Assembly (NCBI GenBank): GCA_018401695.1
Contig: JAGYKD010000002.1
Coordinates: 1 to 64,000, forward strand
Length of the DNA stretch: 64,000 nucleotides
Direction: 5' to 3'
From: Flavobacteriales bacterium
GTDB taxonomy: Bacteria > Bacteroidota > Bacteroidia > CAIKAF01
The translations under genes and the position numbers were made by a program. Positions 1-64,000 of this stretch are shown piece by piece; the stretch's first letter is position 1, and each line of letters opens with the position of its first letter. The notes under the pieces are model-generated. The model saw only the letters and a list, made by a program, of their open reading frames with translations, searched no databases and was not told the DNA's origin.

Positions 1-105
1 CGGGATGAAGTAAAGACGGGATGCCTCCCGTCTCTCGGGATGAAGTAAAGACGGGATGCCTCCCGTCTCTCGGGATGAAGTAAAGACGGGATGCCTCCGG
101 TCTCT
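1..105. repeat. Three tandem copies of a 35-bp repeat
   Basis: Three head-to-tail 35-bp units lie at 1-35, 36-70 and 71-105. The first two are identical; the third has one change (cccg to ccgg at about 99). Each unit contains a 7-bp inverted repeat (agacggg, 6-nt loop, cccgtct) that can form a hairpin, and the change in unit 3 disturbs it. The array starts at the window edge, so it probably continues upstream. There are no spacers, so it is not a CRISPR. Confidence 0.9.
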
Positions 106-131
106 GAGTGATGGATGATGCATGGTTATTT

Positions 132-283
132 GGGGCGCCGGGCGGGCCCTTACCTTTACTCCGTACCTTGGGCTGCACGGCTGGCTAAGGGCAAAAGGAG
201 CTTCCCTTAGCAAAGGACCGCTCTTTTGCCCTAAGCCAGACCGGCAGCCCAAGGTTCCGGGGTATCGGTGCGGTCCCTGCGCC
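132..283 (-). repeat. Family A palindromic intergenic element, copy A1
   Basis: Read on the minus strand it begins GGCGCAGGGACCGCACCG and ends in a GGGCCCG...GGCGCCCC block. The first 28 nt equal the start of copy A6 at 43871. The interior is a long imperfect palindrome: roughly 35 nt around 165-203 are complementary to about 222-258, with a short loop. A 91-codon open frame across it (122-397) is an artefact of the repeat. Confidence 0.8.
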
Positions 284-307
284 AAAATCTTGCTCCGAAC
301 AAGTAAA

Positions 308-341
308 TTTGTTCCCAAAACAGGATGCATGCATACGTTTT
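308..341 (+). promoter_or_regulatory. Possible promoter of the TonB receptor gene
   Basis: TTTG at 308-311 and TACGTTTT at 334-341 resemble the Bacteroidota -33/-7 pair (TTTG, TAnnTTTG) with a 22-nt gap and one mismatch in the -7 box. The start codon follows about 43 nt later. The spacing is slightly long, so this is tentative. Confidence 0.4.
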
Positions 342-384
342 CAAAAAAAATACGGAAATTTAAGACTGGCTTAACGCTGGAAGG

Positions 385-3288
385 ATGGAACGATTGATTT
401 GCCGGATAGGCTTGTTTTTAGGATTGCTTGTAAGTGCACTAGGCATGCATGGGCAAATCATACGGGGAACGGTGAGGGCATCTGAATCGGGTGGGGAGCC
501 TGTATTTGGGGCAAATGTGGTGGTTAAAGGAACTACTCAAGGAACTTCTACGGATTTTGACGGAAAATTTCAGCTCAAGTATTCAGGAAAATTACCGGTT
601 ACGCTCCAAGTTACTGCCATTGGTTACAGCTCCTCCGAATTTAAAGTGGAGCGCTTCAATGTGGATTATTCTTTTTCCATTGCCCCCAATAAAGTATTGC
701 TGAGTGAGGTAGAAGTTTCCGAAACCCGGATTACCGAAAAGCAAAAAGAAGCACCCCTAACCGTGGAGTCTATGAATGCCATTGCTATTCAGCAGACCAG
801 TTCTTTGAGTTTTTATGAGGGACTCGGAAATATGAAAGGGGTCGACTTAACCTCTGCCAGCTTGGGCTTTAAGGTGATTAATACCCGTGGGTTTAACTCC
901 ACAAGTCCCGTGCGGTCATTGCAGCTTATTGATGGCGTTGATAATATGAGTCCCGGATTGAATTTTTCTTTGGGAAATTTCTTGGGTGCCCCCGACTTAG
1001 ATGTAGCGCGGGTAGATTTAATTCAGGGGGCCAGTTCGGCTTTTTATGGCCCAAATGCCTTTAATGGGGTTATCGATATGCATACCAAAAGCCCCTTTGA
1101 TTTTGAAGGCTTGAGTCTTTCGGTGCGTGGGGGGGAGCGGAGCCTGTTGGAAACCTCGCTCCGTTGGGCACAAAAATTTAAAGATAAGCAGGGAAATGAC
1201 CGGTTCGCCTATAAGTTTAATGTGTTTTACCTTAGGGCGAATGATTGGGAGGCAACCAACTACGACCCGAGTACCGATTCGGAAGTGGGACGCGATAATC
1301 CCGGCGGTTACGATGCCGTAAATATTTATGGAGACGAGGCCCTTGCCGGAGGTTTTGACTTTGCTTCGGATTTGGGCGATCAAGTATTTTACCCCGGTTT
1401 GGGGTACTTTTACAGGGATGGTTACCGGGAGTCGGATTTGGTAGATTACAATACAGAGAACATAAAGGCCAATGCGGCCATACACTACCTCACCAAAAGC
1501 AAGGTGGAGTTTATTTTGCAGAGCAATTTTGGGTATGGCACCACCGTGTACCAAGGCGAAAACCGGTATAGTCTAAGAGACGTACAGTTTTATCAACATC
1601 GGTTTGAGATTCGAAAAAAGGACAAGTTTTTTGTTCGGCTGTATGCGACGCACGAGGATGCCGGCAATTCATACGATGCGGTAGTTACTGCTTTTTTGAT
1701 GCAAAACAACAACCGTCCCTTGGGGAATGAGTTCAATTCCTGGAACAATCGGTATTTTAACTATTGGTCTACCAATATTATAGGAAATGGCGCCGGAAGA
1801 CTGTACCAATCCATTCCCAATTTCCCCAATTATTACCAAACCGGCGGGGGGGTAAATAATTACAATATCGATTTGGCCAACAGTTTGTTGCAAAGCAACT
1901 ATGATTCACTTTTGGTATGGCATCAATTGGCGCGAGCATTTGCCAATAATGGAGATGGAGCCGGGTATTACCCCTATTTTGCTCCCGGAAGCTATGAATT
2001 TGACACCGCCTTTGCCGGAATCACAAGCAGACCTTTAGGACAAGGAGGAAGTCGCTTTATTGACCGTTCGGCGCTTTACCATACCGATGTTGGTTACCAA
2101 TTCCATTTGCCTCAATGGTTGCCCGATGGAGAGGTGCAAGGGTTTAAGCGTTTTCTGAAAAGTGCCAGCCGTTTTGTGTCCAGTTTGAACTGGAACGTTG
2201 GAGGAAGTTTTAGGCTCTATGCGCCCAATTCGGAGGGTACCATTTTTATTGACACAGGCAATGTGACCCTTACCAACTGGCAAGCCGGTGCCTATATTGG
2301 CGTAGAGAAGCGCTATGAAGAGGTCAAGATTAACTTAACGGCCCGGGCCGACAAAAACGAGAATTTTGATTTGCTGTTTAGTCCGGCGGCCTCGGTGGTG
2401 TATTCGCCCAACCGAAACCATACGGTGCGGTTTAGTGCCAGTTGGGGAATTCGAAACCCAACCTTGGCCGACCAGTTTTTGAACTACGATGTAGGCAGAG
2501 CTCGTCTGGTGGGAAATCTTAGTGGTTTTGACAGCCTAATTACGGTGGATCAATATAACGAGTATTTGGGTGATTTGGATTTGACACAGCTGGAATACTT
2601 TAGTGTAGGCCCGGTGCGCCCGGAGCAGGTAAGAACGGTGGAAGTAGGATACAGAGGCACTTGGTGGGATAAAATTTACTTGGATGGAAGTGCCTACTTT
2701 AGCTGGTACACAGACTTTATTGGCTATGTTTTGGGAGTAGATTTGGTGACCAATCCCTTAGGGTTCCCAACCAACCAAACCCAGGCCTACCGGGTAGCCA
2801 CTAATTCTAAGGACTTAGTAGTGACCTACGGTGCTGCGGTTCAAGCCAGCTATTATTTGGGCAAATACTATACGGTAAGTGGCAACTACAGTTGGAATGT
2901 GCTGGATCGTTTAGGCAGCACCGACCCATTAATTCCTGCATTTAATACGCCGGAACATAAGTTCAATATAGGTTTTGAAGGGAGGGATATACAGATGAAA
3001 CTGGGTAAACTTAAACTGAATAATTGGGGATTTAATATAAACTTGAAGTGGATTGAAGGCTTCCTTTTTGAAGGATCGCCTCAATTTACGGGAGAAATTC
3101 CGAGTTATTACATGCTTGATGCCCAACTGAACTATACCTATCCCAAGTGGCATACGACCTTTAAAGTTGGTGCGCAAAACTTGACCGACAACCGCGTATT
3201 TCAGGTGTATGGAGGTCCTAGGATTGGGCGCTTGGCTTATATAAGTGTACTTTTTGACTTTGACTTTAAAAACAAGGACAAACCCTAA
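385..3288 (+). CDS. TonB-dependent outer-membrane receptor
   Basis: This 967-residue protein is an outer-membrane TonB-dependent receptor, importing an unidentified substrate with energy from TonB/ExbBD. A signal peptide (about 1-23, ending LGMHGQ) precedes a carboxypeptidase-regulatory-like beta-sandwich (about 24-105, with the typical GANVVVKGTTQGTSTDFDGKF pattern). A plug domain follows (about 120-240: RGFNS, LIDGVD, VARVDLIQGASSAFYGPNAFNG), and the rest is rich in alternating aromatic beta-strands of the barrel. The length is usual for the class. The N-terminal domain and plug fit general TonB receptors better than SusC, and no SusD-like gene is adjacent. A secreted esterase-like gene starts 66 nt downstream on the same strand, so the two may be co-expressed and handle related substrates (inference). 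Confidence 0.95.
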   Translation: MERLICRIGLFLGLLVSALGMHGQIIRGTVRASESGGEPVFGANVVVKGTTQGTSTDFDGKFQLKYSGKLPVTLQVTAIGYSSSEFKVERFNVDYSFSIAPNKVLLSEVEVSETRITEKQKEAPLTVESMNAIAIQQTSSLSFYEGLGNMKGVDLTSASLGFKVINTRGFNSTSPVRSLQLIDGVDNMSPGLNFSLGNFLGAPDLDVARVDLIQGASSAFYGPNAFNGVIDMHTKSPFDFEGLSLSVRGGERSLLETSLRWAQKFKDKQGNDRFAYKFNVFYLRANDWEATNYDPSTDSEVGRDNPGGYDAVNIYGDEALAGGFDFASDLGDQVFYPGLGYFYRDGYRESDLVDYNTENIKANAAIHYLTKSKVEFILQSNFGYGTTVYQGENRYSLRDVQFYQHRFEIRKKDKFFVRLYATHEDAGNSYDAVVTAFLMQNNNRPLGNEFNSWNNRYFNYWSTNIIGNGAGRLYQSIPNFPNYYQTGGGVNNYNIDLANSLLQSNYDSLLVWHQLARAFANNGDGAGYYPYFAPGSYEFDTAFAGITSRPLGQGGSRFIDRSALYHTDVGYQFHLPQWLPDGEVQGFKRFLKSASRFVSSLNWNVGGSFRLYAPNSEGTIFIDTGNVTLTNWQAGAYIGVEKRYEEVKINLTARADKNENFDLLFSPAASVVYSPNRNHTVRFSASWGIRNPTLADQFLNYDVGRARLVGNLSGFDSLITVDQYNEYLGDLDLTQLEYFSVGPVRPEQVRTVEVGYRGTWWDKIYLDGSAYFSWYTDFIGYVLGVDLVTNPLGFPTNQTQAYRVATNSKDLVVTYGAAVQASYYLGKYYTVSGNYSWNVLDRLGSTDPLIPAFNTPEHKFNIGFEGRDIQMKLGKLKLNNWGFNINLKWIEGFLFEGSPQFTGEIPSYYMLDAQLNYTYPKWHTTFKVGAQNLTDNRVFQVYGGPRIGRLAYISVLFDFDFKNKDKP

Positions 3289-3354
3289 GTCAAAGACCAT
3301 GAAAAGTCGATTGTTCTTACAATAAAAAGTGGTAATTTTAGTAAAACCTAGTTT

Positions 3355-4899
3355 ATGAACACAAAACAGTTACTCATAAGTGGAGCACTTAGCTGTATAA
3401 GTGCTTGGAGCGTGGCGCAAACCCGCTATGTTGATGATGTTTTTTCCAAAAGTGACATTGTACTGAATTCCAATGTTGAGTATGGGCAAAACTTCTATTT
3501 TTTGAATTTACCTCCGGCACCTCCGGGCACCAGCACCAGCAACCCGCAGATTGGTCCCCTCCAAATGGATGTGTATTCTCCCCCTGTTTCGGACACAGAA
3601 ACCGACAGGCCTTTGGTGATTTTATTGCACACCGGTTCGTTTTTACCCAAATACATAAATGGACAGGCCACAGGCAGTAAAACCGATTCCTCTATTGTGG
3701 ATTTGGCCCACCGCTTTGCCATGAAGGGGTATGTGGCTGCGGCCATCAATTATCGCCTGGGTTGGAATCCTTTGGCGCCTTCTCAAATTGAACGTACGGC
3801 CGGCATCCTGAATGCAGTGTATCGAGCGCTGCACGATGCCCAAACGGCCGTTCGCTTTTTTAAGAAAGAGGCAAGTACCTATGGTATTGATCCGGCCAAA
3901 ATATTTTTGCTGGGCCAAGGCTCCGGTGGATATGTGACCTTAGCGTATGGTTTTTTGAACGACCAAAGCGAAACCGCATTGCCTAAGTTTCAATTGCAAG
4001 ACGGCTCTTCGGTTGTTGACCCCGCTTTGGTGGGCGATGTGGATGGAATGGGTGGTCAGGTGAACAATTACAACCACCCGGGTTATTCGAACCAAGTTGC
4101 CATGACGGCGAATTTGGGTGGAGCCTTAGGGGATAGAAGTTGGATGAATGGCATTTGGAGTGAGCCGCCTTTGGCATCTATTCATGCCCGTAGGGATGTG
4201 TTTGCCCCTTTTGACTCAGGGACGGTAATTGTACCTGCCACCGGACAGCCCGTAGTGAACGTGCATGGTAGCCGGGCAGCCGTGTTTAGAGCCAATGCTT
4301 TGGGCAACAACGATATTTGGCAGAACCATACCTTTAACGATGCCTTTAGTACCCGCGCATATGCTATGAATGCAAAAGCTCAATACGAAGGCCTGTTCCA
4401 GTTGGAAATAGCGGAAGTTTCCGGACCCGGCGAAGACAGCGCTCCCTGGGAATGGTGGGACAGCGCCTCGGTGGTGGCCGAAGCACCATTTTTAGGAGAA
4501 GATGGCAACAGCATTCATGCGGACGGATTAGCGACCAATCCGGACATGTCGGCAACTAAAGGCCGCCTTTATTCGGATACCATAATTGGCTTCTTAATTC
4601 CAAGAATGAAAGTGGTAATAGACAACCCCAATTTGCAGGTAGAAAGTATTGGGGCTGGCATAGCGCACCGTGTATATCCAAATCCGGTGAGCGATGTGTG
4701 CTATTTGGGCGTGCATGAGAGCAATGCCATACATTCCTGGACCTTGCGCGATGTACAAGGACGTGTAGTGGCCTCAGAGACTTACGAAGCCGCTACTCCG
4801 GTGGTGAAAATTAGCAGAGGAAATTTGCCGGCCGGTGTTTACGTGTTGGTTGCGGAAACTTCCATGGGTATGTTGGCGGAGCGTCTGATGTTTGAGTGA
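3355..4899 (+). CDS. Secreted alpha/beta-hydrolase (esterase-like) with T9SS tail
   Basis: This 514-residue protein has a signal peptide (about 1-21, ...SAWSVAQ), an alpha/beta-hydrolase domain and a T9SS type-A sorting domain. The hydrolase part shows an oxyanion-type segment (VILLHTGSF, about 90), a YRLGWNP segment, an AVRFFKKEA helix and a nucleophile elbow GQGSGG near residue 184, so Ser in GxSxG is the likely nucleophile. The acid and His residues cannot be placed with certainty. The C-terminal ~80 residues begin RVYPNPVSDV and end in AERLMFE, the usual pattern for export across the outer membrane and surface attachment. Substrate unknown; carboxylesterase or lipase-like activity is the family expectation. 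It lies directly behind the TonB receptor and is followed by a strong terminator. Confidence 0.88.
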   Translation: MNTKQLLISGALSCISAWSVAQTRYVDDVFSKSDIVLNSNVEYGQNFYFLNLPPAPPGTSTSNPQIGPLQMDVYSPPVSDTETDRPLVILLHTGSFLPKYINGQATGSKTDSSIVDLAHRFAMKGYVAAAINYRLGWNPLAPSQIERTAGILNAVYRALHDAQTAVRFFKKEASTYGIDPAKIFLLGQGSGGYVTLAYGFLNDQSETALPKFQLQDGSSVVDPALVGDVDGMGGQVNNYNHPGYSNQVAMTANLGGALGDRSWMNGIWSEPPLASIHARRDVFAPFDSGTVIVPATGQPVVNVHGSRAAVFRANALGNNDIWQNHTFNDAFSTRAYAMNAKAQYEGLFQLEIAEVSGPGEDSAPWEWWDSASVVAEAPFLGEDGNSIHADGLATNPDMSATKGRLYSDTIIGFLIPRMKVVIDNPNLQVESIGAGIAHRVYPNPVSDVCYLGVHESNAIHSWTLRDVQGRVVASETYEAATPVVKISRGNLPAGVYVLVAETSMGMLAERLMFE

Positions 4900-4916
4900 T
4901 TTTTTTAGTAGCGCAT

Positions 4917-4956
4917 TAAATCCCCCTGTGCTTTTAAGCACAGGGGGATTTTTTTT
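4917..4956 (+). terminator. Intrinsic terminator after the esterase gene
   Basis: A perfect 14-bp stem (4919-4932 with 4937-4950, containing tccccctgtgct), loop ttta, followed by a run of T. It starts about 18 nt after the stop codon at 4899. Confidence 0.93.
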
Positions 4957-4977
4957 GGAAGAGGTTTTCAAAAGAAT

Positions 4978-5112
4978 GGCCTCCCGGCCGGGTGGAGGGC
5001 CGGCAGCAGCGGCTGGGGTAGGGGCCGGGGCAGCGAGGAGGTGGAGCTTTGCGGAACCCCCGCAGCACGCCGGCCCCCCACAGGCGCAAAGCCGACCGTA
5101 GCAGGGGCCGGA
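4978..5112 (+). repeat. Family A palindromic intergenic element, copy A2
   Basis: GC-rich block starting ggcctcccggccgggtgg and ending gcaggggccgg, with the family's central motif (gcgaggaggtggagctttgcgg). Internal arms around 5010-5033 and 5070-5095 are partly complementary. It sits between two terminators, in a gap with no gene. It resembles copies A8 and A9 most closely. Confidence 0.65.
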
Positions 5113-5150
5113 TAGAATAGGTAGTTGGGATTGGAAGGAAGGCCCAAATA

Positions 5151-5181
5151 AAAAGCCCCAAAGGATTTGGGGCTTTATTTT
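5151..5181 (-). terminator. Intrinsic terminator of fumarylacetoacetase gene
   Basis: Stem aaagcccca / tggggcttt around 5152-5176 with a short loop. On the minus strand it is followed by T-rich sequence. It lies about 30 nt beyond the stop codon of the minus-strand gene ending at 5212. Confidence 0.85.
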
Positions 5182-5211
5182 GTTGATTTAGTGGGATTTC
5201 TTAGGGGTATA

Positions 5212-6492
5212 TCAGGCATTTTTGGGGTGTGCCGGCAGGACTATGGAGCGGACTTCTCCAAAGCCAATGCGGAGTCCATCTTTTAAGGCGAAGGCGCGCA
5301 TGATTACGGTGTCGCCGTCTTGAATGAAGGTACGTTCTTGTCCTCCGGGCAGGGTCACTTTTCGGCTTCCTTTCCAGCTAAGTTCCAGCATGGAGCCAAA
5401 TGAGCTTTGCTCTTTGCCGCTAATGGTTCCCGAGGCGTACATGTCGCCAACCTGCGTGTTGCAGCCGTTTACGGTATGGTGGGCCAATTGCTGGGCCATG
5501 GTCCAATACAGGTATTTGAAATTGGATTGACACACCTGGCCTTCTTCGCCGTTTTGGGGAAGAATGGAAACGCTTAGGTTAATGTCGAAGGTGTGTCTGT
5601 CGGACTCCTTTAGGTAGGGGAGGGGCTCTAGGTCTTGTTGGGGTGCGGGGCAGCGAAAGGGCTGCAGGGCATCAAGGGTAACCACCCAGGGGGAGATGGA
5701 AGAGGCGAAGTTTTTGGCTAAAAATGGGCCGAGGGGAACGTATTCCCATTTTTGGATATCTCGGGCGGACCAATCGTTAAAGATAACCATGCCAAACATG
5801 TGGTCTTCGGCATGGTTTACGGAAATTGGGTCGCCAAGCGGATTGGGTTTACCCACTACAAAGGCCATTTCCAGTTCAAAGTCGAGCAATCGACAAGGTG
5901 CAAATACGGGTGTGTTGGCATCGGGCGGCAGAAGCTGTCCCCATGGCCTGCGGATGGGTGTTCCTGAAACCAAGATGGAGCTGGCTCTGCCATGGTAGCC
6001 CACGGGAATATGTTTCCAGTTAGGCAGCAGAGGTTCTCCATCCGGGCGGAACATTTTGCCCACATTGGTTGCATGTTCCTGGCTGGAATAAAAATCGGTG
6101 TAGTTGGGCACTTGCACGGGCATGAGCATTTGAGCATCTGCCTGGGGAATTAAAACTTGAGGGTGGATTTCGGTTTTTTGGCTTAGTTCCGGGTTTTGGG
6201 CGTCGAGCAGATTAAGTAGGCCTTGTCGGGTTTTTGTCCAAACCGGGCGACCAAGGGCCATGAATTCGTTTAGGTTATGGGAGGCAAAAGGGTTTTTATC
6301 GAGGCCTAAATCGGCAAAGAAGCCGAGATTAAACAGGGCGGCCAAGTCTAATATGTGTTGCCCAACTGCTACGCCGACCCTAGGGTTTGTGCCGGGAATT
6401 GAAAATACGCCATAGGGAAGATTGGCTAAAGAGAAGTCGCTGTTGGAGTCTATGTTTATCCAAGATTTTTTGGGCGTGTGGTATTGATGCAT
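5212..6492 (-). CDS. fahA: Fumarylacetoacetase
   Basis: This 426-residue protein catalyses the last step of tyrosine/phenylalanine degradation, fumarylacetoacetate to fumarate plus acetoacetate (EC 3.7.1.2), in the cytoplasm. The small N-terminal domain (1-120) and the catalytic FAH fold follow the eukaryotic/bacterial two-domain form in full length. Key residues line up with the mouse enzyme at a constant +7 offset: Asp133 (NYTDFY), catalytic His140 (SSQEHATN), Glu206 and Glu208 (DFELEMA) and Asp240 (FNDWSARD) for the metal; GYHGRASS is at 165-172. It is the only gene of its pathway here, transcribed alone, with a terminator behind it. The start ATG at 6492 is the only good one and fits the family N-terminus. 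Confidence 0.97.
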   Translation of the reverse strand: MHQYHTPKKSWINIDSNSDFSLANLPYGVFSIPGTNPRVGVAVGQHILDLAALFNLGFFADLGLDKNPFASHNLNEFMALGRPVWTKTRQGLLNLLDAQNPELSQKTEIHPQVLIPQADAQMLMPVQVPNYTDFYSSQEHATNVGKMFRPDGEPLLPNWKHIPVGYHGRASSILVSGTPIRRPWGQLLPPDANTPVFAPCRLLDFELEMAFVVGKPNPLGDPISVNHAEDHMFGMVIFNDWSARDIQKWEYVPLGPFLAKNFASSISPWVVTLDALQPFRCPAPQQDLEPLPYLKESDRHTFDINLSVSILPQNGEEGQVCQSNFKYLYWTMAQQLAHHTVNGCNTQVGDMYASGTISGKEQSSFGSMLELSWKGSRKVTLPGGQERTFIQDGDTVIMRAFALKDGLRIGFGEVRSIVLPAHPKNA

Positions 6493-6665
6493 GGAAATTG
6501 GCTTTTTCGCAAAGTAAGTAAAACGGGGAGATTTTTTGGCTGAATTTGGGGGTTGAGGTTGGTAGAGGAAGCCTGTCCTAGGAGAAAAGGGTGCTTTGAT
6601 AACGCGGGTTAAAGTTTTAGTAAAGAGCGGTTTTGAAGTTTTTTTATTAATTTAATAGTTCCACT

Positions 6666-7385
6666 ATGCCATACGTTTATTTACGCTACATCTTAGTTTC
6701 GCTGTGCTTGGTTGTTGGGGGCTGTCATTGGTTTACAGGTGCGAGCAAGAGCAAGTCAGCGGCGGTTTCTAAGCCGGCGCCTCAAAGCTATGCTGGGGTT
6801 GTTGGAGCCCCTTTGGAATGGTTGATGGCTCAAGAGTCGGACCGTGTGCATCGTTACGATCCCGGGCGGGACGTATTTGTATTTCGATCAGGGAGAAGCG
6901 GGGAGGATGTGTTGGTGTACCAAAGGCATGACTCAATGGTGGTTCGTTTTGACCAGCGCGGTGTTTTTCAGGATTCGGTATGGTTGCCTTATAGAATAAA
7001 GGGGCTGGAACGGTATGCCGACTATTGGTATTTTGTGCACACGGAAGCATATCCGGGCCAGCAACGCACCTTGGTTTATTTATATGGAAGACACCAAATG
7101 CGTTTGGCTGACTTTCCTTTCGGAGGAGCCCTGTTTCCTTTTGGGAAGCGAAGTATTTTGTGGAAACTTGAGGGAGGAAGATGTGGTGAAAGCAAGCAAG
7201 GGAAGTTTGAATTGGAGGAGAACCGTTGGGTACAAAAGGAATGGCTTAGCTACTTGCCGAACTGTGCAGTAGATTCAGCAGAATTGATCATGCATGTTTT
7301 AGATAGTGTGGGTAATACTATGGCTTTGCCCATGCATGGGAACCGCAGAATGGTTAGAGAGCTTTACGAGGGGTATTGGGATTGA
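6666..7385 (+). CDS. Putative lipoprotein of unknown function
   Basis: This 239-residue protein begins with a basic and hydrophobic signal segment ending LVVGGC (Cys20), a plausible though not ideal lipobox. Mature residues 25-40 are Ser/Lys/Ala-rich, a typical linker. The rest alternates short beta-strand-like segments (FVFRSGR, DVLVYQRHDSMVVRFDQRGVFQDSVWLP), reminiscent of propeller or 6-bladed-repeat proteins, but I recognise no family. Its 3' end overlaps the convergent gene at 7364-7816 by 22 nt. It probably sits in the outer or inner membrane, facing the periplasm. Confidence 0.7.
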   Translation: MPYVYLRYILVSLCLVVGGCHWFTGASKSKSAAVSKPAPQSYAGVVGAPLEWLMAQESDRVHRYDPGRDVFVFRSGRSGEDVLVYQRHDSMVVRFDQRGVFQDSVWLPYRIKGLERYADYWYFVHTEAYPGQQRTLVYLYGRHQMRLADFPFGGALFPFGKRSILWKLEGGRCGESKQGKFELEENRWVQKEWLSYLPNCAVDSAELIMHVLDSVGNTMALPMHGNRRMVRELYEGYWD

Positions 7386-7816
7386 GGAGTGTTGGGAGCC
7401 AGAAGGTTCCAAAAGCCATAAAGTGCAAATCCAACAGGTCCAAGCATAAAGCAAAAGAAAAGACATCCGGCTGTTATCCAGCGGTTGCGTCGATTTTTTA
7501 AGGCATGGCGGGCCATCCACATGCCTACCAACAAATCGAAGCACAGGTAATGAATCCACCCGGTAAGCACTCCCCAGGGGCTGCTAAAAATGGCTTTAAC
7601 TCCTTCGATGGAGCCAAAGTCAGGAGCTTGTGGATCACCAAACAGTGCCACAACAAGGAAAAGCAGGTAGGAAAGTGCTAAAGTGCCGGGGAACCAACCT
7701 TTATATAGCAAGCTATGGGTAATTTTGGATCCGGGGAATAGGATGAGTAGGAACCAAGCCGGTAAGACTAAGCTGTTAAAAAGGTTGAACAAAAATTCCG
7801 GAGAGGTGAGGAGCAT
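7364..7816 (-). CDS. Aba4-like (DUF4281) membrane protein
   Basis: This 150-residue protein has four hydrophobic segments (about 5-25, 45-62, 85-105 and 118-140). It carries the features of the DUF4281 / ABA4-like family: an N-terminal NLFNSLVLPAWFLLILFP segment, a GSIEGVKAIFSSPWGVLTGWIHYLCFDLLVGMWMARHA segment and a C-terminal FMLGPVGFALY. In plants ABA4 is needed for neoxanthin formation; bacterial members are poorly known and are sometimes near carotenoid genes, which are not seen here. The start codon is 3 nt after the stop of the upstream PorE-like gene, so it is the last gene of a queE / PorE-like / Aba4-like operon. The family assignment is from recognised motifs; the role is unknown. 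Confidence 0.8.
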   Translation of the reverse strand: MLLTSPEFLFNLFNSLVLPAWFLLILFPGSKITHSLLYKGWFPGTLALSYLLFLVVALFGDPQAPDFGSIEGVKAIFSSPWGVLTGWIHYLCFDLLVGMWMARHALKNRRNRWITAGCLFFCFMLGPVGFALYGFWNLLAPNTPQSQYPS

Positions 7817-7819
7817 GAT

Positions 7820-9745
7820 TTAGGGAATGATTCTAAAAGCGGTTCTTCGGTTTTGAGCTCTACCTTCCGGGCTGTTGTTGTCGGCAACGGGCCGGGTATC
7901 GGCATAGCCATTGGCCCTAAGTCGGTCGGCGGAAATGCCATGATTCACCAGCCAGGATTTTACGGCAATGGCTCTGTTTTCGCTTAGGGTTTGGTTGTGT
8001 GCTCGGTCGCCTTGGTTGTCGGTATGTCCTTCAATTCGGATGCTTAAATTTGGATTATCGGTTAGGAATTTTTTGAGTTTATGAAGTTCCGGATAGCTGG
8101 TTTCTTTTAACTCAAACCGATCGGTATCGAAGAAGATATTTTTTAGTACGACGGATTTACCGGTATCTACCTTTTCTAGTTTGACGTTCTTTTTAAAAGG
8201 TTCAAACTTTTGGTGGTTGGAGTCCAACTGTACATGTTCGGAATGAAACAAAAATCCGGGAGAGGAAATGTTTAGGCCATATTTTCGGCCGGTGGGGAGG
8301 GGAAGCAAGTAGCGTCCGGAAACGGGGTCAGGATGGGTGGTGGCGGTAGGTTGACCGGTTTCCAAATCGATGAGTTCAATTTTGGTAGAAGGCAGTCCAC
8401 CGTCTGCAGTAATAACTCCCCCCATCCAAGTGGCGGGTCTGGGTCGGTAAGAGGGGTCGGTTTGGAATCTGAACAAATCAAAGTCTCCAAAACCCTCTTT
8501 TTGGTTGCTGGCATAGTAACCGGTTAGTCCATCGGCGGAAATAACGAGACTTCGTTCGTCCTTGGTTGTATTTAAGGGGTATCCTAGGTTTCTAGGTTCA
8601 GAAAAACTGCCGTCGGCATTTTTTTGGGCGACAAATAAGTCTGCGCCTCCCAGGCCGGGAAATCCGAAGGAAGCAAAATAGAAGTCTATGTTGTTGGCAT
8701 GAATAAAGGGCGAAAAGTCGTTTTCGGTGCTGTTGATGGTAGGACCTAAGTTTTTGGCTTGAGTCCAGGAGCCGTCGGGGCGCAATTCAGAGAACCAAAT
8801 ATCTTCATTTCCAACGCCTCCGGGGCGCGTAGAGACAAAATAAAGGGTTTTTCCGTCGGGAGCAAAGGTAGGTTGGGAGTCCCAGTAGGGTGAATTTACT
8901 GCCGGGCCTAAATTTTCGGGTCTTTGCCAGCTTCCATTTACCCGTTTGGCATAGTAGATGTCCATGCGCCCCAAGGAGTTGGGTCCATGGCTTGCTGCAA
9001 AAAAGAGGTAATTACCGTCGGGCGAAATGTGTCCGGCGCCTTCGTTGCAAGGGGTATTAATAGGAGGTCCCAAGGGTCTACGACGCACCCATTGTCCATT
9101 TTCTTCGTAAGCCACATAAAAGTTTTCTTCTTGGCGCATCATAGGAGCTGGACAGCCCCCACGGTAGGCCTCACGAACGGTGAAAATCATTTCGAGGCCA
9201 TCTACCGTAAATGAGCAGTGGTATTCTCCATCGGCGGAGTTTATTTCTTCCCCAAGGTTTTCGGGTTCAAAGGCAATGGCTTCTTTCATTAATTCGAGCG
9301 ATTGCTTGGTTTTTTCGAGGCGTTCTTGAAGCAGGGCTTTTTTATCGGGAGACAAGCGAGCCTTGGCCAAGAATTTTTGTTGTGCCCATAGAGAGGAGTC
9401 CGGTAGTCCTTGTTCTAAATATAAGTTTGCTAAGACATTGAGAACGCCAAGGTAGGCTGAGGTGTCGGCCAGGTAGGCAATTGTATAATCTTGAATGGCC
9501 TCTTCTAAATTGCCTCTGTCCATGCGCCATTCTGCTCTAAAAATCCGTGCTTCGGCAAAATTTGGGAAAGCTTCAATGGCCTCATTTAAATCTTGCTCCA
9601 TGGCACCCCATTCGAGTTTCAGGTAGTGTTCTCTGGCTTCTTCAAATGACTTTCTGGCCTTGCGGGGAACGTCTTGTTGCGCATTCAAAAAGGCAAAGGG
9701 AATGCATAAGAGCAGAGCCAAGGAAAAGGTCATTCGTAATTTCAT
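7820..9745 (-). CDS. PorE-like OmpA-family protein (TPR, PD40 propeller, CRD, OmpA)
   Basis: This 641-residue protein has a signal peptide (1-22, ...AFLNAQ) and TPR-like helices (about 25-150: EAREHYLKLEW, AEARIFRAEWRMDRGNLEEAIQDYTIAYL). A beta-propeller of PD40/WD40-like repeats follows (about 170-440: SPDGNYLFFAAS, APDGKTLYFVSTRPGG, SADGLTGYYASN), then a carboxypeptidase-regulatory-like domain (about 445-530) and a C-terminal OmpA peptidoglycan-binding domain (about 530-641: FFDTDRFELK, IEGHTDNQGD, SENRA). This is the domain order of PorE, the T9SS component linking the outer-membrane ring to peptidoglycan. Unlike PorE it has no lipobox cysteine, so it would be a soluble periplasmic or peripheral protein. 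It overlaps queE by ATGA (translational coupling). Other OmpA/PD40 proteins of unknown role have the same order. Confidence 0.9.
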   Translation of the reverse strand: MKLRMTFSLALLLCIPFAFLNAQQDVPRKARKSFEEAREHYLKLEWGAMEQDLNEAIEAFPNFAEARIFRAEWRMDRGNLEEAIQDYTIAYLADTSAYLGVLNVLANLYLEQGLPDSSLWAQQKFLAKARLSPDKKALLQERLEKTKQSLELMKEAIAFEPENLGEEINSADGEYHCSFTVDGLEMIFTVREAYRGGCPAPMMRQEENFYVAYEENGQWVRRRPLGPPINTPCNEGAGHISPDGNYLFFAASHGPNSLGRMDIYYAKRVNGSWQRPENLGPAVNSPYWDSQPTFAPDGKTLYFVSTRPGGVGNEDIWFSELRPDGSWTQAKNLGPTINSTENDFSPFIHANNIDFYFASFGFPGLGGADLFVAQKNADGSFSEPRNLGYPLNTTKDERSLVISADGLTGYYASNQKEGFGDFDLFRFQTDPSYRPRPATWMGGVITADGGLPSTKIELIDLETGQPTATTHPDPVSGRYLLPLPTGRKYGLNISSPGFLFHSEHVQLDSNHQKFEPFKKNVKLEKVDTGKSVVLKNIFFDTDRFELKETSYPELHKLKKFLTDNPNLSIRIEGHTDNQGDRAHNQTLSENRAIAVKSWLVNHGISADRLRANGYADTRPVADNNSPEGRAQNRRTAFRIIP

Positions 9746-10365
9746 GGGATTCCAAGGTATTTATGGGTTTGCAAAGAGATGCTCCAATTGGGGTTTTCCT
9801 TTACAAAGTTTACTAAAAGGGGCATGATTTGCTCCCTTTTGTCCCATTCTGGTTGTACGATAAGACGGCAATTGGGTTTCAGATGGGGCAAAAACTGTTG
9901 CACCCATGTTAGGTCGGAGGGGTGAAAAACGACCAGTTTTAGTTCGTCGGCTTTTTTGAGCCACTCTTTTTTGGGGAGTTTAAATTTTTTGGGAGAAACG
10001 CATATCCAATCCCAGGCACCTGAATATGCGCCGGTTCCACTGGTTTCTATCCAGCAGGCTAAATTTTGCTCGTGTAGTGCCTGGCACAGGAAGTCCAAAG
10101 GGTAAAGGCTGGGTTCGCCTCCGGTGATAACGACATGTTTTGCGGGCGTTTTTTTTATTTCATTCATTAATTGGGCTATGGAGCGTTTTTGGTGGCTATC
10201 CATAGGCCAAGATTCTTTTACATCGCACCAAACACACCCTACATCGCAACCTCCAAGGCGCACAAAGTAGGCAGCTTTGCCGGAGTGTACACCTTCTCCC
10301 TGAACGGTATAAAACTGTTCCATAACCGGATAGCTAAATGAGTCCATTGCCGGGGATTGATTCAT
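9742..10365 (-). CDS. queE: 7-carboxy-7-deazaguanine synthase, radical SAM
   Basis: This 207-residue radical-SAM enzyme converts 6-carboxytetrahydropterin to 7-carboxy-7-deazaguanine in the queuosine/preQ0 pathway. The [4Fe-4S] ligands are Cys40, Cys44 and Cys47 in a CX3CX2C motif (GGCDVGCVWCD), the variant typical of many QueE proteins. The N-terminal substrate segment (EQFYTVQGEGVHSGKAAYFVRLGGC) and the SAM-binding GGEPSLYP are present, as is the C-terminal SLQTHKYLGIP signature. The size is normal. The start at 10365 adds about 14 residues before the conserved part; Met15 is an alternative. Its stop overlaps the start of the PorE-like gene by 4 nt, so the two are one transcript although functionally unrelated. 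Confidence 0.96.
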   Translation of the reverse strand: MNQSPAMDSFSYPVMEQFYTVQGEGVHSGKAAYFVRLGGCDVGCVWCDVKESWPMDSHQKRSIAQLMNEIKKTPAKHVVITGGEPSLYPLDFLCQALHEQNLACWIETSGTGAYSGAWDWICVSPKKFKLPKKEWLKKADELKLVVFHPSDLTWVQQFLPHLKPNCRLIVQPEWDKREQIMPLLVNFVKENPNWSISLQTHKYLGIP

Positions 10366-10530
10366 GGATTTTTAATTGACCAAGGTCAAAGGTATAGAGA
10401 CCAAGGTCGCCTACCTATTTTGGCGTGGTTTTTTCGTCAGGTTTTGGCTCAAGGAGATTATTTTGGGTATTCTGTTGCTAAAAAGGGGCTGTTTTTTGGT
10501 TTGGCAAGCATTTGGCCGAGCATAGCATTT
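10366..10530. other. Intergenic stretch without gene
   Basis: Upstream region of queE leading up to repeat copy B1. I see no coding frame with a recognisable product and no convincing promoter. Confidence 0.5.
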
Positions 10531-10698
10531 GAGACCGTTGATGCGTTGCTATTCTTGCGGCGACTTTGCGTTACGGCCAAATCTCAAGTTCCTCATTTAC
10601 AATCAGTAAACTGCGGACTTTCAATTTGCCCGTGCCTTAATTCGCACCGACGCTACGGTCGGCATTAAAAAACCTTGAAAACACAACGCGTCAACGGT
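10531..10698 (-). repeat. Family B element with terminal inverted repeats, copy B1
   Basis: This 168-bp stretch is, in reverse complement, identical to bases 36164-36334 (copy B2) except that the last three bases (ctc) of one end are missing. The ends are GAGACCGTTGATGCGTTG and its near-complement. Internally there are small hairpins (ccgac-gctacg-gtcgg type, tttac-aatca-gtaaa). There is no open frame. It probably is a non-autonomous mobile or REP-like element. It is preceded by attt, as is B2. Confidence 0.85.
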
Positions 10699-10741
10699 TA
10701 CTAATTTTGTTAAGTTTTACACGAATGATGGTGCGGTCAGC

Positions 10742-11632
10742 CTAAGCTAGGCATTCTAAAACCTTTTGAATCAGTTGATCTACTGCTTTGTGCGGGTTTT
10801 GAGAATATTCCCCAAGGGGGCGATTGGCAATAACGGCGCAAAGGGTTACGGCATCGTGTCCCAGCAGGTTTGCCAATCCATAGAGTCCTGAGGTTTCCAT
10901 TTCAAAATTGGTGACCTTCCATTGGTCGAAAGAAAATCCGGGCAGGTGCTCGTTTAGGTTCGGAAGTAAAGGATTTAAGCGGAGCTTTCGTCCTTGGGGG
11001 GCATAGAAACCAGGGGCGGTAAGGGTAATTCCTTGGTGGGAGAAATGATTGAATTGGTTGGCAATGGATTCACCGGCTTTGAAGGCGTAGGGAAATGCTA
11101 AACCATCTTTAAATCCTGCATATGCTACAAATTCTCGTTCTAGGCGTACTTGGTCGGCATTTTTGGGATAAGCATACCAGTTTAAAAGGCTATCGAGCCC
11201 AATGGCCCAGCGGGATTGAACAAAGGCATCGACGGGAACATTTTCTTGGAGTGAACCGGTGGTGCCAATTCGGATAAGCTGTAGTTTATGGTGTAGGTCT
11301 TGAGGAGTGCGTAGGTTTAAATCAATATTGACCAAAGCGTCAAGTTCGTTTAGTACAATATCAATATTGTCTGTACCAATTCCGGTGGAGATGCAAGAAA
11401 TTCTTTTGTTTCCGATGGTTCCGGTGTGGGTAATGAATTCTCTATTACTGATTTGAAATTCAATACGATCATAATAACGGGAGACTTCAGTCACGCGCCC
11501 CGGGTCACCTACCAAAAGCACCGTATCGGCGATCTGTTCGGGATGAAGTTTTAAATGGTATACCGAACCGTCTGGATTTAGAATGAGTTCAGACGAACGA
11601 ATGCCTGTTTCATTGGCTGTTGAGCTTGCCAT
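10742..11632 (-). CDS. Nucleoside phosphorylase, uridine phosphorylase-like
   Basis: This 296-residue cytoplasmic enzyme of the PNP/UDP phosphorylase superfamily cleaves a nucleoside with phosphate to base plus ribose-1-phosphate. The phosphate loop is VLLVGDPGRV (about 39-48). The central STGIGTDNIDIVLNEL helix and the RIGTTGSLQ strand match, and the purine/pyrimidine-ribose segment NFEMETSGLYGLA (about 242-254) with Glu/Met/Glu is clear. The opening HLKLHPEQIADTVLLVGDPGR resembles uridine phosphorylases of Bacteroidota more than PNP, but substrate choice cannot be settled by eye. It is transcribed alone, with the MORN-like gene 80 nt upstream in the same direction. Confidence 0.9.
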   Translation of the reverse strand: MASSTANETGIRSSELILNPDGSVYHLKLHPEQIADTVLLVGDPGRVTEVSRYYDRIEFQISNREFITHTGTIGNKRISCISTGIGTDNIDIVLNELDALVNIDLNLRTPQDLHHKLQLIRIGTTGSLQENVPVDAFVQSRWAIGLDSLLNWYAYPKNADQVRLEREFVAYAGFKDGLAFPYAFKAGESIANQFNHFSHQGITLTAPGFYAPQGRKLRLNPLLPNLNEHLPGFSFDQWKVTNFEMETSGLYGLANLLGHDAVTLCAVIANRPLGEYSQNPHKAVDQLIQKVLECLA

Positions 11633-11713
11633 GAAGTGTACTTTATGGTTTGGTGGCGAAAATATGAAAAAGCAAATCCCTACGGTGTCACTTTCCTTTG
11701 GAAATCTTTCCCG

Positions 11714-14053
11714 TTAAGGGGCAGGAGTTTCGGAGAACACTTGAATTCCTTCTTTATACTCGGCTTTTTGTATCCAATCACCGTCGGAATTATAAATGGT
11801 CCAAGAACCGTGCCTAACGCCGTCTTTGTATGCCCCTGAGGTAGAAATTTTTCCGTTGGGATGATACCTTAAGTATTTGCCGTGGAGTTGTCCATCTTTT
11901 TTAGAGTAGACACCGGCGGGACTTCCATAGGGATAAAAGTACTCCCAGCGGCCGGTTTCTTTCCCGTCTTTGTAGTTTCCTTGCCTTTCAATTTGACCGT
12001 CTTTATAAAAGAACATTTCTTCTCCGTGCCTTTTGCCTTGAACAAAGTGGGTAACTCTTTCTTTGTTGCCCAAGGGGTGATACCAAACCCACTCGCCAAC
12101 TCTAAGGCCATTTTTGTAGTTGCCTTTGTAGGTAGGCATGCCGTTAAAGGAAAAGCCTTGCCAAAGACTGTCCATGATTCCGAATCGAAACCAGCCTGCA
12201 TCGCGTGTTTTTCCGTTTTCGTGAAAGGATTCAAAAAAACCATGTTCTTTTCCCTGAACAAAGCTTCCATAGTGTTCCGTTTTTCCGTTTTCGTACCAAT
12301 ACTCCCACCTTCCGGTTTTTTTGTTTTCTCTAAAGCTTCCTTCCTTCCATTTTTCGCCGGTAGGGTAGTAATAGGTCCACAAACTATCGCGCTTGTCTTG
12401 CGCATAATAGCCACTATAGTGGAGGTTTCCGTTGGGGTACCAATTTTGCCAAGGCCCTTGTTGTTTATTGTCTTGAAAGTGTCCTTCCAATTCTTTTAGT
12501 CCTTCAGCGTTAAACCAAGTCCATTTTCCTGTTTTTGCACCTAATTGGTAATGGAATTTTCCTTTTAAGGAACCGTTTTCAAAAAACACCTCCCATGCTC
12601 CATGCATAGAATCTGCCAAATAAGCCCCTTTTTCTTTCAGTTGACCGGATTCAAACCAGTGGTTCCATAATCCTTCCTTTTTTCCTTTTCGGTAAATCCC
12701 TTTCATCTTAAGGGCTCCGTTAGGATACCAAAAGCTACTTGAATCTGAATCTTGGCGAATTAAGGCTTGCAGGTTGCCTTGAGGATACCAGTATTTCCAG
12801 ACCCCGGAGGGTGTTCCTTGGTCAAAGTGGCGGATAGATGCTGTGTCGCTGTTGGCATAGAACATTAACCAGGTTCCGTTTGGTTGGCCATGTTGGTATT
12901 GGGCTTTGGTTTCCAAGGTGCCTTCGGGGTTCCAAGTAGTGCTGGTTCCATGGGGTAATCCGTTTTCAAAACCGATTTTTTCGGCTAAACTTCCGTTTTG
13001 ATGCCAAAACTCCCAAATGCCTTGGGGGTTTTGTTCTGATCCTGAGCCACGTGACTCCATTTGGCCATTGGGATACCAGGTAACGGTATAGTTTGAGTCT
13101 ACATGCCATTTCTTTTTCATGCTTCCTGAACTTCGGAAATGCCAAGTCCAGCGTCCGGTAGGTGCGCCGTTTTGGTCCAGCTGAACAATAGAGTCGGGTT
13201 GGCCATTGTCGTGGAAGGTTTCCCATTGTCCAACGGCTACTCCATCTCGGTATTGACCTTTGTAATGGCGTTTGCCGTTCTCCCATTCTCCCAACCATCG
13301 GCCATCTTTAAGGTGGTCTTTGTTGAATTTCCCTTTTTCTTTGGTAGTTCCTCTGGCATAATACCAAGTCCATTTGCCGAGTGGGTTTTGCATGGTACCC
13401 TCGCCTTCCATTCTATGTAGGCCGGTTTGGTACCAAGCTGTGGTTTTTCCGTTTTCGTAATCGACCCTCATTTTGGGTTCCCCTCCTTCGAACCAATACT
13501 CCCAAACCCCTATGGGTTTGTCGTTATTGAAACTTCCCTTAAAACTAAGCTGTCCATTGGATTCAAATTCTTTCCAAGTGTTTACTCTCCTTCCATATTT
13601 GAAATATTGGATGGAGGCCTTTTGTCCATTCACATGCCAGCTCTTCCAAGTGCCATGAGCTTTCCCTTTAAAGAATCGTTTAAAGGATTTTTTTTGACCG
13701 TTTCGATAATACTCCTCCCAGCTTCCACTGGCCCCGCTTCCCTCCAAGGTGCCCTTGGCTTTTAGATTTCCATCTGTGTAGAATAACGTAGATTGTTTTT
13801 TGCTGTGATCTACCCTAGCCCTAACTTGGCCGGTTGGATAGAAATACAGCCAAACACCGATTTTTTCGCCACTTGAGAAATTGCCCTTCGAATGCAAGGC
13901 ACCCCCTGGGTAAGTATATATCCAAAAGTCTTGTTCCTGCCCGGATGCCCCCGCACCTGTGCCTGTCAAACTATCGTTGCTAATTTGTGCCATACTTTGC
14001 AGGGACAGGAGTAAAAGAAAAAGACGTAGGGCAATTTTTGGGAAACAATGCAT
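11714..14053 (-). CDS. Secreted MORN-like (YwqK-type) repeat protein
   Basis: This 779-residue protein has a signal peptide (about 1-22, ...LLSLQSMAQ) and then about 30 repeats of roughly 23 residues of the form WYxNGxxxxxGxYxxGxxxGxWxYWY. These are the MORN-variant/YwqK ('antitoxin component') repeats common in Bacteroidota. Each unit would be a beta-hairpin, giving a long rod or sheet. There is no T9SS tail and no lipobox, so it is probably periplasmic or outer-membrane associated. The repeats span almost the whole length, much longer than the usual 150-300-residue YwqK proteins. Function unknown; 'antitoxin' in family names is historical and no toxin partner is next to it. It diverges from yqgE with a 60-bp shared upstream region. 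Confidence 0.88.
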   Translation of the reverse strand: MHCFPKIALRLFLLLLSLQSMAQISNDSLTGTGAGASGQEQDFWIYTYPGGALHSKGNFSSGEKIGVWLYFYPTGQVRARVDHSKKQSTLFYTDGNLKAKGTLEGSGASGSWEEYYRNGQKKSFKRFFKGKAHGTWKSWHVNGQKASIQYFKYGRRVNTWKEFESNGQLSFKGSFNNDKPIGVWEYWFEGGEPKMRVDYENGKTTAWYQTGLHRMEGEGTMQNPLGKWTWYYARGTTKEKGKFNKDHLKDGRWLGEWENGKRHYKGQYRDGVAVGQWETFHDNGQPDSIVQLDQNGAPTGRWTWHFRSSGSMKKKWHVDSNYTVTWYPNGQMESRGSGSEQNPQGIWEFWHQNGSLAEKIGFENGLPHGTSTTWNPEGTLETKAQYQHGQPNGTWLMFYANSDTASIRHFDQGTPSGVWKYWYPQGNLQALIRQDSDSSSFWYPNGALKMKGIYRKGKKEGLWNHWFESGQLKEKGAYLADSMHGAWEVFFENGSLKGKFHYQLGAKTGKWTWFNAEGLKELEGHFQDNKQQGPWQNWYPNGNLHYSGYYAQDKRDSLWTYYYPTGEKWKEGSFRENKKTGRWEYWYENGKTEHYGSFVQGKEHGFFESFHENGKTRDAGWFRFGIMDSLWQGFSFNGMPTYKGNYKNGLRVGEWVWYHPLGNKERVTHFVQGKRHGEEMFFYKDGQIERQGNYKDGKETGRWEYFYPYGSPAGVYSKKDGQLHGKYLRYHPNGKISTSGAYKDGVRHGSWTIYNSDGDWIQKAEYKEGIQVFSETPAP

Positions 14054-14113
14054 GCGCTAATGACGTTTTTACGTATACTAGTAACTTAAGAGTTCAAAGT
14101 TAATTGTTATTCA

Positions 14114-14686
14114 GTGGCCCAGCCAAAGGAAGTTTTATTGAAACCCGGCATGCAGCTTTATGCCGATCCCAGAATGGAGGATGCCTATTTTGGTAAGACC
14201 ATGCTTGCCATATCCAGTTTTTCGCCGGTAGAAGGAGCCATGGGATTTATTCTTAATAGACCCATGAATCTTGATTTAAACCAATTGGTAGAGGAAAAAT
14301 TGACAGATTATGTTCCGGTGTGGTATGGTGGACCGGTCGATAATAGTCGTCTGTTTTTTATGCATCAAGCCGCCGATATAATTCCTGAATCGACCTTGAT
14401 ACAGGGAGATGTTTTTTTGGGGGGCGATTTCCAAATACTTGTTCGTGCACTAAATACAGGGGTGCTTTCAACAGACCGTGTCCGCTTTTTTCTAGGCTAT
14501 TCTGGTTGGTCAAAGGGACAGTTGGAAGAAGAGTTGATTGCGCGAGCCTGGGTGCCCGATTATGAGCCATTAGCTGCTTTGCTTGCCCGAAGTCTTTCGG
14601 TAGAAGACTGGAAATTAAAAATGCTCCGTCTTGGAAGTTCTTACGCCTTGTGGGCAAGTTTTGAACAGCTGCTTATAAAGAACTAG
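14114..14686 (+). CDS. YqgE/AlgH family protein (UPF0301)
   Basis: This 190-residue protein of the YqgE/AlgH family shows the conserved signatures LKPGMQLYADPRMEDAYFGKT, GAMGFILNRPM, WYGGPVD, FLGGDF and VRFFLGYSGWSKGQLEEEL. The biochemical role is unsettled; the family has been linked to transcriptional control in some Proteobacteria. No ATG lies at the conserved start: GTG at 14114 gives a full N-terminus, while the next ATG (about 14150) would still keep the LYADP motif, so the start is uncertain by 12 codons. It is convergent with the aminotransferase gene, overlapping by 14 nt. Confidence 0.93.
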   Translation: MAQPKEVLLKPGMQLYADPRMEDAYFGKTMLAISSFSPVEGAMGFILNRPMNLDLNQLVEEKLTDYVPVWYGGPVDNSRLFFMHQAADIIPESTLIQGDVFLGGDFQILVRALNTGVLSTDRVRFFLGYSGWSKGQLEEELIARAWVPDYEPLAALLARSLSVEDWKLKMLRLGSSYALWASFEQLLIKN

Positions 14687-15494
14687 AACCCGTAGGGTTA
14701 AAACAGCGTTCCAATACCTCTTGTGGATTGGGAGAGTTCAGCTTTTTGCCTTCCCATTCATCCACAGCAATAATACCTCTAAGAGCGTTGGTAAGCCACA
14801 ATCCTTTGGCCTCCTTACAGACCTCAGCAATTAAGTGCTGTTGTCTTACCTCCCACCTTTGGGAAATGCTATAATTTAAGAGCCACTGATGCATTACTCC
14901 CTGCACCTGACCCAGGGGAGGGGGTATAAGCCAACGGTTTTGCCCCATCCACAGCCAAATATTGCTGATTGTTCCCTCGAGCAAGCCCCATTCGGGATGA
15001 TTCCATAGCGTCTCAAAACACCTCTGATTATGGGATAAGAATTGGTAGGGCAAGCGATTTATGGTTTTTAAACCCAAGAAACTACCTATATAGTCTACCG
15101 GCATGGTTTTAATACCTACTTGAATTGGAGATTTGTCCGGGTTACCCAAAGGTGGCGCCTCTCCAATTTGCATTAACCATTCGGTGCTTGCCTCTATAGG
15201 TGAGGATGGAAAAAAGGTGAGTCTAATTTTTAGGCTTTTGTTTTCTAATTGCTTTATAGATAAAGCCTCATAAATTTGTTGCCACAAAAGTGGAAGCTTA
15301 AGGCTTGGCCAATGCAATAATTCCAAGCTTTTTTTTATTCGCTGTTCGTGATATGCTTTTAGGGCAAAGTTCTGATTTTCCCATCGCATGGTTTCAATAA
15401 TGCCGGCCCCTTTTGTCCACAAGGGCTCTAAGAGTTTCCCACTTAGGCTGTCTAACTTATGCCAAGCGCCTTTTACAAAAACCTCGTGCATCAT
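14673..15494 (-). CDS. Class IV aminotransferase (4-amino-4-deoxychorismate lyase-like)
   Basis: This 273-residue fold-type IV PLP enzyme has the catalytic Lys at 143 (LGLKTINRLPY), the phosphate/cofactor Glu at 173 (LLEGTISNIWLW) and the TNALRGI segment near 246. The short length and the sequence around the lysine fit the aminodeoxychorismate lyase (PabC) branch, which makes p-aminobenzoate for folate, better than branched-chain aminotransferase, which is longer. Specificity is inferred only. Its start overlaps the stop of the rhomboid gene by 4 nt (translational coupling), and its 3' end overlaps yqgE. Confidence 0.85.
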   Translation of the reverse strand: MMHEVFVKGAWHKLDSLSGKLLEPLWTKGAGIIETMRWENQNFALKAYHEQRIKKSLELLHWPSLKLPLLWQQIYEALSIKQLENKSLKIRLTFFPSSPIEASTEWLMQIGEAPPLGNPDKSPIQVGIKTMPVDYIGSFLGLKTINRLPYQFLSHNQRCFETLWNHPEWGLLEGTISNIWLWMGQNRWLIPPPLGQVQGVMHQWLLNYSISQRWEVRQQHLIAEVCKEAKGLWLTNALRGIIAVDEWEGKKLNSPNPQEVLERCFNPTGSSSL

Positions 15495-16138
15495 CCCGGA
15501 ACAAAGCTGCCAATGGTTTCAAAAAACGCTACAAACAGGCGTGGAAAGTATATGAACATGAACAGCAGACCAAAGATGGCTCCCAGAAAATGTGCATCGT
15601 GTCCAATATTGTCCAGTTTCCTTCGTGCCATATACCAGCTATAACTCAAATAGGCAATCCCAATAACAAATCCGGGGATATCTATCATGGGTAAAAAGAT
15701 AAACCTAAGTGGTTCGGCGGGGTAGGCCGCAATAAAGGCAAAAATAACAGCACTTACCGAACCCGAAACTCCCACCGCATGGTAGTGGGGTTGGTTTCTG
15801 TGTTTGAATAATCCATAGAGGGAACTAAACACACCACTCCCTAAAAGTAATAAAAGGTAATTGACCCGGCCAAAATTGCTGTGGCTGAGTAAATAGCGCT
15901 CTACCTCTTGGCCAAACATATAAAGCACCAACCCATTCAATACCAAATGCATTACATCGGCATGCAAAAACAAATGGCTAATAAGCTTCCAATAGGCCCT
16001 TTTATGCACTATATCATAAGCGGTAAATCGACCTATATCAAACCAGACTCTACTTTTAAAGCCCCAGGCCGAGCTGACCGCCATTAGAACAATAAACCAT
16101 TCTGTAATGCCCAAAGCCTTTATTCCATTGGTTCGCAA
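15491..16138 (-). CDS. Rhomboid family intramembrane serine protease
   Basis: This membrane protease of up to 215 residues has the catalytic Ser125 in AVGVSGSVSA (GxSG) and His183 in GHDAHFLGAIFG. The HLFLHADVMHLVLNGLVLYMFG segment is the conserved His/Asn motif of TM2. About six transmembrane helices are visible. A start at 16138 uses TTG and overlaps a TACTTTTG promoter-like box; the first ATG is at 16084 but would cut the first membrane helix, so the exact start is open. It is coupled to the class IV aminotransferase downstream by a 4-nt overlap. Confidence 0.9.
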   Translation of the reverse strand: MRTNGIKALGITEWFIVLMAVSSAWGFKSRVWFDIGRFTAYDIVHKRAYWKLISHLFLHADVMHLVLNGLVLYMFGQEVERYLLSHSNFGRVNYLLLLLGSGVFSSLYGLFKHRNQPHYHAVGVSGSVSAVIFAFIAAYPAEPLRFIFLPMIDIPGFVIGIAYLSYSWYMARRKLDNIGHDAHFLGAIFGLLFMFIYFPRLFVAFFETIGSFVPG

Positions 16139-16189
16139 AAGTAAAAGTATGCCGAAACTACCTCATTGCCAAGTGGCAAATGCCTTTGA

Positions 16190-17389
16190 TTAATGCGTAT
16201 GGAGCATGATCTTTAGCGCATCTATTAGCTTTTTAGGAGAGTAATTGTCCCAATAGGCTTTTTGCTGGAGCTTGGCTAAGTGCTCTCTTTCTTCCGGGTT
16301 TTGGTATAATTTTAGCATGATTTCAGCAAATTCGGCAGGGTCACTTGAACTCGGAATTGTACTTTTTAAGCCTTCCGCCAAGCCCTCAAGTCCAACAGGT
16401 GTACTTAGGACCATTTTGCCAAAATCGAGTGCTTCCAGCACCTTTATACGAATTCCCGAACCCTCCCAAAGGGGTACAGTCAATACATCCATTTGGGCAA
16501 TAAATGGCTCAATTTCATCCAATTCTCCATGGCAAAAAATGCCGGGCTGCTTATCCCAGTCTACATTTTTTGGAAAAGCTTTACCGGCCAAATGTAGGGT
16601 AGCATCAGGAATGACTTTAATTACCAAAGGCCAAACCTCTTTAACCAACCACTCAACCCCCGCCCGATTCGGCTTCCAATCCATGGCGCCTAAATGAAAA
16701 AAGCGCATAGGTTCGCTCAAGGATACTTGGCTAAAATGGCCATAATATGGTGTGGGCCAATAGGTGCATTTTACTGCTTTGTGTAAAGATATGGTTCGGT
16801 GGTCTGCTTCGCTAATACTCCATACCTCATCCACGCTTTTCCAAAGCCGCTCTTCGTATTGGCTTAGCCGGCGGTTTTCTTTTTGCAACAATCTTTTTTT
16901 GAGGGGATTCTTTTCGCGCAGCCAAAGGGCTTTGTAAATCTTGTGTTCCACGTTGTGACTTCTGTAAACTTCTCTTACCGTAGCGTCGATTTGCATATGC
17001 TCTCGCCACCAACTGGCAGGGAGACCTTCCCAAATCACCAAGTCAGGGGAAACCGAATCCAAAAACGCCTGGGCTTTTGCTTTTTGACTTTTGGGAGTTC
17101 TGCCAAAGCGCCACAATTGAAACGGACTTTTGCTCCATAGCATGTTAAAGCCCATCCACCATGTTACTTTAGTATTTACAGGTAATATTAAAAGCCTTTC
17201 TTGATCTATTTCTTTTGGCCACTTTTCGGGCAAAAAGGGATGCTTGTAGGTGCTTAAACAAACTACCCAAAGATCCAAATCTAAGCTTTGAAGACTTTTT
17301 AAGGTAGATTGAATCGCACGGGTTCCTCCATCCCGCGCCGGGTAGGGCGGTTTACTGCACCACAACACTACTTTCTTTTTTGGCGCCAT
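16190..17389 (-). CDS. Glycosyltransferase, GT4-like
   Basis: This 399-residue protein is a GT-B glycosyltransferase of the GT4 group. The N-terminal donor/acceptor half opens KKVVLWCSKPPYPARDGGTRAIQSTLKSL. The C-terminal Rossmann half contains FFHLGAMDWKPNRAGVEWLVKEVWPLV, TLHLAGKAF, a later VLTVPLWEGSGIRIKVLEALDFGKMVLSTPVGLEGL with the EGSGxRxKxLEAL signature, and a C-terminal helix ending LHTH. It likely transfers a sugar in surface polysaccharide or LPS synthesis; donor and acceptor are unknown. Its 5' end overlaps the LptF/G-like gene by 22 nt, which supports a role in envelope glycans. Confidence 0.92.
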   Translation of the reverse strand: MAPKKKVVLWCSKPPYPARDGGTRAIQSTLKSLQSLDLDLWVVCLSTYKHPFLPEKWPKEIDQERLLILPVNTKVTWWMGFNMLWSKSPFQLWRFGRTPKSQKAKAQAFLDSVSPDLVIWEGLPASWWREHMQIDATVREVYRSHNVEHKIYKALWLREKNPLKKRLLQKENRRLSQYEERLWKSVDEVWSISEADHRTISLHKAVKCTYWPTPYYGHFSQVSLSEPMRFFHLGAMDWKPNRAGVEWLVKEVWPLVIKVIPDATLHLAGKAFPKNVDWDKQPGIFCHGELDEIEPFIAQMDVLTVPLWEGSGIRIKVLEALDFGKMVLSTPVGLEGLAEGLKSTIPSSSDPAEFAEIMLKLYQNPEEREHLAKLQQKAYWDNYSPKKLIDALKIMLHTH

Positions 17390-18897
17390 TTATACCAAAG
17401 GTTTTGATAGGTCTCCAAACTAAACCACTTGTTGTCGGTAGAAATCCGCAAGGTCAAAAAGAGACCAAAAGGAAATAAAATAAGAGAAGATAGCCACATG
17501 CCCCAAACCGCATCCATGTTTAAGCTCTTCACCGATTTTTCGGCGGAGGTAGAAATAATGTGGTACGTTATGAAAATTAAAATACACAAAATCAGAGGCA
17601 AACCTAAGCCCCCTTTTCGAATTATAGCCCCTAAGGGGGCGCCAATAAAAAATAATACCAAGCAAGCAAAGCTTAAGGTGAATTTTCGGTGCCACTCTAC
17701 TCTATTGCTTGCCAAGTTTTTTTGAGTCATATCCCAACTCGATTGCTGTTGGTTAAAACCGCGATGCAACGCTTGTATGTGTTGTTCGGCTTGTCGAAAT
17801 ACTTCTTGAGCCTCTTCCTTGGCTAAATGCCTCGACAGGGATTGCTCCTTTAGGTCAATCGATATTGCTTTTGGTCTTGTTTGAGCCATTCTTTCAAGCC
17901 CATTTTCATTTATTGTGGCCGGTTCCGGCTCCGGTTTTTCCTCAAGTAAGGGAACCTCCCTAGCTTCTAAATCAAAGCTCACCTCCCCGGGCGGAGCAAA
18001 CAAAAAGCGGTCCAGTTCCCGGTGACCTAATCCTCTGCTTTGTTCAGCAAAATCTTTATGGATGTCCTCATAGACTTTATTGAGCTGAAACACATTCATC
18101 ATGGCGTAAGAGTTCTTCAAATAGTCCCGGTTGTTTTCGGTGTCTATCTGAAATGCCGACATGTCAATCCAAACTTGTTGACGGCTAAACGCTTCTCTGT
18201 AAAACCGATGGGTGCCATGTTGTTTGGTGAAAAAGTCGGCGCCATCGTACCGTATGCCATCTTTCAAATCCAAAATCAGGTACCTTTCGTCGGTGGTGAA
18301 TTGAATGGTTCCTTTTTTGGCCATGGTAAGCCGTGCGTCTCCAATGCCATGCTGACTATGGTCGTATACCATTACATCATAAATCTCTTGCCCGTTTTTG
18401 CTTTTTTGCCCTACATATAAAGTAACTCCCGTAAGGCCGGAATAAAAGACCCCTTCGGTAATATCCATAGCGGGACGTGTAGAACGAATAGCTGCAAATA
18501 GGCTTTTGAATTTGAAATTTGCCACCGGCATGGCATAGTTGCTAAATAAAAAAGCACCTATGCTCACCCCAACCACAAATACCATAAGCGGCCTCAACAG
18601 TCGAAGCAAGGAAATGCCATTGGATCTTGCTGCTACCAACTCCAAATGCTCGCCCATGGTGCCAATGGTCATAATGGAGGAAAGAAGAATAGCTAGAGGA
18701 AGAGCCAGCGGAACTAAGGTTGCCGATGCATAAAACAGCAATTCCAAGATGATACTCCACTCCAAGCCTTTGCCCGCCAAATCATCTACATGTTTCCAAA
18801 GGAACTGCATCACAAGCACAAAAAGTGCTATGAAAAAAGTGAGCAAAAAAGGCCCTAAATACGATTTCAGAACCAGTGCAGTTAGGCGCTTCATCAT
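17368..18897 (-). CDS. LptF/LptG family permease
   Basis: This 509-residue inner-membrane protein of the YjgP/YjgQ family is a permease subunit of the LptB2FG ABC transporter that extracts LPS from the inner membrane. Membrane helices lie near 12-35, 50-80 and 98-125, then a large periplasmic region, then three C-terminal helices (about 395-490). Family sequences are visible: LPLAILLSSIMTIGTMGEHLELVAARSNGISLLRLLRP and WHRKFTLSFACLVLFFIGAPLGAIIRKGGLGLPL. The periplasmic part is longer than in Escherichia coli and ends in a Glu/Pro-rich stretch (EEKPEPEP), as is usual in Bacteroidota. It overlaps the downstream glycosyltransferase gene and is 30 nt from the START-like gene, so the three probably form one unit. 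Confidence 0.93.
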   Translation of the reverse strand: MMKRLTALVLKSYLGPFLLTFFIALFVLVMQFLWKHVDDLAGKGLEWSIILELLFYASATLVPLALPLAILLSSIMTIGTMGEHLELVAARSNGISLLRLLRPLMVFVVGVSIGAFLFSNYAMPVANFKFKSLFAAIRSTRPAMDITEGVFYSGLTGVTLYVGQKSKNGQEIYDVMVYDHSQHGIGDARLTMAKKGTIQFTTDERYLILDLKDGIRYDGADFFTKQHGTHRFYREAFSRQQVWIDMSAFQIDTENNRDYLKNSYAMMNVFQLNKVYEDIHKDFAEQSRGLGHRELDRFLFAPPGEVSFDLEAREVPLLEEKPEPEPATINENGLERMAQTRPKAISIDLKEQSLSRHLAKEEAQEVFRQAEQHIQALHRGFNQQQSSWDMTQKNLASNRVEWHRKFTLSFACLVLFFIGAPLGAIIRKGGLGLPLILCILIFITYHIISTSAEKSVKSLNMDAVWGMWLSSLILFPFGLFLTLRISTDNKWFSLETYQNLWYKWRQKRK

Positions 18898-18927
18898 CCT
18901 AAAGGCAAAGGTAGCTATTTCCTTGGG

Positions 18928-19311
18928 TCAGGAACCCAATACCTGCATCAGGTCCTGAACCTGGGCATCCCAAAGCCTGCGTGTCTCTTCCACTTCTTCC
19001 ACCTCTGCCTCATCTTTGATCAGCAAAGCTACACCACCGGTAAGGTCGTCTACTTTTACCCGCATTTCAAAACGCATACCTTCTTTATCCCCGTCAATCC
19101 ATTCAAAACAAACAAATTCTTGATCCTTAAAGTCTACAAGCTTAGCTTTCTCTTCGGAACCTTCCCAACGAAAGGTGAAAATATCGTCGCGGATGTCCAC
19201 TTGATCAGAAAACCACTCCGACAATCCACTCGGAGTTCTAAGGAAATTATACAAAATCCGGGGACTGGACCTAACAATGTACTCCAGTTCAAAAATTTCT
19301 GTAGATGCCAT
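18928..19311 (-). CDS. START-like (SRPBCC) domain protein
   Basis: This 127-residue soluble protein of the helix-grip START/AHSA1-like fold covers the whole length: an opening strand (FELEYIVRSSPRILYNFLRTPSGLSEWFSDQVDI), a central beta-sheet (FTFRWEGSEEKAKLVDFKDQEFVCFEW) and a C-terminal helix (TRRLWDAQVQDLMQVL). Such proteins bind small hydrophobic ligands, but this Bacteroidota subgroup has no known role. It is first in the START / LptF-G / glycosyltransferase unit. Confidence 0.88.
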   Translation of the reverse strand: MASTEIFELEYIVRSSPRILYNFLRTPSGLSEWFSDQVDIRDDIFTFRWEGSEEKAKLVDFKDQEFVCFEWIDGDKEGMRFEMRVKVDDLTGGVALLIKDEAEVEEVEETRRLWDAQVQDLMQVLGS

Positions 19312-19401
19312 AAATAAGGGGCTCTAGGCGTATAAGAGCAACAATATAAGTAATTTATTTGCCTATCCCAAGCTTATTTTGTGCTCATTTTAGACAGTCC
19401 C

Positions 19402-19431
19402 TTGAAAAAAACAGGGAATCCCCTATATTTG
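19402..19431 (+). promoter_or_regulatory. Housekeeping promoter of tRNA-Met
   Basis: TTG at 19402-19404, 19-nt gap, TATATTTG at 19424-19431: a full match to the Bacteroidota TAnnTTTG -7 box. It lies 12 nt before the tRNA. The tRNA-Pro promoter has the same boxes and the same gap. Confidence 0.85.
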
Positions 19432-19442
19432 CACTCCCATTT

Positions 19443-19519
19443 GGCGAGGTAGCTCAGTCGGTTAGAGCGCAGGATTCATAACCCTGAGGTCACGGGTTCA
19501 ACTCCCGTCCTCGCTACCA
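19443..19519 (+). tRNA. tRNA-Met (CAT), CCA encoded
   Basis: Cloverleaf of 74 nt plus encoded CCA. The acceptor is ggcgagg/cctcgct (7 bp, one G-U), the D-arm gctcagtcggttagagc, the anticodon loop ttCATaa and the T-arm acgggttcaactcccgt. The anticodon stem cagga/ccctg has one A-C mismatch next to the loop. An elongator Met tRNA is more likely than initiator; a lysidine-modified Ile tRNA cannot be excluded by anticodon alone. Confidence 0.95.
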
Positions 19520-19520
19520 A

Positions 19521-19550
19521 ACACCGGTTCTTTGAATCGGTGTTTTTTTT
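19521..19550 (+). terminator. Intrinsic terminator after tRNA-Met
   Basis: A 10-bp stem (acaccggttc with gaatcggtgt, one G-U), 3-nt loop and a run of eight or more T, directly after the tRNA CCA end. Confidence 0.92.
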
Positions 19551-19560
19551 GGAGGCCTTT

Positions 19561-19700
19561 TCCGGCCCCACGCTTTACCTGTAGGTCCCTGTCCCGAAAA
19601 ACAGTAGCGGTACAGGGCGTTCGCTAAAGCTCCACGCCTGTACCGCTCTGTTTTTTACGGGCAAGGAACCCACAGGGTACCGCTGAGGTCCGGGGCCCCT
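19561..19700 (-). repeat. Family A palindromic intergenic element, copy A3
   Basis: Begins tccggccccacg and ends ggtccggggcccc. Long arms (cccg-aaaaacag-agcggtacagg and its complement cctgtaccgctctgttttttacggg) enclose a loop with the family centre, ggagctttagcgaac on the minus strand. It lies directly behind the tRNA-Met terminator. Confidence 0.75.
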
Positions 19701-19768
19701 TGTAGAGATTTTTGATTTTAATTAATACTGATAATCAACAACTTAAATGTTTTTATGTAGAGATTTTT

Positions 19769-21463
19769 TTAAGGACAAATCCGCGTTATGCTTATGTATC
19801 CTTGTCCGGCATTATACTGATTTAGGTTCTGAATAGGACCATTCAAGTTGCTGCTGTTGGCATATTGCCCATCCGAACTAGCCACTTGCTGCGCATTGGA
19901 ATCCATATAAGAGCCTCCACCTCCACCAAAACCTGTTCCGCTATTGTTGTTTCCGGAACCTCCTCCGGAATAACCTCCGCCTCCGGCCGAGCCACCCCAG
20001 CCGGCGGCTGCTCCGCCGCCAAAGCCCCCGATCATTTCATTTGTGGCCGTATAACTGCTGTTGTAAATTAATCGTCCACCTCTTCCTCCATTTAAAAAGG
20101 AATAGGCATTTTCCTTAACAAACATGGAACGACCATCCGAAGTTTGTGGTCCGTCAGTCAAAAATCCGGCTCCTCCGGGCCCTTGGTCGGCAAATGGCGC
20201 ACCGTTGCCGCTACAACCACCACCGCCTCCCGTACCCGCTCTTCCGCAAGTGTTCGTGGTGCCATCCATTATGTTTAAATTAAGTTGAGTACCAGACCTG
20301 GAAGAACCGCCGCCGCCGGCAATCATCAATGGCGTATTGTTGGAGCTTACTACAAAGCTTCCACCACCTCCGGAACCGGCACTGGTGCCGTGCTTTCCTT
20401 CCTGACCAACCAACAATTTTAAGGTTTGCCCTTGATTTAAGCTTAGACGACCGCGAAGAATGGCCCCTCGGCCTCCACCCCCATAGCCGGTGCCGTTGTG
20501 GGAACCGGAGGCTCCGGCAACTTCAATTTCATAGGTGCCGGTAGCCGGTACGGCCCATTCTTGGATTCCATTGGTCACATGAACTACGCCGGAACCATAG
20601 GTGGAGTTGCATTGGCTTTGGCTTGGTCCAAACCGTCCAATGGCTCCGCAGGTGGTGAAGTTCCAGGTCTGGGGCTGACAATTGGTTACGGTTGCGGTAT
20701 TGTTGAGCGTATCTACACAATTGTTGTTGTCGGTAACAATTAATTGCACCTGAAACTGTCCTGTATTGCTCCAGGTAACTCCAGGGTTTTGAATGATGGA
20801 GCTTGCCGGTGTTCCATTCTGAAAGGTCCACTGATAGCCGGAAATATTGGGCGTTGTGGCATTAAACGTGGCTTGGTTGTTTACAATAGGACTATTGGGA
20901 GTAACCGTATATGCTGCGGTTGGGTTATTTACCATCACAACAAAGCTTTGAATGGAAGAGGTTCCACAGGCGTTGCTGGCGCTTACGGAAATATTTCGGG
21001 GGCCTGCCTGATTGGAAAAGCTAACCACTATTGAATCGGTGCCGTTTCCGGATACCAAGGTATCTTGGTTGTCGATGGTCCATTGGTAAGATTGGGCACC
21101 CGGAACAGGGGCCACGTAAAAGAGCATTTGAGAAGCACCTAAGCACTGATTGGCTCCTCCTTGAATGTTTCCCGGTTGGGGTGGAGCTTGGCTGCAATCG
21201 CAACGAAGGGTTTTCCATCCCGAAGGAAACCAAGTTTCGACGCACTCGGTGGTAGTATTGTAAATCTGAAGCCCATTTGCAGGGTTTTGAATGGCGTTGC
21301 GCTGCATGGTGCTGAGCCTTGGAAGTAAGAAACCTCCCTGACTACCCGCAACTTCCAAAGTTGCAGAAGGGTCGGGAGGGGTGTTGGCACCAATGGTTAC
21401 GCCTTGGGCAAAGAGCTGGTTTAATCCAAAAAGCAAGGAAGAAAAGAGCAAGAAATACCTCAT
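19769..21463 (-). CDS. Secreted protein with PKD and ALK-like glycine-rich domain
   Basis: This 564-residue protein has a signal peptide (1-19, ...GLNQLFAQ), then an N-terminal segment common on Bacteroidota surface proteins (VTIGANTPPDPSATLEV...GFLLPRLSTMQRNAI...GLQIYNTTTECVETW). Two Ig/PKD-like modules follow (about 95-265), then one glycine-rich domain (about 270-564). That domain opens FTTCGAIGRFGPSQSQCNST and continues with IQEWAVPATGTYEIEVAGASG, LVGQEGKHG, MIAGGGGSS and GGGGYSGGGS, the same order as the ALK/LTK glycine-rich domain (PF12810). It is closest to the fourth domain of the next protein (21774-28607), sharing LTDGPQTSD and FLN-GRGGRL. It has no recognisable T9SS tail, ending GYISITRICP, so it may be secreted or held by partners. 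Function unknown. Confidence 0.88.
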   Translation of the reverse strand: MRYFLLFSSLLFGLNQLFAQGVTIGANTPPDPSATLEVAGSQGGFLLPRLSTMQRNAIQNPANGLQIYNTTTECVETWFPSGWKTLRCDCSQAPPQPGNIQGGANQCLGASQMLFYVAPVPGAQSYQWTIDNQDTLVSGNGTDSIVVSFSNQAGPRNISVSASNACGTSSIQSFVVMVNNPTAAYTVTPNSPIVNNQATFNATTPNISGYQWTFQNGTPASSIIQNPGVTWSNTGQFQVQLIVTDNNNCVDTLNNTATVTNCQPQTWNFTTCGAIGRFGPSQSQCNSTYGSGVVHVTNGIQEWAVPATGTYEIEVAGASGSHNGTGYGGGGRGAILRGRLSLNQGQTLKLLVGQEGKHGTSAGSGGGGSFVVSSNNTPLMIAGGGGSSRSGTQLNLNIMDGTTNTCGRAGTGGGGGCSGNGAPFADQGPGGAGFLTDGPQTSDGRSMFVKENAYSFLNGGRGGRLIYNSSYTATNEMIGGFGGGAAAGWGGSAGGGGYSGGGSGNNNSGTGFGGGGGSYMDSNAQQVASSDGQYANSSNLNGPIQNLNQYNAGQGYISITRICP

Positions 21464-21571
21464 GAGGGATTGGTTTTTTCAAAAATACAGCCAAAAAATA
21501 GGAAAGCCTAAGATTCACATAAAGTTAAAGGTTGACACTTATTGTGAAATTGAAGGGCCTGCGGGCGGGAT

Positions 21572-21718
21572 GCGCCAGGGACCGAACGGATGCCCCGGAT
21601 GCCGCAAAGCCTAGCACGTGCTATTGGAGGCGCGTGGCGCTTTAGCAAACGCCGCCTACAATTTGCACGTGCAGGCTTTGCGGCACCGGAGCAGGAGGGA
21701 GGGCCCGCCCGGGCGCCC
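21572..21718 (+). repeat. Family A palindromic intergenic element, copy A4
   Basis: Starts gcgccagggaccgaacgg and ends gggcccgcccgggcgccc. Arms ggatgccgcaaagcctagcacgtgc and gcacgtgcaggctttgcggcaccgg are complementary at about 22 of 25 positions, around a loop with ggaggcgcgtggcgctttagc. It abuts the terminator of the downstream giant gene. Confidence 0.85.
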
Positions 21719-21750
21719 AAAAAAAAACGCCCCGAAAAGTCGGGGCGTTT
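21719..21750 (-). terminator. Terminator of giant gene 1
   Basis: An 11-bp stem (aaacgccccga / tcggggcgttt), 4-nt loop, with a run of nine T on the minus strand, 24 nt after the stop codon. Confidence 0.93.
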
Positions 21751-21773
21751 CTTATGGGTTTTAAAGGAATCGT

Positions 21774-24700
21774 TTATTGACCTCGTACCACGCGGGCGGT
21801 GTATATTTCTCCATCGATGCTAACGCGGAGTAAATACATGCCTGTGGCCAATCCCAGGTGACCGGTTTCGATGGTTTTGTCGTGGCGTCCTGCACTTAGG
21901 TTGCCCATATCGTACATGGCCAAACGACGTCCGGAGATATCGAGGATTTCGGCTTGTACGTCGGCAGCTTTGTCCAGTTGCATAGACATTACCATAGGAC
22001 CGGTGAATGGGTTGGGGTATACGGAGAGCTCAAGAGCAGCTGCATCGGGTCCTTCAAAGCTAAAGATGTCTTTGGCCTCGATGGTGTCGCAGGTAGTGGA
22101 TAAGCATCCGTTTTTCTCAATGGTAAGGCAAACGATATAATTACCGGCGCTGGTGTAATTCTTAAGCGGGCTTACGTCGTTGCTTGCTGTGCCATCGCCG
22201 AGTGTCCACTGGTAGTTGGCGCCATTTACCGGATTGAAGGGGGTGAATTGCACCGAGTTTACACCGGTGTTGGTACCGTAGAAGCTGGCGTCAGGCGTTT
22301 GACTTACCACCACGTTTTGGGTGTAGGTGTCCGAACAGCCATTGGCGGTGCTTACTTGCAGGGTTACCAAATAGGTACCCGGTTGACTGAAGCTGTAGCT
22401 GGGGGCCTGAAGGGTGTCGGTAGCCTGCCCTGCAAAGTTCCAATTCCAGTCGGTAATATTACCGGTAGATACATCCACCAAATTAAGAGCTTGTTCTGTA
22501 CAACCGTTGGTGCTTAGGAAGTCTGCATTTGGTTTGGCATCTACGGCCACGTTACCATTAAAGGTAGTTGCACAGCCTTCGATACTGGTTACGGTAAGGT
22601 CGTAGTAGTATACGCCCGGAGTTGCATAGGCGTGGTTTACGTTTTGACCAATACCTGTGTTTCCATTGCCAAAGTTCCATTGATAGCCTGCTGCCTGAGC
22701 ACCTGAGGTGTAAGCGTCAAAGCTGATGGGAGTTGGGAAGCAAACCCCAGAGGTAAGTACAGAGTCAACCAAGGGGTTGGCGTGTACCGTAACCTGCTGA
22801 GTTGCAGTATCTGCACAACCTTCCGGGGTGGTTGCAATGAGCTGAACGGTGTATTGTCCGGCATTTGCATAGGTTTCGGAAGTTTGGAATCCGGAACCGG
22901 TGTTACCATTACCGAAGTCCCATTGGAAGGTGCTGATTACTCCACCTTGACCAATGCCGCTGTTTTGGGTAAAGGCCGTAGCCTGTCCCTCACAAACTGT
23001 AGGGGCATTGATTTGGAAAATGGAGGGATTAGGTAGCACGTTCACCTGTACTGGAGCTGTAGCCGCACCACAACCATTGGCATCGGTTCCCATCACTGTG
23101 TAGGAACCTGCGTTGGTGGTGGTATAGTTGGCTTGGTTGGCTCCACTTATTGGGTTGCCGTTGTTCATCCACTGGTAGTTCACCGCACCTGAGGCAGACA
23201 TAGTAACCGGAGTCCCGGCACATGCTTGCTGAATGGTGTTGGGGCTTACGCTTACCTGAGGTAGTGGATTCACCACAATATTTACGGTGTCGGTAGCAGA
23301 GCAGTTGTTGCTGCCGTTCACTTGGTAAATTACTTGAGCAGTGCCCGTTCCTGCCAATTGTGGGTCAAACAGACCTGAATTGGCATTGGCCATGCCGTTT
23401 CCTGACCAAGAACCTCCGGAAGTAGCTGCATTTAGGAGTACCACAGAAGCGTCGGCACAAACTTGCATTGGTGCGTTGGCAATGGTAGCGTCAGGAGAGG
23501 TAACTACAGTTACTACTGAAGAGTCGGTATTGGAACAGTTGTTTTGAGTAACGCTATACACAATGGTGTTGGTACCAATTAGGTTGGCGTTTGGTGTAAA
23601 TGTTCCGTTTGAGGTATTGGTGATGCCATTACCTGACCATGTTCCTCCGGGTGTCGTTGGAGACAAGTTGAAGGGTTGGTCGGCAGAGCAAACCGTTCCG
23701 GGGTTAGCTACAGATGCATCCGGGGTTGGGTTTACCACCACTTGAACAGAATCGGTTACTGTACAACCGGCTACTAAATCTACAATAGTATGGAATACTT
23801 GGTAGGTTCCGGGTGCAACGGCTGTTGGGTCAAAGATGCCTTGGTTGGCATCGATTACACCGTTTCCGGACCAAGTACCTCCGCTATTTAGTGCTGCAAG
23901 CGTATCGGTGCTGCTGTAGTCGCAATAGCTGGCCGGAGGTGTAGTAATGGAGGCGTCAGGGCCTGCAACTACGTTAATGGCCACGGAGTCTTGGAAAGAG
24001 CAACCGTTATTGCTAACCGTATACACCGCATAGTTGGTGCCTATGTTGGCTTGTGCAGCATCAAAGATTCCGTTAATGGAATCTACAATTCCGGGACCCG
24101 CCCAAGTACCGTTGGTATCGGAAGGTTGAGGAATATTGTAATTGATGATTACATAGCCATTGCTGGCATTGAATGAGCCGAGATCGGCTACCGGTCCGTT
24201 GTTAAAGGTAGACAGGTTGTCGTATTGACCGTTGGAGGTAGATACATCGAAGAAAGACGGATCAAAATAAGATCCACCGCCTCCGCCGAAGCCGCTGTTT
24301 GTACCATTGGTTCCGGCACCACCTCCGGAATAGCCGCCGCCACCGGCAGCGCCACCCCATCCGGATGCTGAGCCACCACCAAATCCACCTAATACTAGGT
24401 CGTTGGGCGCGTTTCCGCACGAGTAGAGAAGGCGTCCGCCCCTGCCATCGTTTAAGAAGGAGAAAGCGACTTCTTTGTGGCACATGGCACGAGTATCCGA
24501 AGTTTGTGGTCCGTCGGTCAAGAAGCCTGCTCCGCCCGGTCCTGTGTTGCCGAAGGGAGCTGCGTTACCGCCGCAACCGCCGTTACCGCCTGTACCGTTT
24601 TTACCGCAAGGGCCGGTAGCGGCATCCATTACATTTAGGTTGAGTGTAGCCCCGGACCGAGAAGAACCGCCGCCACCTGCAACTATGAGGGGTGTGTTGT

Positions 24701-27700
24701 TTCCGTCAGCAACAAAGGAGCCGCCTCCTCCGCCGCCGGCAGAGTTGCCATGCTTACCTTGTTGACCTACAAGAATTTTGAGAACGGTACCCGCGGTGAG
24801 TTGAGTTTTGCCTTTCATGATGGCTCCGCGGCCACCGCCGCCGTATCCGCTCCCGTCGTGTGACCCATCGGCACCTGCAACCTCAAACTCGTAAGTGCCG
24901 CTGAAAGGTACAGTCCAGTATTGGATACCGTTTTGTACGGACACCACACCCGGGCCATAGGTATTGTCGGCGTCTCCTTGGCTGGGGCCGAACTGCCCTT
25001 GAGCACCGCAGTTGGTTAAGGTAATGCTACCCTGCAACACGGGAGGGACAAAACCAAGATTTAACGGTGTTGATCCTTGGCAATAATTGCCTTGCACGGG
25101 AGAAAGGATGGCGGTAGGTATGGGGAATGCATTTACCTGAGCGGTGTCGTATTTAGAAGGACAACCGTTCACTGTGTAGTTTACGTAGTAAGTCTGCGGA
25201 GCATTTAATGGAGGAGTAGTCCAGTTTTGTCCAGCATTGGCAATGGTTCCCCCAATGGTGTCGTACCAAGTATACACTCCTTGTGGTCCGGTTACGCTAA
25301 GCGGCGCAGCCCCGGTTCCACAAAAGGTGGTATCGCCACTGGCAACAGGTGCCTGTAGTGAGTCGAGCCAAATAGGAGCAGGAACTCTAGGACTTTGGCA
25401 AGATTTAGTAATGGAATAAGAAATATTGATTTGTCCATTTCCATTTCTGGTACCTTGGGTATGCGTGGTGTTGGCAGCACGGTTGGCATCGGCATAGCTG
25501 GAACCACCGCCACCGCCACCGCCGAAGCTGCTGGATCCTCCACCGCCACCGTAGTAGCCACCGCCGCCGCCACCGGAGTAGCCGCAGTCGTAGGAGTCTC
25601 CACCAACGCCAAGGGTGCCGTCAAATCCGGCTGCGCCGCAAGTACCTCGTTGTCCACCGGCAGTTTGGCTTCCTCCTTTGCCGGAGTAGCAATCGGCATA
25701 GCTGTTGCAACGGGAACCGGCAAGAGCAGTAAGTCCTCCGCCGTCGCCTCCATGGTTTCCGGAAGAGCAATCGTATCCGGCACCACCGCCGCCACCGGCG
25801 ACTACAACGCGGTCGTTGAGGGCAGTACCTCCGGAGCGGATATCTGAAGCACCACCACCACCTTGTCCGCGGACGCTGTAGCATCCTCGTGTGGCAGATC
25901 CACCTCCATTCCAACCGCCTTGGGCGCTGCTGTTTTGTCCACCAACGTAAAGGTTAAGTACTTCTCCGGGGGTGACGTTAAGGGTAGTTTGCACTCTACC
26001 GCCAAGTCCCGGGTTACCGTAAATACCGCCCCCTTGAGCGCCATACATATCCACTTGGATTTGCGTAACGTCTGCGGGTACGGTCCAAGTTTGTGGACTT
26101 CCGGTATAATTGAAGGTATGGTTTCCGGAAATGGTAATGGAAGACCTTGTTTGAACAAAGAAAGTATCGCTTCCATTTACGGGAGGTAGTGAAATTTGAG
26201 GGCCGGTAGCCACCAAGTTGCCTCCTGAGTTGGCATCGTACCATTCGATGGGAGAGCTAACGCCAGTAGCGGTTAATGTTACCGGTGTACCACAAGTTAC
26301 GCTGTCGCCTTGGGTAATTGGAGCAGAAAGTGGTGCAACGTTAATTGGAACCGGAATTCTTGTACTGGAGCAGTAGTTTTTCACGTAAGAAATAATAACC
26401 TGACCATGACCTGATCGATCTCCCTGAGCATGGGTTACGTTGGATGCTAGGTTTGGATCGGCATAGCTAGATCCTCCTCCGCCACCGCCATAGTAGTAGC
26501 CACCGCCACCACCATACCAGCCGCCACCGCCGCCACCGGCGGCTTGTCCGCAGCAACCGGATTGAGCGGCATTGCCGCCTTGTCCAGAAGATCCGGCTTG
26601 AGCGCCCCCATTTGTGGCACCGCTTCCGCCGGAGTTTTGTTGACCACCCTGACCAACATAGGAGGTACTATTGCCGTTGCAATACCAGCCGGATTGTGCC
26701 GTACCTGAACCGCCACCGGCACCACCACGCTCGGCGTTTCCGTTGCAATTCCAACCGGCACCGCCACCGCCACCGGCAACCACTACCCGGTTGTTAAGGC
26801 TAGTGCCTCCTACTCGAAGGTCAGAGGCTCCGCCACCACTACCGCCGCTTTGGTAAAAGGTGTAACGGTTTCCTCCACCATTCCAGCCACCGGTGTTGCC
26901 GGTGGGTTGTTGGCCAACATAAATTCTAATGAGTTGTCCTGGAGTTACGGCCAAAGAACCGGTAACTCGTCCCCCAAGTCCGCCTTGATTGGAGGAATTG
27001 GAGCCACCTTGAGCGCCAGCAACGTCAAAATCAATGGCATAAACGCCGGAAGGAACGGTCCAGTTTTGAACACCGCCTGTATAATTAAAAGTTACAGAGC
27101 CCGATGGATTGGGATCCGTTATGGCTTCCAAATAAATGGTGTCGGAAGCAGTAATAAAGTTTTGGGTTACGGAATTGTTGGTTCCTAAACTATTTCCTGC
27201 GGTGGGGGCATCAAACCACTCAAAGAATCCGGTAGAACCGGAAGCCGTAGCGGTTAGGGTGTCTCCACAAAGTCCTGAAACTGCTTGGGCCGAAGGGTTA
27301 CTTACTGGACCTGCCTGGTAAGTAACAGGAATTCTTGCACTAACACAGAATGGGGAAGTGTAGGAAATGTTTACGGTTCCATGCCCAGTGCGCACGCCTT
27401 GGTTGTGGGTAATGTTTGTAGCTGCTTGAGGATCAGCATAAGAAGATCCGCCGCCGCCGCCGCCGTAAGATCCGCCGCCGCCGCCGTAGTATCCACCGCC
27501 GCCACCGCCGCCGCGGTAAGAGCCCATGCCACCATTGGCAAGAGTACCGCTGTTGGGACAGCACCAGTTTGTACCTGCTGCTCCACCGGAGTTTTGGCTT
27601 CCACCACGACCGGTGTACGAAGTATTGTTGGTGCTGCTGCAGTAGTACCCTGCTTCCCCGGTGAGTCCTCCGCCTGCGCCGCCGCGTGAACCATCGGTTC

Positions 27701-28607
27701 CGCAGTTCCAACCGCCGCCGCCGCCGCCGCCGGCAACAATAACTCGGTTGTTAGTACCGGTTCCTCCAATGCGAATATCTGAAGCGCCACCACCGCCTTG
27801 GGCATAGGTGCTTGATGCATTGGTAGATGCACCGCCATTGTAGCCCCCTCCTGTGGAAGTGTTTGGCCAGCCACCTACACGTATATAAATGGTTTGCCCC
27901 GGAGTAACGGCTAGGTCGGCCAATACTTGTCCGCCAAAACCACCACGGTTTCCGTAATTGGTGTTGTTGCCTCCTTGGGCACCTTGAACATCGACAGAAA
28001 TACTAAATATCCCTGCAGGAACGGTCCAGGTTTGCTGACCTCCTGTATAATTAAAAGTAACCGTTTGGTTCGGGTTCAAGTTGTCCGTGGCCTCCAAATA
28101 ATAGGTGGTGGTTTGGGTCAATTGAACGTTAAGGCTACTTCCTTGGAAAATTGGGGATCCTCCGGTTGGCTGGCTGTACCAATTAAACGAGCCGGAAGAG
28201 CCAGAGGCAAGAAGTGTACCTTGGGTGCCGCACATTACAGAGTCGCCAATAGTAATGGGACTAGGTAGTGGATTGCTTTGCACAATGGCAGCCGCCCTTG
28301 GACTAACGCAGTTTGGGTTCGACAGGTTGTCAACCGCTTCTACGTAATAGGTTTGATTGGAGTACAGGGCAGGTGTGGTGTATGAAGCACCTGTGCCTAA
28401 CAATGCACCGCCAGTTGGTTGGTTGTACCACCGAAAAATTCCGGTGGATCCGTTGGCTGTTAAGGTAGCTCCCTGTCCGCAAGTTGCAGAAGAGCTTACC
28501 ACATTTGGAATAGGACATTGTGCCGAAAGTGATGGCACACCGCCCAAACTGCAGAAAGCCGCCCCAAAAAAAAGAACAGCCCCTGCTCGTCGTAGCAATT
28601 TAATCAT
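21774..28607 (-). CDS. Giant glycine-rich T9SS surface protein, paralog 1
   Basis: This 2277-residue secreted protein starts at the ATG at 28607 (MIKLLRRAGAVLF...SLSAQ). The frame runs open to a TTG/ATG-less extension at 28688, but that would coincide with the promoter. Order: signal peptide (1-31), two Ig-like modules (to 180), glycine-rich domains 1-3 (about 183-415, 505-738, 828-1065) alternating with Ig-like modules, and an ALK/LTK-like glycine-rich domain 4 (about 1193-1491: LTNCGAQGQFGPSQ, YWTVPFSGTYEFEVAGADG). Then come five GxWxGxG repeats (about 1498-1778), an Ig module, four PKD domains (about 1860-2185, WDFGNGNT) and a T9SS type-A tail (LSVYPNPF...TARVVRGQ). Cysteine pairs occur inside the glycine-rich domains. 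It is presumably anchored on the cell surface. Role unknown: adhesion or matrix is a guess. Confidence 0.9.
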   Translation of the reverse strand: MIKLLRRAGAVLFFGAAFCSLGGVPSLSAQCPIPNVVSSSATCGQGATLTANGSTGIFRWYNQPTGGALLGTGASYTTPALYSNQTYYVEAVDNLSNPNCVSPRAAAIVQSNPLPSPITIGDSVMCGTQGTLLASGSSGSFNWYSQPTGGSPIFQGSSLNVQLTQTTTYYLEATDNLNPNQTVTFNYTGGQQTWTVPAGIFSISVDVQGAQGGNNTNYGNRGGFGGQVLADLAVTPGQTIYIRVGGWPNTSTGGGYNGGASTNASSTYAQGGGGASDIRIGGTGTNNRVIVAGGGGGGGWNCGTDGSRGGAGGGLTGEAGYYCSSTNNTSYTGRGGSQNSGGAAGTNWCCPNSGTLANGGMGSYRGGGGGGGYYGGGGGSYGGGGGGSSYADPQAATNITHNQGVRTGHGTVNISYTSPFCVSARIPVTYQAGPVSNPSAQAVSGLCGDTLTATASGSTGFFEWFDAPTAGNSLGTNNSVTQNFITASDTIYLEAITDPNPSGSVTFNYTGGVQNWTVPSGVYAIDFDVAGAQGGSNSSNQGGLGGRVTGSLAVTPGQLIRIYVGQQPTGNTGGWNGGGNRYTFYQSGGSGGGASDLRVGGTSLNNRVVVAGGGGGAGWNCNGNAERGGAGGGSGTAQSGWYCNGNSTSYVGQGGQQNSGGSGATNGGAQAGSSGQGGNAAQSGCCGQAAGGGGGGWYGGGGGYYYGGGGGGSSYADPNLASNVTHAQGDRSGHGQVIISYVKNYCSSTRIPVPINVAPLSAPITQGDSVTCGTPVTLTATGVSSPIEWYDANSGGNLVATGPQISLPPVNGSDTFFVQTRSSITISGNHTFNYTGSPQTWTVPADVTQIQVDMYGAQGGGIYGNPGLGGRVQTTLNVTPGEVLNLYVGGQNSSAQGGWNGGGSATRGCYSVRGQGGGGASDIRSGGTALNDRVVVAGGGGGAGYDCSSGNHGGDGGGLTALAGSRCNSYADCYSGKGGSQTAGGQRGTCGAAGFDGTLGVGGDSYDCGYSGGGGGGYYGGGGGSSSFGGGGGGGSSYADANRAANTTHTQGTRNGNGQINISYSITKSCQSPRVPAPIWLDSLQAPVASGDTTFCGTGAAPLSVTGPQGVYTWYDTIGGTIANAGQNWTTPPLNAPQTYYVNYTVNGCPSKYDTAQVNAFPIPTAILSPVQGNYCQGSTPLNLGFVPPVLQGSITLTNCGAQGQFGPSQGDADNTYGPGVVSVQNGIQYWTVPFSGTYEFEVAGADGSHDGSGYGGGGRGAIMKGKTQLTAGTVLKILVGQQGKHGNSAGGGGGGSFVADGNNTPLIVAGGGGSSRSGATLNLNVMDAATGPCGKNGTGGNGGCGGNAAPFGNTGPGGAGFLTDGPQTSDTRAMCHKEVAFSFLNDGRGGRLLYSCGNAPNDLVLGGFGGGSASGWGGAAGGGGYSGGGAGTNGTNSGFGGGGGSYFDPSFFDVSTSNGQYDNLSTFNNGPVADLGSFNASNGYVIINYNIPQPSDTNGTWAGPGIVDSINGIFDAAQANIGTNYAVYTVSNNGCSFQDSVAINVVAGPDASITTPPASYCDYSSTDTLAALNSGGTWSGNGVIDANQGIFDPTAVAPGTYQVFHTIVDLVAGCTVTDSVQVVVNPTPDASVANPGTVCSADQPFNLSPTTPGGTWSGNGITNTSNGTFTPNANLIGTNTIVYSVTQNNCSNTDSSVVTVVTSPDATIANAPMQVCADASVVLLNAATSGGSWSGNGMANANSGLFDPQLAGTGTAQVIYQVNGSNNCSATDTVNIVVNPLPQVSVSPNTIQQACAGTPVTMSASGAVNYQWMNNGNPISGANQANYTTTNAGSYTVMGTDANGCGAATAPVQVNVLPNPSIFQINAPTVCEGQATAFTQNSGIGQGGVISTFQWDFGNGNTGSGFQTSETYANAGQYTVQLIATTPEGCADTATQQVTVHANPLVDSVLTSGVCFPTPISFDAYTSGAQAAGYQWNFGNGNTGIGQNVNHAYATPGVYYYDLTVTSIEGCATTFNGNVAVDAKPNADFLSTNGCTEQALNLVDVSTGNITDWNWNFAGQATDTLQAPSYSFSQPGTYLVTLQVSTANGCSDTYTQNVVVSQTPDASFYGTNTGVNSVQFTPFNPVNGANYQWTLGDGTASNDVSPLKNYTSAGNYIVCLTIEKNGCLSTTCDTIEAKDIFSFEGPDAAALELSVYPNPFTGPMVMSMQLDKAADVQAEILDISGRRLAMYDMGNLSAGRHDKTIETGHLGLATGMYLLRVSIDGEIYTARVVRGQ

Positions 28608-28656
28608 GAAACATAATTTAAGGGTGGTCAATAAGTGTACTAAGTCTATGTCATGG

Positions 28657-28688
28657 CTAAAGTATGAATTATATTTTTGTGAATGCAA
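28657..28688 (-). promoter_or_regulatory. Possible promoter of giant gene 1
   Basis: On the minus strand, TTG (28688-28686), 21-nt gap and TACTTTAG (28664-28657), one base off TAnnTTTG. It leaves a leader of about 45 nt before the ATG at 28607 and argues against a start at 28688. Confidence 0.4.
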
Positions 28689-29017
28689 GGTTTTTTAACA
28701 AACAGGACTTGAAATCTTTTATTGCCGGATGCGCTTTTTCCATTATTCTGATTTTACTCATTGTTTATTGTTGGGTAATCTTTGCAAGATTTGAGAGGTG
28801 GAGTGATGAAAAAAACATATACAAAATGGCATTTACCATTAAACTTCGGTGGGGCTTTAGCTTAAATTCCTTTTTTGTATTTAAGGTTGAGTCTTAATCT
28901 AAGTTTTGTTTTTCACTGGATTTTCCATGTCAAAACCGCGTTCTTATTTTTTTTGCGAGAACCGAAGGCGAAACGAATATTTTGAGCTTTTGACCTTCTA
29001 TACGTTGATGGCAAGCC
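28689..29017. other. AT-rich intergenic stretch without clear gene
   Basis: Region between giant genes 1 and 2. A 77-codon plus-strand frame (28664-28897) has one hydrophobic stretch but overlaps the giant gene's promoter and has no recognisable relative. I see no RNA gene. Confidence 0.5.
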
Positions 29018-29051
29018 AAAAAAAAAGCCCGGAAATTTCCGGGCTTTTTTT
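29018..29051 (-). terminator. Terminator of giant gene 2
   Basis: The palindrome gcccggaaatttccgggc is flanked by A and T runs (bidirectional), 20 nt beyond the stop codon of the minus-strand gene. Confidence 0.92.
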
Positions 29052-29070
29052 GATACTGGAATTGTTTAGG

Positions 29071-32000
29071 TTAATTGCCTTTGGTGATTCGGGTACTGAA
29101 CTCTTGATCGTTGATTTGAACCTTGAGCACATAAACTCCCGTTGCCAATCCAATGGATGATGTTTCCATGGGCAATTGGTGGTTACCTCCGGACAAGAGA
29201 CCAAAGTCGTGGTTTGTGATTAGCCTTCCGGAAATATCCCATAGAGAAACAACCACTTCGGATTCGTTGGGTAGATTAAGACCAACAAAGAACCGTTCAC
29301 TGAATGGGCTTGGGTAAGCCACCAGTTCCATTTCTTGGGCTGTTTGTCCTTCAAAAGAGGTAATGTCTCTAGCCTCAATTAATACACATTCTGTTGCAGG
29401 GCAATTATCGTTTTCAACAGTTAAGCAAACCTGGTAAGTTCCCGCAATGGCATACTGCTTGAGTGGGCTTATTTGGGTTGAGGTAGTTCCGTCACCAAAA
29501 TCCCACAAGTAGGTTGCTGTGCTCAATGGGTTGGTAGGTCCAAATTGCACTTGATTAACGCCAACATTGAGGCTTGTATAGTTTGCATCAGGTGCAGCTA
29601 CGATTTCCACCAAATCTGTTTTTGTATCGGTACATCCCTGTGCAGTAGTTACCGTAAGTGTAACTGGGAAGAAACCCGGTTGACCAAAGGTGAAGTTGGG
29701 GTTTTGGAGGGTATCTGTTCCCACTCCAAAATTCCAGTTCCAGTCGGTAATGTTGCCGTTGCTTACATCTGCAAAAGGTAGCGGTTGGTTTTGGCAACCT
29801 TTGTCGGCGAGGAAATCCGCAGTTGGCTCTTCTCCGATAGTTACATTTCCATTGAATGCAGCCACACAACCTTGGTCAGAAACCGTGTTTAAGGAGTAGT
29901 AGTAAATACCAGGGCTACTGTAGCCATGTACGACACTTTGCCCGTTGCCTGTAGCTCCATTTCCGAAGTCCCAGCTGTAGCTGCTCACGTTGGCTCCTGA
30001 AACAAAGGCCGCAAAATTAGCAGGGGTAGGGAAGCAGGCATTGGTAACGTTCACCGAATCCACCGTTGGGTTGGGGTGAATCACCAAGTTGGCCGTGGCC
30101 GTATCGGCGCATCCATCGGGGGTGCTTACCACCAATTGCACGGTGTAGTTTCCGGGGTTCGCATAGGTTTCGGAAGCCTGGAATCCGTTTCCTGAGTTTC
30201 CATTGCCGAAGTCCCAAGTGTAGTTGGTGATTACACCGCCTTGTCCAATGGTTGAGTTTTGGGTAAAGTCTACTTGTGCACCCTGGCAATCATCGTTGGC
30301 AAGGATTTGCGAGATGATTGGGTTGGGCTGTACGTTCACCTGAACCGCCGCGGTTTGGTTGGCACATCCGTTGGCGTCGGTACCTACCACGGTGTACGCA
30401 CCGGCGTTAGTAGCGCTCAGACTGGGCTGGTTGGCTCCGCTGATGGGGTTTCCGTTGTTGAACCACTGATAGTTGGTAGCTCCGGAGGCATTAAGGCTCA
30501 CATTGCCACCTGCACAAATGCTTTGTATTGCATTAGGACTTACAGCTACTTGGGGCAATGGGTTCACCACAATGCTCACGGTATCTATGTCAGCACAGTT
30601 GTTGCTGGCGGTTACTTGATAGATTACCTGAGCAGTACCGGTTCCTGCCAATTGGGGATCAAAGAGTCCCGAGTTGGGGTTTGCCATACCTGCGCCGCTC
30701 CAGGTTCCGCCGGAAGTGGTAGCGCTTAACAAAACGGAAGATGCATCGGCGCAAAGTTGCTGCGGCGCATTGGCGATAGAGGCATCGGGAGCAGCGCCCA
30801 CGGTTACCACAATAGAATCGGAACTGATGCAACCGTTTTGGGTCACGCTATACACCACGGTATTGTTGCCAATAAGATTGGGGTTGGGTGTAAAGGTACC
30901 GTTCGAAGTGTTGGTGATACCGCTTCCTGACCAAGTACCCCCAGGAGTAGCAGGAGCGAGGTTAAAGGCTTGGTCGGCGGAGCAAACGGTACCCGGGTTA
31001 GCCACGGAGGCATCGGGAGTTGGGTTTACAACCACCTGCACAGAATCGGTAACCGAGCAGCCAATAACGGTATCGTTGATGGTATGATATATTTGATAGG
31101 TACCGGGAGCAACAGCGGTTGGGTCAAAGATACCTTGACTGGCATCGATTACGCCGTTACCGGACCAAAGACCGCCGTTGTTGAGTGCGGCGAGGGTATC
31201 GGTGCTGCTGTAGTCGCAGTAGCTTGGTGGAGCGGTAGTAATGGAGGCGTCTGGGCCTGCAATTACATTAATGGCCACCGAGTCTTGGAAGATGCAACCA
31301 TTGTTGGATACGGTGTACACTGCATAGTTGGTACCAACATTGGCCTGGCTTGCGTCGAAGGTTCCATTGATGGAGTCAACGATGCCGGGTCCGGCCCAGG
31401 TGCCATTGGTGTCGGAGGGTTGTGGAATAAACCAGGTGATTTTTACATATCCATGTCCATTATGTGTTGCAGGGGTATTGACTTGGTTGGTTCCTGCATT
31501 GAAGGAGCCACCGCCCCCGCCAACACGGGCGCCACCGCCGCATCCACCGGAGCCACCACCTGAGTATCCTCCGCCTCCGCCACGATTGCCTCCTCCGCCG
31601 CCGAAGCCGCCGCCGTTGCTTCCTCCAACACCACCGGAAACAAAGGACTGACCGCCTTCAGGGCCTGAGCCGCTGCCGGTAAGACCACCGCCTCCACCTG
31701 AGCCGGAGCAGTTGTCCGGACCTCCGGCTCCGCCATTGGTACCACCATTGTTTATGGGTGCACCACTAAGCGATCCACTATTTCCGTTGTTGTTTATAGA
31801 GCCTCCCGATTGTGCCCAAGGTCCAGAAACACCTGCTCCTCCTCCTCCGGCGACAATTAGTGGATTGTTTTGAAGGTCGGTTACAAAGGTGCCGCCACCG
31901 CCACCCGAACTAATACCTTCCTGTCCCACAAGAATTTTGAGGACGGTTCCAGAAGTTACGTTGAAATCTCCACGCATAACAGCCCCAAGACCGCCATCGT

Positions 32001-35000
32001 TTTGACCTCCCCGAGCTCCTGCTGCTTCAATGGTTACCAAGCCTGTAACGGGAACGGTCCATTCTTGAATGCCAGAAGTTACGGTTACGATTCCAGGACC
32101 ATATGCGTTGTCTGCATCGTTTTGGTCTGGTCCGGTGCTTCCAGTTTTTCCGCAGTTTGAAAAGGTTAGGGAATCCGATAAGAGTGGTGGAACGAAACCT
32201 AAATCCACCAAGGAACCTCCTGGGCAGAAATTACCACTTACCGAAGACAAAGTTGCCGAAGGAAACGGAGTAGCTGCTACGCGTACGGTATCGTACTTAG
32301 AGGGGCAGCCGTTTACTGTGTAGTTCACGTAGTAGGTGATAGGGTTGGACAGGGTAGGAGTAGTCCAGTTTTGTCCTATGTTGGCGATATTTCCACTAAG
32401 GGTATCGTACCAAGTGTAGTTCCCTTGCGGACCAGTGACGGAGAGGCTGGCTGAACCAGAGCCACAGAAAGTGGTATCTCCGCTTGCCACAGGAGCTTGC
32501 AGTGAGTCGAGCCAAACCTCTGCGGGAACTCTTGGACTGGCGCAGACCAAGTTCACGTTATAAGATATGGAGATTTGTCCGTTTCCACTTTGGAATCCTT
32601 GGGTATGGGTAGTTGCTGTGGTAAGGTTTGGATCGGCGAAGTTTGATCCGCCGCCGCCACCGCCGCCATGCCAGCAGCAAGCACCACGTCCGCCGCCGCC
32701 ACCGTAGTAGCCGCCACCGCCGCCGCCACCGAAGTAGGAAGTGTTGTAGTAGTAAGCGTTACCTCCTTGGCCAAGGGCACCCGGCGTAGCTTGAGGCGCA
32801 CCAGGCCCCCCGGCGGTTTGTGATCCACCAGAGCCTACGTAGGTTGTATTGGGGCTATTGGCATTGAGTCCTGGGGCGCCGGTAAGTCCACCGCCGTCGC
32901 CTCCGTTGTACCCCGAGGAGCTGGATTGTCTTCCTGCGCCACCGCCACCGCCGGCCACTACCACGCGGTCAGCGAGCGCGGTTCCGTTGAGTCGAACGTC
33001 TGAAGCGCCACCACCACCGCGGGTTTCAGTGGTAGAAGAACTGAGTCCACCACCACCGTTCCAACCGCCGGTATTTGAGGTTGATTGTTCGCCCACGTAA
33101 ACGTGTAGGACATCTCCTGGCGTAACGTTAAGGCTGGTTTGTACCCTTCCTCCAAGACCACCTTGGTTCCAGGAGTTGGTTCCCCCTTGGGCCCCGCTGG
33201 CGTCGATTTGAATCTGAGAGACTCCGGCAGGTACGGTCCAGGTTTGAGGACTACCTGTGAAGTTGAAGGTTTGACTTCCGGAAAGGGTAATGGAAGTTTC
33301 GGTACCTACAAAAAAGGTATCGGAAGCAAGGACTGGGGGTAAGCTGAGTTGAGGTCCAAAGGCTAGGATGTTTCCTCCGGTAGGTGCATCGTACCAAGCA
33401 ATGGGGGTTGTTGATCCGGAAGCAGTAAGGGTTACGGGAGTTCCGCAAGTAGCGCTATCGCCTTGTGTAATGGGTGCAGAAAGAGGAGTAACGCTAATTG
33501 GGACAGGAATTCGGCTGCTGGAGCAGTATGCTTTTACAAACGAAATGGTGACTTGTCCGTGTCCGCTTCGGTCTCCTTGTGTATGGGATATGTTGGAAGC
33601 TAGGTTAGGGTCAGCCCAAGAGGAGCCACCACCGCCGGAGCCGCCGTCGTATCCGCCACCGCCGCCATAGTATCCACCGCCACCGCCACCGGGGTCGCTG
33701 CAGCAAGAAGTTGAAGCGTTTCCGCCGTTGCCTAGGGATCCGCTTTGAGCGTTGGAGCATGTGGCTCCAAGTCCACCGGCATTTTGTGAGCCGCCTGAGC
33801 CGGAGAAGCAGGTAGATGTGCTACCGCATCTTCTACCGCCTTCTGCAGTTCCGTTACCACCGCCGGCGCCACCGGGTTCGCTGTTTGTTCCGCAAGCATA
33901 GCCTGCGCCACCGCCAGCACCGGCAGCCACTACTCGATCGGCAAGGCTGGTACCACCGATTCGGATGTCGGAGCCACCGCCACCGCCGCGACCCCAAGTA
34001 TCCCAACCGTTGCCCCCGCCATTCCAACCACCGGTTTGGCTGGTGGGTTGTTGTCCTACATAGATGCGCAGGAGCTGTCCGGGAGTTACGGCAAGGTCAC
34101 CGGTAATGCGTCCGCCGTTGCCCCCTTGGCTCCATTGGTTGGAACCTCCCTGGGCCCCGGCCACGTCAAAGGAGACGGAGAAAACGCCCGCGGGTACGGT
34201 CCAGTTTTGGACACCACCGGTATAGTTGAAAGTAAGTGTACCGCTGGGGTTTGGATCCGTAATAGCTTCTACATAGAAGGTATCGGAATTGGTAACAAAG
34301 TTTTGGGTAATGTTGGCGTTGATGCCAAGGCTATTTCCTGCGGTGGGTGCATCGAACCACTCAAAGAAACCGGTAGAACCGGTAGCGGATAGCTGAATGG
34401 TATCTCCACAGTTCGCATTTATGGCTTGTGCGGAGGGGTTGGAAACAGGGCCAGCTTGGTAGGTAACAGGAATCCGTGCGCTAACGCAGAAAGGAGAGGT
34501 GTAGGTAATAGAAACAGTACCGTGTCCCGTGCGCACGTCTTGGTTGTGTGTTACATTGGTAGCGACTTGTGGGTCTGTATAGGAAGAGCCGCCTCCGCCG
34601 CCGCCGTAGGAAGAGCCGCCGCCGCCATAATAGCCGCCGCCGCCGCCGCCGCCATAAAAGCCGCCGTTTCCGCCTTGCAATAGAGATCCATTGGATGGGC
34701 AGCACCAGTTAGACCCTGCGGTACCTCCGGAGCTTTGGCTTCCGCCGCGTCCGGTCCAGGTAGTATTGTTTGTGCTGCTGCAGTAGTACCCTGCTTCACC
34801 GGTGAGTCCACCGCCTGCGCCGCCGCGTGAACCATCGGTTCCGCAGTTCCAGCCGCCGCCACCTCCGCCACCGGCGACAACGACGCGGTTATTGGTTCCG
34901 GTACCGCCAATTCGGATGTCGGAAGCACCACCTCCACCTCTGGCATAAGTCGAGCTTCCGGTGGCTGTACCGCCACCGTTGTATCCTCCGCTGGTACTTG

Positions 35001-35760
35001 TACCAGGCCATTGGCCTACGAAAATAAATATGGTTTGACCCGGTGTAACCGAGAGGTTAGCCAGGACTTGTCCACCAAATCCGCCTCTGTTTGGCCAGCT
35101 GGAGAAATCGTTGTTGGCGCCTTGGGCCCCTTGAACGTCTACCGATATAGAGAAAACTCCTGCGGGTACGGTCCATGATTGTTGTCCACCGGTATAGTTA
35201 AAGGTTACGGTTTGGGTAGGGTTTAAGTTATCGGTAGCCTCCACGTAGAATGTGGTGGTTTGGGTAAGCTGCACATTGTAGCTGCTGCCTTGGAATACTG
35301 GAGTACCACCGGTAGGTTGGGTGAACCAGTTAAAAGAACCGGAGGAACCGGAGGCGAGCAGGGTACCTTGTGTGCCGCACATAACGGAATCCCCAATGGT
35401 GATGGGGCTCGGCAAGGGGTTGCTTTGCACTATCGCCGCCGCTCTTGGGCTAATACAATTAGGGTTAGACAAATTGTCAACCGCTTCCACATAAAAGGTT
35501 TGGTTGCTGTAGAGTGCCGGGGTGGTGTAGCTTGCACCCGTGCCCAATAAGGTGCCGCCGGAGGCTTGATTGTACCAACGAAAAATGCCGGTAGAGCCTG
35601 AAGCGGTTAGGGTAGCTCCCTGGCCACAGGTGGCAGAGGAACTAAGCACCGAAGGAATGGGGCATTGGGATTGCCCGGTCAAAGGAATTGCTAATAAAAT
35701 TAGCAAGACCCTTAAGGACCTAAATAGGTCTGGGATAGCTTGGAGTAATCGCTCTCTCAT
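29071..35760 (-). CDS. Giant glycine-rich T9SS surface protein, paralog 2
   Basis: This 2229-residue protein has the same architecture as paralog 1: signal peptide (1-31, ...PLTGQSQ), Ig-like modules, and glycine-rich domains 1-3 (about nt 35215-34500, 34245-33535, 33295-32565). The ALK-like domain 4 (about 32180-31435: FSNCGKTGSTGPDQ, IQEWTVPVTG) is the shortest of the four and lacks the LTDGPQTSD part. GxWxGxG repeats, an Ig module, PKD domains and a tail starting LVAYPSPFSERF and ending TRITKGN follow. The tail reads YPSPF where the others have YPNPF. Long stretches are identical at DNA level to paralog 3, while domain 1, domain 4 and the last PKD/tail region differ, so it is a recombination mosaic. 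Function unknown. Confidence 0.9.
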   Translation of the reverse strand: MRERLLQAIPDLFRSLRVLLILLAIPLTGQSQCPIPSVLSSSATCGQGATLTASGSTGIFRWYNQASGGTLLGTGASYTTPALYSNQTFYVEAVDNLSNPNCISPRAAAIVQSNPLPSPITIGDSVMCGTQGTLLASGSSGSFNWFTQPTGGTPVFQGSSYNVQLTQTTTFYVEATDNLNPTQTVTFNYTGGQQSWTVPAGVFSISVDVQGAQGANNDFSSWPNRGGFGGQVLANLSVTPGQTIFIFVGQWPGTSTSGGYNGGGTATGSSTYARGGGGASDIRIGGTGTNNRVVVAGGGGGGGWNCGTDGSRGGAGGGLTGEAGYYCSSTNNTTWTGRGGSQSSGGTAGSNWCCPSNGSLLQGGNGGFYGGGGGGGYYGGGGSSYGGGGGGSSYTDPQVATNVTHNQDVRTGHGTVSITYTSPFCVSARIPVTYQAGPVSNPSAQAINANCGDTIQLSATGSTGFFEWFDAPTAGNSLGINANITQNFVTNSDTFYVEAITDPNPSGTLTFNYTGGVQNWTVPAGVFSVSFDVAGAQGGSNQWSQGGNGGRITGDLAVTPGQLLRIYVGQQPTSQTGGWNGGGNGWDTWGRGGGGGSDIRIGGTSLADRVVAAGAGGGAGYACGTNSEPGGAGGGNGTAEGGRRCGSTSTCFSGSGGSQNAGGLGATCSNAQSGSLGNGGNASTSCCSDPGGGGGGYYGGGGGYDGGSGGGGSSWADPNLASNISHTQGDRSGHGQVTISFVKAYCSSSRIPVPISVTPLSAPITQGDSATCGTPVTLTASGSTTPIAWYDAPTGGNILAFGPQLSLPPVLASDTFFVGTETSITLSGSQTFNFTGSPQTWTVPAGVSQIQIDASGAQGGTNSWNQGGLGGRVQTSLNVTPGDVLHVYVGEQSTSNTGGWNGGGGLSSSTTETRGGGGASDVRLNGTALADRVVVAGGGGGAGRQSSSSGYNGGDGGGLTGAPGLNANSPNTTYVGSGGSQTAGGPGAPQATPGALGQGGNAYYYNTSYFGGGGGGGYYGGGGGRGACCWHGGGGGGGSNFADPNLTTATTHTQGFQSGNGQISISYNVNLVCASPRVPAEVWLDSLQAPVASGDTTFCGSGSASLSVTGPQGNYTWYDTLSGNIANIGQNWTTPTLSNPITYYVNYTVNGCPSKYDTVRVAATPFPSATLSSVSGNFCPGGSLVDLGFVPPLLSDSLTFSNCGKTGSTGPDQNDADNAYGPGIVTVTSGIQEWTVPVTGLVTIEAAGARGGQNDGGLGAVMRGDFNVTSGTVLKILVGQEGISSGGGGGTFVTDLQNNPLIVAGGGGAGVSGPWAQSGGSINNNGNSGSLSGAPINNGGTNGGAGGPDNCSGSGGGGGLTGSGSGPEGGQSFVSGGVGGSNGGGFGGGGGNRGGGGGYSGGGSGGCGGGARVGGGGGSFNAGTNQVNTPATHNGHGYVKITWFIPQPSDTNGTWAGPGIVDSINGTFDASQANVGTNYAVYTVSNNGCIFQDSVAINVIAGPDASITTAPPSYCDYSSTDTLAALNNGGLWSGNGVIDASQGIFDPTAVAPGTYQIYHTINDTVIGCSVTDSVQVVVNPTPDASVANPGTVCSADQAFNLAPATPGGTWSGSGITNTSNGTFTPNPNLIGNNTVVYSVTQNGCISSDSIVVTVGAAPDASIANAPQQLCADASSVLLSATTSGGTWSGAGMANPNSGLFDPQLAGTGTAQVIYQVTASNNCADIDTVSIVVNPLPQVAVSPNAIQSICAGGNVSLNASGATNYQWFNNGNPISGANQPSLSATNAGAYTVVGTDANGCANQTAAVQVNVQPNPIISQILANDDCQGAQVDFTQNSTIGQGGVITNYTWDFGNGNSGNGFQASETYANPGNYTVQLVVSTPDGCADTATANLVIHPNPTVDSVNVTNACFPTPANFAAFVSGANVSSYSWDFGNGATGNGQSVVHGYSSPGIYYYSLNTVSDQGCVAAFNGNVTIGEEPTADFLADKGCQNQPLPFADVSNGNITDWNWNFGVGTDTLQNPNFTFGQPGFFPVTLTVTTAQGCTDTKTDLVEIVAAPDANYTSLNVGVNQVQFGPTNPLSTATYLWDFGDGTTSTQISPLKQYAIAGTYQVCLTVENDNCPATECVLIEARDITSFEGQTAQEMELVAYPSPFSERFFVGLNLPNESEVVVSLWDISGRLITNHDFGLLSGGNHQLPMETSSIGLATGVYVLKVQINDQEFSTRITKGN
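29843..30586. repeat. 744-bp near-identical block shared with 37380-38123
   Basis: Aligns without gap to 37380-38123 at a constant offset of 7537. By eye I find only two substitutions. It encodes an Ig module and two PKD domains of paralogs 2 and 3. Sequence on both sides is clearly diverged, so the edges look like recombination junctions. Confidence 0.88.
32451..34250. repeat. About 1800-bp near-identical block shared with 40072-41871
   Basis: Aligns to paralog 3 at a constant offset of 7621 with no net gap. It is mostly identical, with a few short clusters of changes (around 32785-32825, 33075-33125 and 33710-33760). It covers glycine-rich domains 2 and 3 and their Ig-like neighbours. Confidence 0.85.
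35256..35669. repeat. 414-bp identical block shared with 42871-43284
   Basis: I see no difference from 42871-43284 (offset 7615). It encodes the two N-terminal Ig-like modules. The signal peptide coding part beyond 35669 is unrelated. Confidence 0.88.
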
Positions 35761-36163
35761 AATCTCAGCTGTTAGGTATAGTTTGTTTATAGTTTATGAA
35801 GTTATTAAATGCAATCTATATGGCAAAAGTTTAATATTAGTTTTTGAATTTTGATTCGTTTAAGTTGTTGAAAAATAGATTAATAAAATTTATTATTTTT
35901 TTACGATAACTTTAAAAAGTATGGTTTAATAATAAAGTATACCAATGAATAGCCCATTTGAAAGACTTTGTGTGAGTCGGAAGTTTTTGGTTTAATCTGG
36001 TTTTTGCACTGCTTAGTTACTCAGAGATTCTTTTATCGGTCTGATGTGAAGTTGAGGTTCTTGCTTTTTGGTCCGCACCAAAGATTTTTTTTATGAAGTC
36101 CATTTTGGTGAAATTGGCGTAGGTCTGGGTCTTAGTTTGTGTTTTGCGGCTTTTTTAAGATTT
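35761..36163. other. AT-rich upstream region of giant gene 2
   Basis: No coding frame or RNA gene is recognised. The first 150 bases are strongly AT-rich and must hold the promoter of the minus-strand gene, but I find no clear TAnnTTTG box. Confidence 0.5.
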
Positions 36164-36334
36164 GAGACCGTTGACGCGTTGTGTTTTCAAGGTTTTTTAA
36201 TGCCGACCGTAGCGTCGGTGCGAATTAAGGCACGGGCAAATTGAAAGTCCGCAGTTTACTGATTGTAAATGAGGAACTTGAGATTTGGCCGTAACGCAAA
36301 GTCGCCGCAAGAATAGCAACGCATCAACGGTCTC
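36164..36334 (+). repeat. Family B element with terminal inverted repeats, copy B2
   Basis: The 171-bp complete copy. Ends GAGACCGTTGACGCGTTG and CAACGCATCAACGGTCTC are inverted repeats with one mismatch. Flanked on both sides by attt, a possible 4-bp target duplication. It is identical over 168 bp to B1 (10531-10698), in opposite orientation. Confidence 0.9.
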
Positions 36335-36411
36335 ATTTACCTAGAATATGAGTCCTTTGGGCCTACAGGGCGTATAGGTTCCTTTATCCTTGTCAAAGGT
36401 TTGGAAGATTT

Positions 36412-36555
36412 GCGCCAGGGATTGCAGCAAGTAGCCTGCGCCTGGGCATGGCCATGTGCTGTAAGGCGAGGAGGTCCCTTTTTGGGGACCCCCGGAGCCA
36501 TACAGCCATGTGCCATGCCCAAAGCAGCTACTGCGGAAAGCCCGCCCGGGCGCCC
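36412..36555 (+). repeat. Family A palindromic intergenic element, copy A5
   Basis: Starts gcgccaggg and ends gcccgcccgggcgccc. Arms around gtagcctgcgcctgggcatgg and ccatgcccaaagcagctac are complementary; the centre is gcgaggaggtccc. It touches the terminator of giant gene 3. Confidence 0.8.
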
Positions 36556-36556
36556 A

Positions 36557-36593
36557 TAAAAAAAGGCTGCTCCGAATCGAAGCAGCCTTTTTG
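36557..36593 (-). terminator. Terminator of giant gene 3
   Basis: Stem aaaaggctgct / agcagcctttt with a loop of about 8 nt and T run on the minus strand, 18 nt after the stop. Confidence 0.9.
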
Positions 36594-36610
36594 TTGAGGT
36601 TTTTGGATGT

Positions 36611-39600
36611 TTATTTTTTCACGATACGAGTAGTAAATACTTCATCGTTGATGGTAACATCCATAACATATACTCCGGTTGCCAAGTTGAGGTTGGCTGT
36701 TTCTACAGGAAGTTGATGTGTTCCTGAGCTTAACTGACCGAAATCTATGCTTGCGATGGCGCGTCCGGCGATGTCGCGAAGTGTAGCCTGAACAGTAGCT
36801 TCCTCGGGAAGGTTCATGCTCAAGTAAACCGCACTTTCGAAGGGGTTCGGATAGAGCATCAGGTCAAGCGCCTGAGCATTGGGGTCTTCGAAAGAGGTGA
36901 TATCGCGCGCCTCGATGTTTTGACACTCCGTAGTGGAGCAATCTCCATTGTCTATGGTGAGGCAAACCTGGTAGGTACCTGCTATTTGGTATTGCTTAAG
37001 TGGGCTCACCTGATTTGAGGTGGTGCCATCACCAAAGGTCCAAAGGTAGGTTCCTGTAACCAAGGGTGCAGTTGGTGCAAATTGCACTTGGTTTACTCCC
37101 ACGTTTAGGTCGGTGAAGTTTGCATCGGGTGTTTGGTTCACCTGCACCAAAGCAGAAGTGCTGTTGGTACATCCTGCCGCTGTGGTCACACTTAAATTTA
37201 CAGGGTAAGTTCCGGCCTGTGTAAAGGTGTAGGTCGGATTCTGTGCTGTGTCGGTTCCGGTACTAAAGTTCCAATCCCAATCCGTAATGTTTCCACTGGA
37301 TAGGTCGGTGAAGATCACCGGTTGTCCGACGCAAGCAGGAACATTTAGGAAGTCAGCTACGGGCTGTTCGTCAACAATCACATTTCCATTGAATGCAGCC
37401 ACACAACCTTGGTCCGAAACCGTGTTTAAGGAGTAGTAGTAAATACCAGGGCTACTGTAGCCATGTACGACACTTTGCCCGTTGCCTGTAGCTCCATTTC
37501 CGAAGTCCCAGCTGTAGCTGCTCACGTTGGCTCCTGAAACAAAGGCCGCAAAATTAGCAGGGGTAGGGAAGCAGGCATTGGTAACGTTCACCGAATCCAC
37601 CGTTGGGTTGGGGTGAATCACCAAGTTGGCCGTGGCCGTATCGGCGCATCCATCGGGGGTGCTTACCACCAATTGCACGGTGTAGTTTCCGGGGTTCGCA
37701 TAGGTTTCGGAAGCCTGGAATCCGTTTCCTGAGTTTCCATTGCCGAAGTCCCAAGTGTAGTTGGTGATTACACCGCCTTGTCCAATGGTTGAGTTTTGGG
37801 TAAAGTCTACTTGTGCACCCTGGCAATCATCGTTGGCAAGGATTTGCGAGATGATTGGGTTGGGCTGTACGTTCACCTGAACCGCTGCGGTTTGGTTGGC
37901 ACATCCGTTGGCGTCGGTACCTACCACGGTGTACGCACCGGCGTTAGTAGCGCTCAGACTGGGCTGGTTGGCTCCGCTGATGGGGTTTCCGTTGTTGAAC
38001 CACTGATAGTTGGTAGCTCCGGAGGCATTAAGGCTCACATTGCCACCTGCACAAATGCTTTGTATTGCATTAGGACTTACAGCTACTTGGGGCAATGGGT
38101 TCACCACAATGCTCACGGTATCTGCTGCAGAGCAGTTGTTGCTAGCGGTTACTTGATAGATTACTTGAGCAGTACCGGTTCCTGCCAATTGGGGATCAAA
38201 GAGTCCCGAGTTGGAATTTGCCATACCTGCGCCGGTCCAAGTACCTCCTGAAGTAACAGCGCTTAGCAGTAAAGCCGAAGCATCTGCACAAACCTGCATG
38301 GGCGCATTTGAGATTGTAGGGTTTGGTGAAGCCACTACCGGAACGACAAGAGAATCCGTATTTATACAACCATTTTGTGTTACGCTATACACCACGGTAT
38401 TGTTGCCAATAAGGTTGGCGTTGGGTGTAAAGGTACCGTTAGAAGTGTTGGTGATACCATTTCCTGACCAAGTGCCCCCAGGAGTAGCTGGAGCGAGGTT
38501 AAAGGCTTGATCGGCAGAGCAAACCGTACCCGGATTGGCCACGGAGGCATCGGGAGTTGGGTTTACAACCACCTGCACGGAATCGGTAACGGAACAACCC
38601 GCAACAGTATCGTTGATGGTATGGTATACTTGATAGGTACCGGGAGCAACAGCGGTTGGGTCAAAGATACCTTGGTTGGCATCGATTACGCCGTTACCGG
38701 ACCAAAGACCGCCATTGTTGAGTGCCGCAAGGGTATCAGTAGCGCTGTAGTCGCAGTAGGTGCTTGGTGCCGAAGTAATGGAAGCATCGGGGCCTGCCTG
38801 AACCATAATTTGCAAGGAATCTTGACTTACGCAGCCGTTAGAAGAAACAGTGTAGTATACTGTATTGGATCCAACTTGAGCTTGACTAGGAGTGAAAATT
38901 CCGGCAATAGTGTCGGTAATTCCCGGACCTGACCAAGTACCGGTGGTATCGGATGGTTGGCTGATAAAGTAGTTTATTTTGACCAAACCGTGTCCGGCAT
39001 GTACACCACCCAAATTTGCTTGGTTGGTTCCGGTGTTGAATGAACCACCACCGCCGCCATTTCTGAAGTTTTGGCCAGAAAAGCCACCACCGGCTCCGCC
39101 GGAGTAACCTCCACCACCACCGCCACCGTCGTAGCCGTCGGAGCCTCCGCCGCCAAAGCCGCCGGAATTGTTGGATGAACCTGTACCGGGGCCTCCAATA
39201 CCTCCTGCCAGTGGGTTGGTGCCTCCTTTACCATAATTTCCATCGGAAGCTCCATTGGTGAGCCAGCCGGCGCCACCGCCGCCGCCCCAGCTTCCTGTAT
39301 GGCCTGCATTACCGCCGTTTCCATTGGTTCCGCCACCAACAGCACCTCCATTGTCTTGGCCATTGGAGGTGGCCGAGGCATGCTTGCTTGCACTGGATTG
39401 GGTGTTGTTTCCTCCACCGGCACCACCACCGGCAACCAACATGGGTTGTGCGGTATTGTTAGCATCCCAAATAAAGGTGCCACCGCCGCCGCCGCCGCCA
39501 TCAAAGGTGGCGTTACTTGAGGTACCTTCTTGTCCTACTAAAATATGGATAGTTTGACCTGCCGTCAATTGGAAGTCCCCTTTTACATGAGCCCCAAGTC

Positions 39601-42600
39601 CTGGCTGGTTCCGGGGTACGGTGCCTCCGGAAGCGCCAAATGCCTCAATGGTATAGATGCCTGTAAAGGGTACTACCCATTCCTGGATTCCGCCGTTTAC
39701 CAGAATTGTGCCTGAACCATAGGTGTTATCGGCATCTTGTTGGGTTGGGCCATTTGCTCCTGTGGCTCCACAATTAGTCAAAACAATAGAGTCAGAGAGT
39801 AAGCTAGGTGCAAACCCTAAGTCTAAGGGAGCATTCCCGGAACAAAGATTGGTACTGGCTAAGGCACCTAAGTTTATCTCAGGGAATGGGGTTGCAAGCA
39901 CTTGTACCGTATCGTATTTTGAAGGACAACCATTCACGGTATAGTTTACGTAATATGTAATGGGGTTGCTAAGGGTAGGTGTAGTCCAGTTTTGACCTAC
40001 GTTGGCAATGTTCCCTCCAAGGGTATCGTACCACACGTAGTTACCTTGAGGACCAGTAACGGATAAGCTAGCTGAACCAGAGCCACAGAAAGTGGTATCT
40101 CCGCTTGCCACAGGAGCTTGCAGTGAGTCGAGCCAAACCTCTGCGGGAACTCTTGGACTGGCGCAGACCAAGTTCACGTTATAAGATATGGAGATTTGTC
40201 CGTTTCCGCTTTGGAATCCTTGGGTATGGGTAGTTGCTGTGGTAAGGTTTGGATCGGCGAAGTTTGATCCGCCGCCGCCACCGCCGCCATGCCAGCAGCA
40301 AGCACCACGTCCGCCGCCGCCACCGTAGTAGCCGCCACCACCGCCGCCACCGAAGTAGGAAGTGTTGTAGTAGTAAGCGTTACCTCCTTGGCCAAGGGCA
40401 CCCGGCGAAGCTTGAGGTGAACCGGCACCACCTGCGGTTTGTGATCCACCAGAGCCTACGTAGGTTGTATTGGGGCTATTGGCATTGAGTCCTGGAGCGC
40501 CGGTAAGTCCACCGCCGTCGCCTCCGTTGTACCCCGAGGAGCTGGATTGTCTTCCTGCGCCACCGCCACCGCCGGCCACTACCACGCGGTCAGCGAGCGC
40601 GGTTCCGTTGAGTCGAACGTCTGAAGCGCCACCACCACCGCGGGTTTCAGTGGTAGAAGAACTGAGTCCACCACCACCGTTCCAACCGCCGGTATTGGAT
40701 ACGGATTGTTCGCCGACATATACATGGAGCACATCTCCGGGGGTAACGTTTAGGCTGGTTTGTACCCTTCCTCCAAGACCACCTTGGTTCCAGGAGTTGG
40801 TTCCCCCTTGGGCCCCGCTGGCGTCGATTTGAATCTGAGAGACTCCGGCAGGTACGGTCCAGGTTTGAGGACTACCTGTGAAGTTGAAGGTTTGACTTCC
40901 GGAAAGGGTAATGGAAGTTTCGGTACCTACAAAAAAGGTATCGGAAGCAAGGACTGGGGGTAAGCTGAGTTGAGGTCCAAAGGCTAGGATGTTTCCTCCG
41001 GTAGGTGCATCGTACCAAGCAATGGGGGTTGTTGATCCGGAAGCAGTAAGGGTTACGGGAGTTCCGCAAGTAGCGCTATCGCCTTGTGTAATGGGTGCAG
41101 AAAGAGGAGTAACGCTAATTGGGACAGGAATTCGGCTGCTGGAGCAGTATGCTTTTACAAACGAAATGGTGACTTGTCCGTGTCCGCTGCGGTCTCCTTG
41201 TGTATGGGATATGTTGGAAGCTAGGTTAGGGTCAGCCCAAGAGGAGCCACCACCGCCGGAGCCGCCGTCGTATCCGCCACCGCCGCCATAGTATCCACCG
41301 CCACCGCCACCGGGGTCGCTGCAGCAAGAGGTAGATGCATTACCGCCGTTTCCAAAGCTTCCGCTTTGCGAGTTTGAGCATGTGGCTCCAAGTCCACCGG
41401 CATTTTGTGAGCCGCCTGAGCCGGAGAAGCAGGTAGATGTGCTACCGCATCTTCTACCGCCTTCTGCAGTTCCGTTACCACCGCCGGCACCACCGGGTTC
41501 GCTGTTTGTTCCGCAAGCATAGCCTGCGCCACCGCCAGCACCGGCAGCCACTACTCGATCGGCAAGGCTGGTACCACCGATTCGGATGTCGGAGCCACCG
41601 CCACCGCCGCGACCCCAAGTATCCCAACCGTTGCCCCCGCCATTCCAACCACCGGTTTGGCTGGTGGGTTGTTGTCCTACATAGATGCGCAGGAGCTGTC
41701 CGGGAGTTACGGCAAGGTCACCGGTAATGCGTCCGCCGTTGCCCCCTTGGCTCCATTGGTTGGAACCTCCCTGGGCCCCGGCCACGTCAAAGGAGACGGA
41801 GAAAACGCCCGCGGGTACGGTCCAGTTTTGGACACCACCGGTATAGTTGAAAGTAAGTGTGCCGCTGGGGTTTGGATCTGTAATGGCTTCTACATAGAAG
41901 GTATCGGAGTTAGTAACAAAGTTTTGAGTAAGGTTGGCGTTGATGCCAAGGCTATTTCCTGCGGTGGGTGCATCGAACCACTCAAAGAAACCGGTAGAAC
42001 CGGTAGCGGATAGCTGAATGGTATCTCCACAGTTCGCATTTATGGCTTGTGCGGAGGGGTTAGAAACAGGGCCTGCTTGATAGGTTACAGGAATACGTGC
42101 ACTGAGACAAAAAGGAGAGGTGTAGGTAATAGAAACAGTACCATGTCCTGTGCGAACGCCTTGGTTGTGTGTCACATTGGTTGCGACTTGTGGGTCTGTA
42201 TAGGAAGAGCCGCCGCCGCCGCCGCCGTAGGAAGAGCCGCCGCCGCCATAATAGCCGCCGCCGCCGCCGCCGCCACGGTATCCGCCACCGCCACCATTGG
42301 CCAGGGAGCCATTGGAAGGACAGCACCAGTTAGACCCTGCGTTTCCGCCGGAGTTTTGGCTTCCGCCGCGCCCTGTCCAAGTAGTATTGTTTGTGCTGTT
42401 GCAATAGTACCCTGCCTCACCGGTGAGCCCTCCACCGTCTCCACCACGGGAGCCGTCGGTTCCGCAGTTCCAGCCGCCGCCACCGCCGCCACCGGCAACG
42501 ATAACCCGGTTGTTGGTGCCAGTTCCGCCTAAACGAATGTCGGAGGCGCCGCCGCCCCCTTGCCCAAAAGAGCTGGAAACATTTGAGTTAGCCCCACCAT

Positions 42601-43369
42601 TGTAACCACCGGAAGTGGAAGTGTTTGGCCAGCCACCCGCGCGGATGTAGACGGTTTGTCCAGGAGTAACGGCAAGGTCAGCGAGAACTTGTCCGCCGAA
42701 ACCACCACGGTTTCCGTAGTTGGTATTGTTGCCACCTTGAGCGCCTTGAACGTCTACCGAAATGCTGAAGACTCCGGCAGGAACGGTCCAGGTTTGTTGT
42801 CCACCGGTATAGTTAAAGGTTACGGTTTGGGTAGGGTTTAAGTTATCGGTAGCCTCTACATAGAAGGTAGTGGTTTGGGTAAGCTGCACATTGTAGCTGC
42901 TGCCTTGGAATACTGGAGTACCACCGGTAGGTTGGGTGAACCAGTTAAAAGAACCGGAGGAACCGGAGGCGAGCAGGGTACCTTGTGTGCCGCACATAAC
43001 GGAATCCCCAATGGTGATGGGGCTCGGCAAGGGGTTGCTTTGCACTATCGCCGCCGCTCTTGGGCTAATACAATTAGGGTTAGACAAATTGTCAACCGCT
43101 TCCACATAAAAGGTTTGGTTGCTGTAGAGTGCCGGGGTGGTGTAGCTTGCACCCGTGCCCAATAAGGTGCCGCCGGAGGCTTGATTGTACCAACGAAAAA
43201 TGCCGGTAGAGCCTGAAGCGGTTAGGGTAGCTCCCTGGCCACAGGTGGCAGAGGAACTAAGCACCGAAGGAATGGGGCATTGGGCAGTTCCTTTGGGGAC
43301 CATACACCAAATAAGTACCATTATTCCGAATAGTTTACCACTCATTCGGGATACATAGTTTTTACTCAT
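36611..43369 (-). CDS. Giant glycine-rich T9SS surface protein, paralog 3
   Basis: This 2252-residue protein has the same order as the other three: signal peptide (1-29, ...VPKGTAQ; Met9 is an alternative start), Ig-like modules, and glycine-rich domains 1-3 (nt about 42835-42125, 41865-41155, 40915-40185). The ALK-like domain 4 (about 39795-38965: LTNCGATGANGPTQQDADNTYGSG, IQEWVVPFTGIYTIEAFGASGG) carries a Ser/Asn-rich stretch (NNTQSSASKHASATSNGQDNGG) absent from the others. GxWxGxG repeats, PKD domains and tail LMLYPNPFESAV...TRIVKK follow. Domain 1 resembles paralogs 1 and 4 rather than paralog 2, while domains 2-3, the N-terminal Ig modules and one Ig/PKD block are almost identical to paralog 2. 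Confidence 0.9.
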   Translation of the reverse strand: MSKNYVSRMSGKLFGIMVLIWCMVPKGTAQCPIPSVLSSSATCGQGATLTASGSTGIFRWYNQASGGTLLGTGASYTTPALYSNQTFYVEAVDNLSNPNCISPRAAAIVQSNPLPSPITIGDSVMCGTQGTLLASGSSGSFNWFTQPTGGTPVFQGSSYNVQLTQTTTFYVEATDNLNPTQTVTFNYTGGQQTWTVPAGVFSISVDVQGAQGGNNTNYGNRGGFGGQVLADLAVTPGQTVYIRAGGWPNTSTSGGYNGGANSNVSSSFGQGGGGASDIRLGGTGTNNRVIVAGGGGGGGWNCGTDGSRGGDGGGLTGEAGYYCNSTNNTTWTGRGGSQNSGGNAGSNWCCPSNGSLANGGGGGYRGGGGGGGYYGGGGSSYGGGGGGSSYTDPQVATNVTHNQGVRTGHGTVSITYTSPFCLSARIPVTYQAGPVSNPSAQAINANCGDTIQLSATGSTGFFEWFDAPTAGNSLGINANLTQNFVTNSDTFYVEAITDPNPSGTLTFNYTGGVQNWTVPAGVFSVSFDVAGAQGGSNQWSQGGNGGRITGDLAVTPGQLLRIYVGQQPTSQTGGWNGGGNGWDTWGRGGGGGSDIRIGGTSLADRVVAAGAGGGAGYACGTNSEPGGAGGGNGTAEGGRRCGSTSTCFSGSGGSQNAGGLGATCSNSQSGSFGNGGNASTSCCSDPGGGGGGYYGGGGGYDGGSGGGGSSWADPNLASNISHTQGDRSGHGQVTISFVKAYCSSSRIPVPISVTPLSAPITQGDSATCGTPVTLTASGSTTPIAWYDAPTGGNILAFGPQLSLPPVLASDTFFVGTETSITLSGSQTFNFTGSPQTWTVPAGVSQIQIDASGAQGGTNSWNQGGLGGRVQTSLNVTPGDVLHVYVGEQSVSNTGGWNGGGGLSSSTTETRGGGGASDVRLNGTALADRVVVAGGGGGAGRQSSSSGYNGGDGGGLTGAPGLNANSPNTTYVGSGGSQTAGGAGSPQASPGALGQGGNAYYYNTSYFGGGGGGGYYGGGGGRGACCWHGGGGGGGSNFADPNLTTATTHTQGFQSGNGQISISYNVNLVCASPRVPAEVWLDSLQAPVASGDTTFCGSGSASLSVTGPQGNYVWYDTLGGNIANVGQNWTTPTLSNPITYYVNYTVNGCPSKYDTVQVLATPFPEINLGALASTNLCSGNAPLDLGFAPSLLSDSIVLTNCGATGANGPTQQDADNTYGSGTILVNGGIQEWVVPFTGIYTIEAFGASGGTVPRNQPGLGAHVKGDFQLTAGQTIHILVGQEGTSSNATFDGGGGGGGTFIWDANNTAQPMLVAGGGAGGGNNTQSSASKHASATSNGQDNGGAVGGGTNGNGGNAGHTGSWGGGGGAGWLTNGASDGNYGKGGTNPLAGGIGGPGTGSSNNSGGFGGGGSDGYDGGGGGGGYSGGAGGGFSGQNFRNGGGGGSFNTGTNQANLGGVHAGHGLVKINYFISQPSDTTGTWSGPGITDTIAGIFTPSQAQVGSNTVYYTVSSNGCVSQDSLQIMVQAGPDASITSAPSTYCDYSATDTLAALNNGGLWSGNGVIDANQGIFDPTAVAPGTYQVYHTINDTVAGCSVTDSVQVVVNPTPDASVANPGTVCSADQAFNLAPATPGGTWSGNGITNTSNGTFTPNANLIGNNTVVYSVTQNGCINTDSLVVPVVASPNPTISNAPMQVCADASALLLSAVTSGGTWTGAGMANSNSGLFDPQLAGTGTAQVIYQVTASNNCSAADTVSIVVNPLPQVAVSPNAIQSICAGGNVSLNASGATNYQWFNNGNPISGANQPSLSATNAGAYTVVGTDANGCANQTAAVQVNVQPNPIISQILANDDCQGAQVDFTQNSTIGQGGVITNYTWDFGNGNSGNGFQASETYANPGNYTVQLVVSTPDGCADTATANLVIHPNPTVDSVNVTNACFPTPANFAAFVSGANVSSYSWDFGNGATGNGQSVVHGYSSPGIYYYSLNTVSDQGCVAAFNGNVIVDEQPVADFLNVPACVGQPVIFTDLSSGNITDWDWNFSTGTDTAQNPTYTFTQAGTYPVNLSVTTAAGCTNSTSALVQVNQTPDANFTDLNVGVNQVQFAPTAPLVTGTYLWTFGDGTTSNQVSPLKQYQIAGTYQVCLTIDNGDCSTTECQNIEARDITSFEDPNAQALDLMLYPNPFESAVYLSMNLPEEATVQATLRDIAGRAIASIDFGQLSSGTHQLPVETANLNLATGVYVMDVTINDEVFTTRIVKK
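37380..38123. repeat. Partner of the 744-bp block at 29843-30586
   Basis: Paralog 3 copy; two substitutions seen against 29843-30586. The flanks diverge abruptly. Confidence 0.88.
40072..41871. repeat. Partner of the 1800-bp block at 32451-34250
   Basis: Paralog 3 copy of glycine-rich domains 2-3; nearly identical at constant offset. Confidence 0.85.
42871..43284. repeat. Partner of the 414-bp block at 35256-35669
   Basis: Paralog 3 copy of the N-terminal Ig modules; no difference seen. Confidence 0.88.
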
Positions 43370-43870
43370 AGCTTAATATTTAGGGTGGCTGAAACTTAAT
43401 TAACTGGACTAAAGTTAAGTTAAATATTTTGATAGTTTTCACCTGAAATCGTGAAAATAATATGTTTTATCATGTATTGAGTTCTTAAATGCCTGTAAAA
43501 CAAGCTTAAAGATTCTTCAATATTCTAATGCCTTTTTAGGCTTATATTTTTGTTTGTGATATAAAACCTTATGAAAAGAAAGTGCTAGGATTGAAATTGC
43601 GCATTTAAAGTTTAACTTTTTAAATGCTGAAATGTGTTTTAGTTCACAAGTTTTTCGTTTCATTTGCAGCTTTAGGTGCATGGGTTCTTTTGTTCTTTGT
43701 CCCATGCCGAATAACGAAGGTTGCTGCGTAGCTATTCTGGGGCAATAGTTGCACCCTGACGCATTGTTTAAGCACTTTGTCTGGAAAACACAACGTGTCA
43801 AGGGGGCTGGTATGGGTAAGGAAAGAAAAGAAAAGGGTGTTTTATCCTATCCATATTTTTTGAAGATACA
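43370..43870. other. Upstream region of giant gene 3 with a decayed family B end
   Basis: AT-rich to about 43690, with no gene recognised. At 43784-43804 a gaaaacacaacgtgtcaaggg stretch matches the end of family B elements, so a truncated or decayed copy may span about 43700-43804. The minus-strand frames here (43517-43801, 43798-44067) are repeat artefacts. Confidence 0.5.
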
Positions 43871-44023
43871 GGCGCAGGGACCGCACCGATACCCCGGATG
43901 TGGCCCTTGCCCCGCGGCTTAAAGGAAAAGAGCGATCCCGATACTTCGGAAAGCTCCTTTTCTTTTTTAGCAAGCGGGAGCAAGAGCCGCAACGGAGTAT
44001 AGGAAAGGGCCCGGTTGCGCCCC
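43871..44023 (+). repeat. Family A palindromic intergenic element, copy A6
   Basis: The first 28 nt (from ggcgcagggaccgcaccg) equal those of A1. Arms ggcccttgccccgcggctt...ggaaaagagc and gctccttttctt...gcaagagcc pair. It ends gggcccggttgcgcccc. Confidence 0.85.
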
Positions 44024-44093
44024 AACTCCAGTTTTGAGGCGGGAAACGGGAAGCTATTTTGGTGCATCTATTGTGCCTTGCCCCATGCCTTAA

Positions 44094-44339
44094 GAGACTG
44101 TTGACGCGCTCCTATTCTGGCGGCGATCCTGTCCTGACCGCAGCATCAGGGTTTACCTTACGCCCCAATCTCAAGTATTTTATCCTGACTCAAAGGTGCT
44201 GACCACAGCGTCAGCACGCAGCATCAGGGGTCCTCATTTACAAATAGTAAACTCCGGCCTGTCCTGACGCTTCGGTCAGGAACTAGGTCCCTGACGCCTT
44301 AGGGGTATAAACTTGAAAACACAACGCGTCAACGGTCTC
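44094..44339 (-). repeat. Family B element, expanded copy B3
   Basis: Ends gagactgttgacgcg and acaacgcgtcaacggtctc are the family's terminal inverted repeats. At 246 bp it is longer than B2 because several short ctgacgc...gcggtcag hairpin modules are inserted. It shares the tttacaaatagtaaa and tcgccgcc parts with B1/B2. Confidence 0.8.
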
Positions 44340-44401
44340 CTTAAGGTGGTATTCCTTTTCCAGACGCTTCGGTCAGGATTCAAGAACCTGACGCATCGGT
44401 C
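44131..44401. repeat. Cluster of short ctgacgc hairpin modules
   Basis: Repeated 17-20-bp inverted repeats of the form cctgac-gcttcg-gtcagg occur at about 44136, 44192, 44262, 44361 and 44387, some within B3 and some beyond it. The same module recurs at 51857, 51931 and 52018. Confidence 0.7.
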
Positions 44402-44506
44402 GGTATTAAAGCGTACCGCCGCTAAGGTCAGAACCCCTTTATTGGCCGTGCATTTTGTCCAAGGTTTCTAGCAGTTATGGTCTGGCAAAAGTCTCAATTT
44501 TGGCCA

Positions 44507-44537
44507 TAAAAAAAGCCGCCCTTTTGGGGCGGCTTTC
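44507..44537 (-). terminator. Terminator of giant gene 4
   Basis: A 10-bp stem (aaagccgccc / gggcggcttt), 5-nt loop, T run on the minus strand, 18 nt after the stop codon. Confidence 0.92.
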
Positions 44538-44554
44538 TAAAAGTTTGGATTTAA

Positions 44555-47500
44555 TTAATCGATGAGGTGAACAATACGTGTAGTATACCATTGTTCTCCA
44601 ACCTTTACGCTGAGCAGGTAGGTACCGCTGCTAAGTCCCCAAGATTTGGTGTCAATGGTCCAAGTTTGCAAACCTGCACCTTGAGCCGCCAGTGTCTGGC
44701 TGGCTGCAGTTCTTCCCCGTAAATCTTGAAGCAACAAGGTGGCCTCTTGATTGGTTGGAAGGTTCAAGCTCAACCTGAAGCTTTCTCCAAAGGGGTTGGG
44801 GTACACTTGCAAACCAATGGCGTTGCCGTCTTGACCATCTAAACCAAAGACATCTTTGGCATATATGGTGTCGCAAACGGTACTTTCGCAACCATTTTTG
44901 GTGGTGGTTAAGCAGACCTGGTAGAAACCGGTATTGCTGTATTGCTTCAAGGGTGAAATGGCATTGGAAGATGTTCCATCGCCAAATGTCCACAGGTGAT
45001 TCGCTCCTGTCAAAGGATTGAAAGGCGTGAATTGTACCTGGTTCACCCCTTGATTGGTTTCGTACCAAGTTGCGTCAGGGGTTTGGCTGACTGGGACTTG
45101 GCTTGTATGTACATCCGTACAGCCTTGTGGGGTGGTTACCGTTAAGGTTACGGTGTAATTACCGGGGGTGTTGTAGCTATAGCTTGGGTTCTGTTGGTTG
45201 TCTACAGCAGGTCCAAAGTCCCAATTCCATCCGCTAATGTTGCCGTTAGAAAGGTCAAAGAATTGCAAAGGCTGACCTGTGCAACCGGGGGCAAATAAGT
45301 AGTTTGCCTCGGGCTTGTTGTCAACCACTACATTGCCATTGAAGGTGCTTTGACATCCTAGATTGGAGGTGGCGGTAATGGTGTAGTAGAATGTGCCTGC
45401 TGAAGGGTATTGGTGAATCACGGATTGACCATTTCCGGTGTTTCCATTGCCAAAGTTCCATTGATAGGTCTGAACACTTGCCCCTGAGGTGAATGCCTGG
45501 AAGTTGGCCGGATTAGGGAAGCAAGCTCCTGTAGTGAGAACAGAGTCAACGTTGGGTCTTGGGTGTACCGTTACCAATTGAGTGGCAGTATCTGCGCAAC
45601 CTTCGGGTGTGGTGGCAATAAGCTGAGCGGTGTATTGACCGGAAGAGCTATACGTCTCATTGGTTTGGAAGCCTGAGCCGGTATTACCGTTGCCAAAATC
45701 CCACTGATAGGTGCTAATGACTCCGCCTTGCCCAACACCGCTATTTTGGGTAAAGTTGGTGGCTTGTCCTTCGCAAACAGCAGGTGCGTTTATTTGGAAA
45801 ATTACCGGGTTAGGAAGGATGTTAACTTGTACCGATGGAGAATTTGCCGAACAACCGTTGCCATCAATGCCCATAACCGTGTAAGCTCCGGCATTTAGGG
45901 TGGTTAAGTTGGCTTGGGTGGCTCCGCTAATTGGGTTTCCATTATTCATCCATTGGTAATTCACCGCTCCTGTTGCAGAAATGGTTACTGGAGTTCCTGC
46001 ACACGCTTGTTGAATAGTGTTGGGACTCACCGTAATTTGAGGCAATGGATTCACTACCACAAATGCGGTATCGGATGCCGAGCAGTTGTTGGTGGCTGAA
46101 ATCGTATAGACAATTTGAGCAGTTCCGGTACCTGCCAACTGCGGGCTGAACAAGCCTGAATTTGGGTTAGCCATGCCGTTGCCTGTCCAAGAGCCCCCTG
46201 CTGTTGCTGCGCTCAGCAGTAGAGGGGATGCATTGGCACAAACTTGCATAGGAGCATTGGCTATGCTAGCGTTAGGTGAAGTCAACACGGTTACTACCAG
46301 AGAGTCGGTATTTGAACAGTTGTTCTGCGTTACACTATATACAATGGTATTGCTACCAACAAGGTTAGCATTGGGGCTAAATGTTCCGTTGGAAGTGTTG
46401 GTAATGCCACTACCAGACCAAGTACCACCTGGGGTTACCGAAGACAAATTGAAAGGCTGGTCAGCCGAACAAACAGTTCCGGGACTTACCACAGAGGCGT
46501 TTGGTGTTGGGTTAACCACAATTTGTAAGGAATCGGTAACGGAGCATCCTGCTTGTTGATCTACCAAGGTATGGAATACCTGGTAGGTACCCGGAGCTAC
46601 CGAGGTTGGGTCAAAGATGCCTTGGTTGGGGTCTGCAATTCCGTTACCGGACCATATGCCACCAGAGTTTAGTGCTGCGAGCGTATCCGAGTTGCTGTAA
46701 TCGCAATAGCTTGGGGGAGCTGTTGTAATTGAAGCATCCGGTCCTGCCACTACATTTATGGCAATGGAGTCTTGGAATGTGCAACCGTTATTGCTCACGG
46801 TATAGACTGCGTAGTTTGTGCCAATATTGGCTTGATTGGCATTAAAAATACCATTGATGCTGTCTACAATACCAGGGCCGGACCAAATACCAAAAGTATC
46901 CGAGGGCTGGGGTATGTTGTAGGTAATGGTTACAAATCCATTGCCTGGATTGACCCCGGAAGTAGCCACTGTATTGGTTCCCGCATTAAAGGAGCCACCA
47001 CCGCCGCCGCCGGCAACGTTTCCATCTCCGCCGCCGCCGGACCATCCGCCACCTGCAGAGGCACGGTGTCCTACACCGGCTCCTCCACCGAAGCCACCTT
47101 CTACACCGCCGCGTCCAACGTCGGCAACACCGCCTAAGCCACCGGAAAGGAAGCTCTCGCCGGCAATGTTTGGTGCACCACCGTTACAATTTTCTCCGCC
47201 TTTGGTGTAGAAACCACCGCCACCTGCACCAAAGGAGCAGGAGTTTCCGTTTCCTCCCGGAGCGTTCTGGGTTCCTGCAGTACCGTTTTGGGCAGCGCCA
47301 CCGCCGCCGCCATTGATACCGCCCTGACCCGAACTAGAAGGAGAGTTTGTTCCATTTAGGCCAATATCGCCAGGCAAGCCTGTACCACCGCTTCCTGCAC
47401 CGCCGCCGCCGCCGGCAACGATAAGAGGCGTATTGTTGCCATCAACAACAAATGTGCCACCACCACCAGCGCCGGCAGAGTTGGATCCGCTGGGTGGTCT

Positions 47501-50500
47501 GCTGCCTCCCCGTTGGCCTACCAAAGCGCGTAGGGTAGTGCCTGCGGTTAATTGGAAATCACCTTCCAAAACAGCGCCAAGTCCTCCCTGGTTTCCGCCT
47601 CCGTCTCCACCTTGGGCTCCTGCTACGGTAATTCTATAAGTTCCTGTGAAAGGTACTGTCCATTCTTGAATTCCGGCATTTACTGTAACTACACCTGGCC
47701 CATAAGCGGTGTTAGCCTGCTGTTGGGTAGGGCCGGAGCGACCTGTTGCGCCACAATTGGTAAGGTTAAGCGTGCCTTGAAGCACGGGTGGAACAAAGCC
47801 CAGGTCTAAAGGTAAAGAGCCTTGACAGTAGGTTCCGGTGACCGCCGCTAAGTTGGCCACGGGGAAAGGAGTTGCTTGCACCCTAACCGTGTCGTATTTA
47901 GAAGGACAACCGTTCACCGTATAGTTTACAAAGTAAGTCTGTGGAGCCATTAAAGGAGGGGTTGTCCAGTTTTGTCCAATGTTGGCAATGGTTCCTCCAA
48001 TAGTGTCATACCAAGTATACGCTCCTTGTGGACCGGTTACGCTAAGCGGCGCAGAGCCTGTTCCACAGAAACTGGTGTCTCCAGAAGCAGTAGGTGCTGG
48101 AAGCGAATCCAACCAAATGGGAGCTGGAACTCTTGGGCTTGAACAGCTTAAGTTTATGTTGTAGGAAATAACAATTTGACCATTTCCTGATTGAAACCCT
48201 TGGGTATGGGTTGTATTGCTGGTTCTGATGGCATCGGCGAAAGAGGAGCCGCCACCACCGCCAGCGTAGCGACCACCGCCGCCACCAAATTGGCCGCCGC
48301 CGCCGCCGCCGCCGGAGCTGCCGCAAGTACCGCCGGTACCGCCTTGTCCTGCTGTTCCTGCCGTGGCACAGCCACCGCAAGTAGCGCCTTGACCACCGGA
48401 AGTTGGAGTAGCTCCGCTGCCTGTGTTGCAATCTTGGTTGTTGCAGTTAAACCCTTGCTGGGCCTGACCGGAACCGCCGCCGTTGCCGCCGCTCATACCT
48501 GAAGAGCAGTTCCAGCCGCTTCCGCCACCGCCGCCGGCAGTAACCACACGGTTGGATAATCCTGTTCCACCACTACGTATGTCGGATCCACCGCCGCCGC
48601 CGGCGCCGCTGGAGTTTCCGTTTCCGCCACCATTCCAGCCGCCTGTATTTGAGCTGGTGGTGCCTCCCACGTGTAGGGTAAGTGTTTCACCCGGTGTTAC
48701 GGTTAAACTTGTTTGGACTCTTCCACCTAAGCCGCCAGGGTTGTTACCCGGGCTGGGTAGAGAAGCTCCACCTTGTGCACCGCGGATATCTACTTGGACT
48801 TGAGTAACCCCATTTGGTACAGTCCAGGTTTGAGGAGCGCCTGTAAAGTTAAAGGTGTGGTTTCCGGAAATATTGTTGATTAATGAAACGCCGGCAAATA
48901 AGGTGTCTGAACCTAATACGGGTGGGAGCGAAACTTGGCTTCCCGTAGCTAGTAAGTTGCCTCCTGTTGGCGCATCGTACCAATTGACAGGATATGTAGT
49001 TCCTGTGGCTGTAAGGGTAACAGGAGTACCGCAGGTTACGCTATCGCCTTGGGTAACCGGAGCACTAATGGGCGATACGGTCATAATTGCGGGGATGCGT
49101 TGGCTTGAGCAGAAATTTCGGGTATAGCTAATGGTGGCTGTTCCATTGCCGGTATGCACGCCTTGATTGTGGTTTATGTTGCTGGCCAAATTTGGATTGG
49201 CGAAGCTGGATCCGCCGCCGCCGCCGCCGTACCAACCGCCGCCGCCGCCGTAGTAACCACCACCGCCGCCGCCGGCATAGGAGCTTCCGTTTCCTCCTTG
49301 AGCTAGTTGTCCGGATTGTCCTCCGTTGTTTGCACCGGTGCCACCGTTGTTTTGAGTTCCTCCTTGACCAACATAGGTGGTTGATTGCCCATTACACCGG
49401 AAGCCGGCTCCTGCAGTTCCTGATCCACCTCCGGCACCACCGCCGTTGGTAAAGGAGCCGCAGTCGTAGCCGGATCCACCACCGCCTCCGGCAATGAGTA
49501 CCCGGTTGTTTGTGCTGGTACCTCCAATTCTAATATCGGTTGCACCACCGCCACCACGGCCAAAAATGCTGCCAAAGCCGCCGCCATTCCAGCCCGGGCT
49601 TGTCGTGTTGTTGGGCTGACCGCCTACATAAATAAATATGGTTTGTCCTGGAGTAACGGCAAGGTCGGCCGTTACCTGGCCTCCCAATCCGCCGGCTCCA
49701 TAACTGGGGTTTGTTCCACCTTGTGCACCATAGAGGTCTACCGTAATGGTGAATACTCCGGCAGGAACGGTCCATTGTTGGGTTCCACCGGTATAGTTAA
49801 AGTTGAAGGAACCAAATGGGTTGGGGTCGGTTACCGCTTCTACATAGAAGGTATCGGAAGTAGTCACAAATTGCCGTGTCAATTGGGCGTTGGTGCTGAT
49901 GGGATTTCCTCCGGTTGGGGTATCGAACCAGCGGAAGAAACCTGTAGAGCCGGTGGCAGAAAGGTTGAGTGTATCGCCACAGGCACCACTTGCATTTACT
50001 GTAGAAGGGTTGGATATTGGGTTTACAATTACAGGCACAGGGATGCGTGCGCTATTACAAAAAGGAGTTACAAAAGTAATATTGACTACCCCATGTCCGG
50101 TGCGCACACCTTGGTTATGCGTTACGTTGGAGGCCAAAACAGGGTCGCTGTAGGATGAGCCGCCGCCTGCGCCGCCGTAAGATGAACCGCCGCCACCATA
50201 GTAGCCGCCGCCGCCGCCTGCGCCTCTGTAACCACCGCTGCCGCCGTTTCCTAAGCTTCCACTGGATGGGCAACACCAGTTCGTACCTGCCGCACCACCG
50301 CTGTTTTGGCTTCCACCTCTTCCAGTGTAGGAGGTGTTGCCTGTGCTGCTGCAATAATAACCGGCTTCACCGTTAAGTCCGCCGCCGTCACCGCCGCGCG
50401 AACCGTCGGTACCACAGTTCCAGCCGCCGCCTCCGCCGCCGCCGGCAACGATTACGCGGTTGGCTAATCCGGTGCCACCAATACGTAGGTCAGTGGCTCC

Positions 50501-51325
50501 ACCGCCACCTTGGCCATAAAGACTGGAAACATTGGAGTTGGCTCCGCCATTGTAACCACCGGTGGTGGAAGTGTTGGGCCATCCACCTACTCGGATGTAA
50601 ACGATTTGTCCCGGGGTAACAGCGAGGTCTGCCAAAACCTGCCCACCGAAACCGCCTCGGTTGCCATAACTTGTATTGTTGCCGCCTTGGGCGCCCTGCA
50701 CGTCTACCGAGATGGAAAATACACCGGCGGGTACCGTCCAGGTCTGTTGTCCACCATTATAATTGAAAGTGGCTGTTTGTACAGGGTTAAGGTTAGTGGT
50801 AGCCTGAACATAAAACAATGCATTTTGGCTCGTAAAGGGAGGGTTGAACGAGCTTCCTGTTCCAATGGGTTGCCCACCGCTTGGCGCAGCAAACCACTGA
50901 AATTGCCCGCTAGAACCGCTGGCAAAAAGCGTAGCGGGACTGCCACAGTTGATGGTGTCGCCTATGGCTATAGGTACAGGTATGTTGTTTACCGTAACCA
51001 ATACCGCAGCCCTTGGGCTAATGCATGAAGGGTTGGAGAGGGTGTTTACCGCTTCAACATAATATGTGGATTGGGCAAACAAGCTTGGTGTAGAAAAGCT
51101 TGGCCCTGTTCCCAGCAGGTTACCTCCGGTAGGGGCATCATACCATCTAAAAATTCCGGTAGAGCCGGAAGCGGTAAGGGTAGCTCCTTGTCCACAGGTA
51201 GCCGAAGAACTAGTGACCCCTGGAATGGGACACTGCGCATGTACTTGCCAGGTTAGGGCAAGTAAACAAAGAGCTGTCGTCCATAATCGGCCGAAAGCCC
51301 CGGTTTTAGTACCGTTTGTCTTCAT
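44555..51325 (-). CDS. Giant glycine-rich T9SS surface protein, paralog 4
   Basis: This 2256-residue protein has the same architecture: signal peptide (1-30, ...WQVHAQ), Ig-like modules, and glycine-rich domains 1-3 (nt about 50775-50070, 49810-49120, 48865-48165). The ALK-like domain 4 (about 47775-46915) opens LTNCGATGRSGPTQQQANTAYG with IQEWTVPFTGTYRITVAGAQGG, perhaps the closest of the five to animal ALK. Then come GxWxGxG repeats, an Ig module, PKD domains (WDFGNGNTG) and a tail LQVYPNPFGESFRLSLNLPT...TRIVHLID. It is more diverged from paralogs 2 and 3 than they are from each other, and shows no long identical DNA block with them. The terminal LID extension after the usual TRIV is unusual. 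Function unknown. Confidence 0.9.
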   Translation of the reverse strand: MKTNGTKTGAFGRLWTTALCLLALTWQVHAQCPIPGVTSSSATCGQGATLTASGSTGIFRWYDAPTGGNLLGTGPSFSTPSLFAQSTYYVEAVNTLSNPSCISPRAAVLVTVNNIPVPIAIGDTINCGSPATLFASGSSGQFQWFAAPSGGQPIGTGSSFNPPFTSQNALFYVQATTNLNPVQTATFNYNGGQQTWTVPAGVFSISVDVQGAQGGNNTSYGNRGGFGGQVLADLAVTPGQIVYIRVGGWPNTSTTGGYNGGANSNVSSLYGQGGGGATDLRIGGTGLANRVIVAGGGGGGGWNCGTDGSRGGDGGGLNGEAGYYCSSTGNTSYTGRGGSQNSGGAAGTNWCCPSSGSLGNGGSGGYRGAGGGGGYYGGGGSSYGGAGGGSSYSDPVLASNVTHNQGVRTGHGVVNITFVTPFCNSARIPVPVIVNPISNPSTVNASGACGDTLNLSATGSTGFFRWFDTPTGGNPISTNAQLTRQFVTTSDTFYVEAVTDPNPFGSFNFNYTGGTQQWTVPAGVFTITVDLYGAQGGTNPSYGAGGLGGQVTADLAVTPGQTIFIYVGGQPNNTTSPGWNGGGFGSIFGRGGGGATDIRIGGTSTNNRVLIAGGGGGSGYDCGSFTNGGGAGGGSGTAGAGFRCNGQSTTYVGQGGTQNNGGTGANNGGQSGQLAQGGNGSSYAGGGGGGYYGGGGGWYGGGGGGSSFANPNLASNINHNQGVHTGNGTATISYTRNFCSSQRIPAIMTVSPISAPVTQGDSVTCGTPVTLTATGTTYPVNWYDAPTGGNLLATGSQVSLPPVLGSDTLFAGVSLINNISGNHTFNFTGAPQTWTVPNGVTQVQVDIRGAQGGASLPSPGNNPGGLGGRVQTSLTVTPGETLTLHVGGTTSSNTGGWNGGGNGNSSGAGGGGGSDIRSGGTGLSNRVVTAGGGGGSGWNCSSGMSGGNGGGSGQAQQGFNCNNQDCNTGSGATPTSGGQGATCGGCATAGTAGQGGTGGTCGSSGGGGGGGQFGGGGGRYAGGGGGSSFADAIRTSNTTHTQGFQSGNGQIVISYNINLSCSSPRVPAPIWLDSLPAPTASGDTSFCGTGSAPLSVTGPQGAYTWYDTIGGTIANIGQNWTTPPLMAPQTYFVNYTVNGCPSKYDTVRVQATPFPVANLAAVTGTYCQGSLPLDLGFVPPVLQGTLNLTNCGATGRSGPTQQQANTAYGPGVVTVNAGIQEWTVPFTGTYRITVAGAQGGDGGGNQGGLGAVLEGDFQLTAGTTLRALVGQRGGSRPPSGSNSAGAGGGGTFVVDGNNTPLIVAGGGGGAGSGGTGLPGDIGLNGTNSPSSSGQGGINGGGGGAAQNGTAGTQNAPGGNGNSCSFGAGGGGFYTKGGENCNGGAPNIAGESFLSGGLGGVADVGRGGVEGGFGGGAGVGHRASAGGGWSGGGGDGNVAGGGGGGSFNAGTNTVATSGVNPGNGFVTITYNIPQPSDTFGIWSGPGIVDSINGIFNANQANIGTNYAVYTVSNNGCTFQDSIAINVVAGPDASITTAPPSYCDYSNSDTLAALNSGGIWSGNGIADPNQGIFDPTSVAPGTYQVFHTLVDQQAGCSVTDSLQIVVNPTPNASVVSPGTVCSADQPFNLSSVTPGGTWSGSGITNTSNGTFSPNANLVGSNTIVYSVTQNNCSNTDSLVVTVLTSPNASIANAPMQVCANASPLLLSAATAGGSWTGNGMANPNSGLFSPQLAGTGTAQIVYTISATNNCSASDTAFVVVNPLPQITVSPNTIQQACAGTPVTISATGAVNYQWMNNGNPISGATQANLTTLNAGAYTVMGIDGNGCSANSPSVQVNILPNPVIFQINAPAVCEGQATNFTQNSGVGQGGVISTYQWDFGNGNTGSGFQTNETYSSSGQYTAQLIATTPEGCADTATQLVTVHPRPNVDSVLTTGACFPNPANFQAFTSGASVQTYQWNFGNGNTGNGQSVIHQYPSAGTFYYTITATSNLGCQSTFNGNVVVDNKPEANYLFAPGCTGQPLQFFDLSNGNISGWNWDFGPAVDNQQNPSYSYNTPGNYTVTLTVTTPQGCTDVHTSQVPVSQTPDATWYETNQGVNQVQFTPFNPLTGANHLWTFGDGTSSNAISPLKQYSNTGFYQVCLTTTKNGCESTVCDTIYAKDVFGLDGQDGNAIGLQVYPNPFGESFRLSLNLPTNQEATLLLQDLRGRTAASQTLAAQGAGLQTWTIDTKSWGLSSGTYLLSVKVGEQWYTTRIVHLID

Positions 51326-51817
51326 AAAAACAGCTTAAATTGTATCTGACCAATTGCTCGAAAATGGGTTGGCATTTGGCGTTACCCCAAAGTTTCTAAT
51401 TTGAATCGAGAAATGGAATAGCAAAGCTGAAAAATTGTAAGTTTTTTTATCACACTTAACAATTTGATTGTTAGATACTTGTGTGTATTTCGAATTAAAC
51501 CAAAAGTGTAAAAAAGCAAGATGAATGCCTTTATAGTATATTTAGGGTTTAAATATGATTAATTTGCTAAAGCTGTATATTTTATTTAATTAATTGTTAA
51601 TGTGTATTTAATGGTGACGATAATTTTTTTTATCGTCCATTTTTTTTGGTATAAATAGATATGCGGCAGGCGGCTTTACAGATTGTTTTTGTTTACGGTG
51701 ATAGCTTAATAAAGTATTCATTTTTTGAGGATTTCTGAAAAAAATGTTCAGCAACTGGAGGGACGGGCCGGATTTAGGTTCAATAACGAAAAAGTGAAGC
51801 CTCTTGACACACCCTAT
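51326..51817. other. AT-rich upstream region of giant gene 4
   Basis: No gene or RNA recognised. It must contain the giant gene's promoter, but no convincing box was found. A 92-codon minus-strand frame (51608-51886) runs into repeat B4 and is not credible. Confidence 0.5.
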
Positions 51818-51988
51818 GAGACCGTTGACGCGTTGTGTTTTCAAGTTTATATACCTGACGCTGCGTGCTGAAGCTGTGGTCAGCATCTTTGAGTCAGGAT
51901 AAAATACTTGAGAACTGGACCTAACGCAAACCCTGACGCTGCGGTCAGGGCAGGATTGCCGCCAGCATAGCAGCGCGTCAAGGGTCTC
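51818..51988 (+). repeat. Family B element, copy B4
   Basis: Starts gagaccgttgacgcgttgtg and ends cagcgcgtcaagggtctc. The interior matches the reverse complement of B3 with an internal deletion, including ctgacgctgcggtcag hairpins. Confidence 0.82.
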
Positions 51989-52190
51989 AACCTACGCCTA
52001 TGCAATTAATGCACTCAGACCGAAGCGTCAGGGCCTGTGTTGTATTCACATATCAAGCTTTTTATAGATGAAGGACTTAAGTTTTGGCGTTTAGTTAAGT
52101 CGTTGCCTTTGCTCAGAGTGGGTTAAGGCAAAAAGGGTATGTGAAAGGAAGGAGATGATAAGTTGGTTTGGCATTTGGGCAGAGTTGAAG

Positions 52191-52221
52191 CCAAAAAAAA
52201 GCTGCCCGAAGGCAGCTTTTT
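52191..52221 (-). terminator. Terminator after tRNA-Pro
   Basis: Stem aaaagctgcc / ggcagctttt, cgaa loop, with runs of T on both sides, directly after the tRNA 3' end on the minus strand. Confidence 0.9.
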
Positions 52222-52222
52222 G

Positions 52223-52297
52223 TCGGGGTGAGAGGATTCGAACCTCCGACCACACGCCCCCCAGACGTGTACTCTAACCGGGCTGAGCTACACCCCG
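52223..52297 (-). tRNA. tRNA-Pro (GGG), CCA not encoded
   Basis: A 75-nt cloverleaf on the minus strand: acceptor CGGGGTG/CACCCCG with discriminator A, D-arm GCTCAGCCCGGTTAGAGT, anticodon stem CACGT/GCGTG with loop CTGGGGG (anticodon GGG at 52262-52260) and T-arm GGAGGTTCGAATCCTCT. No CCA follows (next bases CAA), so the tail must be added enzymatically, unlike the tRNA-Met here. Confidence 0.95.
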
Positions 52298-52306
52298 AAT
52301 GGGGCG

Positions 52307-52336
52307 CAAATATACATGACTTTCGGATTTTGCCAA
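52307..52336 (-). promoter_or_regulatory. Housekeeping promoter of tRNA-Pro
   Basis: On the minus strand, TTG (52336-52334), 19-nt gap and TATATTTG (52314-52307): the same boxes and gap as the tRNA-Met promoter, 9 nt before the tRNA. Confidence 0.85.
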
Positions 52337-52344
52337 AATTTTAT

Positions 52345-52489
52345 GCCCCAGGGACCGCAGGAAAACCCCGCAGCTTCGGGAAATTGCTCTGCCGTGGGCT
52401 GCCGCGGTGGCGCGCAGCAAACCCCGGCAGCCCCGGCAGAGCTTTTCCCGAACCGAGGAGTTGCACTAAGGGCCCGGTAAGCCGCCCCA
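52345..52489 (+). repeat. Family A palindromic intergenic element, copy A7
   Basis: Begins gccccagggaccgcagg and ends gggcccggtaagccgcccc. Arms ttcgggaaattgctctgccg and cggcagagcttttcccgaa pair almost fully. It lies between the divergent tRNA-Pro and the next gene. Confidence 0.85.
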
Positions 52490-52501
52490 ATTTTATTGGA
52501 C

Positions 52502-52532
52502 TTGATTCAACCCTTCCTTTTCCCTATTTTTG
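52502..52532 (+). promoter_or_regulatory. Promoter of the T9SS type-B protein gene
   Basis: TTG (52502-52504), 20-nt gap, TATTTTTG (52525-52532), matching the Bacteroidota consensus. Transcription would begin near 52539. Confidence 0.65.
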
Positions 52533-52548
52533 TAGGAAGGCTCATGCT

Positions 52549-55500
52549 ATGATACACCCCCCTTTGCCCATGTTTACTCTACGCTCTTTAGTTATTCTAT
52601 TGTTTTTTTTGTGTAGCGGCTTAGGGGCTCAAGCCCATATTCCACCCTATACTTTTGTTCCTAATCAAGGGCAATGGCAGGGGCCTTTTGCCTTTAAAGC
52701 TGAAATTCCCTCGGGTGCCGTTTTTTTTACTTCCACCGGCTGGACCTACCATTGGGCCGATTTTTCTTGGATGCATCAACACCATAGAGAAGGAACACAA
52801 GCAGGAGCGCAGGATAGAACCATTCAGGCCCATGCGCTCTCTATTCGCCCGGTAAATCCTTTGGGCGACTTTTCTTGGCAAGGGGAATCTCCACTAAAAA
52901 GCACCTTGAATTTTATTTACGGGCAAGATGCCTCCCGCTGGAAATCCAATATTCATCCCTTTGAGCGTATTCAGGCCTGGGACGTGTGGCAAGGTGTGGC
53001 TGTTCGCTTTTTAAAACAGGCTCAAGGCATTAAATACGAGTTTTATTTAGAAGCGGGAGTCCAACCCGATCAAGTGCAATTGGAAATTTCCGGTGCTGAG
53101 TCCCTTGCCTTGGTCGATGGGCGCTTGCGCATGGAAACCAGTCTGGGACCTGTTTTTGAAGAAGCTCCGGTGGCCTACCAAATAGCGCCGGAAGGGGATA
53201 CGCTTTTTGTTGCTTGTACCTTTAATTTGCGCAAACAGGTGCTCGGTTTTGACTTGGGGGAGTACAGAAAAGATTTGCCCCTTACCATTGACCCTTCCTT
53301 GGTGTTTGGCAGCTACTCGGGCTCCACAACAGATAATTGGGGCTACACAGCCACTTACGATGCCTTAGGCTTTCTGTACACCGGTGGAATCGCCAATGGC
53401 ATTGGGTTCCCAACCTCTATTGGGGCCTACCAAACTACTTGGAACGGAGGGCATGGAACCGTTTTCCCTTCCGATTTGGCCATTTCTAAATACGATACCA
53501 CCGGCAGCTTTTTGGTTTGGTCAACCTACCTTGGTGGAAGTGGAAGTGAAGTGCCGCATTCTATGGTGGTCAATAGTTTCAACGAACTCTTTATATACGG
53601 CACCACCGGTTCTGCTGATTTTCCGGTAAGTTCCTCCGCATACGATCCCAGTTTTAATGCCGGCACACCTGCCACCACTACCTCCATGAACATAGACTAC
53701 AATAGTGGTTCAGATATTTTTATTAGCCGACTATCTGCACAAGGCGATGCACTCCTGGCCTCAACCTTTATTGGAGGCACAGGCAACGATGGCCTAAATC
53801 AGGGAGCTCCTCTTCGGTTCAATTATGCCGATGAGGTTCGAGGTGAAATTATTATTGATAACCTCAATAACATTTACGTAGCTACGGTTACCGCCAGCAA
53901 CGACTTTCCGGTAACCAATGGCGCTTATCAGACCAATTATGGCGGAGGCCAGCAAGATGGGGTTGTGTTGAAAATGGACAACTCCCTTACGACCATGATT
54001 TGGGCTTCTTATTTGGGCGGAAGCCAAAACGATGGCATTTACTCGCTTGATTTATACGCCAATAACGACTTGCTGGTGACCGGAGGCACCAATTCCCAAA
54101 ACTTTCCTACCACCAATAGCCCCTTCAATACCTACTCGGGAGGTATTTCTGATGGTTTTGTAAGTCGTTTTTCTTCGGATGGTACCACCCTCTTAAATAG
54201 CATGTTGGTGGGCTCTCCCGATTATGACCAAAGCTATTTTGTGCAACTGGACGGAACCGACCATATCTATGTTCTTGGGCAAACCAATACCCCCGGAAAT
54301 TTTTGGATTCAGAACGCCAGCTACAGTGTTCCCAATAGCGGACAGTTTATCCGTAAATATGCCCCCGATTTTTCATCCATCGTTTGGTCTACTGCTTTTG
54401 GCACCGGCGATGGGAATCCAGATATTTCACCTTCCGCTTTTTTGGTGGATGTATGCAATAAAATCTATTTAAGCGGTTGGGGTGGGGTTGTTAATTCCAG
54501 CTTTTTTACCGGAAGCACAACCCTGGGCATGCCTATTACTCCAGGAACAGCTTTCCAAACTACCACCGATGGAAGCGACTATTATTTAATGGTAATAGAC
54601 GATAATGCGAACCAGTTAATTTACGGTTCCTTTTATGGAGGTTCTCAAAGCGACGAACATGTCGATGGCGGTACCTCAAGATTTGACCGTAAAGGAGTGA
54701 TTTACCAGAGTGTTTGTGCAGGTTGCGGCGGCTTTTCGGACTTTCCTACCAGCCCAAATGCCCATAGCCAAACCAACAATGCCCTCAATTGCAATAATGG
54801 GGTCTTCAAATTCTCTTTTGATTTCCCTTCTACCATAGCCGACTTTTTGGTACCCAATTCGGTTTGTTTGCCCACCGCGCTTAGTTTTCAAAATACCTCT
54901 GTGGGAGCTACCGATTATCTATGGGATTTTGGCGACGGAAACAGCTCCACACAAGCCAATCCCAGTCATGTGTATGGGCAATCCGGAGTCTACGATGTTA
55001 CGCTGTTTGCTTTTGATAATTCCGGCAGCAACTGCAATCCGGTAGATTCCATTACAAGACAGGTGGTGGTGCTGGACAATGCCGCCGATAGCCTGGCCCA
55101 AGTAGTCATTTGCCTTGGCGACCAAGTCCCTATTGGCATCCCTCCCAATGGCGATCCAACCGTAACTTATGCTTGGACCCCCAGCACCGGACTTTCCGAC
55201 CCTGGTATTCCCAATCCCATTGCCTCGCCTACAAGTACCCAAACCTACAGCTTGGTGCTCACCAATAGTGCCTGTTCCGATACCCTACAACAAATCGTGG
55301 TGGTCGAAACATTGCCCGATATTCAAGACACTACTTTACTGCTCTGCCCTGGACAAACCGTTGTGCTCCAGCACCCGGACCTGCCCGGAAACGCCAGCCC
55401 CATTTGGTCCCCAACTACCGGCCTTAGCGACAGTACCCTTTTAAATCCCTCGGTTACACCCGCTGCCGACCAGACTTATACCTTAATTTTTGAGCTTGGC

Positions 55501-56550
55501 ACCTGCCGCGATACCTTTGATTATATATTGCACGTGGATCCCTCTCCCATTATTGATTTGCCCGAACTGGTGCTTTGTCCGGGCGACACCATTAACCTAA
55601 ACCAAGCCGATACTACGGGAAGGTCAAATTTTGAATGGACCCCCACTACCGGTTTGAGCAATCCCAATATTCCTTTTCCCAATGCGTGGCCTTCTTCTAG
55701 CCAAAACTATATACTCACAGCCCAACGCGGGGCATGTTTAGACACCTTTAGACAGCCGGTCAACGTCTTAGATCCCACGGCCTTTGCCGGAGACGATCAG
55801 CTCATTTGTTTTGGCGACCAAGTGCCCATTGGGAGCACCGATACTTTGCCGGGTTTTCATTACCAATGGACTCCTGCTTCCGGCTTAAGCTCAGATACCG
55901 TCCCCCGACCTTTGGCGGGCCCCAATAGCCCCACAACCTATCTATTGCAAACTTTTTTACCGGGCTTGCCGGGGGTGTGCGAGCGCATAGACAGCGTGTT
56001 TGTAGATGTGCAAACCGACCTGCCCCTGGCCGATTTTGATTGGCAAGAAAGCGGAGGCTGTTTAGGAATGAAGCTTAGCCTAAGCGATTTATCTACCAAC
56101 AGCGACTCGGTAGCCTGGTACCTCAACGGCAACCCATTAGCCCCCGGATCCAACATAGCTGAATTTCCTTACGATAGCGCGGTTACCCTAACACAGGTAG
56201 TTTGGAATGGCCCCTGCCGCGACAGCCTCAGCAAACCATTTGCCGGTGGAGCACTCTCCGATTACTTAAGTTTCGACATGCCCAATGTCTTTACTCCCGT
56301 TATGAGCCCCGGAGTTAACGATCTTTTTTGCCCCATTGGCCTGGAAAACGAATATTGTTTTACCCTTTGGATATACAACCGATGGGGAACGCGAATCTTC
56401 CAAAGTACCGGAAGCAAACCTTGCTGGGACGGCACCGTTGGAAATACCACCAATCCCGCTTCCGAAGGGGTCTATTACTGGGTGCTTTTGCTGGACGATA
56501 ATGTCACCGAAAGGCAGGGTATGCTTCATTTGTTCCGAACAGCTCCTTGA
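52549..56550 (+). CDS. Large secreted T9SS type-B protein with SBBP and PKD/Ig modules
   Basis: A protein of 1333 residues (ATG 52549; ATG 52570 is equally possible and places the signal peptide MFTLRSLVILLFFLC...GAQAH at the very start). The frame is open further upstream, through the tRNA and repeat A7, but that part is not real. Order: DUF7948-type N-domain (about 30-260: FVPNQGQW, IKYEFYLEAGVQPDQV, LTIDPSLVFGSYSGS), a series of SBBP/beta-propeller repeats (about 260-760: WSTYLGGSGSE, DFPVSSSAYD), a PKD domain (YLWDFGDGNSSTQANPSHVY), four Ig-like modules (YAWTPSTGLSDP pattern) and a C-terminal CHU_C gliding-motility domain (MPNVFTPVMSPGVNDLF...YNRWGTRIFQS). That tail is a T9SS type-B signal. 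Such proteins are surface or secreted; the ligand is unknown. Confidence 0.92.
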   Translation: MIHPPLPMFTLRSLVILLFFLCSGLGAQAHIPPYTFVPNQGQWQGPFAFKAEIPSGAVFFTSTGWTYHWADFSWMHQHHREGTQAGAQDRTIQAHALSIRPVNPLGDFSWQGESPLKSTLNFIYGQDASRWKSNIHPFERIQAWDVWQGVAVRFLKQAQGIKYEFYLEAGVQPDQVQLEISGAESLALVDGRLRMETSLGPVFEEAPVAYQIAPEGDTLFVACTFNLRKQVLGFDLGEYRKDLPLTIDPSLVFGSYSGSTTDNWGYTATYDALGFLYTGGIANGIGFPTSIGAYQTTWNGGHGTVFPSDLAISKYDTTGSFLVWSTYLGGSGSEVPHSMVVNSFNELFIYGTTGSADFPVSSSAYDPSFNAGTPATTTSMNIDYNSGSDIFISRLSAQGDALLASTFIGGTGNDGLNQGAPLRFNYADEVRGEIIIDNLNNIYVATVTASNDFPVTNGAYQTNYGGGQQDGVVLKMDNSLTTMIWASYLGGSQNDGIYSLDLYANNDLLVTGGTNSQNFPTTNSPFNTYSGGISDGFVSRFSSDGTTLLNSMLVGSPDYDQSYFVQLDGTDHIYVLGQTNTPGNFWIQNASYSVPNSGQFIRKYAPDFSSIVWSTAFGTGDGNPDISPSAFLVDVCNKIYLSGWGGVVNSSFFTGSTTLGMPITPGTAFQTTTDGSDYYLMVIDDNANQLIYGSFYGGSQSDEHVDGGTSRFDRKGVIYQSVCAGCGGFSDFPTSPNAHSQTNNALNCNNGVFKFSFDFPSTIADFLVPNSVCLPTALSFQNTSVGATDYLWDFGDGNSSTQANPSHVYGQSGVYDVTLFAFDNSGSNCNPVDSITRQVVVLDNAADSLAQVVICLGDQVPIGIPPNGDPTVTYAWTPSTGLSDPGIPNPIASPTSTQTYSLVLTNSACSDTLQQIVVVETLPDIQDTTLLLCPGQTVVLQHPDLPGNASPIWSPTTGLSDSTLLNPSVTPAADQTYTLIFELGTCRDTFDYILHVDPSPIIDLPELVLCPGDTINLNQADTTGRSNFEWTPTTGLSNPNIPFPNAWPSSSQNYILTAQRGACLDTFRQPVNVLDPTAFAGDDQLICFGDQVPIGSTDTLPGFHYQWTPASGLSSDTVPRPLAGPNSPTTYLLQTFLPGLPGVCERIDSVFVDVQTDLPLADFDWQESGGCLGMKLSLSDLSTNSDSVAWYLNGNPLAPGSNIAEFPYDSAVTLTQVVWNGPCRDSLSKPFAGGALSDYLSFDMPNVFTPVMSPGVNDLFCPIGLENEYCFTLWIYNRWGTRIFQSTGSKPCWDGTVGNTTNPASEGVYYWVLLLDDNVTERQGMLHLFRTAP

Positions 56551-56594
56551 GCCTCGGACAACCTTTTGGGTATTTTAAACGTCTATACGATACT

Positions 56595-57029
56595 ATGTAC
56601 CGTTGCTACACATTTTGCGCAGCTTTAAGCATCCTGTTTGCGGCTTGTACTCCCGATCCAGAGATCGAGGACTACAGAGTGCCCTATACCGGAGATTTCT
56701 ATTTTGAATCTTTTGCTTGTCCTATTATGGACACCGATGACTCCTGCACCGCCACCATCGCCTACGAGGGCACCATCGAAATTTTGGCCTCCAATCGCCT
56801 CGAAATCCAATTTCGCCATGGCGTCCCTTCGCCCTACACCCAGTGGGCGCCGTTTATGGACAGTCTGGCCAACCTACGTTTCCCAGATAACCCCGCCGGC
56901 ACCATCGACCCATCTACCCTTATCGAAGGGCGGTTTCTCAGCACCGACAGCCTGTACCTCACCGGCCAATTGCTTTCGCTTATGCCCAATTACCTATGGG
57001 AAATCAGAGGTCGGAGGATAGACCAATAG
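56595..57029 (+). CDS. Putative lipoprotein
   Basis: This 144-residue protein has a signal peptide with lipobox LFAAC (Cys18) from the ATG at 56595. The frame opens earlier with a TTG at 56547 inside the previous gene, which would add a non-signal-like stretch. The mature part (DPEIEDYRVPYTGDFYFESF...CTATIAYEGTIEIL...LEIQF) looks like a small beta-barrel or sandwich. Many Bacteroidota lipoproteins share this 'TGDFxFxxxxx' opening, but I do not recognise a named family. It starts 45 nt after the preceding gene, so the two are likely co-transcribed. Confidence 0.72.
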   Translation: MYRCYTFCAALSILFAACTPDPEIEDYRVPYTGDFYFESFACPIMDTDDSCTATIAYEGTIEILASNRLEIQFRHGVPSPYTQWAPFMDSLANLRFPDNPAGTIDPSTLIEGRFLSTDSLYLTGQLLSLMPNYLWEIRGRRIDQ

Positions 57030-57065
57030 GGGGGCTTTCCATCTCTATTGCTTTAGTACTTTTTT

Positions 57066-57199
57066 CCGGCCAGGCTTCCCGTCGTACTCACCAAAAGCGC
57101 CATTGCTAAGGCTCCGGGTGCTTGCTGCGCGCCGCATCCTCGCCTAAGCAATGGCATGCTTTTGGCATCGCACGGCCGTACAGCCGCCGGGTGCCTCCC
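57066..57199 (-). repeat. Family A palindromic intergenic element, copy A8
   Basis: Read on the minus strand it begins ggaggcacccggcgg, as A9 does. Arms gccaaaagc-at-gccattgcttaggc and gccttagcaatgg-c-gcttttgg pair almost perfectly around gcgaggatgcggc. It lies between convergent genes. Confidence 0.8.
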
Positions 57200-57217
57200 T
57201 TCTAAAGTTTCGGTACT

Positions 57218-58492
57218 TTACCAGGCAAAAATGGGCAAAGGACTCATTAGCGCCTTTACTTCTTTGTGAATTTCAGCCAGCTTCAGTGGATCCTCGGCAT
57301 GCTTTAGCGCTCGGTCAATCAGCTCTACTATACCTGCCATGTCTTTGGCTTGCATGCCGCGGGTAGTTATAGCCGCTGTGCCTACCCGTATGCCAGAAGT
57401 CACAAAGGGGGAGCGGTCATCAAAGGGAACCATGTTTTTATTTACCGTTATGCCCGCTTGCCCCAAAGCATGTTCGGCTGCTTTTCCGGTAATGTCCTTA
57501 TTCCTTAAATCAATCAGCATTAAGTGATTGTTTGTTCCACCCGAAATCAGATGATATCCCAAACCATTAAAGGCCCCGGCCATGGCTTGAGCATTTTGCA
57601 CCACCTGTTTGGTATAGTCGGTAAATTCAGGCGCCAAATCTTCACCAAATGCAATCGCCTTTGCGGCAATTACGTGCTCCAATGGACCGCCTTGGGTACC
57701 GGGGAAAACCGCAGCATCTAGGAGTTGACTCATGAGTTTTACCTGTCCTTTGGGCGTGGTAAGTCCCCAGGGATTTTCAAAATCGCGTCCCATCATAATT
57801 ACTCCTCCACGAGGTCCACGCAGGGTTTTGTGGGTGGTTGAGGTAACGATGTGGCAATGGGGTAGAGGGTCGTTTAACAAACCCGTGGCAATGAGTCCGG
57901 CAGGGTGTGAAATATCGGCCAACAATAAGGCTCCCACCTCATCGGCGACTGCTCTAAGCTTACTATAGTTCCAATCTCTGCTGTAGCTGCTTGCGCCACA
58001 AATAATCATGGCCGGCTTTATTTCCTTGGCTTTTTGTTCAACCAAGTTCCAATCTATAGTGCCGGTTTCCTTTTGAACCCCATAAAAAGAAGCTTGGTAT
58101 AATTTCCCGGAAAAATTTACAGGCGACCCGTGCGTTAGGTGTCCTCCATGCGCTAGGTCAAATCCTAGGATTTTGTCACCCGGCTTTAGGCAGGCCAGCA
58201 TAACGGCTGCATTGGCTTGTGCTCCGCTATGGGGTTGCACATTGGCCCAGGCAGCACCAAACAATTGCTTTACACGGTCTATGGCCAATTGCTCCACTTC
58301 ATCTACTACTTCGCAGCCTCCATAGTACCGTTTGCCCGGAAGGCCTTCGGCATATTTGTTGGTTAAACACGAACCCATGGCTGCCATAACCTGCTCGGAA
58401 ACATAATTTTCTGAGGCAATCAGTTCAATACCCTCGCGCTGGCGAATGTCTTCGCGGGCTATAAGGTCAAATACTTCCCGGTCTTTTTTCAT
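57218..58492 (-). CDS. glyA: Serine hydroxymethyltransferase
   Basis: This 424-residue cytoplasmic PLP enzyme interconverts serine and glycine with tetrahydrofolate (EC 2.1.2.1), the main source of one-carbon units. The PLP lysine is Lys222 in [13 protein letters not shown]. Other signatures are [51 protein letters not shown] and [15 protein letters not shown] 58492 is chosen over a TTG seven codons upstream because it matches the family and a promoter box lies 26 nt before it. Monocistronic. The 3' end is followed by repeat A8. Confidence 0.98.
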
Positions 58493-58517
58493 GAATGTAT
58501 ATATCGAATTCAATGTT

Positions 58518-58549
58518 CAAAGATAATGCTTCGCTTGATTCCCGGTAAA
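58518..58549 (-). promoter_or_regulatory. Promoter of glyA
   Basis: On the minus strand, TTTA near 58549 and TATCTTTG (58525-58518), an exact TAnnTTTG box with a gap of about 21 nt. The leader would be about 20 nt. Confidence 0.6.
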
Positions 58550-58804
58550 GGTGTAAGATTTTGTCCTTTGGCAGGTGTTCTGAATTTTCTAAAATTTAAA
58601 CGATGCTGTAAGGCAATTGTTTTGATGTATTTAGCCAAATAAAAATGGCGGATTTTGGGAATCAAGGAAAAATAAATCATGCTACTATGCGGTCATTCAT
58701 CGGATGTACGCTTTATAAACCATCCCTACTTTCGCTTTGTTTCCAAAGTTGGGAAATAGGGCAGCTTACCTGCTTTTAGTATCATTGCATAAGCATACAC
58801 AAGC
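58550..58804. other. Intergenic stretch without gene
   Basis: AT-rich region between divergent glyA and the nitronate monooxygenase-like gene. I see no coding frame or RNA; the promoter of the plus-strand gene must lie here but is not obvious. Confidence 0.5.
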
Positions 58805-59761
58805 ATGAAGAACAGGATTTGCCAACTATTTAATATTCAGTACCCCATTATCCAAGCGGGTATGATTTGGTGTTCCGGATGGGAATTGGCCTCGGCAGTT
58901 TCTGAAGCCGGTGGTTTAGGCATTATAGGGTCAGGCTCCATGTACCCCGAGGTATTGCTGCAACATGTTCAGCGCTGCAAAAAGGCCACTACCAGACCAT
59001 TTGCCGTCAATTTGCCGCTCATTTATCCCAATATTGAGGAGCACATTCAAACCATTTTAGATGAAAAAGTACCCATTGTATTTAGCTCGGCAGGAAATCC
59101 GGCCACTTGGACACCCAAGCTTAAAGAGGCAGGGATTACAGTGGTGCATGTGGTTTCTTCGGCCAAATTTGCTTTTAAAGCGCAACAAGCAGGTGTAGAC
59201 GCAGTAGTGGCCGAAGGTTTTGAAGCCGGAGGACACAACGGTCGCGAAGAAACCACCACCATGGTTTTGGTTCCTTTGGTAAAACAAGCGGTGGATATAC
59301 CGGTGATTGCCGCAGGAGGCATTGGCAATGGAAAATCCATGGCTGCTGCCTTTGCTTTGGGGGCAGAAGGAGTACAAATGGGCAGCCGATTTGTGGCTTC
59401 AGAAGAATCTTCGGCGCATTTGGCTTTTAAAGAGGCTGTTTTGTCGGCGAAAGAAGGCGATACCTTGCTTACCTTAAAAGAACTTACTCCCGTTCGCTTG
59501 CTCAAGAATCCTTTTTTTCAGCAAGTAGTAGAAGCCTATCAAGCGGGTGCCAACCAACAAAGCTTGGCCGAACTCCTTGGCCGGGGACGAGCCAAATTGG
59601 GCATGTTCCAGGGAGATTTGAATCAGGGCGAGCTGGAAATAGGCCAGGTTTCTGCATTGTTTTCTGAAATTTTGCCTGCCGGGGAGATTCTCCGGGAAGT
59701 TTGGGCCGAGTTTTGCCAAACCTTAGACCATTTTGTACAATTAAGGACCTCAATTTCATGA
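58805..59761 (+). CDS. Nitronate monooxygenase / FabK-like flavoenzyme
   Basis: This 318-residue FMN-dependent TIM-barrel protein belongs to the NMO / enoyl-ACP reductase II family. Visible are the N-terminal PIIQAGMIWCSGWELASAVSEAGGLGIIGSGSM, the His motif at 144 (EAGGHNGRE) and the FMN phosphate loop VIAAGGIGNGKSMAAAFALGAEGVQMGSRF. Alkyl nitronate oxidation and FabK-type enoyl reduction share these motifs. The length and opening fit both, so the reaction is not settled. Its stop overlaps the start of the M16 peptidase gene (ATGA), and the three genes to 62279 form one tightly coupled operon, though a shared pathway is not apparent. Confidence 0.88.
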   Translation: MKNRICQLFNIQYPIIQAGMIWCSGWELASAVSEAGGLGIIGSGSMYPEVLLQHVQRCKKATTRPFAVNLPLIYPNIEEHIQTILDEKVPIVFSSAGNPATWTPKLKEAGITVVHVVSSAKFAFKAQQAGVDAVVAEGFEAGGHNGREETTTMVLVPLVKQAVDIPVIAAGGIGNGKSMAAAFALGAEGVQMGSRFVASEESSAHLAFKEAVLSAKEGDTLLTLKELTPVRLLKNPFFQQVVEAYQAGANQQSLAELLGRGRAKLGMFQGDLNQGELEIGQVSALFSEILPAGEILREVWAEFCQTLDHFVQLRTSIS

Positions 59762-61005
59762 ATACTTCCTTGCATAGATTTACTTTGGCCAATGGACTCA
59801 CCCTATTGGTTCAGCCCGACTTCTCAACCCCCATGGTTGCGGTTAACCTACTGTATAAAGTGGGGGCAAGGGACGAACACCCGGAAACTACCGGGCTGGC
59901 CCACCTTTTTGAACACTTAATGTTTGAAGGGTCCAAGCACATCCCTTCTTTTGACACTCCTTTGCAGCTGGCCGGAGGCACCAACAATGCCTTTACCAAC
60001 AACGATATCACCAACTACTATTGTCTTTTGCCGGCAGAAAATCTCGACACAGCACTCTGGCTCGAAAGCGACCGCATGCTTTCCTTAGACTTTAGCCAAG
60101 AAAAACTCGATATACAAAAAAAAGTGGTGATTGAGGAATTCAATCAGCGATATTTAAACCAACCCTATGGCGATATCTGGCTGGAATCTAGGAAATTGAG
60201 CTATAAAGTGCACCCGTATAGGTGGCCTACGATTGGTAGTACCCCGGAGCATGTGGAGAAAACTACGCTGGAAGAGGTACAGGCCTTTTATTTTAGTCAT
60301 TATGCCCCCAACAATGCCGTTTTGTCTTTGGTAGGGCCACTGGATCCCCAAGAGTGTTTAAAGAAAGTGGAGCACTGGTTTGGTCCTGTACCTTTGCGGA
60401 ACTTAGATAAGCACCCTTACCCAAAAGAACCTTTTCAAAAGGAGCCTAGGTTTTTAGCATTGGAGCGAGATGTTCCCTTAGATGCCTTATGGATGGGCTG
60501 GCATATGCCCGAGCGCAACCATCCGGATTATTATGCGCTGGATTTGTTTACTGATTTATGCAGTGCGGGAGACAGTGCTTGGTTTACCCGAGATTTGGTG
60601 CGTAAGGATCAGGTCTTTACAGGAGGAGGTTGGTACCTTAGTGGCAGCCATGACCCCGGACAGTTATTGTTTTCCGGAACACTTCGCCCCGAACAAAACC
60701 TAGCCGAAGCCGAAGAAAAGCTTAAAGCTTGGCTCAAAGGTATTTTAGAGAAACCTATTCCGGTCTCAGAGTTAAACAAAGCCTTACGCAGGTTGCAAAC
60801 CCGGGAAGCATTTGAGCAAAGTTCTGTGCAACAGAGGGCCCTTAAGCTGGCATGGTTTGAATGGATAAGCCGTGCAGAAGATGCTTTTACCGAAATTGAA
60901 CGCTACCGGAACATCAGTGCAGAAAAATTACAAGAAACCGTAATGCGGTATTTGATAGATACCCATTGTTCAACCATTCATTACAAAGCCCAAAAGAAAT
61001 CATGA
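59758..61005 (+). CDS. M16 family zinc metallopeptidase, active subunit
   Basis: This 415-residue protein has the inverted zinc motif HxxEH at 49-53 (HLFEHLMFEGS) and a downstream Glu at 126/127 (VVIEEFNQRY) as third ligand. The N- and C-terminal M16 halves are present (C-terminal part around VFTGGGWYLSGSHDPGQLLFSG). No signal peptide is seen, so it is cytoplasmic or exported by another route; many Bacteroidota M16 pairs are periplasmic and do have one. The start ATG at 59758 overlaps the upstream stop; an open frame running to 59701 lies inside the upstream gene. The partner is the inactive-type M16 protein downstream (ATGA overlap). Confidence 0.95.
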   Translation: MNTSLHRFTLANGLTLLVQPDFSTPMVAVNLLYKVGARDEHPETTGLAHLFEHLMFEGSKHIPSFDTPLQLAGGTNNAFTNNDITNYYCLLPAENLDTALWLESDRMLSLDFSQEKLDIQKKVVIEEFNQRYLNQPYGDIWLESRKLSYKVHPYRWPTIGSTPEHVEKTTLEEVQAFYFSHYAPNNAVLSLVGPLDPQECLKKVEHWFGPVPLRNLDKHPYPKEPFQKEPRFLALERDVPLDALWMGWHMPERNHPDYYALDLFTDLCSAGDSAWFTRDLVRKDQVFTGGGWYLSGSHDPGQLLFSGTLRPEQNLAEAEEKLKAWLKGILEKPIPVSELNKALRRLQTREAFEQSSVQQRALKLAWFEWISRAEDAFTEIERYRNISAEKLQETVMRYLIDTHCSTIHYKAQKKS

Positions 61006-62279
61006 GTTTGTCCTTGCCTGATAGAAGAAAGGCACCTGCCCTTCACTTAGCCTCTGAAATTGTTTTGCTTCATGGTTCTGAGCATGAATTGCCTCAAGGC
61101 GCTAAATTGTATGCACTTCCCGGTGGCCAACAGCCGGCGTGTCGATTGGATGTGGTGTATTCGGTTGGCCAAGGTTTGGGAGATAAACCCGTACTTAGTT
61201 GGTTGCTGAGCCAATTGCTGGGAGAGGGAACCCTCCAAAAATCTGCCGATGCTTGGCATTTGGCCTTGGAAAGCACTGGTGCATATATGCAACGAAGTTT
61301 TTCTGGCGATGCATTGCAGCTCAGCTTTTATTTTTTGGAAGAGCAATGGTCGGCTGTGTTGCCTTTGGTTCGGGAGGCCTTGTTTGAGTCTGATTTTCCT
61401 CAACATGAGTTGGATTTATTGGTGCACAACCAAAAGGCAACTCTAGCCCAACAAGCCCAAAAAGTAGCTTGGCAAGCCGGTAAAAAAGCCAAGTCCCTGT
61501 TTTTTAAAGGACATACCTATGGCTGGCTTTTAACAGAAGAGCAGCTACAGGGTGTTCAAAGTACAGAGCTAAAGGATTGGTATCAGAGGGAATTGTTGGC
61601 CCTAAGGCCTTCCTTTTATTTGAGTGGGGGATTTTCTCCGGCTACCTTAAGGGCACTCTGTGCATCTTTAGCCGAGTGGCCACTTGGTGCAAGAGACGCC
61701 ATACCCTTAGTTAGCCCCGGAGCTTATGTGCCCGGTCAGCATCATGTAGCTATGGAGAATAAATCTCAGGCAGCCTTAAGGATTTATAGCCCAGCTCCTG
61801 CTCCATCAGCACCCAATTATGCAGCAGCCCATGCCATGTTGACTTTGTTTGGCGGCTTTTTCGGGAGCAGACTCATGAAGAATATTCGAGAAGAAAAAGG
61901 GCTTACCTATGGCATAGGCACCGGCTTTGCGCATTTGCGTTTGGCCTCGGCATGGACTTTAGCCACGGAAGTAAACCGCAATAAACTGGAGGAAGCTTTG
62001 CTTGAGGTTAAAAAAGAAGCCTGCAAAATGATGGAATTGGGCATTCCTGAAGAGGAACTGCAATTGGTCAAAAATTATATCGCAGGTCAAAGAGCTCGAG
62101 CCTTTGATGGGCCATTTTTGCAAATGGACCAATGGATATGGCGTAATCATATGGGGTTGGATGCTGCATGGATTGTAAACCAACAGCTAGATTTAAAGGA
62201 ACTTAAGCCCGAAGACGTGCAAAAGGCCGCCCAAAAATACTTGCCTGAGGACCAATGGTTGGTGGCTTGGGCAGGTTAA
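61002..62279 (+). CDS. M16 family peptidase-like protein, inactive-type subunit
   Basis: This 425-residue M16 homologue has no HxxEH: the corresponding helix reads LSWLLSQLLGEG, so it cannot bind zinc in the usual way. The C-terminal R/Y motif of the partner subunit is present (SRLMKNIREEKGLTYGIGTGF), which in M16B heterodimers contributes substrate-binding Arg and Tyr. It therefore probably forms a heterodimer with the preceding active subunit. ATG at 61002 overlaps the upstream stop by 4 nt. The 3' end overlaps the small convergent gene by 4 nt. Confidence 0.94.
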   Translation: MSLSLPDRRKAPALHLASEIVLLHGSEHELPQGAKLYALPGGQQPACRLDVVYSVGQGLGDKPVLSWLLSQLLGEGTLQKSADAWHLALESTGAYMQRSFSGDALQLSFYFLEEQWSAVLPLVREALFESDFPQHELDLLVHNQKATLAQQAQKVAWQAGKKAKSLFFKGHTYGWLLTEEQLQGVQSTELKDWYQRELLALRPSFYLSGGFSPATLRALCASLAEWPLGARDAIPLVSPGAYVPGQHHVAMENKSQAALRIYSPAPAPSAPNYAAAHAMLTLFGGFFGSRLMKNIREEKGLTYGIGTGFAHLRLASAWTLATEVNRNKLEEALLEVKKEACKMMELGIPEEELQLVKNYIAGQRARAFDGPFLQMDQWIWRNHMGLDAAWIVNQQLDLKELKPEDVQKAAQKYLPEDQWLVAWAG

Positions 62280-62446
62280 TTACCGAAGACCTTTACAAAC
62301 ACCAGAACCAAGGCAATTAAAAACATAAAAATCGAAATACGATTGATGCCGTGCATCATTCGAAGGTTGATGTTTGGCTTATCTTCTGAGGACGACCTGC
62401 GGAAAAGGGTAAGCGGGTTCAGGTAATGAAGTAGCTTTTGAAGCAT
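62276..62446 (-). CDS. Small membrane protein (DUF6728-like)
   Basis: A 56-residue protein too short for most gene lists. It reads MLQKLLHYLNPLTLFRR..., then a polar linker, NINLRMMHGINRISI, a single transmembrane helix (FMFLIALVLVFVKVF) and GN. The MMHGINRIS motif directly before one helix is shared by small Bacteroidota proteins that I associate with DUF6728, an assignment from memory. Role unknown. Its 3' end overlaps the M16 gene (4 nt). No RBS-like sequence is needed in this phylum. Confidence 0.72.
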   Translation of the reverse strand: MLQKLLHYLNPLTLFRRSSSEDKPNINLRMMHGINRISIFMFLIALVLVFVKVFGN

Positions 62447-62514
62447 GGCGTGTTACTTTATTTAAATATAACAACGCCAAGCTGTTTTTCGTTTTGTTTG
62501 GTCAAAATTAATTT

Positions 62515-62530
62515 TTGGCACGGGACTTGC
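62515..62530 (+). promoter_or_regulatory. Sigma-54 promoter (-24/-12) for the lipoprotein pair
   Basis: TTGGCACG (62515-62522), GGAC, TTGC (62527-62530): GG and GC are 12 nt apart and every consensus base of the RpoN site is present. Transcription would begin near 62542, about 18 nt before the ATG at 62560. It needs an AAA+ activator; none is in this window. Confidence 0.8.
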
Positions 62531-62559
62531 TTTGTATATAGAAACCAAAATTCAAGATC

Positions 62560-63138
62560 ATGAAACTCCGTGTTACATCCCTCATGTTGGTCTTAGCTTC
62601 GGTGGGAGCATTAGGCCTCAGCTCCTGCAAAAGCAAAAAAGTGACCAAAGACCAAGTAGGTACCGAACTCAAAAGTTTGCCCTGCCAAGGTCCCAAGTAC
62701 ACTACCGACGACAAATTTTTCCGTTCCTCTCAAATTGGAACATCCAGCGACATATCATTGGCTAAAGAAAAGGCCTTGACCTTGGCTAAGCAGCAATTGG
62801 CGGCCTCTATTCAAACCAAGATTAAATCGGTTACCGATCGTTACGTTAACGAGCGTGAAATTGGCAATCAGTCCGATTTTAGTCAGAAGTTTGAGAACCT
62901 TACCCGTGAGGTGGTAGATCAAACCTTGATTGATATCCGCACCGTTTGCGAGCAAAGCACCGTGCTTGAGGATGGCCGATTCCGCACCTTTGTTGCTTTG
63001 GAAATTAACAAAGAGACCTTAAAAAATGGCATCAGCGAGCGAATTTCTCGTCAGGACTTGATTCAGTTGGAGTACGACAAGAAAAAGTTCGAGGAGATTT
63101 TTGACGAGGAGATGCGTAAAATAGAAGAAGGACAATAA
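62560..63138 (+). CDS. LPP20-family-like lipoprotein 1
   Basis: This 192-residue lipoprotein has a lipobox LSSC (Cys23). The mature part has a KKALTLAKQQLA helix and a beta-strand core (RFRTFVALEI) resembling the LPP20 / SIMPL-type fold, ending in a charged helix (FEEIFDEEMRKIEEGQ). It shares VTDRYxxERxxG, FxxKFxxxTREV and RISRxxxxxDxxxEKFxExxxxEM with the next gene, so the two are tandem duplicates. It is read from the sigma-54 promoter, suggesting regulated expression. Role unknown. Confidence 0.8.
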   Translation: MKLRVTSLMLVLASVGALGLSSCKSKKVTKDQVGTELKSLPCQGPKYTTDDKFFRSSQIGTSSDISLAKEKALTLAKQQLAASIQTKIKSVTDRYVNEREIGNQSDFSQKFENLTREVVDQTLIDIRTVCEQSTVLEDGRFRTFVALEINKETLKNGISERISRQDLIQLEYDKKKFEEIFDEEMRKIEEGQ

Positions 63139-63142
63139 AACC

Positions 63143-63724
63143 ATGCCTATGTTTGCCCGTAGTTCCCTTTTTATTTGGCTCATGTTGCTTGCCCTAAGCA
63201 CCAACTATGCTTGCAAAAGCAGAACACCTAATGTAGGTGGTGAAAAAGTTACCCGCCTGGATGAGCCCTTTAGTCAACGCAAATACCGTTCGAACAAGAA
63301 GTTCTTTAGGGCGGTAGGCTCTGCCGAAAGCAGCAATTTGAATTTTTCTAAAGAAAATGCGCTGTTCAACGCGAAAAAGGAACTGGCTTCTAATGTCAAT
63401 ACCATGATGAAAGGAGTTACCGAAAGGTATGCGGGCGAACGAAACGTTGGGGATGCCATGGAGTTTAATCAGAAATTTCAGGACATAACCCGGGAGGTTC
63501 TAAATACTCGTTTGGCAGGTGTAAAGGTTTTGGGTGAGGAGTCTTTTAAGAAAGACAACAATAGGTTTTTGACTTATGTTGCGGTGGAAATAGACATGGA
63601 GTCCTTTTACTTTGCCCTTACCGAACGCATTGCAAGCCGCAAGGAAATTAGGCAGGATTGGAATGCCGAAAAATTCCGAGAGGTATACAATAGAGAAATG
63701 GACCGACTGTACGGCGAAGAGTAA
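63143..63724 (+). CDS. LPP20-family-like lipoprotein 2
   Basis: A 193-residue paralogue of the preceding gene, starting 4 nt after its stop. Signal sequence ends NYAC (Cys24), a weak lipobox. Shared positions include KFFRAVG, ENALFNAKKELASNVNTMMKGVTERY, DITREV and FLTYVAVEI. Same transcript, probably the same fold; the proteins may act together at the membrane. A strong terminator follows. Confidence 0.8.
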   Translation: MPMFARSSLFIWLMLLALSTNYACKSRTPNVGGEKVTRLDEPFSQRKYRSNKKFFRAVGSAESSNLNFSKENALFNAKKELASNVNTMMKGVTERYAGERNVGDAMEFNQKFQDITREVLNTRLAGVKVLGEESFKKDNNRFLTYVAVEIDMESFYFALTERIASRKEIRQDWNAEKFREVYNREMDRLYGEE

Positions 63725-63748
63725 AGGTTTTTCGCTAAAAACTGAAGC

Positions 63749-63780
63749 GGCTCTGCACCTAAGTGCAGGGCCTTTTTTTT
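63749..63780 (+). terminator. Terminator after the lipoprotein pair
   Basis: A 10-bp stem (ggctctgcac / gtgcagggcc, one G-U), ctaa loop and eight T, 25 nt after the last stop codon. Confidence 0.93.
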
Positions 63781-63815
63781 GGTTTTAGCTTTAAAGAATA
63801 CAGGATTTTTAGAAA

Positions 63816-63958
63816 GGAGGCCACCCGGCCCAAAGGAGGGCCGCCGAAGCCCAAAAGCCGCAACAGCTAAGCGAGGAGGCGGTCCCGACACTTCGGGAAA
63901 GCCACCGCAGCACTGCTGTTGCGTGCATTTGGGCGAGGTCGACCGGGAAAAGGCCGGC
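63816..63958 (+). repeat. Family A palindromic intergenic element, copy A9
   Basis: Begins aggaggccacccggccc and carries the centre gcgaggaggcggtcccgacacttcgggaaagc. Arms gcccaaaagccgcaacagc and gctgttgcgtgcatttgggc pair. The block cggagggaaggcccccc at 63979-63995 may be its distal end, beyond which the window stops. Confidence 0.75.
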
Positions 63959-64000
63959 ATTGGAAGATGAAATAACATCGGAGGGAAGGCCCCCCTATTA

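Follow-up and report, generated by a model that had tools for sequence, protein, structure and literature searches.

In the window (the whole 64,000-nucleotide stretch of Flavobacteriales DNA that was analysed), open reading frames define five minus-strand genes, one specifying a 564-aa protein, P1 (19769..21463), and four specifying giant proteins of about 2,250 aa each, P2 (21774..28688), P3 (29071..35760), P4 (36611..43369) and P5 (44555..51325). P1 is a secreted protein, judging by its signal-peptide-like start, which is followed by a PRLSTMQRNAIQNPANGLQIYN motif, two PKD-like domains and a C-terminal domain (19772..20677) comprising a TNF-like and a glycine-rich part. P2 carries Ig_7 repeats, four glycine-rich domains (G1–G4), PKD domains and a T9SS sorting domain; its listed start is TTG, and the true start may be internal to the frame. 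Pfam and sorting-domain scans give P3 and P5 the same architecture, and P4 is nearly identical to P3 across most of the N-terminal half. The C-terminal domain of P1 and the G4 domain in each of the giants, located at 24129..25031 in P2 (63% identity with the P1 domain), 31423..32175 in P3, 38960..39793 in P4 and 46910..47776 in P5, form a distinct class, here termed ALK-type, and all five sit in open minus-strand frames. P4 G4 is strongly diverged from P3 G4, this being the most divergent part of the two proteins besides the C-terminus, with nearly identical flanks. The separation of the fourth domain from the first three, made in an earlier note on this DNA, is upheld. The N-terminal part of ALK alone is matched by 28 of 29 ALK-type rows and by none of the G1–G3 type. 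G2 of P2 (26379..27098) is an example of the other type and lacks the CGAxGxxGPxQ segment. No tyrosine kinase domain was found in Pfam scans of all five proteins.

The earlier note described an ordered set of motifs shared with ALK, and the five-way alignment recovers it in all five ALK-type domains, the common elements being CG.xGxxGPxQ...Y, GIQxWxVPxxG, GAxG, LVGQxG, F....N.P..AGGG and GGG.SGG. However, two of its literal readings are not universal: CGA reads CGK in the second giant, P3, and the closing GHGxVxI has a literal GHG in two of the five domains, with GQG, SNG and GNG in the other three. The opening said to resemble ALK, TTCGAIGRFGPSQSQCN, is present and was aligned to human ALK TTCGASGPHGPTQAQCN in a search of PDB sequences. 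P1 has both cysteines of the CGAxGxxGPxQxxCN opening, while all four giants have Ala in place of the second.

A profile built only from the five domains, when searched against all PDB sequences, matched human ALK (2.5e-24), LTK (6e-23) and SCD-2 of C. elegans (1e-16), the match to ALK spanning positions 3–269 of 272. Both ALK and the bacterial domains are glycine-rich, and since such regions inflate scores, composition alone could be proposed as the source of the likeness, but this is extremely improbable and was rejected on several grounds. As a single query, the P1 domain finds ALK (3e-13) by way of 93 residues that are poor in glycine (bias 1.7 bits), and a 29-sequence prokaryotic profile (A2) reaches 1.1e-39, mostly via the low-glycine TNF-like part, its N-terminal 98 positions by themselves giving 93.5 bits (2e-25) with a bias of only 1.4 bits. 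None of 2,000 composition-preserving shuffles of P1 matched ALK, and of the 23 non-glycine columns that are at least 80% conserved in the 29 prokaryotic domains, 21 have the identical residue in ALK; the predicted structure described below (Z 33) argues in the same direction. Because the match extends over both the TNF-like and the glycine-rich parts of ALK, the homologous unit is the whole TG module, and the identification of the five domains as its full-length homologues is well supported by sequence and by fold.

Structure prediction had been proposed as a check on the ALK-like fold, and its outcome was favorable. An AlphaFold2 model of the P1 domain (pLDDT 86.5, with weak loops at residues 63–66 and 273–286) superposes on human ALK with a Z of 33.2 and 2.4 Å over 258 residues, Foldseek gives 3e-15 for the likeness to the ALK/LTK ectodomain, and the predicted structure displays a TNF-like beta-sandwich with an inserted glycine-rich part. 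Using a published list of the 14 polyglycine-II helix segments of ALK (PMC13243192), all 14 were found aligned with counterparts, and across the five domains glycine makes up 52–65% of residues in the helix columns versus 12–21% elsewhere, although the alignment itself favours Gly on Gly. The order of the glycine-rich segments also agrees between the five domains and ALK. The likeness to the ALK/LTK ectodomain holds in sequence and predicted fold and probably in polyglycine-helix register. The model of P2 G2 is more remote (Z 13.6 to ALK, 10.1–10.6 to the fibre of cyanophage Pam3), and this domain as a single query found no match among PDB sequences. Outside the ALK family, the only standout fold matches were to phage proteins, namely the Pam3 fibre gp24 and the tail tip of phage Bxb1.

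The Pfam family PF12810 (gathering cut-off 24.5 bits), also put forward as a check, gave a divided answer. Two of the ALK-type domains exceed the cut-off, P1 (37.8 bits, scored as a whole protein) and P2 G4 (43.6 bits), but P3 G4 (18.5 bits) and P5 G4 (15.7 bits) fall below it and P4 G4 has no match; as whole proteins, all five exceed it. The G1–G3 domains are farther from ALK, as seen from the fold of G2, yet score higher than the ALK-type domains, with 90.8 bits for P2 G2 compared to 54.9 for ALK itself. PF12810 is a poor test for ALK-type domains because the model begins downstream of the CGAxGxxGPxQ segment and three of the five score below its cut-off, so that in its present form it overlooks several of the most ALK-like domains.

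The claim that these proteins are exported by the T9SS is supported for the four giants but not for P1. The C-terminal sorting domain TIGR04183 (cut-off 23 bits) scores 33.7, 26.9, 32.3 and 29.5 bits in P2–P5, respectively, and was not found in P1 at that cut-off; the genome encodes SprA (2329 bits). Members of this genus carry 13–40 paralogues per genome, and ten orthologue pairs compared between species show a dN/dS of about 0.05, glycine core included. The family has expanded in this genus and is under strong purifying selection; a view of the domains as hypervariable, fast-evolving tips was rejected, no such pattern being seen between species. A role in anti-phage defence was also considered and set aside, P1 and P2 having no match in PADLOC.

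Further domains of the ALK type were identified in Myxococcota, Verrucomicrobiota, Gracilibacteria, DPANN archaea and a large number of viral contigs, mostly at the C-terminus of the protein, and P1-type proteins likewise finish in one such domain. At the one viral locus checked (L124), the gene adjoins those for a head-tail connector and tail proteins. An 18-sequence profile detected the motif at the N-terminus of P1-family proteins in several viral ALK-type proteins as well (best 9.3e-6); the P1 N-terminus as a single sequence found no match among viral ORFs, nor did the P1 domain by tblastn against cultured phages and plasmids. Some bearers of the domain are likely to be phage tail fibres. 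Given this distribution across other bacteria, archaea and likely tail fibres, the ligand-binding part of ALK belongs to a widespread family of microbial surface modules. No description of ALK-type domains from bacteria turned up in the literature searched, which does not prove that none exists.

To our knowledge, the origin of ALK's unusual extracellular fold is an open question, and the close relatives found over the module's full length in bacteria, DPANN archaea and viral contigs provide a testable set of sequences with which to address it. They also suggest that the module was used earlier as a binding tip on surfaces. In the tree, ALK joins the ALK-type side by a long branch (2.03) and most deep forks are open; placement of ALK within the prokaryotic tree was rejected for these reasons, and neither ancestry nor a direction of transfer is claimed. 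It could be speculated, tentatively, that the ALK/LTK ectodomain descends from a bacterial or phage receptor-binding module acquired by an early animal lineage, in which case the domains described here would be its living relatives.

As to function, the TG-module homologues probably serve as the binding tip, or adhesin, of surface proteins. A rigid base made up of the glycine bundle and the TNF-like part would carry the loops, which vary from one paralogue to the next and would touch a target such as a polysaccharide, a particle or another cell. The giants would use the T9SS to display the module on the cell surface, set among their Ig_7 and PKD repeats, P1-type proteins would be small secreted versions, and the many paralogues, each kept between species, may constitute a genus-wide set of different specificities. 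The fold matches to phage tips, C-terminal placement and viral tail-gene neighbours count in favor of such a tip, together with the P1-family motif in viral proteins, the T9SS export signals and the large set of paralogues conserved between species; the absence of a sorting domain from P1-type proteins counts against it, as does the low dN/dS of the glycine core, which is not the fast tip evolution of a recognition arms race.

A purely structural role, in which the glycine-helix bundles form stiff spacers or blocks of a surface matrix that have no specific ligand, is a less probable alternative. It would suit the giants, where four glycine-rich domains follow one another amid Ig_7 and PKD repeats, and the constraint on these sequences between species, but it sits poorly with the single, terminal domain of P1-type proteins and most viral relatives, and with the differences between P3 and P4, which apart from the C-terminus are greatest in the ALK-type domain. 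An ice- or cold-related surface activity has in its favor that the snow flea antifreeze protein (sfAFP), a polyglycine-II protein listed together with ALK and S16 gp38 (PMC13243192), has a glycine-rich helix bundle of the same general kind. It is nevertheless very unlikely, as the standout fold matches are to ALK and phage fibres, with their TNF-like plus glycine modules. That a host-associated bacterium mimics ALK, or receives an ALKAL-type animal cytokine, has the closeness of the domain to ALK in its favor but is scarcely credible, since the family is also present in archaea and viral contigs and the residues we take to be ALK's ligand contacts (E859, Y966, E974 and E978) are not conserved, the sole exception being D at 859 in one of the five domains.

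Compared with known systems, the domains are closest to the TG module of ALK/LTK (PDB 7NWZ, 7LRZ, 7NX1, 7N00), with which they share homology over the whole length, the predicted fold, the order of strands and glycine segments and, in P1, both cysteines of the opening. They differ in that the bacterial proteins have no receptor kinase or EGF-like parts, and in lacking an insert of about 30 residues that follows LVGQQG in ALK. SCD-2 of C. elegans (PDB 7LIR) has the same fold (Z 22.4), although human ALK is the closer match to the bacterial model. The Pam3 fibre gp24 (PDB 7YPX/7YFW) also combines a TNF-like and a glycine-rich module, placed at the receptor-binding tip (PMC9608196), but it is a phage fibre that forms trimers and has a chaperone of its own, and its match to the ALK-type model (Z 6.7–7.9) is weaker than that of ALK. 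Finally, PHROG 22713 and 7388, phage protein families to which PHROGs assigns no function, are matched by P1 (5e-23 and 1e-15, respectively) and by the viral ALK-type proteins that were scanned, and so gain a probable fold.

Five open frames on the minus strand encode the glycine-rich proteins considered here: P1 (564 aa; 19769-21463) and four giants, P2 (21774-28688), P3 (29071-35760), P4 (36611-43369) and P5 (44555-51325). By Pfam, the giants combine Ig_7 repeats and PKD domains with PF12810 glycine-rich domains and a sorting domain for T9SS, and P1 has PKD-like domains with a single glycine-rich domain forming its C-terminus. All-against-all BLAST split the glycine-rich domains into two types, the first three of each giant (G1, G2, G3) versus the fourth (G4) together with that of P1; an additional N-terminal segment, CG.xGxxGPxQ...Y, marks the latter, termed ALK-type.

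In a phmmer search of all PDB chains, the P1 domain alone matched human ALK (3e-13) and LTK (1e-12) through a glycine-poor stretch of about 93 residues. P2 G2 alone gave no PDB match. A profile of the five ALK-type window domains covered almost the whole TNF-like plus glycine-rich (TG) module of ALK (2.5e-24), LTK (6e-23) and the C. elegans relative SCD-2 (1e-16). When the profile was built from 29 ALK-type domains of prokaryotes and no animal sequence, ALK was matched at 1.1e-39, the first 98 positions contributing 93.5 bits (bias 1.4 bits), whereas a G1-G3-type profile reached 7e-11 at best. In reverse, the N-terminal part of the ALK fragment was matched by 28 of the 29 ALK-type rows and by no G1-G3-type row. 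In an alignment fitted to the prokaryotic profile, ALK agrees at 61/75 columns that are at least 80% conserved in prokaryotes, and at 21/23 of the non-glycine ones. What we take to be the ligand contacts of ALK are not conserved in the window domains, and ALKAL-like ligands are therefore not expected.

The family name PF12810, proposed in the earlier note, fits these domains, but as a search model it missed several: scanned alone, G4 of P3 (18.5 bits) and P5 (15.7) fell below the cut-off of 24.5 bits and that of P4 gave no score. Human ALK scored 54.9 bits and a G2-type domain 90.8; the model starts beyond the CGAxGxxGPxQ segment.

An AlphaFold2 model of the P1 domain (pLDDT 86.5, pTM 0.89) gave ALK, LTK or SCD-2 as all of the top 21 Foldseek matches (best 3e-15), and VIA-align superposed it on human ALK with Z 33.2 (2.4 Å, 258 residues) and on SCD-2 with Z 22.4, consistent with the ALK-like fold that the note had suggested. 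The structures of ALK became available in late 2021, presumably later than the training data of the weights used. A G2-type model resembles ALK more distantly (Z 13.6; Z 10.6 to the Pam3 fibre). For each of the 14 polyglycine segments tabulated for ALK (PMC13243192), the window domains have a counterpart, and in them glycine makes up 52-65% of ALK-helix columns versus 12-21% of other core columns (numbering from the fragment's first Trp as residue 683, inferred from structure chain ranges); because HMM alignment favours glycine on glycine, this register supports the fold less strongly than the superposition does.

On either side of G4, P3 and P4 share long stretches of 97-100% identity; within G4 identity drops to 20-60%, likely reflecting exchange of the G4 cassette or conversion of the flanks. 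The 2.99 Mb genome has 32 PF12810 matches, or 41 with the window's profile; five further genomes of the genus have 13-35 each, one of a different genus in the family has three, there is none in the other sampled genomes of the order, and 10 of 296 match across the phylum. Giants and P1-type single-domain proteins recur across the genus, and their architecture is unchanged. Tandem arrays of P1-type single-domain genes in this genome (L089 and L090) are maintained in the sister species (L087 and L088). Ten orthologue pairs with the sister genome have dN/dS of 0.04-0.07, with TNF-like part, glycine core and flanks alike.

The search for related loci also found ALK-type domains in Bacteroidota, Myxococcota, Verrucomicrobiota and Gracilibacteria (translated with code 25), and in archaea, namely two Nanohaloarchaeota MAGs and one Woesearchaeota MAG. 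These DPANN loci are L007 and L038 (Nanohaloarchaeota) and L004 (Woesearchaeota), one contig being about 1.03 Mb. Since the source genomes are mostly MAGs, isolated cases may be binning errors. Deep forks of the domain tree are not resolved; two Nanohaloarchaeota sequences group with a Myxococcota one (98/99) and a Gracilibacteria sequence pairs with one labelled proteobacterium (100/97), cross-phylum groupings that suggest lateral spread.

IMG/VR yielded 176 candidate stretches coding for relatives, in which the ALK-type domain is mostly the C-terminal end, and several viral contigs carry two or three such genes in succession. On the viral contig L124, three ALK-type proteins (L124:3088-9761) are encoded upstream of neighbouring genes with hits to families of head-tail adaptor, head closure and tail sheath stabilizer proteins; two of the three are separated by a small ORF that might encode a fibre chaperone. 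A profile of the P1-family N-terminal motif matched 10/838 viral ORFs (best 9.3e-6; some contigs are near-duplicates), most of them ALK-type proteins. The motif PRLSTxQRNAxxNPxxGLxIYN, N-terminal in the P1 family (19769-21463), is also N-terminal in viral ALK-type proteins, for example in the ORFs L147+3301 and L124+3088. PHROG 22713 and 7388 match both P1 and viral ALK-type proteins, so that a probable fold can be assigned to both families.

T9SS export, claimed for all five proteins, holds for the four giants, whose TIGR04183 sorting domains score above cut-off, but not for P1, which has no such domain; the genome encodes SprA and has 78 TIGR04183 matches. Computation establishes the homology, predicted fold, architecture and selection of the ALK-type module, and we infer that it would act as a binding tip. 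That Pfam groups bacterial sequences with ALK, and that a phage fibre has been compared with ALK, is known already. The present analysis adds a subfamily from bacteria, archaea and viruses that matches human ALK over the entire TG module, shows that this subfamily has expanded within one genus, where T9SS giants and small secreted proteins carry it, and ties it to two PHROG families of unassigned function.
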